Of a stretch of DNA of 64,000 nucleotides, positions 1 to 64,000 are shown piece after piece; position 1 is the stretch's first letter; each line of letters starts with the position of its first letter. This stretch comes from Undaria pinnatifida (lineage: Eukaryota > Sar > Phaeophyceae > Laminariales > Alariaceae): NCBI GenBank assembly GCA_012845835.1, contig JABAKD010000021.1, positions 10,837,199-10,901,198 on the forward strand. Reading direction: 5' to 3'. The notes beneath the pieces are model-generated. The model was not told the origin of the DNA. It ran no database searches and was given only the letters and a program-made list of their open reading frames with translations. The position numbers and the translations under genes were made by a program.

Positions 1-330
1 CAACCCAACCCAACCCAACCCAACCCAACCCAACCCAACCCAACCCAACCCAACCCAACCCAACCCAACCCAACCCAACCCAACCCAACCCAACCCAACC
101 CAACCCAACCCAACCCAACCCAACCCAACCCAACCCAACCCAACCCAACCCAACCCAACCCAACCCAACCCAACCCAACCCAACCCAACCCAACCCAACC
201 CAACCCAACCCAACCCAACCCAACCCAACCCAACCCAACCCAACCCAACCCAACCCAACCCAACCCAACCCAACCCAACCCAACCCAACCCTACCCAACC
301 CAACCCATCCCAACCCGACACAACCGAACC
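1..330. repeat. (CCCAA)n microsatellite
   Basis: Near-perfect pentamer repeat, grading into AACCG units at the right end. Confidence 0.95.
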
Positions 331-547
331 GAACCGAACCGAACCGCTTTACTACTGTCAAAATTGTCTCCGCGCCAATTTCAAGGTCTTCGTTGAGTGC
401 AGTCCTGAAAAAAGTAGCCTGACCTCTACACGAAACTGAATGTCGAACCCGAGCATCAAAATTCGATACCAAACTTCAATTCCGAATCTCAAGATTCCGA
501 ATCTTGATCCCAAAATCTCAATCCCAAAATCTAAACCCCGAAATCTC

Positions 548-944
548 AATCCAACACGGGTGACATTACGATCGACATGTTCTCGGCGACGCCAAGCTAC
601 CAGCGCTTCTCAAAAGCGTTCTGTTCGCGGTTTGGGGCCAGCTGGTCAGCGTCGATCTGATTAGAACCGAAACCGAACCAAACCGAACTGTTTTACTATT
701 GAAATTTTGTCTCCTTACTATTTCCAAGTTGTTTGCTCCCTGAAACGTCGGCGCAATCCTGAAAGAGGTACTAGCCCAACCTTTGACATGAACCGAAATC
801 TGATACCGAGTCTGAAATCCGAATACCCTACTTCATGATGATTGCGCGGATTTAAAACGAGCGTAGGGGCATTATGACCGATGTTTATTGGCGACGCCAG
901 CGACCAGCATCTCACAAAGCGTCCTGTTCGTGGCTTGGGTCGTG
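548..944 (+). repeat. Two decayed copies of the exon 1 start (548-664 and 858-944)
   Basis: Both stretches align base by base with 1568-1665, including the CAAAGCGT-CTGTTCG and TGGG core. Spacers of (AACCG)n-like and ATCCGAATC-rich sequence also recur between them, so the unit is about 320 bp. Confidence 0.8.
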
Positions 945-1083
945 CACATCCAACCTATAAACCCAACCCATCTAGTTTGCGTTGCTGTCATTGGGAGTTT
1001 GGGTGTGTACGTCCCGAACACGGTTGAAACTCGAAAGTATGTCGTGTGATCAAGTAAACCGCCGGTTGCAGCCCCAATCCCAT

Positions 1084-1500
1084 CCAACCCAAACCAACTC
1101 AACCCTACTCGACCCAGCCCAACCCAATCCAACCCAACCCAACCCAACCCAACCCAACCCAACCCAACCCAACCCAACCCAACCCAACCCAACCCAACCC
1201 AACCCAACCCAACCCAACCCAACCCAACCCAACCCAACCCAACCCAACCCAACCCAACCCAACCCAACCCAACCCAACCCAACCCAACCCAACCCAACCC
1301 AACCCAACCCAACCCAACCCAACCCAACCCAACCCAACCCAACCCAACCCAACCCAACCCAACCCAACCCAACCCAACCCAACCCAACCCAACCCAACCC
1401 AACCCAACCCAACCACCCAACCCAACCCAACCCAACCCAACCCAACCCAACCCAACCCAACCCAACCCAACCCAACCCAACTCAACTCAACTCAACCCAA
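1084..1500. repeat. (CCCAA)n microsatellite before exon 1
   Basis: About 400 bases of CCCAA with one CCACC slip near 1412. It ends about 65 bases before the exon 1 acceptor. Confidence 0.95.
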
Positions 1501-1566
1501 TCCCGAGCCCAAACCAATCCCAGCCCAACCCCAAATCCGAATCCGAATCCGAATTTGGAAGCGCAG

Positions 1567-1779
1567 GGAAATTCTGACCGACATTTTCTTGGCAACGCCG
1601 GCGACCATCGCCCCTCAAAGCGTGCTGTTCGTGGCGTGGGGTCAGCTGGTCAGCTTCGATCTTTTCAAGAATGACGACAACAGCTCCGAACCGTACGACG
1701 AGCCGTGCAATGAAGGAATCGAGAAGTTTGATGTGTGGTGCCCGGAGGGACAGGACTCGAGCGACATCCCCTTCTACAG
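1567..1779 (+). CDS. Exon 1 (in window): peroxidase-like domain, degenerate distal heme motif
   Basis: Residues 1-70. The motif WGQLVSFDL (residues 24-32) aligns with the family motif WGQFLDHDL. The heme-ester Asp is Ser29 and the distal catalytic His is Phe30, while the calcium-binding Asp (Asp31) stays. Further on, Cys residues and PFYR match the family's segment after the WGQ motif. The acceptor is GCGCAG at 1561-1566 and the donor AG|GTACGG at 1779/1780; the exon ends in phase 2 and joins exon 2 to give [12 protein letters not shown]. Two decayed copies of this exon's 5' part lie upstream. Confidence 0.85.
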
Positions 1780-4700
1780 GTACGGAACCCTGTTATGGTG
1801 ATAGCTCTTTTATCAAGTATTACGGTGTTCGGCACTGTTGTTGTAACTTCAACCTTACGTTAGATTCAAATTCAAAGTCAATCAACGTTGACTTCAACTT
1901 CCCTTAATTTCGCTTTTCCTTTAATATCAACCCAGTACGTCGACTCTAGCCTCAACTTCATATTCAACTTGAGCTATAAATTCAACCTGACGCGTTTAAT
2001 CTAAACTACTTTTGTACTTCACCCTCAACGTTGAACATAATTTCAATGACGACTGTAACTTCAACCTAGTAAAATATGTTCTTACTCCAAATTAAACCTG
2101 GACGATGTTAATTTAATACATTAGATGCAACAGCAACTTTCGAATTCTCATTCAACGTCAACTTTAACTTCAATCTATGTTCATTTTCAATTTTAAACTT
2201 CAAATTTATGCATGAAATCTAACTTTTTTAGGTCAACTTCTCAATTTCAACTTCAACTTCACCTCTACTTCAGCCTGAATTTATTCACTTCAATGTTTTC
2301 CACAGGTCAAACGCCACAAACTCGCGCAGGACCGGAGTGCGGAGCCCGATAAATTACGCCACATCCTACCTTGATCTAGACTTTGTTTACGGAAGAACAA
2401 AAGAAGACTCGGACATGCTGCGATCAAACGAGGGAGGCTTCATGAACATCACGGAAACGGGGGTACCACACAAAAATGATAATGGTACTTGGCTTGTGAG
2501 TACGTTTCGTGTTTTTTCCGGGGGGGGAGGCGTGCTGGTTTGTTGCTTGCCTTAGCTAATTGACCACTGACCATGCATCCCTCTAGAGACGGAGCACCGC
2601 GTGTATGTTTGCGGGGTGCGGGTTGGAGGGGAGAGGGCGGAAGGGGGGGCACACCTATTATTGTTGCTTGATTCAATCATTTGACGTTTGACCACGCCCT
2701 CCCTTTTGACGAAGCAGGGGGGTTGGGAGGGACTGGGGCGGGGGGGTTGCAGTTGTTGGTGGTGATGGTGGTTGTGGTTGGTAAAGGCGCGGACGATTGA
2801 ACGAGGGAGGTCTGATGAAGATCCTGGATACGGGCGTACTGCACATGAACTACATGTTACTTGGCTTGTGAGGTTTTGCATTCCCTGTTTGGTGAGGGCG
2901 GGGGCGGGGGGTTGTTAGTTTTGGTGGCGGTGTGAGGGCGGGGGGGGGGTGTTAGTTTTGGTGGCGGTGAATTATTGGTAATGAGGCGTGTTCTTTTCAG
3001 AGGTATTAGTAGTAGCAGTAGTGGTAGTAGTAGTGGTAGTAGTAGTAGCAGCAGCAGTAGCAGTAGTAGTAGTAGCAGTAGTAGCAGTAGTAGCAACAGT
3101 GCAGCAGTACATATTGTTAAAGTATAGACTATGCCAACCAAAAAATGTATTCAACAATTGCCTTGCCCTTAACCACGTGTTCTTCCGTCCCTCGCCGCCC
3201 CCACCCCCACCCCCTGGAGCCGACCGGATCCCCCCCTACCCTACCCATCTCCCTGCCCTAACGCCTGCCTGGTCGGTGAAAACCTGGCGTACTCCGTCCC
3301 GGCAATATAGGGATGCGAGGGTCTGTGGTTATGCATGAAATGAGCACCCCCCCTCCCCCCACCCTTGTGTTGGATTATTTGGACAGATTGCCGACCAGCG
3401 CACGGCTGGTTTTCCGGTGACGTTTGCCCTGCACATCGTGCTGCTGTTGGAGCACAATCGGTGTTGCACTGACATCGCTCCGGACCTGGGGTACAGCGGT
3501 AACGAGGTAAGTCCACCGGCTTGGCAATCGACCATCGCATCGATCATCAGTTTCCATCAACATAATTGGCACGCTGCAAAAAAAAGGCCCCAAATACCCC
3601 CCCCTACCGTAGCTTTGGTCCACTGCAAAAAGAGGTCCCTAGTAAAGGGACCCCCCCCTCTACCACAGCTTTGGACCACTGCAAAAAAAAGGTCCCTAAT
3701 AAAGGGACCCCCTACCGTAGCTTTAGACTACTGCGAAAAAAGGTCCCTAACAAAGGGATCCCCCTACCGTAGCTTTGGACCACTGCAAAAAAAGGTCCCT
3801 AATAAAGCCCCCCCCTACCGTAGCGAAAAAAGGTCCCTAATAAAGGGACCCCCCCTATCGTAGCTTTGGACTATCATATCATATCACCATATCATACCAC
3901 CATATCATATCACCATATCATATCATGCCATATCATATCATACCATATCCTATAACATCATATAACATTATTCATATCTTATCACATATCCTATCATATC
4001 TTTACACGTAACATCATGCCAGGAACAATATCGTATAACATTGTACCACATCATACCGTGAAATATAGCATTATATCATGCCGTACGTACCGTTATCGTT
4101 TTGCAGGATATTTTCCAGGCGTGTCGAGCCTGGACGATTGCATCTTACCAAGAAGTTGTGAAGAACGATTTCGCCATCCGCCTCGTGGGCGTCGAGGTGG
4201 TCGACGAATACGCTCGGGTCAACAACGGTGCCCCGTTCGGTGAGTAAAAAGGGGGGGAGCGGTACTCATTTTAAAGGGACGGGGGAGGGAGGGAGTGCAG
4301 GAGACGGGGGGGGGGGGAGGCATGGAGGAGGGGGAGGCGTGGAGGTGACATGAGGGCGGTAGACGAGTACGCTCGGGTTGACAGCGGTGACCCGAATGGT
4401 GAGCAAGAAGGTACTCATTTTCAGGGAACGGGGTAAGGAGGGAGTGGAGGTAAGGGGAGGGGAGAGGGGTGTTTGTGTCTTTTTTGGGGGGGGGGGCGTG
4501 GAGGTGGTAGACGAGTACACTCCGGTTGGCAGCGATGACCCGTTTGGTGAGCAGGGGGGGGGGGGTGGGATACTCACTCTGAGGGGGCGGGGGGGAAGGG
4601 GGTAGGAAAGAGGGAGGTAGAGATTGGGGGGGGGGGGGGGGGGGGGAGTGGGGGGATGGTAGATGATTATACTCCGGTATCCAACGGTGACCCATTTAGT

Positions 4701-7700
4701 GAGCAAGAACTGGGGGGGTACTCCTTTTGAAGGGGGGGTCGAGGAGAAGCGGGAGGAGGTGGGGGGTGGAGAAAAGGGTAGAGGCGTGGAGGTGGTAGAC
4801 GAGTGAAGTCCGGTTAAAAACGTTTACCAATTGGTGAGGAAACAAGGGGGGTGGGGGAAGGTAAAGGGGGATGGAGGGGGAGTAGAGGGGCGGAGAGGGT
4901 TTGTGGAGGAGGTAGACGATTATACTCCGCTTATCAACGCTGACCCACTCGGTGAGAAATATAACGAACCATCAGTCGGGAGGAGCGGGGAGAGGGAGGG
5001 TGGGAGGGAGGATGGCAAAAAAGATGACACGTACGACGTAATTCCAAAATGCAATTCCCCCTTTTGTCCCTCCTGCCCTAACTTCCGCTGATATTTCCCC
5101 TACACCCACCCCACTTGTTAGTGAAGACCCGACGTGCTCCGTCCCGGCATAGTAAGGATGCGAGGGTCTATAGTCATACGACTACGGCCATGCATAAAAT
5201 GAGTACACCCTCCCCCTCTTGAACCTCTCTCCCTCCATCCATATATCTCTGCATGTTGCTGCCCAGAATCCTCTTCCTACTCCTCCTCTTCCTGGCCCTC
5301 CTCTTCCGTCCCTGGCACCTCCTCTGCAAAGGAGGCCAACGACAACTTCAACTTCTTCAGGTTCAACGAGAGCACGAACGCCGGGGCCGATGTGTTCGCG
5401 ACAACGGTGGGAACAGCGGCTCTTCACGCCGCCCTTCCATCTACGGTCAGAATAGTAGGAGAGGATTACATCCCGACGCTCGAGGTAAGGACCGATGATC
5501 TTTATTTGTGTTTTTCCGGAAGATCCTCGCTTCGTTTAGGAGCGCGATTCTGTGGACGAAAAAAACCCCTGTTTTTCTAACTAGATATCGATGGACTAGC
5601 AATCAGCCCCATGGGCTCAGGTGTACAACGTTTAAAGCAACAAATTAGGAAAACGCCAACGGGTTTAGCTTAAACCATTCAATCGGTCGTACTCACAGTT
5701 GAGCCATCCCACGGTAGGAGTGCAGCAGATTCTAAGAAGTTTCTAAGCTTTCCCCACACGAGGAACTCAATACCTCACCCTGTTATACATGACTTCGAAG
5801 GCATTCGTTCGTTCGCACAACCCGACCAAGCTTCTATGCTCCCTTAGTCCCAAAACAATACGTACAGTCGTCCCCGCTTTAAAGACGCTCGGCTTAAGTC
5901 AACTCCCCGCTATAAAGACGACATTTTTTACAGAACCATGGTGGCCCGCAGATAAGACATACAGTAGGGGGGTGTCGTTTTTTCTCCAATTCCATTCCAC
6001 GGCCCCCCCAAAATTTATCTCGCGAAGCTGCTCAGACAGCGGTCTGCTGCTTTCGACGCTGCTACCTGTGGGTATGGAGAGATTCCTCCCGTCTACTGGC
6101 GGGTCGTAGACATGGACGCTAAGAGTACACCGAAGGTGTTGACCGAGAACTTGTTTGTCGAGAGAGGCGCGGGCCTCTCTGAGAGCGAAGTACGGCAGGC
6201 AGTCAAGATTTGGCTTCGTGTTGAGGATGACCCAGAGGTGTTGGACGAAGAGAAGGAGCTAGAACTCCAGGATCTAGAGGACAACTTCAACGGCATCGAA
6301 CTTGCTGACGGGGAGTCGGGTGACGAGGAAGACGACCTTAGCCCAGACTCGTGCGTCACAACCTCCCTTTCAGAAGCCGAAGTCCGCTCTCGTCTTGAGG
6401 AAGTTCGTTCCTACTTGTACGCGAAAGGGGGAAACGGCGAATACAGCGAATCGCTATTCCTTCTTTCGAGAACCGTTCATTCGTTTACACATGAAACTCA
6501 AGTCAAGCGTAGAGCGAAGGGGAGGGGTGAGGTGCAGTCCACCCTTCGTGATGCATGGAAGTCGTAGTTTGGGAATGCCGTTCTTTGGGCTAAGGTCGCT
6601 GGTGCGATCTGTGATTTTGCTTCGCTCGGCAAACATGTTTCATGCTCTGTGTGGATTCGGTTTTTAAAACTGCAGTGGAGTGAGCTCTCTTTGTTTCAGC
6701 GTTGTGCGTGTTTCGTGCTTCATGGTGTTATTTTTCCCCTGTACTCGAGCTGTGTGGTTTCGGGCGCAGGTGGCTCTCTGGTTGGTACGTGACGTTGAAA
6801 CGGCAGTACGCATATTTTTCATGTGGTGACTACATGAAGCGTAGGCTTCAGAGGAGTGATTTTCAAGTGGGCCAACGAGAGACTAAATGTACTCGAATAC
6901 AGGTTCCCTTGTTTGTAAATACGAACGCAAAGCACGCGCAGTCCACACACGCAAGTAGTCTATGTGCAGCGCCAAGGTTGTAGTTTCTCAGGTTGGCGCG
7001 GGTGGAGGTGATGTCCGCGAAAACTTAAATTCTACATACCTACAACGGCGTGGTGATTCTTTTTCGGCGTTTGCCTGTCATGCCAGTATTCCTGCTGAAA
7101 TGGCGCGTCGTTTGACGTAGGTTACGTCTCCGTTGACCCCGGGGAAGGGGAGTTATTGTCCCCGGAAAGTTAAAGACGATTCCCCGGGTTAAAGACGCCC
7201 TGAAAAAAAAACCCATGTGCGTCTTTAAAGCGGGGTCGACTGTACTCGTGAAATTAGTGTACTAATGACTAGCCGCTAGTTACCTCGCTTGAGGAGCTCA
7301 ATCGGACGTGTAAATTATTAGTCAATCCAACAACTGCGACCCCTACGGTGGGATGAGTTGGTTGAGGGGGGGGGGGGGGGGGAGGTACCCCTGCTTTTAC
7401 TACTGGGGTTTGAGCCAATCGCGCGAGTGACTCTGTACCTCACGGGCAAAAACAAAACTTTATTAGTGAAACAGGTAATTTTTCTTGTTTTTTTTTCGCA
7501 GCTTAGCTTTTACCATTCCATCTTGCGGGATCACATCGCGATTTTTTTTTTAACGCACAGTACGAAAGGCCGATTCTACGATAGCCCCCCCCCCCCCCCC
7601 CCGAAACCAGCTATTTTTTTCAACGAACGCTTCACGACCGCTCGGCACGAGGAAGAGTGGTATGAAAACGTCATCTTCGTGTATGTCCTTGTTTGCAAAG

Positions 7701-10700
7701 GACCACCGAACGATGACCGTCGGGATGGCAAGGGGTCACCTTTTTCAGGAGACACGGCCGATAAGCTGGTTTCAAAACCCTCTAATTTGTTGAACAAATG
7801 TTGGGAGGGCTACCTGAGTAAGACTCGAAAGCTTAAACCACGAAAGTTACAGGGTCACTCGCGCGAGCGACACCGAGCCACTGCAAGAGCATGATCCAAA
7901 ATACCAGCAACATCCTTCCACCCTCCATCACCCCTCCCCCCCTCCTGCTCCCCCCCCCTCCCCCCCCCCCCCCCCCCCGCTAGTCTGCCTAGTTGGCGAA
8001 AACCCGACGTGCTCCTTCCCGGCATAGTAGGAATGCGAGGGTTTATGGTCATACGACTACGGCCATGCACGAACTGAGTAACCCCCTCCCCCCCCCCCCC
8101 CCACGTCCAACCCCCATCCCCATCCCTTCAATTTTCATCACAAAAATAGGACAATACGGAGCTCACAGTAGCAGTGGCCGATTTGGAGGGTATTTTCCTG
8201 CGAAATAACGTCAGCAGCATTTTAAGGGGGGCGGCGCTGTCGAGCACGTTCAATATCGGGGTTCACTTTGCCTCCGCCGTATCGGTGGCCTCGTCCTTGT
8301 TCAAGCTACCGGTCGACGCCGTACAGAGAGGGAGGGATCACGGTGAGTTCTTGGCCCTCTTGGAGCGGGAGCGTCAGTTTCTCACGCGCATTGTCTCTGC
8401 TTTGATGTTTTTTTGTTTTTTCCGCAATTTTCTGAGTTTCTTGTTTGTTTTTTTTTGTTCAATGTTTGGTGCTGTAGCTTTCTGAGATTCTCCTTTTGTT
8501 GGGCTTTTGCAATGTTTTTGTGTGTGTTTTGGTTGTGTCTTTCCGCGTCAGTGGAGCTTTGGAGCGTTGGTGGGCGTTACTGTTTCCGAGAAAGTTGTGC
8601 CGTGTTGTCTTCAGGTCACAAAACGATATCACCACGGGCACTTCGGCCCACTCACACTCAACAACCACTCCTTCCGTCCCTCTGTCCTTCGGTTCCTCCG
8701 TCCCTCCCTCCCTCCCTCCCTCCCTCCTTCCCTTTCTCCCTCCCCCCGTCCCTCCCTCCCTCCTTCCCTCCCTCCCCATCCATCCCATATAGGCGTTCCC
8801 ACCTATAATGATGCGCGAGAAGCGTACGGACTCGCCCGAGCAGCGTCATTCTCTGATATTACTACTGATCGAATCGTGGCGCAGATGCTGAATGACACGT
8901 ACGGCGGGGACATCGGTCTGCTGGATGCCTTTACGGGGGCTCTGGCGGAGGGGAACGGGATGCTGTCGCACGATATTTTCGGCGACCTGTTGCGGGTATG
9001 TACAATCAAAAAGACCACGACGCGCGCGATGATATAGGGGAGGTGGCCCTTTTTTTTTTGGTGGGAAAAAAATACAAGCCTTTGTAAAAGATGACGCACG
9101 CTACGATAAAAAAAAGACGCGTTCTACGATAGAGGTATACCGTTTTGTGGCGGAAATGGTTTCTGAATACGATTGAGGTATACCGTTTTTTGGCGGGAAT
9201 GGTTTCTGAATACGATAGAGGTATACCGTTTTTTGGCGGAAGTGGTTTCTGAATACGATAGAGGTATACCGTTTTTCGGCGGAAATGGTTTCTAAATACG
9301 ATAGAGGTATACCGTTTTTTGGCGGAAATGGTTTCTGAATGACGGGGCTCCTCAACCCGAAAATCGTCGTAAATAGGCCATATATATTTTTTTCGTGTTT
9401 CTCGTTGTGTATTTTTAGGCCATAGGATTCTTTATCCGGTAGGGGGGTTCGTTTTTCTCCAAAATCAGTTTGTGGGAGAGGTTTAACTGAAGCTTCCAAA
9501 ATCGAGGTATCTCAGAAAAAAAACGGGTGCAACTCTACCGCGGCACTTGTCGGTGGCACTTTTGGGGGGGACAACAAAAAACGAAAACTAGTAAGAGACG
9601 ACGCGCGCTACGTTTTTTGTTTGTTTTTTTCCACACTTACTTCTACTTTCCAGCTTTTAAACAAGCCGTGGTCACAGGTGTCGTCCCTTCTTTCCCCCGG
9701 TTCTCGCCTTCAATTTTATCGCGCATAGGGTTCAGTAATCCCACTTCTCGTCGATTTTTTCATCGAGTGTTGCTAACTCACGCTCTCTCGTTTCCCGCAA
9801 GCCAATTTGTGCACAAGAAAAAGTCCCCACGAATTTGTTCGAGTCTGCGCTCGGGGGTCGGGGGGACTCGAGCTCATGAAACTGACCTATACCAGGCTCG
9901 AGGATAACCTGATACGCCACCGGGGCTACGATGTAGAGAGGTGGCACGTTCGGGGGGGCAAAAAACAAGATTTTGTAAAAGCGCGCTAAGATATAGAGGG
10001 GTGGCACCTTTTGAGAGGGGAAAAACATACATATTTTCCAAAAGACGACGCGCGCTACCATGTTGCACAAGGTGACACTATTTTTAGGGGTGTGTCGTTC
10101 TGCGCCCCCCCCCCCCCCCCAACTTTTCTCTAACAAAATCGCCGGTTTTGAAACCAGCTCCCGGTCTCATCTGCTGAAACACGGTGTCCCTTGAAACCCC
10201 GACGTCATCGTTCGATGGACCTTTGCACACAATAAAACATATGGAGGCATTTTAGCACCCTTCCTCGTGTCGAGCAGCCATGAAATGTTCCTTGAAGAAA
10301 AATCGTTGGTTTGGAGGAGGGCTATCGCAGAATCAGTCTGGGAAAAAATTATACTCGGAGTATTTTCTAAAAGACAGCGCGCGCTACCACGACGTAGAGA
10401 GGTGACACTTTTTTTTTCGGGGGGGAAACATGTTTTCTAATAGACTACGCGCGCTGCGATGTACAGAAGCACTTGTGACACTTTTTTTTGGGGGGGGAAG
10501 GGGGCTGTATTTTTTGGTATAATAGACGACGGGCGCTACGATGTGGAAAGGTGGCACTTTATTGGGGGGCACAAAAACAAAATAGATGCTGAATGAATGA
10601 CAGGGTCTCCTTAATTAACCCACTTCCAACTCCTAAAATTTCCTAGTCTAACTCCAAGTGTTTGGGCTCCATGTTGGGAGTGCGGTGCTAAAAGGGTTGG

Positions 10701-13700
10701 GGAGCCGTAGACGCGTTCTACGATGGAGGTGCTCCGCTTTTTTCTCTAATTCTACTCCTTAATTTGGGAGCTTAAGACTTCTCTTAAGACAAAAACTGAT
10801 TTCAAGGAGAAAAAAAAGCTGCTATGATCCCGGATGAAAAATCCCATGGCCTAGGTACACGACAAGAATCATGCAAAAAATAAAAATGTCGTATTTCCGA
10901 CGATTTTGGGATAAGGAGCTCTCCGTCATTCAGAAAAAAAAATCCGCCAAAAAACGGTATACCTCTATTGCAGCATGCATCCGTAGCCTGCAGCCAAGAG
11001 CTGTAATGCGAGAGAGAGGTTGTTACACCCCTGCTGAGCACACCCCCCGTCCCTTTCGCTTTTGTACAACGTTAATCCATTTGTTCGGTTGGGAGCTTTT
11101 CGTTTGCTTTTTGCTTTTGCTTTTTGCTAGTGCATTCGCTCTTGCTTTTGCTTTTGCTTTTTGCTTTTGATTTTTGCAACTGTTTTTGCTTTTCGCTTTT
11201 TTTTTTTTGCTATTGCTTTTGCCTTTTGCTTTTGCCTTTTGCTTTTGCCTTTTGCTTTTGCCTTTTGCTTTTGCTTTTGCTTTTGCTTTTGCTTTTGCTT
11301 TTGCTTTTGCTTTTGCTTTTGCTTTTGCTTTTGCTTTTGCTTTTGCTTTTGCTTTTGCTTTGCTTTGCTTTTGCTTTTGCTTTTGCTTTTGCTTTTGCTT
11401 TTGCTTTTGCTTTTGCTTTTGCTTTTGCTTTTGCTTTTGCTTTTGCTTTTGCTTTTGCTTTTGCTTTTGCTTTTGCTTTTGCTTTTGCTTTTGCTTTTGC
11501 TTTTGCTTTTGCTTTTGCTTTTGCTTTTGCTTTTGCTTTTGCTTTTGCTTTTGCTTTTGCTTTTGCTTTTGCTTTTGCTTTTGCTTTTGCTTTTGCTTTT
11601 GCTTTTGCTTTTGCTTTTGCTTTTGCTTTTGCTTTTGCTTTTGCTTTTGCTTTTGCTTTTGCTTTTGCTTTTGCTTTTGCTTTTGCTTTTGCTTTTGCTT
11701 TTGCTTTTGCTTTTGCTTTTGCTTTTGCTTTTGCTTTTGCTTTTGCTTTTGCTTTTGCTTTTGCTTTTGCTTTTGCTTTTGCTTTTGCTTTTGCTTTTGC
11801 TTTTGCTTTTGCTTTTGCTTTTGCTTTTGATTTTGATTTTGATTTTGATTTTGATTTTGATTTTGATTTTGATTTTGATTTTGATTTTGATTTTGATTTT
11901 GATTTTGCTTTTGATTTTGATTTTGATTTTGATTTTGATTTTGCTTTTGCTTTTGCTTTTGCTTTTGCTTTTGCTTTTGCTTTTGCTTTCGTTTTGTCTT
12001 TCACCCGTGCTCTTGCTTTAGCACCATCAATATCACCATTCTTCGGTCGTTCCCACCCCCTCCTATATTTCGGTCCTCGTTTTTCTCGTTTTTGCGACAT
12101 CAAACCGTTTTTTGGTCGTTTTTTTTATCACCTTTTGCCCGTCGGTGTACATAAACAAGGCGGCGTGGCGAGAACAGTTGTTCCGGGTGATGACCGGAGA
12201 CCGCCTGTGGCACAACGTCACTAACAAGATTGAGGACACGGAGGGCACTACCCTTCGGGGCCTCATAAGGTACCCCCCCCCCTCCCCCCCCTCCACTAGT
12301 TGTATGTATCGAAGATGAGGTGGATCCGGTAAATTTCAAATGGAAGTGGGGAGAAGATGAAACACCGATCGCAGACCAATATACGTACCTTGACGTAGAG
12401 ATGTCAAAGGACTGCTCTTAGGATGCACACTTAGCCAAAGTATTAGGAAAGGGCAAATCACAAGTAGGCAAAAATGCATGCGATCCTGGCAGGCCCGCCA
12501 TTTGACACTAGGAGTAAAATATATATTCTGATTAATGTGATTGTACCAAAGTAAGAGTATGCAAGTATGGGAAGGGAACGCGAAGCTAGTAAAACAGCTG
12601 GAAAACATTGCAGCTGGCAGCATCTAAAAATGTACTAGGATGCTCAAGTACGACGAGTAATGCAGTATTAAGAGAAGAACTAGGAATGCACCCACTGAAA
12701 ACAAATAGAGACGTGAGAAAGTTGAAATGACAATATAAAGTAAAGAACATGCCAGAAAAGAGGTTGCCATCCATAGTTGATATGTCGGTATGAGAGAAAA
12801 TATCAAAAGGGCGAGCTGGAATAAGACGTATTTGCACGGCCCAATGGACTACGCGAAAAAGCTGAAACTGCGATTTCGTGTAGGGGACCTGGACCTACCA
12901 GAAAGAAGAAAGAGATATACCAGTAGTCGGGAGGAGGATGACATGGTTACACATATGTGTCCGTGTAGCACAACAATAGAGAGTAGAACTCACATACTAA
13001 GAGAATGTGAAATGTGCAAGGAGGAACGGGGTGTGTTAGAGGAGGAGATGAGGGAATTAGACGTATGCGACATGGAAGAGTTTGGTAGACTGGAGAGTAG
13101 CGAGAAAACGATCGCTATCCTAGGAGATAGATGGTGGCCGCAGACGGCGAAACAGGACGGGGATAGGATAAGCAAACGGTTTATTTGCACTGTAATGAAT
13201 GGAAGAGGCGTAATGATCGCCCAAATGTTGGAGGTATCTCTATTGGGAGTAGGCACGGTGCTCCGTCTCGATCGGAATGAGTGGTCAATGGTCAAATGAC
13301 TAAGGCAGCAACAAATGAGTACCCCTCCCCCCCCCGCTCCCTCCACTGCCCCCGTGGCTTGCGTCCGCTCTTCTCTCCTCACACGTCCCTCTACATTTGC
13401 CCTCCCCCCTCCGCCCCCTTCCTGTCTCTTCCCGTCCCGTCCCCCTCCCCCCGCCCCCCCTCCATTCCACGCCTCCCTTACTCATGCGAGGCTTTTTGTA
13501 CCCCTCCCGAAATTAGCACACCCGTACCCAACCCACCCACCAAGACCACCGGTTTCGGCCAAACCCTCCGCACGCGGTGTATCTACGACATGATGTACCC
13601 GTTACATGCGAACGACAACGTGACGGATTGGACGGTTTCGCCTCTAACCGTGGCTGCCCTGCTCACCCTTGCTCGTGCGTGTGAATGTTAACCCACCCCT

Positions 13701-16700
13701 CACCCCCCGCCCCCCCAACGCGTTTGTGCAAACCCTCCGTACGCGGTGCAACTATTACCCTTTCAGGCGAACGGTTAACATCACAAATCTACGGTTTCGC
13801 CGTTCACCATCCATCCCCCTCTCCCCCCATTTTATGTCCTTGTGTATTGTTTATTACACCCCCCCCACCGTGTTTTTAATCAAACCCTCCGCACGCGTTG
13901 TAACCATTACCGTTACAGACGAACGGTGAATATAACGGATTTGTCGGTTTCGCCCTTCACCATTCCGGAAGTAACGGTCTGCTACGAGGACTGCATGGAT
14001 GACGATGACTCTTCCTACACGCTATCGCTCTCCACCGAGTGAGTTTTCTCGGCTCTTTTTTTCTTTTGATCTATCTGCAGCTCGTGTTGCTTTATCATTT
14101 TGATCGTTTTCGGTCTCCCTTTTAAAAAAGTCGGTTTTATGTCGAACGCTGTGTTCGGGTTTCGTTTTTTTTTCGTTCCACGTGTTTTTCATCGGGCTTT
14201 TACTTTCGAGTTTTTTTTTTCCGAGCAGAACAATTATCGTTCGACTGGTTTGTTCGGTTTTGGTTTGAGGTACTTTTTTTTATTGTTTGTTTACGTGAGT
14301 TTTATCTCCACCATTGAACTTTTTCTAGTGCCATCAGAACGACTCCCCACTGCAATAGTGTTCCTGTTACAATCTTATCGACTCTCAGTGTTCGTCTTCT
14401 TGCTTTTTAGCATGTGATAGGTGCCCCGTGCCATCATGCTGCGTTAGGTGTGTTTTCGCTTTAGTCCGTGTTCTGATCGGACACTAAAGAAAAATAATGG
14501 CGCAGTCCCTCGCCCCCCCATCCCCCAAGAGAACGCTGCTCTGAACGCCCCCCCCCCCCCCCCCCCCTCAATCCGCCCCCCTTCCGCTCTCCTTTCCGCT
14601 GATCAGAATGCCCTTCCCACCCTGTCCCCGTCGCCCCACCCATCTTTCCCCTACCACATAATATTTTCCTCTTCGTCGTTCCCCTTTTTGTCGCGGTGGG
14701 ATGAAACTCCGGCCTTGTTTTCAGGTTCGAGCTCGGGTGGGAAGACATATCGAAAGATATTTCACGGTTCAACCTCAGCGGAAAGTACATCGGGGAGACG
14801 GGGTATCTGGTAAGAAGTACGCACCCTATAGCGGTAGTGGTGTTCCGCCTATATTGCCGGTTGAGCAAGCAGCGCCAGTTGTCCGCTATAGTGCCTTCGA
14901 GCCTTCCGCGTGGTTGAGCAAGCGCAGATTGACCCCGAGCTTCTGCATATACAGAGCCGGTTGCCCCGGTGGCGTATCAGGTTATCCTCGAGCCTGGTGT
15001 AGGTCAGTTTCGCGAGTTCGAGCCCCGCCGAGTGCATACTCGTATAAATTCGTTGGGACTTTCTCTTGTGCACAAATTGGCTTGCGGAAAGCGCGAGAGC
15101 GTGAGTTAGCAACAACACTCGATGAAAAATCGACGAGAAGCAGCAGTGGGATCGCTGAACCCTATATGCGCGATAAAAATCGAAGGCAAGAACCGGGGGG
15201 GGGGAAGAGAGGGACGACACCTGTGACCACGGCTTTTGTCCAGAAGCTGGAAAGAAAAAGTGTGAGAAAAAAAAAGCTTGTACCGGGAAGACAAAATTAG
15301 ATGAACGTGACATGGAAGAGTTTGGTAGACTAGAGAGTAGCGAGAAAACGATCGCTTTCCTAGGAGACAGATGGTGGCCGCAGACGGCGAAGCTGGACGG
15401 GGATAGGGATAAGCAAGCAAACAGTTTTTATATACCTCGTAATATGTGGAAGAAGCGTAATGAGCGCCCCAAATGTTGGAGGTGTCTCTTATTACGAGGA
15501 GGAACGGTGCTCCGTCTAGAAAGGGGTACGTGGTCAACGGTCAAATGACTTAAGGCAAGCTAAAAATGAGTACACCCCCCTTAACATGCCCCAACAAATG
15601 AGTACGCCCCCCTTGACATGCCCCCCTTATCATGCCCCCCTAAAAAATCCCCCCCCCCCTACCCTAGCCTTGGTCACCCACGCCCCCCAACCTAGCCCAA
15701 CTCTGACCCAATCCTCCAAAATATCTTCAACCCGAACACTGATCCAACCCAAATATGTCCTTCGCCCAATCGTCCGCATGATTCGACGATCACCACGCAC
15801 CATGCATGCATGCGACGGGGTGCGGGGACGGGTGGCACAACGAAAAACAGTCCATCGGATTCGGAGGAACCGAGATGACAGACGCGGAAGACTACATCAT
15901 CTGCGAGATTACGAGCTCGACCTCGGCCAACTGCACCGACAGGTCTCCCGTCTCTAGGTATCTACCCCCCCCACTCCCACCCCTCACCCCTCCTACCCCT
16001 CCGTTCCGTGTTATCACCACCCAGTGGTTAGCGTTACCGCCCCCCCCCTAAGGTTTTTTGGAAGGATGCACTTCACTCTTCATGCAACTCGCCGAGCACC
16101 TCACGGCGTTTCGCACTTGGTGCAGAGCAATATCCTCCTGGTTGGTGAAAACCCGACGTGCTCCGGCTCGGCTTAGTAAGGATGCAAGGGTCTACGGTCA
16201 TACGACTACGGCCATGCACAAACCGAGTACACCCCCTCCCCCTCGCTAGTATGCCTGGTTGGTGAAAATCCGACCATGCTCCGTCCCGGCCTAGTAGGGA
16301 TGTGCGAGTCTATGGTCATACGACTACGGCCATGCGCAAACTGAGTACGCCCCCCCCCCCCCCCCCCCCTCCCCCCCTCGCTTTAGATATACCAGTAGGC
16401 GGGAGGAGGAGGACGTGAATGCACATATGTGCCCGTTTGGCACAACAATAGAGTAGGACTCACGTAGTAGGAGAATGTCAAATATACAAGGAGGAACGGG
16501 ATGTGTTGGAGGAGGAGATGAGGAAATTAGACGAACGTGACATGGAAGAGTTTGGTAGACGAGAGAGTAGCGCGAAAACGATCGCCAATCCTAGGAGATA
16601 GATGGTGGCCGCAGACGTGGAACAGAAAGGGGATAGGATAAGCAAACAGTTTTTATGTACTGCAATGAATGAAAGAAGCATAATGAGCGCCCAAATGTTG

Positions 16701-19700
16701 GAGGTATCTCTATTAGGAGTATGAACGGTGCTCCGTCTCGATAGGGATGCGTGGTCAGGGGTGAAACGACCAAGGCAAGCAATCAATGAGTACGCCCCTC
16801 CTTTTACAGCCACACAATCCCAAGCCCTTGTACTAGTTTCAAATGATTTTACCAGTTGCCAAGGCGTTAACTTCCTTTCCCCTTACCATGTCCATTCGTG
16901 ATAACTGCGTTACCGCTGCAAGCATAATTCAACTCTTAGCCTCTGATTCCTAGGTGCGCGTCCCCAATCTTTGGGTAAGCGGTTAGAAATGGTTGGTAGG
17001 TGACTTTTCGTTTTTTTTCGTTTCTGTTTTTATTGCGGATGGCCTGGTGTGCTGGCTTTGCATGTGTTACTTGTGTTTGGTGCATCGTGCTCGTTGCGGT
17101 TGTGTTTTTATTTTTTCTTGGCCAAATTACCTTGCTGTATTTTGTAATGCGTATCTCTGTCTCGTAGCTTGTAACCGCAGCAGTAGCAGAGCTCGTCTCT
17201 CAAGGAGGCATCGGCGCGGGCACTGACTGGTTGTGCTGAATGTAGATTGGTGGAATGATCAGTTTCATGTTGACAACACTCCCCCCCCGCGCCTGTTCTT
17301 TCTCTCTAGGGTCATGACTTGAATGATTACATAATAGAAGTAGATAGGTGACTGGTTGGTAGTTGGCTAGGTGTTATGGTCAGTTTCGTGCGGTCATGTT
17401 GAGGAGTTTGTTCGTTTGTTCGTATCGAGCTTGCCTAGCGTATTTGTCTTCGTGGCTTAACGAGTGCTATAAAAAAACCCATCGTTTAGAATAACGCGTG
17501 ATTAGTAAATAGTTGGCATTAGCTCATCCACCCAATTATCAACCAGCTATCAAGTCCCCCCAACTCACAGCCTTGTCCCTTCTTCTCTCCCCCTCCCCTT
17601 CGCTCCCTCCCTCCCTCCCTCCCTCCCTTCCTCCCTCCCTCCCTTCCCCCCCGCCTTCCTCCCCCCCTCCCCCTCTCTTTCTCCCCACCGGCCCCGACAT
17701 CATTGGAACTCCCGCTGTTTGTGTCTGCGTTTTCAGTCGAACGACACCTGACCTAGACACCGTGGACTCTGAGATGGAAGTCCACAGCGTCAGCGTAGAC
17801 GGAGATTGGACGACTGTTGTGTTCTCGAGGGACAACACCAACCTCAGCAGCACCGAGGTATGAAACGGCCCACGACGACAACAACTTAAGCAGTCGAGAA
17901 ATCCAGAGCTTAAAAAGAAATGGTAATTAACAGAACCAAAAAAAACGCGGGCGAGTTAAGAAAATTGAGGGGTTGATGGAACTGAGAATTTGATAAATCG
18001 GTGGTTAAAGAAACAGGGAGTTGAAGGTATTAACAATTTAATGAACTGGGGGCTTGAGAAAATTTGAGTTTAACGCCTTTACAATTGGAAATCCATTTTC
18101 GGGGACCAACTACTTGAAATTAGTATTGGAAGGGTTTTTGGGGCTCTGGAGGGGTTTGAAAAAATATTGGGTCCAAGAAGTTGCGAGTTTTTTTAGAAAA
18201 TGGCGGGTTGATAAATTGGGAGCTTAAGGAAAGGGGGTTATAAGGAATCGGGAGTCTAAGGACTTTGGGAGTACGGATCTGAGCGGCACGGGGCTGTGAT
18301 GGGTCGAAGAAAAACGCGGGCGGATTTGTGCTTTGTCGGGCGGTGAACGACACACCAAGTACCAGGCACAATTCCATTGCACAGCTGTGGTGTCAGGTAA
18401 TATATATACATAATTTTATTGCAGCCGTGATATAAGCAAGGATACAGTAACTGTCTGAGCGGATCCTCCATTAGCATGGATGTTCACTCTGTCTCGTAGC
18501 ATCGACGGAGACCGGACGATTGTCGTGCACTCGAGGGACAGCACCATCCGCCGCGGCACCGAGTTGATATCGGTTGACAAGGTAGGGGAGGTCACTTTTT
18601 GAGCCGGGGTGGAGCATCAGTCCCTGAACTTCTCACACGAGGAGCTCAATATCTCACCCACTACCACATGACTTCAAAGGCACCACCCGACCAAGCTTTT
18701 ATGCCTCAGTCTAGTCCTAAACAAGCATGTACTAGTGAAATTACTTGACCACGGCATACAACCGCTAGTTCCTTACTTCAGGAGACTGATTCTACAATAC
18801 CCCCCCCAAAGAAACCAGCGGTTTTCTTCAACGAACGTTTCAGGGCTGCTCGACACAAGGAAGGATACTGTTGAAAGAAAAGTATCCACATGTTTTCTTG
18901 TGTGCAAAGGTCTATCGATTGATGACGTCGGGGTGTCGAGGGACACCGTGTTTCAGGAGATACGACCGGGGGCTGGTTTGAAACTGGCGATTTCGTTGAA
19001 GACAAGTTGGGGGGGCTACCGTAGTAAGACTCAGGAGCTCATTCGGACATGTAAATTTTTAGTTAATCCAACAACTGCAACCCCTGCCGTGGGATGACTC
19101 TTTTTTCGAGCGTTTTTTTCGCAATGGCTCGGGGTCACTCGCCCCTCCCCCGGTCGGTCCCCTTGCGGTCTCTTTCAGCTCTCGTGCTGGTTTTTAGTTT
19201 TTCGATATGAATCCACAATGGATATGGTAAGCTACGCTGCGCCAAGCACATCGCCCGAAGTATTTCTTTCTGTCTTCCTCGAGGTATATACAGGGTCGGT
19301 CACTTGTGCGAGTAGCTAAAACCCGTGGTAGCAGACAACGTGGGTACCAAGATCATGGTGTAGACAATATAGATCACATAGACCATTTAGATCATATAGA
19401 TCATATAGATCATGACACACGCGACGGTAGAGGTGCCCCATTTTTGTTCTCGCAGCTACGTAGCTAGACCCTGACCTGCAGGGAGCTCTACACATCAACC
19501 CCCCTCAAAAAAAAATACTCATCATTAGAGCAATTAGCTGAATTTTGAAGCCGATGAACAAAAAACCCCGGCCCCCAGGTACTCACAAAACAATATTTTA
19601 GCAAAAAGAAAAACGAGAATGACGTTCCGACGATTGTGGGTTAAGGTTGGGGTAAGGCGCTTCGTCATTCTCGGAAAAATGTTTTTGTCGAAAAATTGCC

Positions 19701-22700
19701 CTATATCTCTATCCTAGCGCGCGTCTCGTGTACATTCCATAACTACCGATATGATGTGTTTGCGCAGGCTATGTGAGGTACAGATCCGATGAAGAATCAG
19801 CGCGGACACTGGGTGTGCTGGGTGTCGCTGGGTAGAAAGAACGGTAGAATGTGAATGGAGACAACACAGACCCAAACCCAGGAATATGTACTACGTCGCG
19901 CAGATCGTACGTCAACGTGATCTACAGACCACGCACATCATTTAGACCAGGAGTGTAAACGAAATAGATCACAAAGGGGGCTCTGATCTGCAGACAACCT
20001 GTGAAATTGGTTGAGCCATTCGCAGGACGCCTGTGTAAATATGACGGACATGGAACGATAGTCTTTGATTGCGTGAATCAAGATTGGTAACGGCAGGCGC
20101 TAGACATTTACTTCGTGCTGACATCATTGCCAACACCACTGCTACCACCACCACCACCACCACCACCACTACCACCACCACCACCACCACCTTACCCCCC
20201 CCGCGCCAAACTCCTCCTAGACCCACCACCACCACCACCACCACCAAAAGGTCAACTCCCCACCCCAGTATCCGCCCACCCCAACACCCGCCCACCCCAA
20301 CACCCGCCCACCCCAACCGCCACAACATCCAGCGCCATCGTCACCATCACCATCACATCATCATCCCCACCACCCCCACCACCAAGACTACTACCATGGC
20401 TACTATCATCAGCGATATCACCATCACCACTACCACTACCACCCCTCCCCCCCCCCTCGCTCCACCCGCGCCCCCTCCACCCCACTATGATCACCACAAC
20501 AATCACCATCACGGTTATGTATTTGTTCGTGCATGTTTCTTTCAATCCTACTAATCCACGTAAAAATGCCAGCGTAAATGATGATGTCTCCACATCAGTG
20601 GCCCACGCCTATCCCCCCCCCCCCCCGGTGCTCCGTCTCGAAAGGGATGCGCGGACAATGGTCAAATAACTAAGGCAAGCAACAAATGAGTACGCCCCCC
20701 TTCGCATCCCCCCCTTAACATGCCCCCCTTCACATGCCCCCCCCCCCCCCCCCCCCCCTCCCCCCCCCCGCCGACCACAACCACCATCACCGATATTGTG
20801 TACCTTGCCATTCTTGACCATTATGCCTCAGGACTACGATGTCGCAGCAGACGTAGCTGACGACAAATCAACAGACGTCGTGTACGCCTATCGATCGGGC
20901 GAAGGGATCGGACAGCACACCAACAGCAATCGAGGCGCTGCGTCCGTTAACTTTGGGGACGGATCTTCCACCTCCGTAAGTAACTCCAGCTACCGTATGG
21001 TAGTGTGTTCCCAGAAGTGTACTGTAGTGCAGTCGCGGTTCCGTGTTTAGTCCCGCGTATTTTCGCAAGAAGGTTTTGTCACCCAAAGAAAGGTTGCGTA
21101 GTTTTAAGGCGGACGCCATGCTACGATCGAGATGAGCCAGTGTTTGTTTTTGGGTCTCCCCCGCTCGAGCAGCGCTGAACCTGGCCCACAAATTGGTTTT
21201 GAGTGAAAAATGGAAAGTGCAAACCCGATGAACCAACCCATGGCCTCTGTGTAAATCGTTTTTTTTTTTTTATTTTTTTTCAACGACGAGTGCAAGGACA
21301 GAGGTGCACCACTTTTTTTTCCAATTCTACTCCTCGATTTGGGACCTCTCCCAAAACCTGATTTGAAGGGAAAAAAAAAGACTTTGACACCGGATGAAAC
21401 ATCCCATGGCCTAGGTACACGACGAGAATCGTGAAGAAGAATGGCGCATTTTTTCCGACGATGTTGGGTTAAGGAGCCCCGTCATTCAGAAACAATTTCC
21501 GCCAAAAAACGGTATACCCTAATACCTCTGTCGTAACTTTTGGGTTAAGGAAATCGTCATTTAGAAAAAATTTCCGCCAAAAAACGGTATACCGTAATAC
21601 CTCTATCGTGGCTTTTGGGTTAAGGAGCTCGTCATTCAGAAAAATCCGCCAAAAAACGGTATACCTTAATACCTCCATATTGGATTTTGGGTTAAGGAGC
21701 CCCGTCACTCTTTCCGCCAAAAAACGGTGTACCTTAATACCCCTATCGTAGCACGCGTCAAACAGAACGAAACATCCAGCGAGTTTGGGTTAAGGAGCTC
21801 CGCCGTTCAGTTCAGATCGAATTTCGGCCAGAAAATGCTACGTCCCTATCGTGGCAGGCGTCGGTGGGTTAGCAACCGTTTGGGATAATGGAAGGGTCTC
21901 AACGTTTTATTCTCGGCGTTTTTTGTGGCTGTTCTTGGTTATCTACGGTGCCCTCATCCGTTTCATTTTGGTTTTGATGTGTTTTGAGTTACCCTCTCTC
22001 TGGTATAGCGACCATTTTTTTTTTCATTTCGCCCTGATCGTCGTGACCTAAATGTTTTTCGCGTCACCTAACCCTATTTTCTATTCATTCATTCATTTAT
22101 TCATTCATTCATTCATTCATTCATTCATTCATTCATTCATTCATTCATTCATTCATTCGTTCGTTCGTTCGTTCATTCATTCGTTTGTTCATTCATTCAT
22201 TCATTCATTCATTCATTCATTCATTCATTCATTCATTCATTCATTCATGCATTCATTCATGCATTCGTTTGCTCATTTATTCATTCATTCATTCATCCAT
22301 TCGTTCGTTCACTCATCCGTTAATTAATTCATTCGTTCGATCACTCAAAATCCATTCATTCATTCATTTCATTCATTCGTTCATTCATTTATTCATTCAT
22401 TCATTCATTCATTCATTCATTCATTCGTTCTTTCGTTCATTCATTTATTCGTTCGTTCGTTCCTTCCTTCATTCAGCACTACCCCAATTATAAACTTCAT
22501 AAGGATAACAAGAAGTTGAATCGATGTTTCTTGCCAGCTCTTCGTTCCTAGTAGACACCAAATTGGAAAACAGCCCACCATAAGCAGCACTCCAGCCTAA
22601 ATGTGACAGAACAGTAATATTGTGACACGTGAAAAATCAGGTCGCTGCCAATTCCCAGCTCTTGGTGACCATTAGACAGCTAGTTCGAAGACAGTCAGTC

Positions 22701-25700
22701 CACCGTAGAGCACTCTTCAGGGTAAACGTGACAGCGCGCTAACCATTTTCTACCTACATTTCTAATAGATTTGCGAAGAAGACCAAGATTTCTTCCTGTT
22801 CCACGGCGCCGTGATCCTCGTGGCCTGGATGTTTTTCGCTCCGCTGGGTATCTACTACGCCAGGTGGGTTTTGACTCTCTTTTAACCCTTTGTGTCGAGC
22901 GGCAAGAAAAAAAAAGAGAAGAATTGGTGAGCAAAATCAGCGAATAAGCTGTGATGATTGCAGCCTCGCAGACAGATCCTGAATGATTGGAGTCGTGCCA
23001 CGCTTGGGGTTGCCGTTTTGGGATCCTCCGTTTCTGGCATCCTGATTTGGTCGACCTACTCAAGAGAGGGGCTACCGGTTAGTCTGGCGCATGTTTTCGA
23101 GTAAATCTGTTTTTCGGACTAGGCACGTGCTACGATAGATGTATTAGGGTATGCCTTTTTTTGGCGGAAGTGGTTTCTGAATGACGAACGAGGCTCCTTG
23201 ACCCATAATCGTCTGGAAAAAAAATGCCATTTTTTTTCTTTTTTGGGCGTGATTCTCGGTTGTGTACCTATAGGCCAGGGTAATTTTTCATCTGTTTTTC
23301 TTTAGAAGGTTTTAGTTTTCTCCTCCAAAATCAGTTTTTTTGAGAGAGAGGTCTTGAGCTCCCATTTTTTTTCTTGTGCCTTAAAAAAAAAGGCGGTGCA
23401 TCTCTATCGATGCACGCGTCACTGCCGCATCAAATCGACGAGCAGTGGGATTGCTGAACCCCTACGCGCGAAAAACAATTGAAGGGGCAAGAACCGGGGG
23501 GGGGGGGGGAGAGTGACGACACCTGTGACCACGGCTTGTCAAGAAGCTGGAAAAGTAAACGTGTTCGCCAAAACAAAAAAAAAATAAAGAAGAAAGGAAG
23601 GAACGTTGGTCGGGTTGCGCGAACGAACGTCTTTGAAGTCATGCTCCGGGTGATGTTGATGATGACCTAGCTCCTCGCGTTCAAGAGCTCAGAAAATTAT
23701 TGGAATCTTCTTCTGCGCTCCTACCGTGGGACGAGTCAATGGTTGAGCGAACCAATGAATAATTTGTGCCAGGTGCGGACTAATCAATATGACGCGTGCT
23801 ACGGTGTGTAGAGGTGCATCACTTCTGTTCAGGGGTTCCTCAATTTGGGAGCTTAAGACACGCCTCTCTGAAAAAATCCGAAAATGGAGAAAAAGTAAAA
23901 ACTGCGACCGGGTGAAAAATCCCACGGCTTATTATGTACAAAACGAGAAACAAGAATGGTGTACGATTTCCGACGATTTTGGGTTAAGTAGCCCCGTCCT
24001 TCAGAAACCATTTTCGCCAAAAAACGGTATACCTCTATCGTAGAACGCGTGATATGCTAAGGGAAGAGACAAAAGAATATCTGAATGGCTTCACAGGTGC
24101 CGAAAATGAGACCCCTTGACTTATGGGAGGGGATTGGTGGCGGATACACACAGGGTTGGTGGTCGTAGCTTCGGAAAAACAGTTCCGAATTAATGACTAT
24201 ATTGAGCGAATGGATGATATGTATGCTCGAGTGGATTGCTTCAGTGGCCAATGAAAAACCGAAGGAGCACACCCGGACGGCTCCGCGCGGGTCGGAAGGG
24301 AGACTCTGCGACCATGAGGGCGATGTGGCGGCAGCGCAATTGTGGGTCTTGATGATTGTAGCCATGAATGCACCGATGAACGAATATTTGAATGAACACG
24401 CGAATAAAAAAATACGTGTACGGGGTGAATGAAAAGTAGGCAAGTGAGCGAATATCTAAATAATTTACCTCGGCAGGGAGACTCCGTGACTATGGTTGGA
24501 GCGATGTAGTGGCAGCGCCATTTTTTTTCTTTTTTTCTTTGCCCATCCAATACATTGCACTTTTCATTCTCCTTCTCGCTTCCTAGTCGTAACTCAGATC
24601 CGGGACTGCTAAGTAGGCTCTTCTCCCCCCTCCCCAACTACGATACACGCCTTCACTTTTATCGCGACAGTACTCCAGCCCTTTCCTCCCTCGTCGACTC
24701 GCATCGAATTCATGTGGAGGTGATGAGTGTAGCCTCGGAGATGGTCCCGAATTGATGGCTTAGGCGTACGAATGAAACATGGAATGGATTACTAGCTAAG
24801 CGAATGAACAAATGAAGGGATGGCTCGGCGGTCCTGCACGTGCCGGAGGGGATATCATGTTATTACGGGATTGATATGGCAGCAGACCTATGGAGCTGAT
24901 AATCATAGCCTCTGAGATGGTCCCGAATGAATGGCCAAGCGAACGAAAGACTGCTCGAATGCAAAAAAAAAAGCTAAAGCGAATGAATGTCAATCTGAAC
25001 GAATTCACAGGTGCCGGAAGGGAGACTCTTTGGCACGGGGGCGATGTGACAGCAGATCTATGGAGTTGATTATCACGGCCTCGGAGATGGTCCCGAAACG
25101 AACGGCCACGCAAACGAAAGAATAATCGAACGAAAAAAATCTGAAGCGAATGAATGAATATCCGAATGACTTCGCAGGCATCGGAAAGGAGATTATGTGA
25201 ATATGGGGGCGATGTGGTGGCAGCGGTATATGGAGCTGATGATCGTAGCCTCAGAGATGGTCCCGAAATGAACGGCCACGCAAACGAAAGAATAATCGAA
25301 TGAAAATTAAAAAGTAAAGCAAATGAATGTCAGTCTGAACGAATTCACAGGTACCGGAAGGGAGACTCTTTGGCACGGGGGCGATGTAACAGCAGATCTT
25401 TGGAGTTGACTATCACAGCCTCGGAGATGGTCCCGAAATGAACGGCCTCTCAAACGAAAGAATAATTGAATGAAAAAAAAAACTAACGCGAATGAATGAA
25501 TATCCGAATGACTTCGCAGGTATCGGAAAGGAGATTCTGTGAATATGGGAGCAATGTGGTGGCAGCGGCATATGGAGCTGATGATCGTAGCCTCGGAGAT
25601 GGTCCTGCCTCTCAGCATCACCGCCATATTTTCCACCGGCGGCTCCCACAACTCTTCGCATGCTAAGTGAGTTCATAACTGGCTGCGGTAGTGGATACGG

Positions 25701-28700
25701 AGGCGGCGGCAGGGCGAGGGGCTATTTTTATACATTGGACGGTTGAACTCATTGTATGCATAGCCGTAGTGGTCGCATGCTTATAGACCCTCGCATCCCT
25801 ATCATTCAATACCGAGACGGAGCACGTCGGGTTTTCACCGACCAGGCAGACATCGCGTGCACCAAGCGCGAAATACCGCGAGGTGTTCGATGGGGGGGAT
25901 ACTCATTTCATGCATAGTCGTGGCCAGGGGGGGGGGGGGGGGGCGGGGGAGTTGGACGGATGTGATTTTGATCACGCCTTACAACGTTTCCGCCGTATGT
26001 TCCGCTTCCGGCTACTACATATCTTCGCGTTCGAAGTGAATCCTCATCTGGCTATGGCACCGGAGGCGGAGCCGGGAAGGGGGGGGGTCTGCAAAGGAGG
26101 GGGGAAGATGAGGACACTTTTAGTCGATGCAAAGGGAGGGGAGAGGAGCTGGATTTCGACGGGGCACAGGAAGGAGACAAAACAGCGATGGAAGCGCGGT
26201 CGAACATGGACTGCATTTGGACTAAGTTTGCATACGCCAATACGGAATCGTCAATTGACATCACCATGACTTCGCATTTCCGAAACACGATCGGTAGAAA
26301 CAGTGCTAGCATCCACCCATAGAACAATGACGCGACCTTTCCTCTCTCAACATTCTTTCCATGCATACCGATCTCCGAATAGGTGGGGTTTCTACATGAT
26401 GTCAGCCATTTTTTTGCAGATCCTAACGGGATGGCTGCGCACCAAGGCTCTGGAGGGCAAGTACTCCAATTTTTCCAGATTTCATCGGGTGAGAAAAGTT
26501 GAACTGTACAGGGAGGGGGGGGCGGGCTGGCTTCGACTCACCGTATGCGACGGTGTACGGCACACCCCCTCGGACGAGTTCCGTATGCCGATTTTTCGAC
26601 GACCGGTAGAGTCTAGACGCCGAGCGACACGTCTACGGAAAGAGCCGGACGACATCCTCCCAAAGCCGCCACCGTTGTTATTCCTACCGCGCTGGTTTCG
26701 GAGGAAACCGGCTCAGCATTTCATACCAGGGGGGGTGTTACACACTAACACTATTACGAAGATCCATTGAAAACAGGATGAAATCACACACTAAAACAGG
26801 GAAGCGTCGCCACCATTCAGGAGAGCTCTCCTACGCTAAGAGACTGTGTTCGATTGAGGCTCTGTATGCCGGGTGAGACCAGCCAACGAAATTTACTTGA
26901 ACCGAACGCTAGCAAGCAAAGGCAGGCTCTGTATGCCGGGTGAGACCATCCAACGAAATTTACTTGAACCGAACGCTAGCAAGCAAAGGCCTTTGCCCCC
27001 TTTTTTTAGTTCGACAATTCATCCTGCTAACAGTAGATCTCCGTAATAACCCTGTCGTATACGGCCAGAGAGCGGCCTATGGCTTGGGTTCAGGTGTGTC
27101 TGGGCCGGCTACGTTGGGGGAGGTACGCTAGTTTTTCACCAATGGGCTTGAGCTACTCGCGCAAGTGAGTGTGTGCCTCCCTGACCAAAAACCTGGAGGC
27201 CCTTTGCTTGGCGGGCCGCTTCGGGTTCAGATCACAAAAAAAATGAAACAGCACGAAAGCTTGAAAGGTCAGGTCGCAAAGAAGCAGGGAGGGGTCACTC
27301 GCGCAAAGTTACCCCTAGAGCTGCTGCCGAAAAGGGCGCCCTCCCAAGCGTGACCCCCCCCATGGCAGCCTAAATATACAAATAACAGTTGGCCTCGGTT
27401 GGCGCCGACGCTGTAAAAACATTACATGTATATTCGGTTTGGCGTTGGTTGGCAACGACGCTGTAAAACATGCCAATCACTGCGTGAGCTAGATAACCAC
27501 GGTACCGTATTTGATGTTTTTTTTTTTTGGTGGTCACCACCATGATGATTGTCGAGTTTGATCATGTTGTGCGGGGTGGAGAACCCTAACTCCGCACAAG
27601 GGGAATGATCGCATCGCGTAGTATGGACATGGTAAGGCACCCACGGCGCAGTTACATAGTAATACCTATTGCTGCCTCTGGAGTGGCCACACCAGAAAAC
27701 AAGGTGACTCATTGGCACTGTCATCCATAAGCAAGAACGTAGGCACAAGGTGCCGAAGTTCTTCTTACGAGTGGTTCTTGGAAGGATGCACTTCACCCTT
27801 TATGCGACTCGCCGACCACACACCTCACGGCGCTTGGCACTTGGTGCAAGCAGTTTCTGCCCGTTTAGTGAAAACCCGACGTGCTCCGTCACGGAATAGT
27901 AAGGATGCGAGGGTCTGTGGTCATACGACGACGGCCGTGCACAAACTGAGTACCCCCCCCCACACGGTAGCCACGGTCGCCATGTAGATCTCTCTTAAAT
28001 CGGGGCACTTGATGCGTGTTACGATACATGTAGCACTTTTTTTTTCTATATGCTTTTTTGAGAAACGGGGACTCCGTAAAAACCCAAACATCGTCCACAT
28101 TTAATTTTTTGATGTTTGCAAATAAATACATGCTTTTGGTACGTAGATCATGAATCTCTGCCCATCAAAAAAACTTGCAATTTTCAGTCTGCTAGGACCA
28201 AAAATCGTCCACGTTTTTTCTTGTTTTTTTTTGCAAATATGAATGCTTCCTGGTACGTAGGCCGTGAACCTCTTCATCGAGTTGCAATTTTCATAAATCT
28301 CTGTTCATCGAGTTGCAATTTTCAGTTTCCTAAAACCAAAAATCGTCCACAATTTTCATTCTTCTTTCTTTATTTGAAAGTATGAATGCTTTTGGTACGT
28401 AGGCCATGAAACCTGTTCATCGAGTTGCAATTTTCGGTTTGCTGCATAATGTTTTTTGTTTTTCTTTGGGGGTGGGAGGGGGTGCCAAATATATATATAT
28501 AATTTTTCAAGTTAGTAGCTTGAAAAAAAAATGGTGCAGACCGTGGCTACGGGGGGGGGGGGGCATGTAAAGGGGGGCGTACTCATTTGTTGCTTGCCTT
28601 AAGTCATTTTCCCGTTGACCACGCATCCCTTCCGAGACGGAGCACCATTCCTACTCCTAATAGAGACACCTCCAACATTTTGGGGCGCTCAGTACGCTTC

Positions 28701-31700
28701 TTCCATATATTACTTGAAAACTGTCTGCTTACCCTATCCCCCCGTCTTGTTTCGCCGTCTGCCGCCACCATCTATCTCCCACTATAGCGACCGTTTTCTC
28801 GTTACTTTTTAGTCTGCCAAGGTCTTCCATGTCAGCACACGTCTAATTGCCTCGTCCTCTCCTCTAACGCATCCCGTTCCTCCTTATATATAGAGTAGGG
28901 CTCACATCGTAGAAGAATGTGGCTACGGTGGGAGGGTCGCTTTTGGGGGATTGTTTTTGCCGTCGTGGCTTGGAGCACTCGAGCGAGTTACCCCCATGTC
29001 CCACTTGCGGTGCCGCTCTATTTTAGCGACATAAAAATTCGCAACGGGATGGCTAGCAAAGCTTCGCCCCCACAAATCACCTACAGTAGTGTGCTTTGTC
29101 CGTGAGGTGCAGAGTCACTCGTGCGAGGGGTTCGAACCCAGCGGCGAGAAAGGGTGTATTAACATCCCCCTACCGTACGCTTGATCTGAAACGCCACCAT
29201 GGCATGTAGAATTTCTCTTGAATCGGAACGGGTACTATGGATTCTTTTTTTGTGTACTATAGCTTCTCTTAAATCGGGTCCGGTACTATATTTTTTCTTA
29301 AATCGGAACGGGTACTACAGAGAGGCTTCGGTTTAAGCGAGGGGGGGGGGGGGGGGGTGTCAGGCCAAGGAGACGTCATTTCCGCCACGTTACCGCGACG
29401 ACTGTCATCTTTTGCCGCGTTTACCGTCGTCTTGCACTACGGCACCCCGCGATAACCGCCACGTTACCGCCATTACCGCCACGATACCGCAACGTCTGCC
29501 ATATGATACTACCGCAACTCTCTCACAAGCTGGCGCGTTTCTCAAATCGGAATGGGGAACTATATGTAGCTTTTAATGTGCCCATGCCAAGATAAGCCAT
29601 CTGACTAATCTTAAACCGGTGCTTTTGTCGACCTATCTTAAAGCGAGGTCTTGAAAATCGGAGCCTCCCCGATGCACATGTATACTCCGAAGTATTTTTT
29701 ATTCTTCTTGTCTCTTGGTTCGATTTTGTTTGGTAAGCAGCTTGGAACCCAGGTATATCGAGCGAACATAACAGTTTAAAACAGCAACACCCAAAAGCTT
29801 ATGGAAATAGTAGATGGGGAAAGACGAACGTTCGTTGCAATGTTTTTCTCGTATGAAATTTGGCGGTTTTATGTATTCATGAACTTCTAACGTTTTTTTT
29901 CTAACATGTTTTGTTTTCGTCGTTGTGTTTTTCTTGTATGTTTTATAAGATCAACAAGAGCCTCCACATATGGTTTGGTCAGTTCGCCTACCTAGCGGGC
30001 GCCGTGCAGTGCTACCGAGGAGTGGAACTGGTATCCTCCAGCGACAGCCTCATTTTCTCCACCTTCGACATCGACTATGAGGTTAGAGGAAGGCAAAATG
30101 GCGAATGATATCGACAATCAGCCGTGTTTTTATCATTGGCCTTATTTGCCTTAGGGTAAGCCTTAGCCTTAGCTTCGGCCTTAGGGTTAGGGTAAGCCTT
30201 GGTCTTCGCCTTCGTAGTGGAACTCGTGTCCACCAGCGAATGCCTCATCTTCTCTGCCTTCGACATCATGCCAGGTTAGCAAGTAATCAATAAAAAAATG
30301 GCGAATAATTGATCCTAGCGTTGCTCTTATTTTGTGCTTGCCGTCCAACATTGCAGCACGGCATAAGCTTCAACGTTGATCGCTCGTAACATTCCCGAAA
30401 GCAAAAAAAAAGGGGTAAACGAAATGAAAACATACGCACAACGCCTAGCTCCCTTCTATGCCTACTTCCCGCTCAAGGTCAAACCTTGCTCTTATTTGGG
30501 GTTAGCCTTTGCTTAACATTTGTCTTCCATACGTTTATTAATAGCAACGCAAGTAGTGTCCTCCAGCGATAGCCTCATCTCGTCCACCTTCGACATCGAC
30601 TGTGAGATTAGAAAGATGAAAACAAAGGCGAAAATATAGGTTGCGAGTAGCGTTATCCGTATGCCTGGCCGTATTGCAGTTTTAACCAGAGCTTTAGGGC
30701 TAGGGTTAGGCTTAGGATATAATTAGCCGTAGCTTAAGCCCTAGCCATAGCCTCGGCCTTAGACTTGGTTGTAGCGTTAAAAAAAAGAAACAACGGCGAA
30801 AAAAAAGGTTATGGCATTATCCGCATGCTTGGCCCTATTGCAGCTTTGGCCAGAGCTTTAGGGCTAAGGTTCGCCTTAGGATTAGAATTAGCCGTAGCTT
30901 TAGCCTTCCTGACCATAGCCTCGGCCGTGGACTTGGTTGTAGCGGTAGCTGTAGTCTTACCGTTAGCGTTAGCATTGGCCTTGGCCCTGACCATGAGGCT
31001 GGGCCAAAACCTCAGCGTTGCCGCCTTCGTATTAGGGTTTTGTCCTTAGCCTTTGCCTAGACCTTGGCCATAGCTGTAGACTTTCGCCTTACCCTCAGTT
31101 ATGGCCTTGGCCGTATCCCTAGCCTTAGCCGAAGCGTTAGCCGTAGTGTTAGCTTTAGACGCAGTCTTACTTGTGGTCTTAGTCCCAGCCTTTGCTTCAG
31201 CCTTGGCCTTAGTCTTAGCCTTCACCTCGGCCTTAGCCTTAGCCATGGCCTTAGCATCGCAGCATTAACCTTAGCCACAGCCCTAGCCATAACCTCGGCT
31301 TTAGCTTGGCCTTGGTCTTGCCCTTTTAATTCTGCAACAATGGACCAACTCTATTTTCAAGTGATTTCGTCCCCCAGAACGTGGTTGCAGTCCTGAACGG
31401 GCAAACCCCAGCCTTTTGATAATAGTCGTTGTTGTTGGTGCTTCTACTGCCGCTGATAATACCGCCGTTGATGACATTTCTGGTGTTGCTGCTGCTGTTT
31501 CTTTGGCTGCTCCTGCTGCTGCTTCTACTACTGCTGCTATTACTGCTGCTGCTGATGTTACTGTTTATGTTGTTGTTGCTGCTGCTGTTTGTTCATTGCT
31601 GGGCTAAAAGTTCGCTTCATTCGGGGACGTTTATAACTACGTCTTCCCAGCCTGGGCGGCGAGTTTGTGTGCGCTGGTGTTGTTCTTGGAGATCAGGAAA

Positions 31701-34700
31701 CAAGTCTTGCGGGTAAGTCGCATCAGTGCACTTCACGCATTAGACAGAGCACGATCCACAGTAGCTCTCCAGATTCTATGTCGTTTTTTTTGCTTTTTTT
31801 TTGTTGCTCATGCCATTTGTTTTCTTCGCACTTTCTCTTTCTCTTTCTCCCAGTGAAAAGCCCTGAAAAATATGGTGTTTTTTTTTTCCAGCCTCGGGTG
31901 TGCCAGAATCTCCTTGTCCCATGTCCTTCCGTCCGGCCGTCCGCTCACCTTTCCCAAATTTTTTTTTCGCGCGTCCGTTCTCTAACCTTTCCATTCCGTT
32001 CCAATCCGTCTTCCACTGCCCGCTGCTTGCTAGAAAATTCCTCACTTTCCCCCTTGGTGGGTGAAAACCCGATTTTCTCAGTACAGGCAGTCATGATGCG
32101 AGGGTCTGAGTTTACACGACCACGGCCATGTATGACCAATGAGAACCCCCTCCCGCCCCTCGCGCGCGTGCCCCGGCGCTCCGTCCATAGCCAACAGGGA
32201 TGCGAGGATCTATGGTTTTCAGATTACGATCATGCGTGATAGATTGAGTACACGCTCCCTCCTCCCCCGGCCGCATATTTTTTTTCTCGGCAATGAGCCG
32301 TCCATTTTCCGCAAATAACGCGTCATTTGCAGTAAAATTCCCAAGCGCAGCGCAGGGTTCGCGTAGGTTTTCCCCCCGACAATTTAGCCACCCCCGGTCC
32401 CCACCCCTAACGCCTTCCTATACGCCGAGTTCAGTTAAGACCACGGTCATGCATGACTACATGAATCCCCACCGCTATGTCCAGCCACTCGTAGGGATGA
32501 GAGGGTGTAATGGTTTTCAGATTACGAATATGCATGATAAATGAGAGCACCTTCCCCCCCCGTCCCTACCGCCTCCCAATACACCGCGTCCAGTACAAGA
32601 AGAAGGGAGAGGCGAGGATGCTGGGACTTTTCACCATTACCAACGCTAACTACGATTATGCGGCGGAGAAGAGGAGAAAGGAGAGGGACGCCGCCACCGG
32701 AGACGGGAGAATGATGGCCAGGACAGAAATTCTGCCCATCTACACCATCGACGAGTTTAACTACAAGGTGGGGTGTTTTTCGGCGCAGACGGAGGGAGGG
32801 AAGGGGCGGGGCGGGTGTATAAACGTTTTGATTGTTTCGTTAGAGCGTTGAGATTGACGTTTTTTGTTTTGTTTTCAAACTAGGTGTCTGGTACTAGTTT
32901 TTGTTGAAAAAAGCGAATGAAGATTAAAACCCCAAGTAAGTCTTGCCGATCTACACCGTCGAAGAGTCCAACTACAAGGTGTGGTGCTTTAGTGGTGTTG
33001 GGGGAGCGTTGGGGCGGGGGGCAAGGGGCTAATTTTTTTTTTTCCTTGCGGGCTAGGAGATGACTAGTTCTTTTGTTTTTGGGTCCCCCCTGCCCTTAAA
33101 GCATCCCCACCTCGAACCCCACCCCTTGCATGCCCTATCCAGGTATTCAACGGGGAGACAGACTGGGTTATCGTTGATAGAGCGCCACCAAACTCACACC
33201 CACACCGTTTACTACCATCCCAAGCTCCATCCCTCCGCCCCTCCAAATCCCACCTCCACCTCTGTCCCCCAACCTTATTTCCACCCCAACCCCACCCCCT
33301 TCCCGCCCCAAATGTTGAACGTGTAGAGTTGGGTTATCGTTGGCGGAGCGATGCTGGATTTGCACCCTTCCCCTTCACCTCGAACTCCACCCCCCCCCTC
33401 CACGTACACCATAATCCCACCCTCCACCCTTGTCCCCCAACCCTATCTCCACCCCAACCCCAACCCCGATCCCAACCCCACCCCTCCCCGTCCCAGGCGT
33501 CGAACGTGTAGAGCTGGGTTGTAGTTGGCGGAGCGATGCTGGATTTACACACTTCCCCTTCACCACCTCGAACTCCACCCCCCCCTTCGCGCACACCATA
33601 ATCCCACCCTCCATCCTTGTCCCCAGCCCTTTCCCCACCCCAACCCCAACCCCCACCCCCACCCTCACCCCAGGTGTTGAACGGGTAGAACTGGGTTATC
33701 GTTGGTGGAGCGATGCTGAATTTGAACCCGTACCCTTTACCGCCTCGACCTCCACCCCCCCCCTCCAAGCACACCATAATCCCACCCTCCATCCTTATCC
33801 CCAGCCCTATCCCCACCCCAACCCCCACCTCCATCCCCAAAATCACCCAGGTGTTGAACGGAGAGAGCTGGGTTATCGTCGACGGAGCGATTTTGGATGT
33901 GTTCGACTTTGCCTTGAGGCATCCGGGCGGGGCTAGGGTGGTGATGAACGCGATTGGTACGGACGTCACGGGGGAGCTTATAGGGGAGGATAGGGGAGCC
34001 GGGACGTTTTCCCCCCACACCCACACGGAGGTGCGTTTTTTTGGGAAGCCTCGCGTAATTCAAAAAGTCCTTTTTGTTTTAGCGCGTTTTCTTGGTACAA
34101 CTGCTGCGCCAGTGGTCAGAGGCTCCCGATTGTGCCGGCATATGCAAGCCCGATACACTGGCTATTTTGTTCCCTATTGACTTGAGTTTGACGTGCGTGT
34201 GAGTAGTGATAGGTACTACGTGTAATATTTGCGTGGTAGTCTTTCCTGGGTGGCAAGCGGAATATTTGGGTTTTTAGGCGAGAAGAGTGAGACGTGTGCA
34301 CCAGTATGGACCTGGCGCATCCTAGGCTGACTCCCAATTTCACTTTTATATGTTTCTGGCGGAGGCATGAATTGCGTCACCTATGATATATGCGTGTACC
34401 ACCTTTGGTTTGTTTGTGTTTTTTCCCTGGGGTATTCCTCCACTCCAGAGTGACTGGAGCCTGTCCTGTGACCACGGACGACTCGATTATGCGAGTTATG
34501 TGAGAACAACAACAACAGCCAGCAGCATTTAGGGCACCGGCACTACTGGAAGGCACTATTAAGGGCACCGGCACTATTGGGAATAGGGTTACTATACTAG
34601 TGTGGAGATTTCCAATAGCACCAAGCGATTTGACCGGCACTATGTATCGAGGAGCAGTGGCGCTATTCAACCGGCACTGTTGGGAGCTTGCCATTGTCCA

Positions 34701-37700
34701 CGAAAGTAGGGTAGAATATTCCATCTTGCATGCTATTAAAACACCCTCTGACCCTTCCCTTCCACCCCCCACCCTCCCGCCTCCTTCCCCCCACCTCTTG
34801 CGCCTATTCGCTTTCCCTATGCATCCCCTCCCACCCCAAAAAACAAACCATCCACCCCACGAAATATAAAAATTACAAAAACGAAACTAAACTAAATCAT
34901 CGAACAGAGCGCCTGGGAAATAGCGCAAAAGATGGTGGTTGCCTACATCGACGAGGATGCTCGAGAGGATGACGAGCACGATGACGATCACGAACAGGAC
35001 CAACACGATACTGGCAGCAGCGAGATGAACATGGTTGGCGATAACTTCAACAGCGAAGATGACCGTGTTGATGATGGTGGCAATGACGGTGATGACGATG
35101 ATGATGGTGGTGGTGGTGATGGTGGCGATGATGATGATGACGACATCAGACCCGACCTCGGAGAAGGCACGGAACCCGGTAGGGTCAGATCTCGGCATCT
35201 CTTCCGCGCGGGCCGGGCAAAACTCGCTGCCGCTGCTGCTGCTTCGAGATTGCGACCCGGGAAAGCCGCGGGGTCTGGAGGGAAGGTGGGAGCTAAACGC
35301 AAAACCAACGACACTACCACCAGCAACCAAAAGAACTCGTTCGAAGGGCGGCGAAAAATCCTGACGACAGACACAGACATCACCGAGGGCTTCTCATCGG
35401 TGTGTTCCTCTGTGGGCACGGACGGAGCGCAGGGACCTCAGCGAGGAAGAAGAACGCAAAGCGCAGCTGCTGCGACAACGGCAAACGACCACCGGAGGCC
35501 CCCGACAAACGAACGCCCAAGAGTGTTAACTAGAACCCAGTCCATCGCGGAAGCATGGGTAAGCAATGAGTGATATTTTAGCGGGGAACACAACTTATCA
35601 TGGAGTCGTTCAACGCCCCCCCGCTAACGTTTCTTTTAAGCGGCCGCGCCGGCAACACTGAAACCAAGTGTGACCTGATCCGGATTTATTGTTGAAAGGA
35701 AACTAAGCGTGTCACGGTTTCGCTGAGCCGTGGAGGCGTTCGTACAGAGGGACTAGGATTGCGTGACGAAGCCCTCGGTGAAAGCAGCCCCAGAGCTCTT
35801 GCCTTGCTGGTCGTCTTGACGCTCTCATCCCCACTGCTAGATAAACCGCGCGCACCCCCCAACGGCAACATTTAAAAAAAACAGCTCCCGGCCGTACCTC
35901 AAGAACATACGGTGCCCCTTGCCACCCAGGCGTGCATCGGTCGATGGCCCTTTGCAGGCAAGAACATGAGCCAAAATATTTTTTCAAAGCATCCTTCGGA
36001 CGCGTGCTACGATAGAGGTAGTAAGGTATACCATTTTTTGGCGGAAATGGTTTCTGAATGACGAGGCTCCTTAACCCAACCCATTTCGTGCTACAATAGA
36101 GGTATTAAGTGATACCGTTTTCTGACGGAAATTGTTTCTGAATGACGGGGCTCCTTAACCCTTTTGGAGCCCCCGAACCCCTCCCTATACTAAATCCAAG
36201 TAATTTTGTCCCCAAAAACGGGTTTCCAGTTGTAAAGGGGTTAACCCCTTTAGAGCCCCCAAATCCCTCCCGATACAAACTTCAAGAAAAATTGTCCCCA
36301 AAAAGGGGTTCCAGTTGTGAAGGGGTTAACCCAAAAGCTACGATAGAGGTATTAGGGTCGTCGTTATTAAGGTATACCGTTTTTTGGCGGAAATGTTTTC
36401 TGAATGACGGGGCTCCTTAACCCAAAAGCTACTATAGAGGTATTAGGGTCGTCGTTACGATAGAGGTATTAAGGTATACCGTTTTTTGGCGAAAATGGTT
36501 TCTGAATGGCGGGGCTCCTTAACCCAAAAGCTACTATAGAGGTATTAGGGTCGTCGTTAGATAGAGGTATTAAGGTATACCATTTTTTGGCGGACATGAT
36601 TTCTGAATGACGGGGCTCCTTAACCCAACCCATTTCGTGCTACAATAGATATATTAAGGTATACCGTTTATTGGCGGAAATGGTTTCTGAATAACGGGGC
36701 TCCTTAACCCAAGAGCTACGATAGCGGTATTACGGTATATTAAGGTATACCGTTTATTGGCGAAAATGGTTTCTGAATGACGGGGCTCCTTGATCCAAAA
36801 TCGTCGGAAAAAAAAAAGCCATTTTTACTTTTGGGTGATGATTCTCGTTCGCGTACCTAGGCCATGAGGGTTGACATCCGGTAGATGGCAGTTTATTTTA
36901 TTTTTTTCAAGAGCTACGATAGAGGTATCACGGTATATTAAGGTATACCGTTTATTGGCGAAAATGGTTTCTGAATGACGGGGTTCCTTGACCCAAAATC
37001 GTCGGAAAAAAAAGGCCATTTTTACTTTTGGGTGATGATTCTCGTTCGCGTACCTAGGCCATGAGGGTTGACATCCGGTAGATGGCAGTTTATTTATTTA
37101 TTTTTTTTCTTCACAAAATCAGTTTTTTTTTGGGAGAGGTCTTAGGCTCCCAAAATTGAGGAAGCTCAAAAAAAAAAGGGGGGCGCAACCTCTATCGTAG
37201 CATGCGTCGTTCCTTGTGTCGAGCAACCACGTAACGTTCGTAGAACGAAATCGCTGGTTTTGCGGGGGGGAGGGGGGGTATCGTAGAGTCAGTCCATGCA
37301 TGGCCGTGATCTTACGACAGTAGGCCCTCGCGTACCTGCAATGCTGGGACGAAGCACGGGAAAGGTTCTAGGGTTTTCTCAGTTGAAGGGGGAGGGGGAG
37401 GAGGGGGCGGACACCGAATAGCCCCGACGAACGACCGCCCAAGGGCGCCAGTTAGGACCCAGTTCATCGTGCAAGCATGGGTAGGTGATAGGACTGTGTT
37501 TGTTAGCTGAAGTTGGCCGCTATTAGTATTAATAGTTATCGTCAATACCACAACTCGGGTGTTCAGGTGGGTGGGCCTTCGCGACTAAATGCTCTTTTCA
37601 TGGCGCGGAGTAGAGTCAAACTAACTGCCTTGCTCATGGACAATCACCAAACGTCGAGCCGCGGGGGGCGCCAATCAGACTCGAAGATGAATGCACGGTA

Positions 37701-40700
37701 CCGCAAAATGACCGGGTGCAAGTACGTGCAATGTCTAGCCAAGTAATCGCTAGTCGGCGAAGTATAGCCAGCCAACTTGCAGGCTTTCGATTGTTTTTGG
37801 TGCCGCTGTTGCTTACTCCGCTTCTTTTTGCGTTGTTTCGTTTGAGTTATCTTTCGTGCATGGTACGTTTCTTAATTTCACTCTTTACTTTTGTTCGTTC
37901 ACGTCTACCAGTAAATTCGGTTTGTTTGTTTTTTGGCTAATTTTTGTTTGAAGCATTAACAAGTTTTATTGCTTCGGTTGCACAGGTGGAGAAGGAGCGG
38001 AGAAGGCTAGCTGTTGCTGGAGCGCTAGGTTCCACACCGGCGCCTACTGACCTCGCCCCGACTAGATCTGCAGTGGTGCCCGGCTTCAAGGTTCGGCGTG
38101 TTTGCGGGGGTTAGAGGCGTGGTGTGGAAACTTCTTGGCAGGCGCTATACTTTTCGCCCCTGCCACCCCCGGCCGACACGGCTCATCATCGGAAAACAAT
38201 CGACACCACCTTTTCACCCCTGATCGTATTGTGTTGATTTTTTCCTTTTGTTACGAAGTAGGCCTATTCATGCCCACCACCATCCCTCCTACCCCCCCCC
38301 CCCCCCCCCCCTCAGATCTATATAGTCTTGGAATTACGGTTATGCATGGTGTGAGTACACCCCTCCCCCCCTCCCAACCGTTCCGTCTCCACAAGGGTGC
38401 ACTAAGGCGAGCAACAAATGAGTACGCCCCCCCCTCCCCCTCGGGTGCATTGTCGTTCGACAACATCCGTGCAAGATATAAGTACACTCCTCCCCCTCTG
38501 CCCCCGCTACCTACCCACGAACTAATCACGCCTCTTCCCCCACTACACACCCGTTAGCCTGGAATAAGATAGAGAGGGCCACGGTCGGAATGGAGTGTCC
38601 ACCCCTCAAGAAACATAGGAAAATGACGCCCTCCCCCACCTGAAACCCTTGGCGTTAATACAATATCGAGAGGGGGAGGTTCGCTTTGGAAGGTCCACCC
38701 CCCCCTAGCCACCTTCACCTACCACCACCACCACCACCACCCTCCCCCCCGCCATCTGCCCCTTACCCTCCCATAAGCGAACTACGCTTCCTCCTACCCT
38801 ATATACCCTGGGCTAAAGCACGATTGAGAAGAGAAATTCGTGTCGGAGGAACCCCCCCCCTCCCACACCCCCAACTAATGATGCCTCTCTCCACCCGAAA
38901 CATGGGAATACAGAACAAGATCGAGACGGGGACTGTATTTTAGAGGGTCACCCCCCGCCCCCCTCGCGCCCAACGCCCCCCACCCCCGCACCAAATATCG
39001 CCTCCCCAAAACGTAAGAACATGAGAAGGGGGGAGTTCGCTTTGGACTGATTTCACGAGTGCCCGCTTCGTGCTGAGAGAATGTATGGACATGTCCGCCC
39101 CACCCGACGACCACCCAGCGTATATTTCCCCGATGATTACCCCCCTCCCCCCCCTCCCCCCTCCCCCCCCCCGCCGCCGCCGCCCAAATGAATCAAACCA
39201 AACGTTAGAACAAGATCGAGAGGGGGAAGTTCGCGTTGGAGCGGTTTCACGTGTGCCCCTTCGTGCTTCGAGAAAGGATGGATGTCGGAGGGGATGGCTT
39301 GCGGCCTGTCTACCGTTACGTATTCTCCTGTCCAGGGGAAGCGGAAGCTCTGGTGAGAGAGAGATTCGGGGGGGGGGGGGAAGGGTGGTGGTGGTGGTGG
39401 TGGGGTGTGTTTACTCATTTCATGCGTAGATGTAGTGGGGCTTGTCTTTATTTGTTACTTGCCTTAGCCATTTGACCAGTGACCAAGCAGTCCTTTTGAG
39501 ACGGACCACCGTTCCTTCGTTAGGACTGTACCCACATTTTATGGGACATTCAACTTCGATTTAGCATAACATTTGGTTGTCGGCTATACAAGGACCAAGG
39601 GTGGTGGGTGTAGAGTTGGAGTTGATGGGGTGGGTGGAGGGGGGGCGGGGCGGGGGTGATAACGGTAGTGGTGGAAGTGATTGGGGAGGCAGGGGGCGAT
39701 GGTTTTGGTGCGCTCCCATTGCTACTGCTGCTGCGGGTGTTACCATTGCGTCGGGGTTTTTTTCATTTTGGGGTATTTAATAGGGATACAGCAATGGTAG
39801 TTTGGGCACCATTTGTACGATCTCATAGAGATGAAGAATTTAGCAGGCAACCTTTCTTTCTCAACAAGCGAATGCCAGAGTTTGTTCGGCTCTCACAGCC
39901 TCCAATCTGTAAAATAGCTCTCACATCCTCCAGTCTGTAAAATATCTGTCTCACGCCTAGTGCGACCTTCTCGCCCACCCAGCCGTCGCCGTCCTAAACG
40001 AAAAACGAAACACAATACCATGACTGTCATCATCCTCGTCATTATCGTCGTCGTCGTTGTCGTCGTAATTTTAATAATCGTTGTCATATCATCGTCATCA
40101 TCATCATCAGCATCACGGTATCATCATCATCATCAGCATCACGGTATCATCATCATCATCAGCATCACGGTATCATCATCATCGTCATCATCATCATCAT
40201 CATCATCATCGTCATCATCATCGCCATTGCCATCATTGTCATCGTCATTGTAAAAAAACACATGCGATTTCCCGTATTCAGTTGATGTGGTTTTGTTTTC
40301 TGTGTTTTGTTGTTGATATTCGTTGCCATCATCATCATCATCATCGTCGGCATGATCACCATCGTCATGACTTTGACTGATTTTCCCTTTGTGTTTTGTT
40401 TTTCGTCCAGGTGAAAGCGATCTCAGGCGTGTGCCACTTCAACATGCGAATCATGCGGAGGGACCGAGAGGTAATTACTTGGAAACATATGGTAGTCCGA
40501 CAATTCTTGGACTTTTCTTGAAATGCTCTTGGGGTCTCCTTTTTATCACACCCACCTTCAATATGCGAATCATTCCGAGGGACCGAGAGGTGTTGGCTTC
40601 AAGATATAGTCCGAGACGTCTCTAAAGTTTCTTGGAATTCTCTTTTTAGCAAACATAATATGCGAACCATGCGAAGGAACGAAGCGGTACTGCTCGGAAT

Positions 40701-43700
40701 ATATTCCAACATCACCTTGGGATTTCGAAGAAATCTACTTGAATCTTCTTGACAACAGAAGTACTTCAACACGCGGATCACAAGAGGGGACCGAGAGGTG
40801 TTGCTTGGAAGTATTATCCGAAACGAGCTTGGAAAGTTCTTGGAAAGTTCTTGGATAACTGGATGAACCTTCTTGTAAAAATAAACACTTGAACATGTGG
40901 ATCTTGTCCGAAGGGACCACGGGGTACGACCTGCCAGAATATGATATCACGTGTTGCAGCTGTGGTCTCAGTCGACTTGACGGCATGGCCTGGCTTTCAC
41001 AAAAGGGCCTACAATCAACAAGATGTCCTCATATTTATTAATATACCAGGTGTTACGTCTGGAATATCCTCACCCTAGGCCCCAATTCTCCAATTATCAA
41101 AGTTTTGGTAATTTTCTTCCCCCGGACTTCCGCCTGCCACACCCTGGTTCAACGGTGCTACGATGCGACCGTTGCACCCTTTCCCGCCAGCGAGCAGCAG
41201 CAACTTCTTCGGAATGCTCGTTGGAGCTTCTTGTTAACGTAGGGCAACGTATCGTAACTTGATGTAGACAATCTTGGGCGCTTTTGACGCGGCATATCCT
41301 TTCATACACCACCAACATCAAGGTATTGACGTCATTTTTTTGCCCCAACCCCCACCCCCACCCCCACCCTCCCTTGCGCCTCCGGCCTCCGGAATCTCGG
41401 TAGACCCTGGTCCAAAGGTCCTACAACGCGACCGTCGTGCCTTTCCCCGTCAGTCAGCGGCAGAAACAGCAACATCAGCAGAAGCAAGGCAGCTTCCGAG
41501 CGCAGAGCAGCAGCCGGCTTCGAAGAATTTTCGGCTACGACATGGACGATGATGCCCATGACAATGCTGACGACGACGACGACGATGGAGATGACTACGA
41601 TGGGGAACACGAAGCCGCGTCTGCTACCACCGCTGGCGCTTCCTCCTCCGCCACTACGGGTAACCGCAGAGTCAACGCTCGCTCCAACGCGAACACCAAC
41701 ACCAACAGCAGCTCCATTAACGCCAGCAGCAGAGCTGCAGGAACAGCAGGAAATGCGGCTGTTTGGGACGCAGAAGGCAGCGTCAACGGCAGCATTGGCG
41801 GCGTCAAGAGAGGGCCCAGCTATCGCACGGCCGCCATAACAGCCATGACAAGGGCTCGAGGAAGGATTAACAAAAGCTTTCGGGGTGGGAGTGGGGATGT
41901 GAGCGAGAAAGGGGATGAGGGTAAAGGGGTGCCTCTGTGTATGGAGATGCGAATCCGACATGTTCAGGGAGGCGCGATGAGCACGCTTTTGGAACAGACG
42001 GCCAACGTGAGACTTGACAAATATTTTTTGGTGTCTTACGAGTATTGTTATCGCGGTGGTTTTTTGGATCTGATTCGGGAGGGGAGGGAGATACTCATGT
42101 GTTGCTTGCCTTAGTTATTTGACCATTGACCACGTTTCCTTCGAGATGTGCTGGGCCCGGGGGGGGGGGTGGCGAGAGCTGGGGAGGTTGGTTTGTTTAG
42201 TTGGTTGATTGATTGGTTGGCTGCTATACTGTTCGCAATAGGTTGATTGATTGGCGATTTTTTTGTTTTGATTGTTAATGCATTTATGTGCTGATGAGCT
42301 TATTTGGATCCATATATCGACTGACGTTCTTTCTCACCGACGCATTGGTATTGACCGATTACATCGTCTCCTTGGATAAGACATCTGTCTACAGTTCCCT
42401 CACTCCATCCCTACCACATCGCACCACCTCCACGCCCACCCTCGCCTCTACCCCCGCCGCAACCGCCCCCGCCCCCCCCCCCCCCCCTCACGCTTACCTC
42501 CACCTCCCTCAAATTATCGCGGTATATGTCGCGATGTGGCGCATTTTTTGCCTTCATTTCAGGACCCCGACAACGCCACCGTTCAGCTGCAGGGCCCCTT
42601 CCTGGTGGACAGACTCAAGGTTCCTCCGGCGCACCGCAACGTCGTCATGATCGCGGCAGGAACCGGCGTTAACCCAAGTACGTGCAACAAGCAGTCGTGT
42701 GACGTCGAAAGGATGACTTACGTCGGAGGTTTTTTTTTGTTTTGTTGTTGTCTTGCTTTCGCCGATTTGGTTTTACTCGTGCTGCAGTACACCGTTTTGT
42801 TTTTTTCCAATTTTTTTTTCATGTATGTGTTTCTGGTATTTGGAGTTCCAACCCTGCCCTAGCCCTACCCCACCCCAACCCCACCATACTCTGCCCTACC
42901 CTACGCTACCCTAACGCTACCCTACCCTACTCTACCCTATCTCCACCTGCTTCCGTGTTTGCCTGAAACCATTTTTTTTTGTGTGTGATTTCGACGGCGA
43001 CTTGGCAATGCACAAACGAAACGAAACAGTGATGCAGCTGATCCGTGACTACCAGAGCTTTCAAAGGTGAGGCTGGTGACACTGCGGTACGTTTTTTCAC
43101 ACAGGGGTACAGAGCGGAGGGGAAGAGGAGGGGAGGGTGGGGAGGGGGGGGGGGGGGGAGGGGTTGCGCAAACCCTCTGATCGAAAAAACGACTTCAATG
43201 TTTGATACCTTTTGGTCTTCCTGCCACGCGTAGGGTTTAATTTATTGTTATTGCTTAAACCAGGTATTATCCATCATTGTAAACGCAACAGCTGACACAA
43301 TACACCGAATACCACCGTGTCGTATCACCCAACCTATTACCCTCAAGTCATCCCACGGCAGGGGACTGGTTCTTACCACAATAGCCCCCCCCAAAGTCAG
43401 CGAGTTTCTTTATCAAACGTTTCATGGCTGCTCGACACGAGGAAGGACGCTATGATAAAACTTGTACATTCGTCGATTCTATTGTTTGCAAAGGACTATC
43501 GAAGGATAGCGTCGGGGTGGCAAGGGGGCACGGTGTTTCAGGATGTACGGCCGGGAGCTGGTTTAACAACCAGCTTTCAAAACCAGCAATTTCGTTACAG
43601 AGAAGTTGGGGGGTAAAACAACTCAGGGGTGCAGCAGATTCTGATAATTTTTCTGAGCTTCTGACACGGGGAGCTCAATATCGGCGGAACTTAATTTAAA

Positions 43701-46700
43701 CACCAAAGCCCGACCGTGCACCACGTCAGCACATATATTTTGGTGAACAGCAACGGCATGGGGGGCGAAGCTCGGGTGGTTACCGTATGCAAGCTCAGCA
43801 GTCAGATTACCCCCCCCGCGCAACATACACCGTGGAGCCGGGGGCCAAAACGCGGAGCAACTGGTCAACACGAGGGAAGTTCTTGACGATATTTTTCTGA
43901 GCTTCTGACACGGGGAGCTCCATATCTCACCGTCACCCGAAACGAGACTTCGAAAGCGTTCGTTCGCGAAACCCAATCAACGTTTCTGTGTGCTTCGTAG
44001 TCCGAAAAAAAAAAAAAACTCGTAAAAACTATCATGCTAACCGACAGGTTCACGCTTGAGGAGCTCAACCAATCAGAATGCCAGAACCGTTTCACCCAAA
44101 ACGTGTGACCCCTTCCCCGTGGGATGGCTTTCCTTTCCTTGTGTGTAACTCACTCACTACGAATGGGTTAGCATCGAGACGCATTGCGTGGCAGGCGAAG
44201 GGAAGGAGAGACAGCCGGGGGGAAGGAACCGTCTGGGGTAGGAAATGACAACTGATTAATAGTTTTACGACATCAGTGGCCTCAGATGTCCTCGGAGTTG
44301 GAGGAGTCGAATGGCAGCGTGCCATTTTGGAGGCGTGGTAATCCGAGGCGACTGTAGGTGGTAATAGTCAAGAAACTGGCTGGTAGCACATGATAGGGAG
44401 AGAGGGGCGGTAGGAGCGACAAAAAGGTGCCCCTCATCTTCTCCCCAGGACTTGGACTTTTCTAGCTTAACATTGCTCTCTTGAAATCGACGGACAATCT
44501 CCATGGCCGAGGCGTAACAGCGATATGACACACAAAACGGTATTTCAAGTGTATCGCGTGGTTCAATGGTGGAAAATGTATTCGTAGACGTTTTTTCGCG
44601 CAAACCCGGCAAACGCTTCTGTGTGCTATGGTGTTGATAGTCCTAAAAGCTAACGTACTCGCAAAATTATCAGGCTAACCGGTAGCTGCTCACTTTCGGA
44701 GCTCAACCGGTCACAAATTAACGGCCCAAAACGTTCAACCCTTGCCGCCGGATAACTCGGCAGCAGGTTTTGCGCCAAAGCTGTTTCTGAACTTTGCTGA
44801 GAAACTTCCGCTCCAACCCTACTGTGGGACGACCCAACCCCTCCCGTATCACGCCTCCCAATGTCCAACTCCACCTGCGATAATATTACCCTTGCCCAAT
44901 ATCTCTTTCCTACGAAATCACAAATATTTGTTTTTTTTTGTGTTGCCCTTTGCTCTTGAAACGTACCATGGTAATGTTTTTTCTTTTGTTGTGTCAGCGA
45001 CGACGTCTTCCACACCGGAGGAAGGTGCGCTGGTCCGGTCGGGTCGCGCTTGTGCCTCCTCTGGCAAGCCGCGAGCACCGCCGATCTCTACTGCCTGGAT
45101 GAGCTCAAGAGTCTCGAGGTAATTTTTACAGCCCCTTCTGTGTTTTCTGTCTCTGTTTTCGTAGACCACACCCAGGTGGCCTAGAATTTCACCGCTCGAA
45201 CGGGGTGTTCGTTGAATTCACCTAGGGACAGGGCTTTCATCAAAAAGAGGATCGTTTGCATTTTTTCATTTTTTTTTTTTCGTCTTTTTCGGCGTCGTTA
45301 AGAGCAACCGCTCCGTTTTTTGTGAGAAGAACGGCATTTTTCCCTCCAGGGCAAATGTTGCTCACTCCCGACAGATCATAACCTAGAAAATCTATCTACA
45401 GCGGACCCTGCATCTGCCGTTGCGAGCTATTGCGCAGGGTCTGTATACAGTCAAGGCTTGTCACGGGTCAGGTCGATCTAGGGTAACCCCTTCCCGACCC
45501 GCGAGATTTGAAAACCGCCAGACCTGACCCGACCCGACCCGACCCGACCCGACCCGACCCGACCCGACCCGACCCGACCCGACCCGACCCGACCCGACCC
45601 GACCCGACCCGACCCGACCCGACCCAACCCGACCCGACCCGACCCGACCCGACCCGACCCGACCCGACCCGACCCGACCCGACCCGACCCGACCCGACCC
45701 GACCCGACCCGACCCGACCCGACCCGACCCGACCCGACCCGACCCGACCTGACCCGACCCGACCCGACCCGACCCGACCCGTCCCGTAAAATTTCCGACC
45801 ACCGTGTGACCCGGCCCCACTCGCCCGGCGAGGTTGTAATAGCCCCCTGTCATGATCGGCGGATGGGGGCATGACCCGAGGAAACCCCTGGTATACCGGG
45901 AGCACGGATCCAACCTAGCGAACATGTGCTTGATCACCGATCGTACGGCTCCCGCCCCCCCCGCCCCCCCCCCCGATCATAGCAGATAGCTAGATCATAC
46001 AGATATTCCTTGCAAGATCTAGATCATCAAGTGGGGAATCGGTGATCTGTCCGCCGACGTGTAGGAGATTGGCAAGGTGTCCGTTTCTAGTCATGGTTTT
46101 CGAGCAACCGTTGTCGCAACGCGTTCGCCGGGTTGCTCTTGTGCCGAAAATCATCCAATACATCAAAAGAAAAAATTGAAACATTAAATTATCCTGCAGC
46201 TGCGAGATCGAAGGTTTCGTGAAAAACTCATGTTTGCAAGCTGTGTGTGTTAACTCCGATCGCGCGTAGTACTGGGTGCTTTGTCCTTATTAAGGAGTTT
46301 TTTTTTTTTTTTTTTCACGCACATCTACTTTCCGGCTCTTCTGAACAAGCCGTGGTCACAGGTATCGTCCCTTCTCCCCCCCGGTTCTTGCCTTCAATTT
46401 TTATCGCGCATAGGGTTTAGCAATATCCCACTGCTCGTCGGTTTCTCATCGAGTGTTGTTGCTAACTCACGCTCTCGCGCTTTCCGCAAGTTAATTTGTG
46501 CACAAGAAAAAAGGATATAGGTCGACGACTCCCGTTAGAAGTAGCTTGTACCCGGGTCAACAGGGTGATGATAGTCAATCTGTTCACGGAAACTATGAAA
46601 ACCCGTTCTTGAGGGGGGCAAAATCTATATGGAAACACACATCCACCGGGAGAGCACATAAAAAGGAAAAAACGGAGCCACACTCCTAAAAAGGTCAAAA

Positions 46701-49700
46701 CGAAAACGAGATCGGAGCGCGCTGTGATTTCTGTTTGAATCGAGAATAATGACGTTCTTTTGGTCAACTTTTTTCCCTTGCTTGACTCTTTAGTAACCCC
46801 CCTGTCTGGCTGCGCAAAAAAAATCTGCAAGCTTTATTTTCTTTGTGCTTCCGTGCTTCCACCGATAATAATATAAAAATACATACGAAGTACACTTACA
46901 CTTCGCGTGTTGCCCTCCCCCGCTCCCCTCCCCCCCGACCCCACACCCCCTGCAGGCGAAATCTTGCGGCAGGCTGAAAACCGCCATGCTCGTCAGCTTC
47001 GACAGCCAGAAGCTCAACGACCCTACGGCTCCCCTCCCCACTTTCTTCCGACAACACAACCCCCTACAGCGTCGAAAGTATCAGCCCGAGCTCCAACCCC
47101 AAACCCCAACCCAAGAGCAAGAGGAAGAGGAGGAAGATCTCGAGGAAGAGAAAGTGAGAGCGCAAGCTCAAAACGGGAGCCGTCGCCGGTTCCGCCACCA
47201 CCCGCACACCCCTCCCCGCAACTTCGGGGACAACTCTCCCCGCGAGCCTCTAGCATCAGCACGGATGGGTAACAGCGCGTCTGACGCCCACGCGTTTGGA
47301 GGGGGTGGAGGGGGTGACTTGGATTACAGCTCTGATAGCGATGACGATGATGAGGGTGGTGGTGGTGGTGGTGGTGGTGGCGGCGGCGGCGATTCAGCCG
47401 TCGCCGTTCGCCCCACCGCGACTGAAGGGCCGATGAGGCGACGAACGGTTCCTTCCGCCGCGGTAATCATTGCTACCCCCGATCGAGGGTTCTCGAGAGC
47501 GTCCGCCGCGTCAAGGGCTAGCGCGGCATCCCGAGGGGTGTTCGCTTTTTCGTCCAAGGTGCCGCGCCCGCCGTCGCTCACCCCGGTCAGAAGTCGCGCT
47601 GATGGTGGTGGTGGTGGTGGTGGTGGTGGTGGTGTCGGTGCTCGTGGTAGTGTCGATCGTGGTGGCGGTGGTGGGGGTGGGGATCGGGGGATAGAGGATG
47701 GGGACGGTGCAGTATCGGAGACGAGGGGGGAAGGAAACAAGCCTAACCCCTTGCCGGGTAAACGCCGGAAGTATTTCGTGGCCTCCAGGTGAGAGGGTTG
47801 AAGCGCCGGTTGCCTTCTGATCGCTGCTACTAGTATCAGTAACGTTGAGTTAGGTTTTTTTCTTGTTGGATAGGATTTCGATATTCTTCCCTATCTATGG
47901 GCTGGATCTTCCTCTAGATGTTATTTCGATCTCAAGTTTCAGGAAGCTTTGATCTCTGAGTTTTTAGCCTCTTTACAACTGAAACCCCGTTTTGGGGGGG
48001 GGATTACTTGGAATTAGTATAGGACGGAATTTTTGGGCTCAAAAGGGGTAAAGTAGCACCCTCTCCTCTTTCCCCACCCCGTTTTAAGAGGCCAGACATT
48101 TTTGTACTTCACCTTGTGCTTCATTTTTTATCTTTTGCTTTCAATCCACCATCACCGATCACCAGCAAGGATAGGAAGGGGGATGAGAAAGCCCTCGAGA
48201 TGCCCCATTTTCCCCCCATAAACGCCCCGTATTATCTGGTTGAGTACATTGGTCGGTTTTGAAGCCTACGCGTTTGTCTTCGTTTACATCCTTGTTCGTC
48301 AATGCTTGGCTCTCGACTCGAGTTTTGTTCAAATCCGTGACATTGTTTTATATACATTTTTATAATATATATTTATTGTTCAGTCCTCAACCCTGATTTT
48401 TCTTGTTCCGCTTTCATCCTTAACTCCGTTTTTCTTTTTTTTTGTTGAAAATCCACTGCCGACAACAGAGGAGGGAGTTTAGCAGAATTGAAGGACGACT
48501 TCCCAGACATCCTCACCAGAAGTAGCGAAGTGAGCGAGGTCGTGGTGTCACCCGTGGGAGGGGATACTACCCGCACGTCCCCGTCTCTGGAAGAGGCTTT
48601 TTCTTACTCCACCTACGATGACGCTGAAGGCAGCAGAGGGATCGGCGTCGCGGGAGCAGCAGGCGGTGACGATGGCGCCGCGGAAGGCGGGGATGGGAGT
48701 GGAGGGCAGACTTCGTTCTTCTCCGCGGTAGGAGTTGCAGTTGTTAGACTAATGGTTTGTGATAGGTTGAGCTCTTACGAAACATCGGTCGAGCCACGTG
48801 AACGACTGTCTTGGAAGTCACGTTTAGGGCGAGATGTTGGGCTCCTCGCGTTTAGCAGCTCGAGAAACGGCTTAGAATCTGCTGCACAGCCCTCCTGGCG
48901 TGGGACGAGTCTAAGAAGAAAAAAAATGCAAAGCAATGCATACCTCGAAGTATACAGTAGAATGAAGCCCCTCTATAGCGCTGTTTTTTTTATGCTGCCG
49001 GTTGCCCGCCACGCCGATGGAAACAACCAGATGTGGCAGTACACGGGGTAGCGCTGGTTGCCGCTATTCTGCCGGTATTTTCGGCTTGGCACACACCGGC
49101 GCTATACAGGGGCCACTTCCGACCGTATTCACATACTGAAAACGAATAAGTTATTGCATGTTTGGTGCTGTGTACTAGGGTATGTGCTTTCTCGAGGAGA
49201 CGCAGAAACTTGGGTATACTACTAATAGTATCAAAGACATCACTCTTCAGAGTGGCGAGAAAAACTACAATACAAACCAATCACACAGCATATATAATAT
49301 CATCTTCCGTTTCTTCTCCTCCCCCCCCCACCCCCCCCACCCCCGCCCCCGACTCCCCTCGCCCCATTCCACAACTCCTCTAAACACACACGCAAAAATA
49401 GGCGGACTGGCACAAAAAAGACCGACCCCGGCCCGTTTTCAAGGCAACCATGTCCTCCTCCTCAGTCGTGACGCGTCTTAGAGAGGAAAAGGCTACTGAA
49501 GAAGAAAGTTCGATGCGAGAAGCTAGGGAGGGGGATCGGAGACGGGTGGGGGGACAGAGCGAGCGGTGGAGAGGGTTGTCGCAGGAGTTCCGCAATTTGG
49601 AAAATCCTGCGGACAGGAAGATCAGGAAGGGTTCTGTCTCCACGGGGAAGATTGTTATGAATCCCGGGTCTACTCGGGTAAGTGGGATGCTTTTGTCGTT

Positions 49701-52700
49701 GTTTGGCGTTGGGGTCAGTGTCGGTGTTGGTGTTGGGGTCAGTGTTGGTTTTGGTTGTTGTCATTGTTGGTTGTTGTCGTTGTTGGTTGTTGTCGTTGTT
49801 GGTTGTTGTCGTTGTTGGTTGTTGTCGTTGTTGGCTGTTGTCGTTGTTGGTTGTTGTCGTTGTTGGTTGTTGTCGTTTTTTGTAGATGGTGTTGGTGTTG
49901 GTGTTAGCGTTGGTGTTGGTGTTGGGGTCAGTGTTGGTGTTGGGGTTGGTGTTGGGGTCAGTGTTGGTGTTGGGGTCAGTGTTGGTGTTGGGGTTGGGGT
50001 CAGTGTTGGTGTTGGGGTTGGGGTCAGTGTTGGTGTTGGTGTTGGGGTCAGTGTTGGTGTTGGTTGTTGTTGTTGATTGTTGTCGTTTTGTTGTAGGTGG
50101 TGTTGGTGTTGGTGTTAGCGTTGGTGTTCTCGTTGGCGTTGGCGTTGGTACGGTGTTACTGTTGGTGTTGGTGTTGTTGTTGGTGATAGTATTGATGTTA
50201 GTATTGCTGTTGTCGTTTTTGCTGTTGTTGGTGGTGTTGGCGTTTGTGTGGGGATCGTGTTCATTGATGCTATTCGCAGTAGTGGTGTTGTTGTCGTTAG
50301 TATTTGCCAGGGTGTTTCCGGACAAATAGTGAAGGTTGTGCTTTAGTAACTCCTTTAGCGCTGTGTGCACGTTTTCCTAGATAAAATGCTTGGAATTAGC
50401 GCGATAACGGTTTTTGTCAGCAGCGAAAGGATTTCGCCATAGTATTCGTACGGCTTTTTTGTTTTTTTATTGCTTTGTTGATACTCTTGTGAGCGGGGTC
50501 ATTTGGCATTTTGTTTGTAGGTTAATTGTTTGGCACATTGAATGATTGCCAATCCTCAGCGACCTCCACCCCCGCTGCCATCCCACCCTACAACACACCC
50601 TGCAGGGCCTGATAAAACCCGACCGCCCAACGATTGGAAGGGTCACCAAGGCGCACATTCGCGAGCTGATGGGACACGAGATTATCCTGGAGCTGCAAGC
50701 GCTGAATGCTCGTCAGTTGCCTGCCCGGTCTTTCTCCACCTCCTCCTCGGCTTCTTCTGCTTTCCGGAGGCGTTTTGGCGGGGGTAGGGGTAGGGGGCAG
50801 AGTGTTGGGGTTGGCGGCGGAGATGGAAAGCCGGGGTTCCTTCAGGTAAGAAATGTGCCAACACATGCTGGTATTGAACTTAGTGTAGGATTAGGCTTTC
50901 CAAAGAGGCGGTTTGTGATGTTAGCGCGCGGGGTGGGGGGGGGGGGAGGGGGGCCTTCGGGTAAGGTATTTTGTGCTAACATTTTTTTTGGTAAGTTAGG
51001 ACGGAAACGTTCCGGCAAGGAGATGCACTACTGTTTCTTTTGGTGGAAGCCTCCACCCCTCCAACGGAAGCTTCTCGGGACGCTGCTTCCGTCCACGGCT
51101 CCGTGGGAGCAGCTGTGATGGAAGACTCCACGGGACACTCCACTTGTCGGAAGCTTCCACGAAGGTTTCCGTCGGAACTTTCACGCAAACTTCCCTGGCA
51201 GTACCTCCCTCTGAGCGGTAACTCAGATCCGGGGTCACATAGCAGGCCCTCCTCCCCCCTCCCCACTACGGTGCATGTCTTCATATTTATCGCGAGCAGA
51301 ATTCAGCATTTTCTTGCCTCGTCGACTCGCGTCGAAACCGTGTCGTACGCTTTTTGGCTTATTTTTTCCGTATGGATTTTAGTGCGGTATATGTAGAACA
51401 AGTGTATGGATTCTACAATGCCCGTTTTTTAAACTCTATATAAGTAATAGTGTATGTGTTTTGGTGTACACATTATCGAATGGGTTTTGGTATGGCCATA
51501 CTGAATTTCCGTATAGTTCTATTATATGTTTAAAGGAGAATAATATTAGAGGTAGGGAATCGAACCAGGAATAATCTGGCTTAGGTTTCGAGAGAGAATT
51601 TCGAAGGTTGGGTCAGAAACGCTGTGGTTGAAGAGTTGGCATTGATTGCATCGGCATGGCAGTTGTGGTGGATCGTTTTAGCGGCTATACCAAGTGGATA
51701 CAGCACGGGACGGTGCTGGCAGACAGGTGGAACACGCGAGCCGATAGTCGTGCTGTTGCTGGTAACTGGCCGGCAGCCGCGGGGCCAGGTTATTTGTGAT
51801 TTCTCCCACCCACCCGCCCTTTTTATTTCGATGGTGAGGGGAACGAGAGATTTACGAGGATACACAGGTGTTATTATCGGTTGATGTGGTACATAACCGG
51901 GGGCAGATGTACACTTATTATCTACCAGGTATTTGTTATTTTTAGTGGCATATGGAGGTATGTTTATCCAGGAGGGAGTGGAATGGTGTTGTACCGTTTC
52001 GGTGTCTCGGTAGTCCGGGAATGCGTACAGTAGAACCCAGACAGTGAAGGGAGGGAGAGGCGTTTTGTTGGCCAAGACGTGTGCGGGCATGCCACAGAGG
52101 AGGGTGTTGCGGTAGACATGTTAGCCCGTTGCTCTCCCTCCCAAGCCGCAGAAAATGATAAGAACAAACGCAAATTCGAAATACATGGAACAAGTTGGTG
52201 GGTTTTTGTACGCACACGCCAACCACGAATTCAAAGGAACATGAGAAACGAAGTTGCTGAACCAAGCAACTTTTTACCAAATAAGAAAAAAAAGTCAAAG
52301 CAACCCCTTCATGTAGATGCTTTCCAACGCTAGCTACCTTGTACTTCGAACTACCGGACCTAGTGTAGGATTAGCCTTTCCAGAGGCGTTTGGGTGGGGT
52401 TAGGGGTAGGGGGCCGAGTGGTGGGGTTGGCGGGGGGAATGTCAAGCCGGGGTATCTTCAGGTGACGCATTCAGACATGTTCTTCACTTAGTGTTCGAAA
52501 ATAGTTCTTCCTAACAGAACATAGTCGGTGTACTTGTTTACGTTTTCCTGGCCCTGGGGTGGAACCAGGGGATATTTTTTGCCCGATTGCCTTTGAATTG
52601 GTGTCGGACACACGTTGCCCCCCGCAATGTGTTTCGTTTTCTTTTTTTGAATCCTGGCCTCCAAAACTACAAAAAAAGCGACCTTAAGATGCAGCCCTGA

Positions 52701-55700
52701 GTCGCATCCCACCGTAGGAGTCGCACATTTTACGGCGAAGTAGTGTTTCTGACCGGTTGAACTACTCAAGCGTGGATCTATCGGCTAGTCCGAAAAAAAA
52801 TTACGGGTACCACGTACCAAGTATGTTTCAGGGTCAATTCGCAACAATGCTGGTCGGGTTGTGTGACTGAAGGTCTTCGAAAGTCAAGTTGCGGGTGAGA
52901 TGCTGAGTTCCTCGCGCTGGGAGCTCAGAAAATTCTTAGAGTCTTCCTGCACCCCCCCCCGCCTAGCGTGGGATTGGCGCTCCCGCTGGTTAGAACTGCC
53001 CAAAATATTCCATACTAATACAGGAAAATCCATTTTGTTATTTGGTCCTCCCAAAACGTGGGTGTACGTAGTTTGTGAGGCTTTTTCGACGGCTCGTGCT
53101 ATGGTGGGAGATGCACCAATTTTTTTTTCGGAGGTTCCTCTGCTTGGGAGCTTGAGACATGTCCCTCCCAAAAAACTGAGTTTGAGGAAAAAAGTAGAAA
53201 CTGCTACCGGATGAAGCATCCTCCGTAAGGCCTATATATAGGTATAGAACGAGAATGCCCCCCCCCCCCGAAAAAAAAGGACCCGTGTCCGACGGTTTTG
53301 GGCTGAGGAGCCCTCATCCTGAAGAAATCGTTTTCGCCAAAAAGGGGTATACCTCCAAGAAAAATAAAACTGCTACCGGATGGGGCATCCCCCGTGTAGC
53401 CTATATATAGGTACAGGACGAGAACCCCCCCCCCAAAAAAAAAATGACCCGTTTCCGACGATTTTGGGCTGAGGAGCCCTCATCCTGAAGAAATCGTTTT
53501 CGCCAAAAAGGGGTATACCTCCAAGAAAAATAAAACTGCTACCGGATGAAGCATCCCCCGTATTGCCTATATATAGGTATAGAACGAGAATGCCCCCCCC
53601 CCCGGGAAAAAAAAGGACCGGTTTCCGACGACTTTGGGCTGAGCAGCCCTCATCCTGAAGAAATCGTTTTCGCCAAACAGGGGTATACCTCCATCGTAGC
53701 ACGCGTCTGTTTTCTGAAAAACGGGGGCTCCTTAACCCCCAAATCGTCGATTTTTTTTTTTTTTCATTTTTGTTTTTGTTAAAACTTTCTTGTTTTCGTA
53801 GTATGGGTCTGTTCCATCGTGTTTTTTTCTTCAGTTTTTCTACTTAGGATCAGTTTTTCTACTTAAGATCAGTTTTTCAGGGTAAGGTATAGTGATACAG
53901 CCGGTCGCCCCGGTGGCGCATCGGGTTATGATCCTCGAGCCTGGTATAGGTCAGATTCGTGAGTTCGAATCCCCCCGAGTGCACAACTCGAATAAATTCG
54001 TGGGGACTTTTTCTTGTGCACAAATTGACTTGTGGAAAAGCGCGAGAGCGTGAGTTAACAACACTCGACGAAAAATGGACGAGCAGCAGTGGGATTGCTG
54101 AACCCCTATGCGCGATAAAAATTGAAGGCAAGAACCGGGGGGGAGAAGCGACGGCACCTGTGACCACGGCTTTTGTCCAGAAGCTGGGAAGTAGAAGTGC
54201 GTACAAAAAAGAGAAAAATAAATGAATATATAGAGCTCCTCAAGCCGCCACCCTTGGAAGGGGAAAAAAAAGAGGTACTCCTCTTTAGGGTGGGCATCTT
54301 TAACCCAAAATCGTCGAACTTTTTTTTTTTATGTTGAAACATTTTTCCTTGTCGTATATGGGTCTGTTACATCGGATGTACTCAGATCAGTTTTTCAGGG
54401 TAAGGTATAGAGCTCCTCAAGCCACCACTCTCAGAAGGGGGAAAAAAAAGGTACACACCTCTTTGGGCTGAGGTATAGAGCTGCTCAAGCCGCCACCCTC
54501 AGAAGAGAAAAAAGGTACACCTCTTTCGGGTGAGGTACAGAGCTGCTCAAGCAGCTAACCTCAGAAGGAAAAAAAGGTGCACCTTTTTGTTTCAGGTGAG
54601 ATATGGAGTTGCTCAAGCAGCCACCCTCAGAAGGTAACAAAAGGTACACCTTCTTAGGATGGGGTATGGAGCTGCTCAAGCAGCTACCTTCAGAAGGCAA
54701 AAAAAAGTATCCTTTTTTTTTTCAGGTGAGATATCGAGTTACTCAAGCAGCTACCCTCAGAAGGAAAAAAACAGGTACACCTCTTTATGGTAAGGTATAG
54801 AGCTGCTCAAGCCGCCACCCTCAAAAGGGGGAAAAAAAGGTACACCTCTTTAGCTTGAAGCATAGAGCGGCTCAAGCAGCTACCCTCAGAAGCAATAAGA
54901 AAAGGAACACATCTTTAAGGTGAGGCTTAGAGCTGCTCAAGCAGCAACCCTCAGAAGGAAAATAAAAGGTACACCTCTGCCGTGTCATGCGTCTTTAAAA
55001 TACAGTAGGAGTCTCCCAATAATGCGGTGGTGTGCCAGAGCCAAGACAAACCGCCTTGTTACCGGAAGGGAAGACGCCTTGCTCATCCCACAGGCCCTGA
55101 GTGCAGAGTGCCCCAAGTCGCGCCAAAGCGGTTTATGACCGCCTTGTATCGGCATACCGCCTCACTCAGACCGCTATATAGGGAGTATGCGCACTCCAGG
55201 TCCCGCCGAGGATTCGAGCGGTTCATAGACTGCCTGACCTCACTTTCAACCGAGCTTATTTCCTGCGCAAATGCCAAAGCAGTTGTCTCCCTAAACCAGG
55301 ATGATTTTGTTAAGGGGGAAAGATCAAGGCTTTTCACGGGTAATGGCCCGGCCCGTGGGTCGAATTAGAAGGTTTTCAGAATCTCGCGGGTCGAGTCGGG
55401 TCGGGTCAAACGGTGGTCGAAGCTTTACGGGTCGGGTCGGGTCGGGTCGGGTCAGGACTTTTCTCGAGTCGGGTCGGGTCAAAAGGTGGTCAAAGCTTTA
55501 CGGGTCGGGTCGGGTCGGGTCGGGTTGGGTCGGGTTGGGTCGGGTTGGGTCGGGTCGGGTCAGGACTTTTCAAATCTCGCTGGTCGGGTCGGGTCGGGTA
55601 CCTCTGGCCCCTGACCCGTAAAAAGCCCTGGAAACAATCTGCCGTATTTTAATTTTCAGCCATGGTTTCCAAATAATTATTCGTCCTTTTTACCGCTGTT

Positions 55701-56312
55701 GTTTCTTGTTCCATTTTTTCTTTTTTTGCGGTTGACACGCCGCACATCGTCGGATGGCAAACATATAACAATAGTGATAATTGTACGCCCCCGAAGCATC
55801 CCATCTAGAGCGAGCGGGGTGTGTCGGGTGATACTTTTTATTAGGGATATGATCTTCTTGCCTCCTTTTGCGCTCCCGCGAGATTCCCACCCTCCCTCCA
55901 TCCCTCCCTCCCCTCCCTCCCTTCCCTCCCTCCCTCCCTCCCTCCCTTCCTCCTTCCCTCCCTCCCTCCCTCCCTCCCTCCCTCCCTCCCTCCCTCCCTC
56001 CCTCCCTCCCTCCCTCCCTCCCTCCCTCCCTCCCTCCCTCCCTCCCTCCCTCCCTCCCTCCCTCCCTCCCTCCCTCCCTTCCTCCTCGCTCTCTCCCTCC
56101 CTTCCCTTCCTCCCTCCCTCCCCCCTCCCTCCCTCTCTCCCTCCCTCCCTGCCTCCCTCCTTCCCCAAAATACCCGTTATCCTTCTCGTTAATATTCTCC
56201 CGCAATGTTGAATTAGGTGGTCTTATCTGGGCCCAGCGGGTTTTGCTTCAGTGTGGAGGCGATGCTGGACGAACTCGGCGTGCCCCCGGAGGCTGTCGTT
56301 ATCTTAGACTGA
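1567..56312 (+). CDS. Giant multi-domain redox protein: heme peroxidase-like / DOMON / cytochrome b561 / cytochrome b5 / FAD-NAD(P) reductase (5' partial, 33 exons)
   Basis: The gene spans 33 exons, listed separately. The first base of exon 1 completes a codon from an upstream exon outside the window, and the frame then runs 2143 codons to TGA at 56310-56312. Every intron starts GT, ends AG and keeps phase. Domain order is peroxidase-homology, DOMON, b561, b5, acidic linker, FAD-binding and NAD(P)-binding reductase. From family knowledge, peroxidase and DOMON should face outside or a lumen, b561 crosses the membrane with two hemes, and b5 plus reductase lie in the cytosol. The likely role is transmembrane electron transfer from NAD(P)H; the final acceptor (oxygen, ferric iron, a radical) cannot be read from sequence. 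The peroxidase part lacks the distal His, so classical peroxidase activity is doubtful. Animal DUOX has a similar plan but uses a NOX core. Single exon borders may be off by a few bases. Confidence 0.87.
2306..2495 (+). CDS. Exon 2: peroxidase-like domain, [10 protein letters not shown] segment
   Basis: Residues 71-134. [18 protein letters not shown] matches the family signature around N-x-x-T-x-x-[LIV]-D-x-S-x-[LIV]-Y-G, and SDMLRS resembles SDALRS of DUOX-type domains. The acceptor is TTTTCCACAG at 2305 and the donor GTGAGT at 2496, with the exon ending in phase 0. The last ~85 bases are repeated in decayed form at 2790-2875. Confidence 0.86.
2790..2875 (+). repeat. Decayed copy of exon 2 3' edge with donor
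   Basis: It matches 2412-2497, sharing ACGAGGGAGG and TACTTGGCTTGTGAG. The donor-like GTGAGG is kept. Confidence 0.8.
3000..3110. repeat. AGT/AGC trinucleotide tract
   Basis: Mixed GTAGTAGCAG repeats in the intron between exons 2 and 3. Confidence 0.85.
3271..3360 (+). mobile_element. Short element X, 3' part
   Basis: GTGAAAACCTGGCGTACTCC to GCATGAAATGAGCACCCCC. Further + parts: 5120-5215, 7988-8095, 32055-32150, 32190-32265, 32440-32560 and 38312-38368. Confidence 0.72.
3387..3506 (+). CDS. Exon 3: peroxidase-like domain, catalytic Arg and EHNR segment
   Basis: Residues 135-174. ADQRTAGFP aligns with AGDTRSSEMP of myeloperoxidase: the catalytic Arg is kept (Arg139), but the Glu that makes the second heme ester is Gly142 and the following Met is Phe143. 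LLLEHNR (residues 153-159) is the strongly conserved REHNR helix. The acceptor is GGACAG at 3381-3386 and the donor GTAAGT at 3507. Phase is 0 on both sides. Confidence 0.88.
3565..4080. repeat. Minisatellite CTACCGTAGCTTTGGACCAC plus ATATCAT tract
   Basis: 3565-3870 holds five or six units of about 50-58 bp (AAAAAAGGTCCCTAATAAAG). 3870-4080 is a degenerate CATATCATACC tract. Confidence 0.85.
4107..4239 (+). CDS. Exon 4: peroxidase-like domain helix after EHNR
   Basis: Residues 175-218. [18 protein letters not shown] matches the family segment LYQEARKIVGAMVQxIxY. The acceptor is TTTTGCAG at 4106 and the donor G|GTGAGT at 4240, ending in phase 1. The 3' edge with its donor is repeated five times in decayed form in the next intron. 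Confidence 0.88.
4356..4960 (+). repeat. Five decayed tandem copies of exon 4 3' edge plus splice donor
   Basis: Copies lie at about 4356-4406, 4496-4554, 4655-4709, 4785-4840 and 4905-4960, each matching 4190-4246. The shared core encodes V-D-E-Y-A/T-x-V and ends GGTGAG. Spacers are G-rich and about 120-165 bp per unit. Confidence 0.88.
5267..5484 (+). CDS. Exon 5: peroxidase-like domain, proximal-heme region with Ser-rich insert
   Basis: Residues 219-291. A Ser-rich stretch (residues 220-238) precedes [27 protein letters not shown] (258-272) sits where classical enzymes carry the proximal His in F-R-x-G-H. Here there is no RxGH; the nearest His is His272, two residues further on. The start at 5267, after GCCCAG, is the only acceptor that keeps phase 1 from exon 4. 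The stronger-looking AAAG at 5331 would break the frame. The donor is GTAAGG at 5485. Confidence 0.8.
5865..7242. mobile_element. pogo/Tigger-like DNA transposon, internally deleted, TA target duplication
   Basis: Terminal inverted repeats of 24 bases lie at 5865-5888 and 7219-7242 with one mismatch; they start CAGTCG-W-CCCCGC and end TTTAAAGACGC. TA flanks both ends (5863-5864, 7243-7244). Subterminal CCCCG...TAAAGACG words recur inside. It carries only the C-terminal part of a transposase, too short for the helix-turn-helix and DDE core, so it is non-autonomous. It sits inside another inverted-repeat element. Confidence 0.88.
6112..6567 (+). pseudogene. C-terminal remnant of a pogo/Tigger-like transposase
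   Basis: A 151-codon open frame within the transposon, open further upstream without a clear start. It has an acidic segment ([23 protein letters not shown]) then [16 protein letters not shown], which resembles the tail of Tigger/jerky-type transposases. No HTH or DDE triad is present. Its place between the inverted repeats is the main support. Confidence 0.6.
7405..7880. mobile_element. M6 inverted-repeat element enclosing the M4 copy
   Basis: AATCGCGCGAGTGACTCTG on the left pairs with GGGTCACTCGCGCGAG on the right. Related pairs flank about 27150-27355 and 28975-29140. The ends are clear; the interior differs between copies. Confidence 0.55.
7568..7828 (+). mobile_element. M4 inverted-repeat element
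   Basis: It begins CCGATTCTACGATAGCCCCC and ends GGGAGGGCTACCTGAGTAAGA. The core is GCTCGGCACGAGGAAG ... TTTGCAAAGGAC ... CGTCGGGATGGCAAGG. Other copies: 10135-10345 (-), 18782-19029 (+), 43365-43615 (+), and parts at 35875-36000 (-) and 37200-37300 (-). Confidence 0.7.
8150..8342 (+). CDS. Exon 6: peroxidase-like domain, QRGRDHG motif (first part)
   Basis: Residues 292-355. The exon ends in VQRGRDHG, the most conserved signature of animal heme peroxidases (family form N-x-Q-R-x-R-D-H-G-L-P). The start after AAAAATAG (8149) keeps phase 0 from exon 5; the AGs at 8168 and 8174 do not. The donor is G|GTGAGT at 8343, phase 1. Confidence 0.87.
8690..8790. repeat. CCCT/CCTT pyrimidine tract before exon 7
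   Basis: CCTCCCTCC repeat. It may also serve as a long polypyrimidine tract for the 8792 acceptor. Similar tracts stand at 17590-17690 (before exon 12) and 55885-56165 (before exon 33). Confidence 0.9.
8793..8995 (+). CDS. Exon 7: peroxidase-like domain, C-terminal part
   Basis: Residues 356-423. [17 protein letters not shown] continues RGRDHG exactly as in the family (GLPxYNxxRxxxGL). [21 protein letters not shown] matches the L-Y-x-x-x-x-D-x-x-x-G-x-L-E segment. The acceptor is CCCATATAG at 8792 and the donor GTATGT at 8996. Confidence 0.9.
9095..9510 (+). mobile_element. M2 inverted-repeat element with internal 57-bp tandem units
   Basis: The family ends are GACGCGTGCTACGATAGAGG and its complement. 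Here about four units of ATACGATAGAGGTATACCG...GGTTTCTGA repeat at 9125-9345 with a period near 57 bp. Confidence 0.78.
9631..9940 (-). mobile_element. tRNA-derived SINE (family S)
   Basis: Read on the minus strand it starts CCCCGGTGGCGTATCAGGTT (box A-like), has GAGCTCGAGTCC (box B-like), then AAATTCGTGGGGAC, CACTCGATGAAAA and TGTGACCACGGCTTG. It is near full length. Confidence 0.85.
10700..10985 (-). mobile_element. M2 element
   Basis: It shares the AAAAAACGGTATACCTCTAT end, CCTAGGTACACGAC and TTTGGGAGCTTAAGAC with other copies. The right end is degraded. Confidence 0.68.
11095..12000. repeat. (TTTTGC)n hexamer array with a TTTTGA block
   Basis: About 850 bases. A pure TTTTGA block at 11827-11940 sits inside TTTTGC. 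All long open frames here (Ala-Phe, Leu, Lys-Ala/Ser repeats) are artefacts of the array. Confidence 0.96.
12160..12269 (+). CDS. Exon 8: end of peroxidase-like domain
   Basis: Residues 424-459. [16 protein letters not shown] matches the family segment Q-F-x-x-L-R-x-G-D-R-x-W/F-x-N, followed by TTLRGLI as in DUOX-type domains. The acceptor is ATAAACAAG at 12159 and the donor AG|GTACCC at 12270, phase 2. A 3-kb intron loaded with mobile repeats precedes it. Confidence 0.85.
12300..13335 (+). mobile_element. LINE fragment: reverse transcriptase C-terminus and 3' end
   Basis: 12325-12430 reads [20 protein letters not shown] then EMSKDC, the Y-L-[GD]-V segment after the RT palm. 12790-13230 stays open and reads [20 protein letters not shown], a C-x-C...H-x-x-x-x-C zinc-knuckle-like tail typical of LINE ORF2 ends. 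Several stops between them show decay. The 3' end is CAAATGAGTAC plus a C-rich tail. Confidence 0.82.
13550..13820 (+). repeat. Two decayed copies of exon 9 acceptor and start
   Basis: Copies at about 13550-13650 and 13721-13820 match 13868-13970, sharing CAAACCCTCCG and GCGAACG and GGTTTCGCC. The second still has a pyrimidine tract plus TTTCAG but shifts frame within about 30 bases. Confidence 0.85.
13919..14038 (+). CDS. Exon 9: peroxidase/DOMON junction
   Basis: Residues 460-499. The reading is [20 protein letters not shown], then CYEDC and an acidic turn. No signature motif is visible; by position it is the linker and first strand of the DOMON domain. The acceptor is CGTTACAG at 13918 and the donor GTGAGT at 14039, phase 2. 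Two decayed copies of the acceptor plus exon start lie just upstream. Confidence 0.75.
14725..14809 (+). CDS. Exon 10: DOMON domain strand
   Basis: Residues 500-528. [20 protein letters not shown], ending in KYIGETGYL. The acceptor is TTTTCAG at 14724 and the donor GTAAGA at 14810. It joins both neighbours in phase. A DOMON assignment rests on context with exons 11-13. Confidence 0.75.
14957..15298 (+). mobile_element. tRNA-derived SINE (family S)
   Basis: GGTGGCGTATCAGGTTATCC (box A-like), GAGTTCGAGCCCC (box B-like), body as in the other copies, and an A-rich end. A LINE fragment follows at once. Confidence 0.87.
15300..15660 (+). mobile_element. LINE 3' fragment
   Basis: GACATGGAAGAGTTTGGTAG to CTAAAAATGAGTACACCCC matches 13070-13320. 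Its 5' end abuts a tRNA-derived SINE. The tail repeats CCCCCCTTRACATG. Confidence 0.82.
15851..15957 (+). CDS. Exon 11: DOMON domain, GFG-M heme-ligand strand
   Basis: Residues 529-563. [20 protein letters not shown] fits the DOMON pattern (a)-x-G-F-x-x-x-x-M-x-x-A-D. Met537 stands where heme-binding DOMON domains carry an axial Met. The start after AAAAACAG (15850) is the only upstream AG in frame; the tract before it is poor in pyrimidines, so this border is the weakest of the set. The donor is AG|GTATCT at 15958, phase 2. Confidence 0.75.
16055..16236 (+). mobile_element. Short element X (shares the LINE 3' tail), copy 4
   Basis: GGAAGGATGCACTTCACTCT ... CACGGCG ... GTGAAAACCCGACGTGCTCC ... 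GGTCATACGACTACGGCCAT ... GAGTACACCCCC. It is non-coding. The 3' tail matches the LINE tail. A second, shorter copy follows directly at 16248-16350. Confidence 0.78.
16384..16800 (+). mobile_element. LINE 3' fragment
   Basis: AGATATACCAGTAGGCGGGA to AATCAATGAGTACGCCCC aligns with 12910-13325. Confidence 0.85.
16800..17590. other. Intron 11, no feature recognised
   Basis: AT-richer unique-looking sequence without exon-like homology or repeats found elsewhere in the window. Confidence 0.5.
17737..17857 (+). CDS. Exon 12: DOMON domain, FSR strand
   Basis: Residues 564-604. [15 protein letters not shown] is typical of DOMON (W-T-x-v-x-F-x-R). The acceptor is CGTTTTCAG at 17736 and the donor GTATGA at 17858, phase 0. 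A diverged partial copy of this exon lies at about 18476-18595. Confidence 0.82.
18476..18595 (+). repeat. Diverged copy of exon 12
   Basis: ATCGACGGAGACCGGACGAT and the following CTCGAGGGACAGCACCA match the exon 12 core. It lacks an in-phase acceptor, so I treat it as a dead duplicate. Confidence 0.7.
18600..19097 (+). mobile_element. M1 element with a nested M4 element
   Basis: It shares GAGGAGCTCAATATCTCACC and the end CTGCCGTGGGATGACT with the copy at 5704-7356. The M4 element at about 18782-19029 interrupts it and is flanked by CAGGAG on both sides. The stretch at 18720-18745 matches the pogo insertion site in its empty state, with a single TA. Confidence 0.72.
19100..20075. other. Intron 12, no gene recognised
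   Basis: It contains short AGATCATATAGATCAT repeats (19370-19412) and an M2-like scrap (19590-19730: CCGACGATTGTGGGTTAAGG). Nothing else is supported. Confidence 0.5.
20130..20520. repeat. CCA/CAC trinucleotide tract before exon 13
   Basis: Mixed CCA repeats with two CACCCCAACACCCGC-like units. Intronic. Confidence 0.9.
20620..20770 (+). mobile_element. Very short LINE 3' end with C-rich tail
   Basis: GGTGCTCCGTCTCGAAAGGG to CAACAAATGAGTACGCCCC. Other tiny ends: 2531-2710 (-, two pieces), 38380-38435 (+), 39435-39560 (-), 42085-42150 (-). Confidence 0.75.
20832..20975 (+). CDS. Exon 13: DOMON domain end, H-x-x-x-x-RG
   Basis: Residues 605-652. [17 protein letters not shown] then NRGAASVNF fits the DOMON end (v-x-w-A-x-g-x-x-x-x-x-x-H-x-x-R-G). 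His633 is the candidate second axial heme ligand with Met537. The acceptor is GCCTCAG at 20831 and the donor GTAAGT at 20976. Confidence 0.83.
21265..21760 (-). mobile_element. M2 element with 4 internal tandem units
   Basis: AAAAACGGTATACCTTAATA plus GGGTTAAGGAGC repeat at 21480, 21545, 21610 and 21675, period about 65 bp. The body (CATGGCCTAGGTACACGACG) is the family core. Confidence 0.75.
22078..22475. repeat. (ATTC)n tetramer array
   Basis: Nearly pure ATTC with GTTC substitutions in clusters. Intronic, between exons 13 and 14. Confidence 0.95.
22769..22863 (+). CDS. Exon 14: cytochrome b561, first heme helix
   Basis: Residues 653-683. [20 protein letters not shown] matches the b561 helix H-G-x-x-M-x-x-A-W-x-x-x-x-P-x-G-x-x-x-A-R. 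His664 is the first heme ligand. The acceptor is TTTCTAATAG at 22768 and the donor AG|GTGGGT at 22864, phase 2. Confidence 0.9.
23110..23415 (+). mobile_element. M2 element, near full length
   Basis: It begins ACGTGCTACGATAGATG and ends CATCTCTATCGATGCACGCG, so both terminal inverted repeats are visible. It is about 300 bp and the best single reference copy in the window. Confidence 0.8.
23785..24055 (-). mobile_element. M2 element
   Basis: It runs from ATGACGCGTGCTACGGTG to AAACGGTATACCTCTATCGT, then AGAACGCGTGA. The body is the family core in reverse. Confidence 0.75.
24075..25447 (+). repeat. Seven decayed tandem copies of exon 15 (ladder)
   Basis: Units lie at about 24075-24195, 24262-24370, 24445-24735 (split by an insertion), 24815-24930, 24985-25110, 25150-25275 and 25320-25447; the intact exon follows at 25490-25666. 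The last four units alternate in type: 24985 resembles 25320, and 25150 resembles the real exon. This gives a two-unit higher-order period of about 335 bp. Confidence 0.9.
24578..24712 (+). repeat. Dispersed repeat R3 inserted in an exon 15 copy
   Basis: GTAACTCAGATCCGGG to CCTCGTCGACTCGCATCGA recurs at 51218-51337 and 62508-62635. Ends are not defined. Here it splits a decayed exon 15 unit. Confidence 0.75.
25520..25666 (+). CDS. Exon 15: cytochrome b561, second heme helix
   Basis: Residues 684-732. RYRK at the start, then [20 protein letters not shown] matches the family W-[WF]-x-x-H helix; His701 is the second ligand. His731, near the end, is followed by K-W-G across the next junction and is the third ligand. 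The acceptor is ACTTCGCAG at 25519 and the donor AA|GTGAGT at 25667. This is the last and only intact unit of an eight-unit tandem ladder. Confidence 0.9.
   Translation, partial: VSERRFCEYGSNVVAAAYGADDRSLGDGPASQHHRHIFHRRLPQLFAC
25740..25925 (-). mobile_element. Short element X, - strand
   Basis: GGATACTCATTTCATGCATA marks the 3' end; CGACGGAGCACGTCGGGTTT-like core and CACCGACCAGGCAG appear. Its left side is rearranged: the core lies before, not after, the tail. Confidence 0.6.
26383..26488 (+). CDS. Exon 16: cytochrome b561 helix, Q-x-x-x-G-x-x-R
   Basis: Residues 733-768. [20 protein letters not shown] is a membrane helix with the family's Q-x-x-x-G-x-x-R pattern. It ends NFSRFHR before the fourth heme helix. 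The acceptor is CTCCGAATAG at 26382 and the donor GTGAGA at 26489, phase 0. Confidence 0.9.
26857..26993 (+). repeat. Recent 67-bp tandem duplication
   Basis: AGGCTCTGTATGCCGGGTGA starts two units at 26857 and 26924 that differ at one base that I can see. The stretch 27000-27680 after it shows no gene. Confidence 0.9.
27690..27962 (+). mobile_element. Short element X, longest + copy
   Basis: GGCACAAGGTGCCGAAG, GGAAGGATGCACTTCACCCT, TAGTGAAAACCCGACGTGC and CAAACTGAGTACCCCC appear in order. Confidence 0.75.
28078..28450 (+). repeat. Three ~130-bp tandem units
   Basis: ATCGTCCAC, TGAATGCTTTTGGTACGTAG and ATCGAGTTGCAATTTTC recur three times, with an extra half unit near 28300. Confidence 0.82.
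28555..28922 (-). mobile_element. LINE 3' fragment with 5' inversion
   Basis: From GTACTCATTTGTTGCTTGCC (28578) to CCCGTTCCTCCTTA it is the minus-strand LINE 3' end. At about 28888 the next LINE segment (TAGAGTAGGGCTCACATCGT) follows in plus orientation. This is the pattern left by twin priming. Confidence 0.75.
29140..29700. other. Intron 16 region with TTAAATCGG and ACCGCCA short repeats
   Basis: CTTAAATCGGAACGGGTACT recurs three times and CGCCACGTTACCGC several times. No coding potential recognised. 29700-29949 shows nothing further. Confidence 0.6.
29950..30081 (+). CDS. Exon 17: cytochrome b561, fourth heme helix
   Basis: Residues 769-812. [20 protein letters not shown] fits H-x-x-x-G-Q-x-x-x-x-x-x-x-x-Q-x-x-x-G. 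His774 is the fourth heme ligand. The acceptor is TTTTATAAG at 29949 and the donor GTTAGA at 30082. Two decayed copies of its 3' edge follow. Confidence 0.9.
30140..31340. repeat. Degenerate GCCTTA/TTAGGC-like tract in intron 17
   Basis: Many CCTTAGCCTTAG and a few TTAGGGTTAGGG words around copies of the exon 17 edge. Confidence 0.8.
30216..30615 (+). repeat. Two decayed copies of exon 17 3' edge
   Basis: Copies at about 30216-30280 and 30545-30615 match 30030-30095 (TCCAGCGA, CTCATCT, CCTTCGACATC), including the first bases of the intron. Confidence 0.85.
31430..31605. repeat. CTG/GTT trinucleotide tract before exon 18
   Basis: Mixed GCTGCTGTTGTT repeats acting as a pyrimidine-poor lead to the 31610 acceptor. 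Confidence 0.85.
31611..31712 (+). CDS. Exon 18: last membrane helix of the b561 domain
   Basis: Residues 813-846. [20 protein letters not shown] is a strongly hydrophobic helix followed by basic RKQVLR, consistent with the last helix entering the cytosol. The acceptor is GGGCTAAAAG at 31610 and the donor GTAAGT at 31713. Confidence 0.85.
32594..32767 (+). CDS. Exon 19: cytosolic linker and start of cytochrome b5
   Basis: Residues 847-904. A basic/acidic linker ([20 protein letters not shown]) is followed by [13 protein letters not shown]. This is the b5 opening strand and helix, which reads on as V-x-N-G-x-x-W-V-I-V-D-G in exon 20. The acceptor is CGCGTCCAG at 32593 and the donor GTGGGG at 32768. 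Confidence 0.87.
32930..32985 (+). repeat. Decayed copy of exon 19 3' edge and donor
   Basis: GCCGATCTACACCGTCGAAG, then TCCAACTACAAGGTG, matches 32735-32772. Confidence 0.85.
33138..33725 (+). repeat. Four decayed tandem copies of the cytochrome b5 exon start
   Basis: Copies at about 33138, 33308, 33491 and 33669, with the intact exon at 33848, have a period of 170-183 bp. Each has a C-rich tract, CAGGTGTTGAACG-like sequence and CTGGGTTATCGTTGG. Almost the whole intron 19 is built from copies of its two flanking exon edges. Confidence 0.92.
33851..34030 (+). CDS. Exon 20: cytochrome b5 heme core (HPGG)
   Basis: Residues 905-964. [20 protein letters not shown] then [10 protein letters not shown] is an unmistakable cytochrome b5 core. 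His928 of HPGG is one heme ligand; His962, which reads H-T-E-S-A-W across the next junction, fits the second. The acceptor is AATCACCCAG at 33850 and the donor GTGCGT at 34031. It is the last intact unit of a five-unit ladder of exon starts. Confidence 0.93.
34908..35558 (+). CDS. Exon 21: end of cytochrome b5 and long acidic linker
   Basis: Residues 965-1181. [14 protein letters not shown] completes the b5 domain. After it comes a long Asp/Glu/Gly-rich stretch with GAT and GGT runs, then Ala-rich and basic low-complexity sequence. No fold is recognised; it looks like a disordered hinge between b5 and reductase. The acceptor is ATCGAACAG at 34907 and the donor GTAAGC at 35559. The last ~60 bases with the donor recur at about 37430-37490. 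Confidence 0.83.
36000..37205 (+). mobile_element. M2 element expanded by many internal tandem units
   Basis: It begins GACGCGTGCTACGATAGAGG and ends ACCTCTATCGTAGCATGCGT. Inside, GGTATACCGTTTATTGGCG plus GACGGGGCTCCTTAACCC recurs about nine times. Two long copies of the core (36780-36895, 36985-37095) and a foreign pair at 36158-36335 also lie inside. Confidence 0.78.
36158..36335 (+). repeat. Dispersed repeat M7, tandem pair
   Basis: GGAGCCCCCGAACCCCTCCC ... TCCAGTTGTAAAGGGGTTAA occurs twice here. Related single copies in reverse lie at about 18080-18170 and 47965-48045. Confidence 0.65.
37433..37490 (+). repeat. Decayed copy of exon 21 3' edge and donor
   Basis: CGCCCAAG, then AGGACCCAGTTCATCG and GCAAGCATGGGTA, matches 35515-35562. 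Confidence 0.85.
37986..38090 (+). CDS. Exon 22: linker before FAD domain
   Basis: Residues 1182-1216. [20 protein letters not shown], then a short run to VVPGFK. There is no domain motif; it is in phase on both sides. The acceptor is GGTTGCACAG at 37985 and the donor GTTCGG at 38091. Confidence 0.72.
38553..39093 (+). repeat. Five decayed copies of exon 23 start
   Basis: Copies at about 38553, 38649, 38808, 38905 and 39008, with the exon at 39209, share AACAAGATCGAGAGGGGGA-like sequence. The last also keeps TTTCACGAGTGCCCGCTTCG. Spacers are C-rich. Confidence 0.85.
39209..39352 (+). CDS. Exon 23: FAD-binding reductase domain, first strands
   Basis: Residues 1217-1264. [12 protein letters not shown] then [13 protein letters not shown] resembles the opening strands of the ferredoxin-reductase-type FAD domain. 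The acceptor is AACGTTAG at 39208 and the donor GTGAGA at 39353. Five decayed copies of this exon's start lie upstream. Confidence 0.78.
40025..40375. repeat. ATC trinucleotide tract before exon 24
   Basis: ATCATCATC with a 27-bp unit (CAGCATCACGGT plus ATC) repeated three times at 40108-40172. Confidence 0.9.
40411..40470 (+). CDS. Exon 24: FAD domain strand
   Basis: Residues 1265-1284. [20 protein letters not shown] fits the G-x-H-x-x-x strand before the FAD-binding R-x-Y-[ST] motif. The acceptor is TTTTTCGTCCAG at 40410 and the donor GTAATT at 40471. Four decayed copies of its 3' half and donor follow. Confidence 0.8.
40550..40930 (+). repeat. Four decayed copies of exon 24 3' edge and donor
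   Basis: Copies at about 40550-40595, 40652-40695, 40758-40803 and 40884-40930 match 40430-40480 (ATGCGAATCAT, GGGACCGAGAGGT). The period is about 100-125 bp. The spacers share CTTGGA and TTCTTG words. Confidence 0.88.
41135..41215 (+). repeat. Decayed copy of exon 25 start
   Basis: ACACCCTGGTTCAACGGTGC, then GCGACCGTTGCACC, aligns with 41402-41475. Confidence 0.82.
41404..42006 (+). CDS. Exon 25: FAD-binding motif with long low-complexity insert
   Basis: Residues 1285-1485. [16 protein letters not shown] carries RSYN (1289-1292), the place of the family's R-x-Y-[ST] flavin motif. A Gln/Asp/Ala/Ser/Asn-rich insert of about 150 residues follows. The fold returns with [20 protein letters not shown], matching the strand and phosphate-binding loop (K-x-x-x-x-G-x-x-S-x-x-L). 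The acceptor is TCGGTAG at 41403 and the donor GTGAGA at 42007. Confidence 0.8.
42563..42677 (+). CDS. Exon 26: NAD(P)-binding domain, GTGVNP loop
   Basis: Residues 1486-1523. VQLQGPF, then [14 protein letters not shown], is the classic start of the NAD(P) domain (I-A-x-G-T-G-I-x-P). The acceptor is CTTCATTTCAG at 42562 and the donor A|GTACGT at 42678, phase 1. Confidence 0.92.
42843..42945. repeat. Degenerate CCCTA tract
   Basis: CTACCCTA-type words in intron 26. Confidence 0.8.
43030..43066 (+). CDS. Exon 27: 37-nt micro-exon of the NAD(P) domain
   Basis: Residues 1524-1535. [12 protein letters not shown] follows GTGVNP directly, as P-M-x-Q-x-I does in the family. It is the only short open segment here that keeps phase 1 in and phase 2 out. 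The acceptor is GAAACAG at 43029 and the donor AG|GTGAGG at 43067. Confidence 0.8.
43620..44760 (+). repeat. Several M1-family pieces
   Basis: GCAGCAGATTCTGATAATTT and GGGGAGCTCAATATC recur at about 43627 and 43890. Ends with CCGTGGGATGG (44125) and GCCGGATAACTCGG (44750) close two partial copies. The stretch 44140-44590 between them has nothing I recognise. Confidence 0.6.
44998..45118 (+). CDS. Exon 28: NAD(P) domain strand and D-x-x-x-x-x-EL helix
   Basis: Residues 1536-1576. [20 protein letters not shown] matches the family pattern L-L-x-x-N-x-T-x-x-D-I-x-x-x-x-E-L. The acceptor is TTGTTGTGTCAG at 44997 and the donor GTAATT at 45119. Confidence 0.87.
45445..45850. repeat. CCCGA array within dispersed element M3
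   Basis: About 260 bases of (CCCGA)n lie at 45524-45785, inside a unit with GGCTTGTCACGGGTCAGG on the left. Related units at 55325-55635, 59868-60018 and 61580-61712 have GGCTTTTCACGGGT against its complement ACCCGTAAAAAGCC, so the family has inverted ends. Confidence 0.72.
46305..46515 (-). mobile_element. SINE S, 5'-truncated
   Basis: ACAAGCCGTGGTCACAGGTA to TTGTGCACAAGAAAA is the minus-strand body without the tRNA-like head. Other partial copies: 23415-23580 (+) and a diverged one at 60940-61100 (-). Confidence 0.8.
46956..47788 (+). CDS. Exon 29: NAD(P) domain strand with ~250-residue low-complexity insert
   Basis: Residues 1577-1853. [15 protein letters not shown] fits the strand after the E-L helix. 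After it comes a Pro/Gln/Glu-, then Gly/Asp-, then Ala/Ser-rich insert with GGT and GAT runs, ending [10 protein letters not shown]. The insert carries no recognised domain. The acceptor is CCCCTGCAG at 46955 and the donor AG|GTGAGA at 47789, phase 2. Confidence 0.8.
48469..48727 (+). CDS. Exon 30: reductase insert, acidic and Gly-rich
   Basis: Residues 1854-1940. [20 protein letters not shown] then [11 protein letters not shown] and a Gly/Ala-rich tail. It is not a recognisable family segment, and phase is kept on both sides. The acceptor is GCCGACAACAG at 48468. The donor GTAGGA at 48728 is weaker than most. Confidence 0.68.
48957..49125. mobile_element. Small inverted-repeat element (MITE-like)
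   Basis: AAGCCCCTCTATAGCGCTG on the left pairs imperfectly with GGCGCTATACAGGGGCC on the right. Non-coding. Confidence 0.5.
49402..49677 (+). CDS. Exon 31: reductase insert, basic/charged
   Basis: Residues 1941-2032. [20 protein letters not shown], then a charged helical stretch ([20 protein letters not shown]). There is no known motif. The acceptor is CGCAAAAATAG at 49401 and the donor GTAAGT at 49678. The following intron opens with a long GTTGGT array. Confidence 0.72.
49690..50320. repeat. GTTGGT/GTTGTC array in intron 31
   Basis: About 600 bases of GTTGGTGTT and GTTGTCGTT units. The donor of exon 31 lies 12 bases before it. Open frames of Val/Leu/Gly or Asn/Thr here are artefacts. Confidence 0.93.
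50606..50845 (+). CDS. Exon 32: NAD(P) domain, G-R-V helix before the last strand
   Basis: Residues 2033-2112. [17 protein letters not shown] fits the family's G-R-[ILV]-x-x-x-x-[ILV] helix. A Ser/Arg/Gly-rich tail ends in KPGFLQ. The acceptor is ACCCTGCAG at 50605 and the donor GTAAGA at 50846. The 3' edge and adjoining intron recur decayed at about 52355-52466. Confidence 0.8.
51400..52350. other. Intron 32, unassigned; possible LTR-element scrap
   Basis: Around 51640-51690 a stretch reads [14 protein letters not shown], faintly like an LTR-retroelement integrase core, and a TATATAAG word and a tRNA-complement-like word (51550-51570) precede it. This is too little to call a family; if real it is an old, broken relic. 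Confidence 0.25.
52355..52466 (+). repeat. Decayed copy of exon 32 3' edge with adjoining intron
   Basis: TAGGGGTAGGGGGCCGAGTG, then AAGCCGGGGTATCTTCAGGT, matches 50770-50850. TAGTGTAGGATTAG before it matches intron sequence at about 50881, so exon and intron pieces are rearranged. Confidence 0.75.
52700..52978 (-). mobile_element. M1-family element
   Basis: It begins CATCCCACCGTAGGAGTCGC and ends GCCTAGCGTGGGAT, with GAGCTCAGAAAATTCTTAGA near the right end. Similar half-copies lie at about 23600-23745 and 48745-48915. Confidence 0.68.
53225..55005. mobile_element. M2-derived array: three ~155-bp units, then ten ~65-bp units, with a SINE inside
   Basis: Three units at 53230-53705 share CTACCGGATGAAGCATCC, CCTATATATAGGTA and CGTTTTCGCCAAA. 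From 54230 to 54985, ten units carry AGAGCTGCTCAAGCAGC and CCCTCAGAAGG. The right end reads TGCCGTGTCATGCGTC, an M2-like terminus. Confidence 0.7.
53895..54228 (+). mobile_element. tRNA-derived SINE (family S), best copy
   Basis: TGGCGCATCGGG (box A) and GAGTTCGAATCCC (box B) are near-consensus pol III promoter boxes about 45 bases apart. The element ends AAAAAAGAGAAAAATAAATG. TATAG flanks both sides as a possible target duplication within the M2 array. Confidence 0.88.
55010..55330 (+). other. Unassigned open segment in intron 32
   Basis: It begins ACAGTAGGAGTCTCCCAAT, like some transposon ends. It stays open for over 100 codons in one frame ([17 protein letters not shown], then [14 protein letters not shown]). 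It could be a transposon gene scrap. It has no splice-phase fit to the main gene. Confidence 0.3.
55885..56170. repeat. (CCCT)n array before the last exon
   Basis: About 280 bases of CCCTCCCT, ending about 47 bases before the exon 33 acceptor. Confidence 0.95.
56217..56312 (+). CDS. Exon 33: last exon, SGP motif and stop
   Basis: Residues 2113-2143, then [23 protein letters not shown] matches the last strand of the family (v-x-x-C-G-P-x-x-[MF]), with Ser2116 replacing the usual Cys. [12 protein letters not shown] ends the protein where reductases end. The acceptor is TTGAATTAG at 56216, after a long CCCT tract. No clear polyadenylation signal follows. Confidence 0.88.
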   Translation: MVLSGPSGFCFSVEAMLDELGVPPEAVVILD

Positions 56313-56419
56313 TTTTAAATCCAAATATGTTCTACCGGGGGGCAGGGGGGGGGGGGGGACCTTCCCCTGCAACTGCAACTGATGCAGGAGCAGTACGGGC
56401 AGGGGGGGAGGGGGGGGGG

Positions 56420-56735
56420 GGTACTCATTGCCGTTTACGGCCCAAATCTTTAGAACTAAAGACCCTCGCATCCCTATCATGCGGGACGGAGCACGTCGGA
56501 TTTTCACCGACCAGGTAGACGTAGCGTGCGCCAAGCGCGAAGCGCCGTGATTGTGTCAGGCGTGGAGTCGCGCGAAGGGTGAGCTTGCGTCCTATGGAGA
56601 CCCGCGCGTGAGGCGGACTTCGGCACCTTGTGGGTTATCTTTCTTGCACGTGGATGACAGCGTCGAACGAGTGAAGTTGTTTTTTGCCCGGTGTAGCCGC
56701 TTCCAGAAGAAAGCAGGGGGTATCTTTACTATGTA
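56420..56735 (-). mobile_element. Short element X, - strand, long copy
   Basis: GTACTCATTGCCGTTTACGG, GACCCTCGCATCCCTATCAT, GGAGCACGTCGGATTTTCAC and GCGCCAAGCGCGAAGCGCCG appear in order. They extend into TTCGGCACCTTGTG and a GGTGTAGCCGCTT end. Confidence 0.72.
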
Positions 56736-57114
56736 GCTGCCTCGTGGGTGTCTTACTACGTACCGGTACTCACTACGGAGAGAGGGAGGCGGAGGTGTGG
56801 GGGGGGGGGAAGGGGAATAGTGTCCGGGAATTGGCTGTTGTATTTTGTTTTGTCGATCCCAGCACTTTTGTTTGATTCTCAACACAATTTTGTAGGAAGA
56901 GAGAGTGGGGTTCGGGGATCGGCTGTTTTGCTGTGATGGCCTGGTCGTGAAATAGCACGGCTATCTCCACATGCTCCACACTCCACATACACAGTTTAGA
57001 GGTTTGGAGGAACGGGATGTGATTCGTTTTTATTTTTGATAGGAGGATCCCAACAATAATTTGAGGCGCCTCTTAACTAATAATGAAGGCGGGGGGGGGG
57101 AGGGGAGGGCAGGT

Positions 57115-57400
57115 GGGGTGAACTAGTTTCATGCATGTCCGTAGTCTTGAGACCATGGACATTCGCATCCCTACGCTATCCGGACAGAGTACACCGAATT
57201 TTCACCGACCAAGCATACATCGCGCGCGCGGGGCGCGAAGCGCCGTGAGGTGTTCGGCGAGCAGCATGAAGGGTGAGCTTCATCCTACTGACGACCACTT
57301 GTTAGAAGGGCTTCCGCACCTTGTGCGTGCTTTCTTCCGTATCGGATGACAGCTTCGAATGTAATTTTTGTTGGTGTGGCCGCTTGGGGGGGCGGCAGGG
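57115..57400 (-). mobile_element. Short element X, - strand, long copy
   Basis: GTTTCATGCATGTCCGTAGT to TTCCGCACCTTGTGCGTGC and GGTGTGGCCGCTTGGGG matches the copy at 56420-56735 along its length. Confidence 0.72.
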
Positions 57401-59440
57401 GTGTACAGAAGGTGGGATAACAATCTCGCCAGTTCATGAGTGATCGTGTCCAAACTATAAGTGGTACATATACCCCAAAAGTGGGCGCATTATTCGAAGT
57501 AATGTAACCCCCTGCTGGAGGCCCCGAAGGCAACACATTTCGGACACAAATTAGGATTGCGTTGCGTCATCGACCACACCGACGCAGCCTGGGCTGCTGG
57601 GGGCTATGCAGGGGATGTGTCGTCCGGACCATAACGTAAGGAAGAGCTGTGCGACGCGCGCGCAGGCAACATGGTGAACCCCGGAGATTTTGCACGCTTG
57701 CCTAGCGTGCGGTTTGCGAGTATATCTTTGTGTTCATCGAGTTGCGCTTTGATTTTTTTGTTCCTCAGGGACAGTTTTCGTGTGAGTTATAGATATACTC
57801 AACGTCACAAAGCAACACCCTCACCTAATCACAGCCCGGGAGCTCGTGCAAGGTTTTCCTCGTTGACACAATGGCACTACGAAGCAATGGCGCGCATTGA
57901 TGTAGAATATGCGTGCGCCAGTAGCTATCGTTTAGGGACTCCCCCCCCCATTTTGATAAGTTGGAAACTTTTGGCTTGGTGCTTTATTAGGGAAATACTC
58001 GCGTTGTATTGCTTGTTCGACTATGATAAAATATGTGCAGAATGTTTATTCTTTATTTCTTGAGGTCAACCCTATGTTGATCTCCATTGTGTTATGATCT
58101 CCATTTTATTTTGATCCCCGTTCTGTTGTTGATCTCATTTTTTTTCTTTTCTTGCCCTCTTTTTTTTTCGTCCACACGCATCGCATAATACAGTACGGAA
58201 GTGAAAAGGGTGTTAGTATTACCGCCCCAATCATGGCATTGGGTTGGAAGGGTAATCGTATCATGTACTATGCACATACGTGTATTAGACGTGAACGATC
58301 TGTACGCACGTGTGTAGAAGTAAGTGCACATGGCACCTTTTTTAGTTTAGCTAATTGTTTTGCTTTATCTTTATATTTTGGCTCCCGTCTGCCCGCCCGC
58401 ATGCCGGGAAACTGTTCGATTTTTGGGTCGCGTGGTATGGAGGCATTAGGAAAAGGGGAGTGGGGAGCGCGACGAGGAGTCGGGGGGGGCGGGGGCAGAG
58501 GGGATGTAAACACAGAATGCACGGTCGTAGTGCTTAGGACCGTAGACTCCCACCGTGGTATCGAATGAAAGCGTCACCGCCCCCCTGTACATTGTAACGG
58601 GAGAGATAAGTGGAGAGAAGGGGGGGGGGGGGGGGGGGGGGGGGGTTGTGAAGAAAAGCCAGTGCTTAAAAGCCACACCATGCCCCCGGACAACATACCA
58701 GAGGACAGGAAAGAGGCAGGTGGGGGGCGAGGGGGGTATTTGCTACGGCAATTGTGTCTGGAAGGCGACCCGGACTAAAGCGGGTGGGACGGAGCATTGT
58801 TTGCCGAAACTGATATTTTATGAATGACAGGCAGTAGGCAGTGCCCCGCGTCACTCTCTCCCCCCCCCCCCCCCCACCCCGCCTCTCGCTGGCCTGGAAA
58901 TACACCAGAGCTCTGATTTGGAGGACACGCTGCAAGTGTTTAGGTCTAATTTCTTTCGGGACTCTGTGTACATGTGTGCCTGTTTATGTGGCGATCTGGT
59001 GGCATGTGAAACCGTCACCCGATTAGCCTGACTTGTCTGCATTGTCTGTTTTGCGTTTGTCTATCTGTCTTTTCGTTGATTTTTTTTTTTGTGTAGTACA
59101 CCAGGGTACACCACACACTTGTTGCGTGCGAATCTGCACAGCAGCGCAGCAGACTTGCGGTGCTTTTTTCGTTTTTTTTTTCGTACCTGTTCTCGAAGAA
59201 GAAAAACAAAATACGGAAAGAAATACCACCCTGCCCATGTCTTGAGAACACGCCGCTACTTGACGTAATCAGGCATGAACTGTTATTTTTGTGGTGCAGT
59301 GGTGGTATTACTTGAAGTTGGGCTTGAAAAGGTTTAGTAAAGATCTAGCAGCAGTAGCCGAAGGGTTGAACGATTTCCGAAAAAAGCTCCACCCGTGCTT
59401 TTTTCGGAGTGGAAACTACTTGAACACAGACTATATATGT
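57400..59440. other. Region downstream of the gene, no gene recognised
   Basis: Mixed sequence with long G-runs (58620-58646) and C-runs (58860-58876). The short open frames show no motif or splice support. Confidence 0.5.
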
Positions 59441-59449
59441 TGTGCGGTA

Positions 59450-59645
59450 TCATAGCGGTAGTAGCACAGCAGCAGCAGCAACAGCAGCAATATTAGTGGC
59501 CGTGACAGCAGTGGCAAAAAACAATACTGGTGGCGGCAGCAGTAGCAGTGGTGGGAGCAGTATTACGGCAGTGGCAAAAGTCAGTACTGAAGGCGGTAGA
59601 AGTAGCAGTGGTAATAGTGGTAGCAGTAGTGGTGCGACACAAAAT
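59450..59645. repeat. AGC/AGT trinucleotide tract
   Basis: GCAGCAGTAGCAGTGGT-type repeats downstream of the gene. Confidence 0.85.
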
Positions 59646-60269
59646 ACGCAGCCAAGGGATGTCTCTTGAGACCTACGGCCTCGTCTCCCAGAACCCCCTT
59701 CCCCCGTGCCATACGTCCGTAGAGAATATTGATGAGCGAGTTAGATTTTGCGTAAGTTTTCCTCAAGATTTTTGTTCTTAAACCCCTTAAGAACGGTGCC
59801 CACGTGTTTTTTTTTTGGGGGGGGGGGAGGGGAATAGTTTGGGTTACAGTGGTGTACCTATTTTTCAAGGATTGTCACGGTCATGACCCGGCCCACGACT
59901 CCGGGTCAGGAAATATTTTGAGAACCCGCGAGTCGAGTCCAGTCGGGTCAGGAGGTGTTAAAAAATATCACGGGTCGGGTCGGGTCACCCCTGACCCGAT
60001 CCGATCAAGAGCCCTGCATGGCATTTTCGGACCTTCCGGTTTAAGACACTTCGGGAGATATGACCAGGAAAATTGGCCTACCAAAAGAAAGAAATAGGGA
60101 TAATTGGAGGTAGCATGGGGTCGCTTTCCCAGTAGAATAAAATAAGACCATGTTCCAGTGAAGACCGCCTAGCAATTGGCTTGTCACGGGGTGGTCTTAA
60201 AGCGGATGCGTCACCACTACTGTACTTGGTGTTTGCGCACGGGGTGGCTGTGATTGGAGAGCAACGCGC

Positions 60270-60725
60270 GGCGTGGTTTGGTTTGGTTTGATTTGGGTTT
60301 GTTTGGTTTGGGTTCGTTTGGTTTGGTTTGGTTTGGCTTGGTTTGGTTTGGTTTGGTTTGAGGTTGGTTTGGTTCGAGGTGAGTTTGGTGCGGTTTGACA
60401 GGAGTTTGGTGTGTTGTGGTGTAGTATGAGTTTGGTGTAACGCGGTTTTGATACGCGTTTGGTTTGGTTTGAGTTTGATTTGGTTTGAGGTTGGTTTGCT
60501 TCGCTTTGTTTTGTGTTTTTGGATTTGCCTTGCCCGCCTTGCCTTCCCTTGCTTTGCAGTTTTGGTTTAGAATATTGTTGTATTATCTGTGCTGTTGGTT
60601 TGGTAACTTCGTTTTAGGTAGCTTCGTTTTGTTGTACTGGCTATTTGATTTTGATTGATGGGTTGGTCGATTTATTGATTGATGGTCGATTTATTGATTG
60701 ATTGATTGATTGATTGGTTGGTTGG

Positions 60726-60786
<61 letters not shown>

Positions 60787-60830
60787 GGCTTTTTTGCTTT
60801 ATTGATTGATTGATGGATTGGTTTCGGTTC
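60270..60830. repeat. GGTTT tract followed by (GATT)n
   Basis: 60270-60500 is GGTTTGGTTT with variants; 60655-60830 is GATTGATT. Confidence 0.92.
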
Positions 60831-61304
60831 CGGATGTTTCTGTCCGTTTCGTTTTGCAGTATTAGTCTAGTCTGTTAGTTGAGCTCCGGCTGGATTTAGT
60901 TTTTCTCTGCACTGCTGCCGGGAAGTGATGTTGAAAGCTCGCACAAAAAAAAAGAGTCTGGCACGCCAGAGTGGGCAGCGTATGCGTGATAGACAAATGC
61001 GAACCGTGAGCCGGGGGGCGGAAGAAAGGACACCTGTGAACAAGGCTTGTCCAGAAATTAGGTCTCTGAGGGAAAAGAAAACTCTCACGCGTTGAGCTGG
61101 AAAGTACGTGTATGGGGAAAAGACAAACATTGGCACACGTGTGTGTCTCTGGGTTGTCCTCTTTCGGAGATTGTTCGTGAACGACCGATGTTGAAAATAT
61201 ATATTATGAAGACACGGAGCGCCCTCGGGTTTTCCTCCCCGCCCTAGGGGACGAGTGGTTGAAAATCGAGTGTACTCGATATATTTTTGGTCGTCGGAGG
61301 TCGA

Positions 61305-61582
61305 GGCGCATGCTATGATAGGAGGTGGCACTTCTTGTCCAAAATGGTTTCTGGAAGACGGGGCTCCTTAGCTCAATATCGTCGGAAATAGGCCATTGTT
61401 CTTGCATGGTTCTCGTTGTGTACCTAGACCATGAGATTTTTCATCCGGTATATACAAGTAGCAGTTTTTTTTTCCGTTTTTTTTCCTTCTCTAAAACACT
61501 TTTTGGGAGGAGGTCTTAAGCCTCCGAAATATTGAGGAGCAGCAGAAAAACAGTGGCGCGCCCCTGCCGTATCACGCGTCTC
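61305..61582 (+). mobile_element. M2 element, diverged
   Basis: It begins GAGGCGCATGCTATGATAGG and ends CCTGCCGTATCACGCGTC. The body includes GACGGGGCTCCTTAGC and GTGTACCTAGACCATGAG. Confidence 0.75.
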
Positions 61583-61714
61583 GAACCTCCTGGGTCTTAT
61601 CATCCGACACCCGAGGTTTCGAACAGCTTCTGACCCGATCCGATCCGAGTCGACTCGACTCGACGCGCGATTTGTTTTCGAAGATCCTGACCCGCGACTA
61701 GCCCTGACTAGCCC

Positions 61715-62510
61715 TGCACATATGTTTTTGGTTTTCCTCGCTTGAAGGGGTCTGTGCCGCGCCCAAGAACAAAGGCTTCCAAGAAGAAATGACAGTCCAG
61801 CCCTGAATAACACAAAACATCGTTGAAACACACAAAATCTCATACGGAGGATAGTATTACTATTGTTATAAATAATTTTGCCTTCCTGTAGATGCCGTTC
61901 CGATGTAAATCGAATATCCTTCCATAGAGCGGTAGTATTAATAGTATAATATTATAATTGCAAGGGCTCCGCATGGGTGCCGGCATACGCCGGCACCCAT
62001 GCTTCGGGTAGGGCAGGGCAGCACTTCGAATTGTTCGATTCAATACTTGGTGGAGTAAAAAAGTCACCACACATATTGTCTGCGCGTACAGTGTGTAAGG
62101 TAATGCCAAGAGTTCGATATAGACTATATAACAATGTACTACTATTAATAGCTACCGTTTTTAAGTGAATCCGATTCCGAGCTTCATTCATCAGATTTCG
62201 ATCGGATAAATCCGAGAACACGCCAGCTGATCCTTTAGTCTGGCGACGAAACGTGTCGAGTACGGTTCTTATGATACCTTTACTCAATCAAGCATCCGGG
62301 GCCAGGAAGGTGACTGACCATGTCCGCTGCGTGTGATTAGAGAAGTTGTGCACGGACCAATCGCATAATACAGCAGTCAGTCCAGATCGAGTCGATCGGC
62401 GCAACTTGCTTGGGTATCGTATTATTACAGCAACAGCAGTAATGCACTTCAATTCATTTATTTCCCCATGCCATTTATTGTGATGCTCTCATTACTCTCG
62501 CCCTCCCAAT
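61715..62510. other. Unassigned region with a perfect hairpin
   Basis: Apart from the hairpin at 61971-62002 there is nothing I can name. It is AT-richer than most of the window. Confidence 0.5.
61971..62002. other. Perfect 14-bp-arm hairpin
   Basis: Arms GCATGGGTGCCGGC and GCCGGCACCCATGC are separated by ATAC. It is GC-rich within an AT-rich surround. Confidence 0.9.
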
Positions 62511-62796
62511 AGTATAACTTAGATCCGGGGTCATATAGCGGGCTCCCCTCCCCCCTCCCCACTACGGTACCTACCCTAATTTTTATCGCGAGAAGAATTC
62601 AACATTTTATTCCCTCGTCGATTCGCGTCGATTTGTACCCACCCACGCTGCTATTAATAGGCGATTTCAGCAGTTAGTTTATCATTTTTCCCCATGTATT
62701 TCTGCACATAAATAAAGCCAACAAAGCTCACAACGGTGGTTATTCAACTCAAGGACAAACGCTCGTATTAGTAGTAGTAGTATTCGAGTGTAACCG

Positions 62797-63140
62797 CACT
62801 AGACCACCGGGGCGACCGGCTCTATCTCACTCACCGCCCCGGTGGCGTATCAGGTTACATCCTCGAGTCCGGTGTTATAGGTCAGCTTCGTGAGTTCAAG
62901 TGCGTACTCGTATAATTTTTCGCGGGACTTTTCTTGTGTACTAATTGACTTGCGGAAAGCGCGAGAGCGTGAGTTAGCAACACTCGATGAAAAATCGACG
63001 ATCAGTGGGTGTTGGACCCTATGCGCGATAAAAATTGAAAGCAATAACCGGGGGGGGGAAGGGAAGGACAACACCTGTGACCACGGCTTGTATGTCCAGA
63101 AGCTTGAAAGTAGAAGTGTGCCAAAAAAAAAACTCACTAG
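62797..63140 (+). mobile_element. tRNA-derived SINE (family S)
   Basis: GGTGGCGTATCAGGTTACAT and the SINE body end in an A-run. Its first ~20 bases are also present inverted just upstream (CACCGGGGCGACCGGC at 62803), forming a head-to-head hairpin. Confidence 0.83.
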
Positions 63141-63885
63141 AAGAGATGATCAATCAGCAATCAGCAGCAAGGAGCACGTCAAGCACGGAACAACACAAAC
63201 TTATTTGTCAGCTACGTACCAACACGACCGCTTGCACTTGACCGGCACACGACCACAGCAACGGAGTCGGAGACCACAGCAACAACAAAGCACGCCATCC
63301 ACACACCGCCTATATTTCTCTAAAGAGCCTTCTCGGGAGAAAAAAAACGCCAAAAAATGCGATACCGCGACGAATACATGCCGCCACTGGTTTCTTCCGT
63401 GGATACTGTCTACCTACGACCACCTTCGCGTGACGCAGCTTAACAACAGGAGGAACTTGTATAATACAACCCTCGAGGCCCCGGGGACGCAGCCACTCGC
63501 AATGCTGCTGCGTGGCTTTTCCTGGCGCAGTAATCGTAATCACTACTACTTCATCCTTGTTTAGTCACGCATGCGCTTGCCACGTCTATATTCATGTATG
63601 TATGTATGTACGTGTACCTACCGAAATTCAATAAACAAATGCACTACTACTATGATCCCTGCCGCAGCATCACGGGGATTTTTTTAACACAGTAACATTA
63701 TTATTTGTTTTGGAACAAAGTATGGCACCAATTTGGAAACAACGTCTTGCCAAGTTTTATTTTATCAACCTCGCCATACATCAAGATCCGAAGAATAACT
63801 GGAGAGTACCATTCAAAATGCAATTTTTTGCCCGCTTCTCGATTGGATGGTGGCCTTCGAGCAAATCGATTTGACCGAGAAATGC
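63140..63885. other. Right-edge region, no gene recognised
   Basis: It holds a TGTA microsatellite (63593-63612) and two AATAAA words. Open frames are short and without motif. Confidence 0.5.
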
Positions 63886-63888
63886 TAC

Positions 63889-63946
63889 AGCACTGCCCAC
63901 TGAGTTATACTTAATCACTTGACTCTGTAGCTCAGTGGGCAGTGCT
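63889..63946. other. 16-bp inverted repeat carrying a tRNA box A-like word
   Basis: Arms AGCACTGCCCACTGAG (63889-63904) and its complement (63931-63946) are perfect. TGTAGCTCAGTGGGCAGTG on the right resembles a tRNA 5' half (D-arm). No box B follows before the window ends. Confidence 0.7.
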
Positions 63947-64000
63947 ACTATATATATGTCAAACTACCAAAATAACCATTCATAATGTCGTCAGCGCACA

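Follow-up and report, generated by a model that had tools for sequence, protein, structure and literature searches.

The 64-kb window, by which we mean the whole stretch of DNA that was analysed, contains one long brown-algal peroxidase gene of 34 exons on the + strand (1567-56312), the 5′ end of which lies outside the window. Exons 1-33 were placed from reading frames and splice signals, and exon 34 (56217-56312) is the terminal one, with the stop at 56312. The model gives a single open frame across exons 1-30; at junction 30|31 (48238-48469) exons 30 and 31 are out of frame, and the model may lack a small exon or a different splice site. The product is predicted to combine animal-haem-peroxidase, DOMON-like, cytochrome b561-like, cytochrome b5 and ferric-reductase-like NAD parts. 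The peroxidase (PF03098, 1e-53) and cytochrome b5 (PF00173, 4e-8) parts have Pfam matches, and the DOMON part has one slightly below the Pfam cut-off (PF03351, 6e-7); the cytochrome b561-like and NAD parts, assigned by eye without a Pfam hit, are presumptive. When the first 1017 residues of the product were used as the homology search query, eight of the nine best homologs (the top nine of 78 listed) showed 46-49% identity over 97-99% of the query, and the best homologs were from the brown algae Ascophyllum, Pylaiella, Undaria and Ectocarpus. An open frame of 199 aa in intron 5 (5968-6567) bears a resemblance, by eye, to the final part of a DDE-type transposase, and a frame in intron 8 (12781-13299) resembles, likewise by eye, a retroelement reverse transcriptase in its C-terminal part; partial copies of this second frame occur in introns 10 and 11 (15300-15550 and 16380-16800). 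Look-alike repeats with a core of about TATACCGTTTTTTGGCGGAAATGGTTTCTGAATGACGGGGCTCCTTAACCC were also recognized by eye on either strand of several introns, partly as tandem arrays (9125-9340, 21460-21749, 23140-23200, 36003-36798 and 53190-53693).

Each exon edge, taken as 60 exon plus 20 intron bases, was compared with its own intron by Smith-Waterman alignment with low-complexity sequence masked, and 300 equal-length pieces of other introns on either strand, together with the reverse strand of the own intron, served as nulls. Under strict scoring, 14 of 67 edges, belonging to 13 exons, scored above all 300 null segments on the same strand (125-220, against null maxima of 55-105), and none of the 67 was significant on the reverse strand of its own intron. 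These are the acceptor (A) edges 1A, 9A, 16A, 21A and 25A and the donor (D) edges 2D, 4D, 12D, 16D, 18D, 20D, 22D, 24D and 33D. An earlier permissive scan gave 15 of 66 edges as positive, among them a weak match at 14A that was discarded, having missed the border by 12 bases and failed the strict test; since permissive gap scoring passes long weak alignments, strict scoring was adopted for the tests. Counted permissively, 32 copies at 14 borders score at least 120, or 27 copies at 13 borders when the five copies at 16A, with 9 exon bases each, are set aside. The sequence-only reading had reported about 37 copies at 14 exons, always on the side of their own border. The copies are real, but 32 were counted here; the sidedness is borne out by the absence of any match to the opposite intron among 54 edges of exons of at least 100 bp; and 13 of the 14 exons are recovered by taking the earlier numbering, as it appears, to run one behind the present model after exon 12. 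The remaining one, its exon 25 and probably our exon 26, lacks a significant copy (p 0.08 at 26A).

The introns have grown, as had been proposed: the spans from the border to the outermost copy total 9,901 of the 48,357 intron bases. Since later insertions lie within some of these spans, the sum is an upper figure. A comparison of all exons with all introns, on both strands and with permissive scoring, gave 151 matches, 123 of them in non-adjoining introns (68 and 55 per strand). The latter were mostly long weak alignments of.55-.65 identity, although a few, in repeats, reached.80; strong matches that touched an exon border were those to the adjoining intron. No sequence was found in this comparison to recur in many introns in the manner of introners or dispersed elements.

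All of the copies lie on the + strand. On the acceptor side, there are two copies of the exon 1 edge within 553-961 (553-658 and 860-961) and two of the exon 9 edge (13567-13805, spacing 152 and 159); the exon 16 edge ends each of five units of 170-176 bp (24711-25435), the exon 21 edge forms a four-copy ladder (33137-33746, spacing 169-185), and the exon 25 edge has a single copy (41119-41248). By eye, the acceptor region of exon 15 (22950-23000) resembles the 170-bp units ahead of exon 16, so the acceptor of exon 16 may have originated as the copy of another acceptor. On the donor side, single copies were found for the edges of exon 2 (2784-2901), exon 20 (32913-32990), exon 22 (37414-37509, 1.9 kb into the intron and past a dispersed-repeat block) and exon 33 (52317-52481, 1.6 kb into the intron). 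The exon 4 edge forms a ladder of five copies (4339-4961; borders at 4398, 4546, 4698, 4833 and 4951; spacing 118-159) and the exon 24 edge one of four (40552-40946; borders at 40589, 40686, 40797 and 40923; spacing 97-126). Exon 12 was copied once nearly whole with its donor edge (18438-18573, with in-frame stops), exon 16 once over 67 of its 68 bases with its donor edge (25969-26064), and exon 18 three times within 30159-31215 (30159-30309, 30473-30637 and 31091-31215), the first two of these copies crossing both borders of the exon, with upstream overhangs of 25 and 3 bases.

The compact ladders run head to tail, with the exon part plus the intron part of a unit approximating the spacing of the copies, which overall is 97-185 bp. 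A unit of 73 exon and 104 intron bases corresponds to a spacing of 177 at 21A and one of 35 and 62 to 111 at 24D, while units of 117-153 correspond to spacings of 118-159 at 4D. Unit and spacing agree at 4D, 16A, 21A and 24D and nearly so at 9A, in a realignment that leaves out copy 1 of 18D and copy 1 of 24D. This agreement, the same-strand bias (14/67 versus 0/67) and the position in the adjoining intron support local tandem duplication, which the sequence-only reading had put forward. The single copies lie 200-1,900 bp from the border; those at 12D, 22D and 33D are 0.7-1.9 kb away and lack a full unit, with dispersed repeats intervening at 22D, so that their tandem origin is presumptive.

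The copies' exon parts are mostly 67-92% identical to the exon and contain frame-breaking gaps, and 11 in-frame stops occur in 549 codons of 31 of the 32 copies. In the same 31 copies, the homologs carry the exon's residue alone at 145 of 243 residue-changing codons and the copy's alone at 14. The differences between exon and copy number 136/669, 159/663 and 196/661 at the three codon positions; near-even values at positions 1 and 2 and more at position 3 would be expected from free drift of the copies plus some silent change in the exon. The translation was aligned with 14 of the 78 listed homologs, and six of them were inspected at every border up to 29|30, a comparison that excludes 1A and 33|34. 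At the well-aligned duplicated borders (2|3, 8|9, 12|13, 16|17, 18|19 and 20|21), the six homologs show no protein insertion beyond a residue or two, and therefore the exon-proximal splice site is the one required by the protein; at borders 4|5, 15|16 and 22|23 the homologs align poorly. Where the homologs align well, the exon-proximal site is used, and the copies are decayed.

Decay with distance, which had been read as a feature of several ladders, was assessed from the fraction of the common alignment columns (34-98 of them) in which a copy matches the exon, values being listed here starting at the border. The decay is clear in 4D (.80.74.69.71.69) and 24D (.91.76.79.79) and weak in 9A (.76.71), but absent in 1A (.79.81), 18D (.67.64.74) and 21A (.84.76.84.84), and hence is no rule. 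The non-exon bases common to the copies exceed expectation at 4D (35 versus 10.5) and 21A (17 versus 2.8), mildly so at 1A, 9A and 24D and not at 18D (9 versus 11.4); such an excess indicates either amplification inside the array or change in the exon. Contrary to the prediction of simple one-sided decay, the unit at 9A and in two of the 21A copies shows greater similarity in its intron part than in its exon part.

Local duplication extends well beyond the exon edges. When 60-bp tiles of introns and exons were each searched for a same-strand copy in the same intron, 140 of 625 intron tiles in the window were positive (reverse strand, 21), with rates from the border inwards of.20,.18,.14,.23,.25 and.27. 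The corresponding rates in myosin and kinesin genes of the same genome were.108,.146,.124,.143,.141 and.121, with 317 of 2457 tiles positive overall (reverse strand, 26). A true hot spot at the junction would raise the first intron tiles; since they are not raised, the border does not behave like one. Exon tiles in the window had copies in 13/64, 7/56, 2/37 and 0/137 cases at offsets of 0, 30, 60 and at least 90 bp, and those in the other genes in 20/120, 9/120, 4/119, 2/111 and 0/546 cases at 0, 30, 60, 90 and at least 120 bp; the reverse strand gave none throughout, and copies of exon tiles are gone by a depth of about 120 bp. In an earlier test with 80-bp tiles, local copies were found for 90 of 423 interior tiles in the window, and for 32 of 198 outside ladders and without dispersed repeats. 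The intergenic end of the window, a single 7.7-kb stretch, gave 2 of 79 non-dispersed tiles and 7 of 106 tiles in all, and with so few copies there the duplication may be denser in genes.

Compared directly, the exon edges of the window do not differ from non-dispersed intron tiles (13/64 versus 89/408, p 0.87), nor do those of the other genes from all intron tiles (20/120 versus 330/2562, p 0.21). Against tiles without dispersed repeats, the edges in the other genes are higher (20/120 versus 184/2562, p 0.0006), with the edges themselves unfiltered because exons have paralogs and the dispersed-repeat filter is inapplicable to them; hence there may be a modest excess at the border. A longer memory of the frozen exon half also predicts a higher rate at the edges. 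Young copies are rarer at the edges, with identities of at least 0.9 in 3 of 33 edge copies versus 107 of 406 intron tiles (p 0.035), whereas one-sided decay should make edge copies look younger. Fresh decoy splice sites may be selected against, which would account for the scarcity of young edge copies.

The same pattern was found elsewhere in the genome (511 Mb, 68 contigs). The best 30 myosin head exon matches (of 75 listed) and the best 30 kinesin matches (of 130 listed), each with 1.5 kb on either side, provided 120 edges, of which 10 were dropped as too masked. A same-strand copy was found for 17 of the 110 usable edges (for 16 of them at a score of 120) and a reverse-strand one for none; some of the matches contain stops (for example, that at L006), and loci of one gene can overlap. 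Two myosin paralogs, L010 and L011, apparently share one copy event, so the 17 hold at most 16 independent events. Together with L003 they form a set of paralogs on one contig (C22) in which the same donor edge is copied at a similar distance of about 250-258 bp, which suggests one event older than the gene duplications. One kinesin exon (L047) is flanked by four copies, three of them on the same side. Two kinesin matches 29 kb apart (G000 C2:16037041-16037637 and C2:16066188-16066784) have the same score and the same exon spacing, which would fit a large tandem duplication of recent date. In a strand-oriented analysis, the positive edges of the myosin and kinesin genes comprised 11 donor edges (of 53) and 6 acceptor edges (of 57), and those of the window 9 (of 33) and 5 (of 34). 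With p 0.07 for donor against acceptor edges when the two sets are pooled, we claim no donor excess.

In P-type ATPase genes (PF00122; 11 of 17 matches listed, one below the family cut-off), 2 of 22 edges had a same-strand copy, below the rate of the other genes, and 0 of 22 a reverse-strand one. Over all four gene families, 33 of 199 edges (about one in six) are positive, with cut-offs that differ slightly and two of the 33 possibly being one event; in the three families other than that of the peroxidase, none of 132 edges was positive on the reverse strand. The suggestion that the process is general in this genome is thus supported as far as it was tested, and the observation, made in four gene families, is real. 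Five 10-kb stretches chosen by position contained same-strand local copies for 132 of 768 tiles and reverse-strand ones for 54 of 768. They hold tandem arrays such as a 332-bp unit present twice at 97%. In one of them (L064), inverted and direct local copies occur together, and 36 of its 160 tiles account for a large part of the 54 reverse-strand cases.

Several explanations of the exon-edge copies could be considered. The region is rich in simple repeats, so similarity by chance or low complexity comes to mind; yet the sequence was masked, the edges exceeded matched null segments and gave nothing on the reverse strand, and the result was replicated in other genes, which refutes this explanation and leaves it a negligible probability. 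A more specific proposal, made in the sequence-only reading, is that the splice junction itself is the duplicated object and that new copies repeatedly push older ones outward. The outward decay in 4D and 24D, the inclusion of the splice site in the copies and the excess of other-gene edges over non-dispersed tiles all fit it. On the other hand, in neither data set does the copy rate of intron tiles show a trend with distance from the border, young copies are fewer at the edges, and copies at 4D and 21A share non-exon bases as ordinary arrays do, a pattern in which exon change may have a part. With a clear gradient in two of six ladders only, a general conveyor of border copying finds no support, and we consider border-directed growth unlikely.

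The sequence-only reading further held that introns could be created by tandem duplication of AGGT-bearing exon segments. This is a known mechanism (PMC3443670), and tandem duplications are abundant in the introns tested; however, in none of 33 introns does the donor side resemble the acceptor side, so creation of these introns in this way is unsupported, bearing in mind that very old gains would no longer show the likeness. Two scans of viral contigs yielded no DNA of another brown alga for comparison. The copies, moreover, adjoin a border that must presumably have existed before them, and we regard this origin as very improbable. No better placed is the idea that the copies are dead alternative or mutually exclusive exons. 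Nearly whole exons were copied at 12D, 16D and 18D, two of the three exon 18 copies extend beyond both borders, and the donor GT is retained in most donor copies. But those two exon 18 copies, which carry in-frame stops, are the only ones among the 32 to extend over both borders, frame breaks are common, and no whole exon with both splice sites and an open frame was found among the 32, which gives this reading only a slight chance of being right.

The retention of the donor GT deserves a separate consideration. The border GT is present in 16 of 17 window copies versus 67 of 120 other GTs of the same alignments (p 0.0025) and, in the other genes, in 9 of 11 versus 32 of 62 (p 0.10 alone, with borders there chosen by consensus; pooled p 0.0003), figures in which copies within one ladder are not independent. 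The acceptor AG shows no extra retention (4/8 versus 70/117). Beyond the GT, the donor-strength test detected no selection in the copies, the remaining motif scoring 3.38 against 3.72 expected from neutral decay, a result that also counts against dead exons. It is conceivable, though rather improbable, that much intron length came from local tandem duplication and that selection kept the donor GT of the copies, but not the acceptor AG, for instance as spare U1 sites in long introns.

We favour, with a probability of roughly 0.8, the reading that the exon-edge copies are the exon-anchored fringe of a pervasive local tandem duplication of intron DNA rather than the product of border duplication. 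The introns tested are strewn with local same-strand copies. Small stretches of DNA would be duplicated side by side throughout the introns, and wherever a unit straddles an exon-intron junction, an additional exon edge with its splice site is found inside the intron. Such duplications are probably tolerated because the exon-proximal site keeps working, splicing staying with that site and ignoring the inner ones, and units reaching deeper into the exon would be purged by selection. That the exon edges stand out may be due chiefly to selection, which freezes the exon half: a border copy would diverge on one side only and remain recognizable for longer than a pair of intron copies. The source of the duplications is the least certain step and may be ordinary small tandem duplication through break repair or replication slippage. 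The net effect would be a piecemeal lengthening of introns, of which the exon edges keep a fossil record. We see no sign, from the donor and acceptor sides of the 33 introns, that those introns were themselves created by tandem duplication.

Intron gain by tandem genomic duplication was reportedly described by Hellsten et al. in 2011 and by Gao and Lynch in 2009. Minisatellites are built of repeat units placed head to tail, and the units of about 100-185 bp in several of the present ladders are alike in this respect; the difference is that here the end of the unit is an exon under selection and that the copies are diverged and few. Tandem genomic duplication of an AG|GT-bearing segment is a route of intron gain (PMC3443670), and cases from Drosophila have been presented in similar terms (PMC2891723). 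The likeness lies in the tandem duplication of an AG|GT segment and the splicing out of the duplicated DNA, whereas there an exon-internal segment becomes a new intron and here both the junction and the intron receiving its copy existed already, and no donor-acceptor likeness was seen. Exonize (PMC12343006) counts full-exon duplications and has exon-intron-spanning and intronic match classes; exon sequence recurs in introns in both cases, but the present copies are mostly one-edge fragments, several of them in short-period ladders. Small tandem duplications made by fill-in at DNA breaks are reported for human and mouse cells in another study (PMC8355091) and likewise leave copies side by side, although in different cells and by a route that for the present copies would be conjectural. 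In the titles and the beginnings of abstracts of open-licence papers in PubMed Central, a scope outside which most subscription papers fall, nothing was found that describes introns as lengthened by ladders of exon-edge copies.

The finding bears on how long introns come about. Long introns are usually attributed to transposons. In the genes considered here, exon edges held in place by selection act as reference points that would expose an older layer of intron growth by small tandem duplication, and exon-edge copies offer a countable measure of such growth that could be applied to any genome. The copies also show that a gene can be retained although its splice junctions have been duplicated into introns many times.
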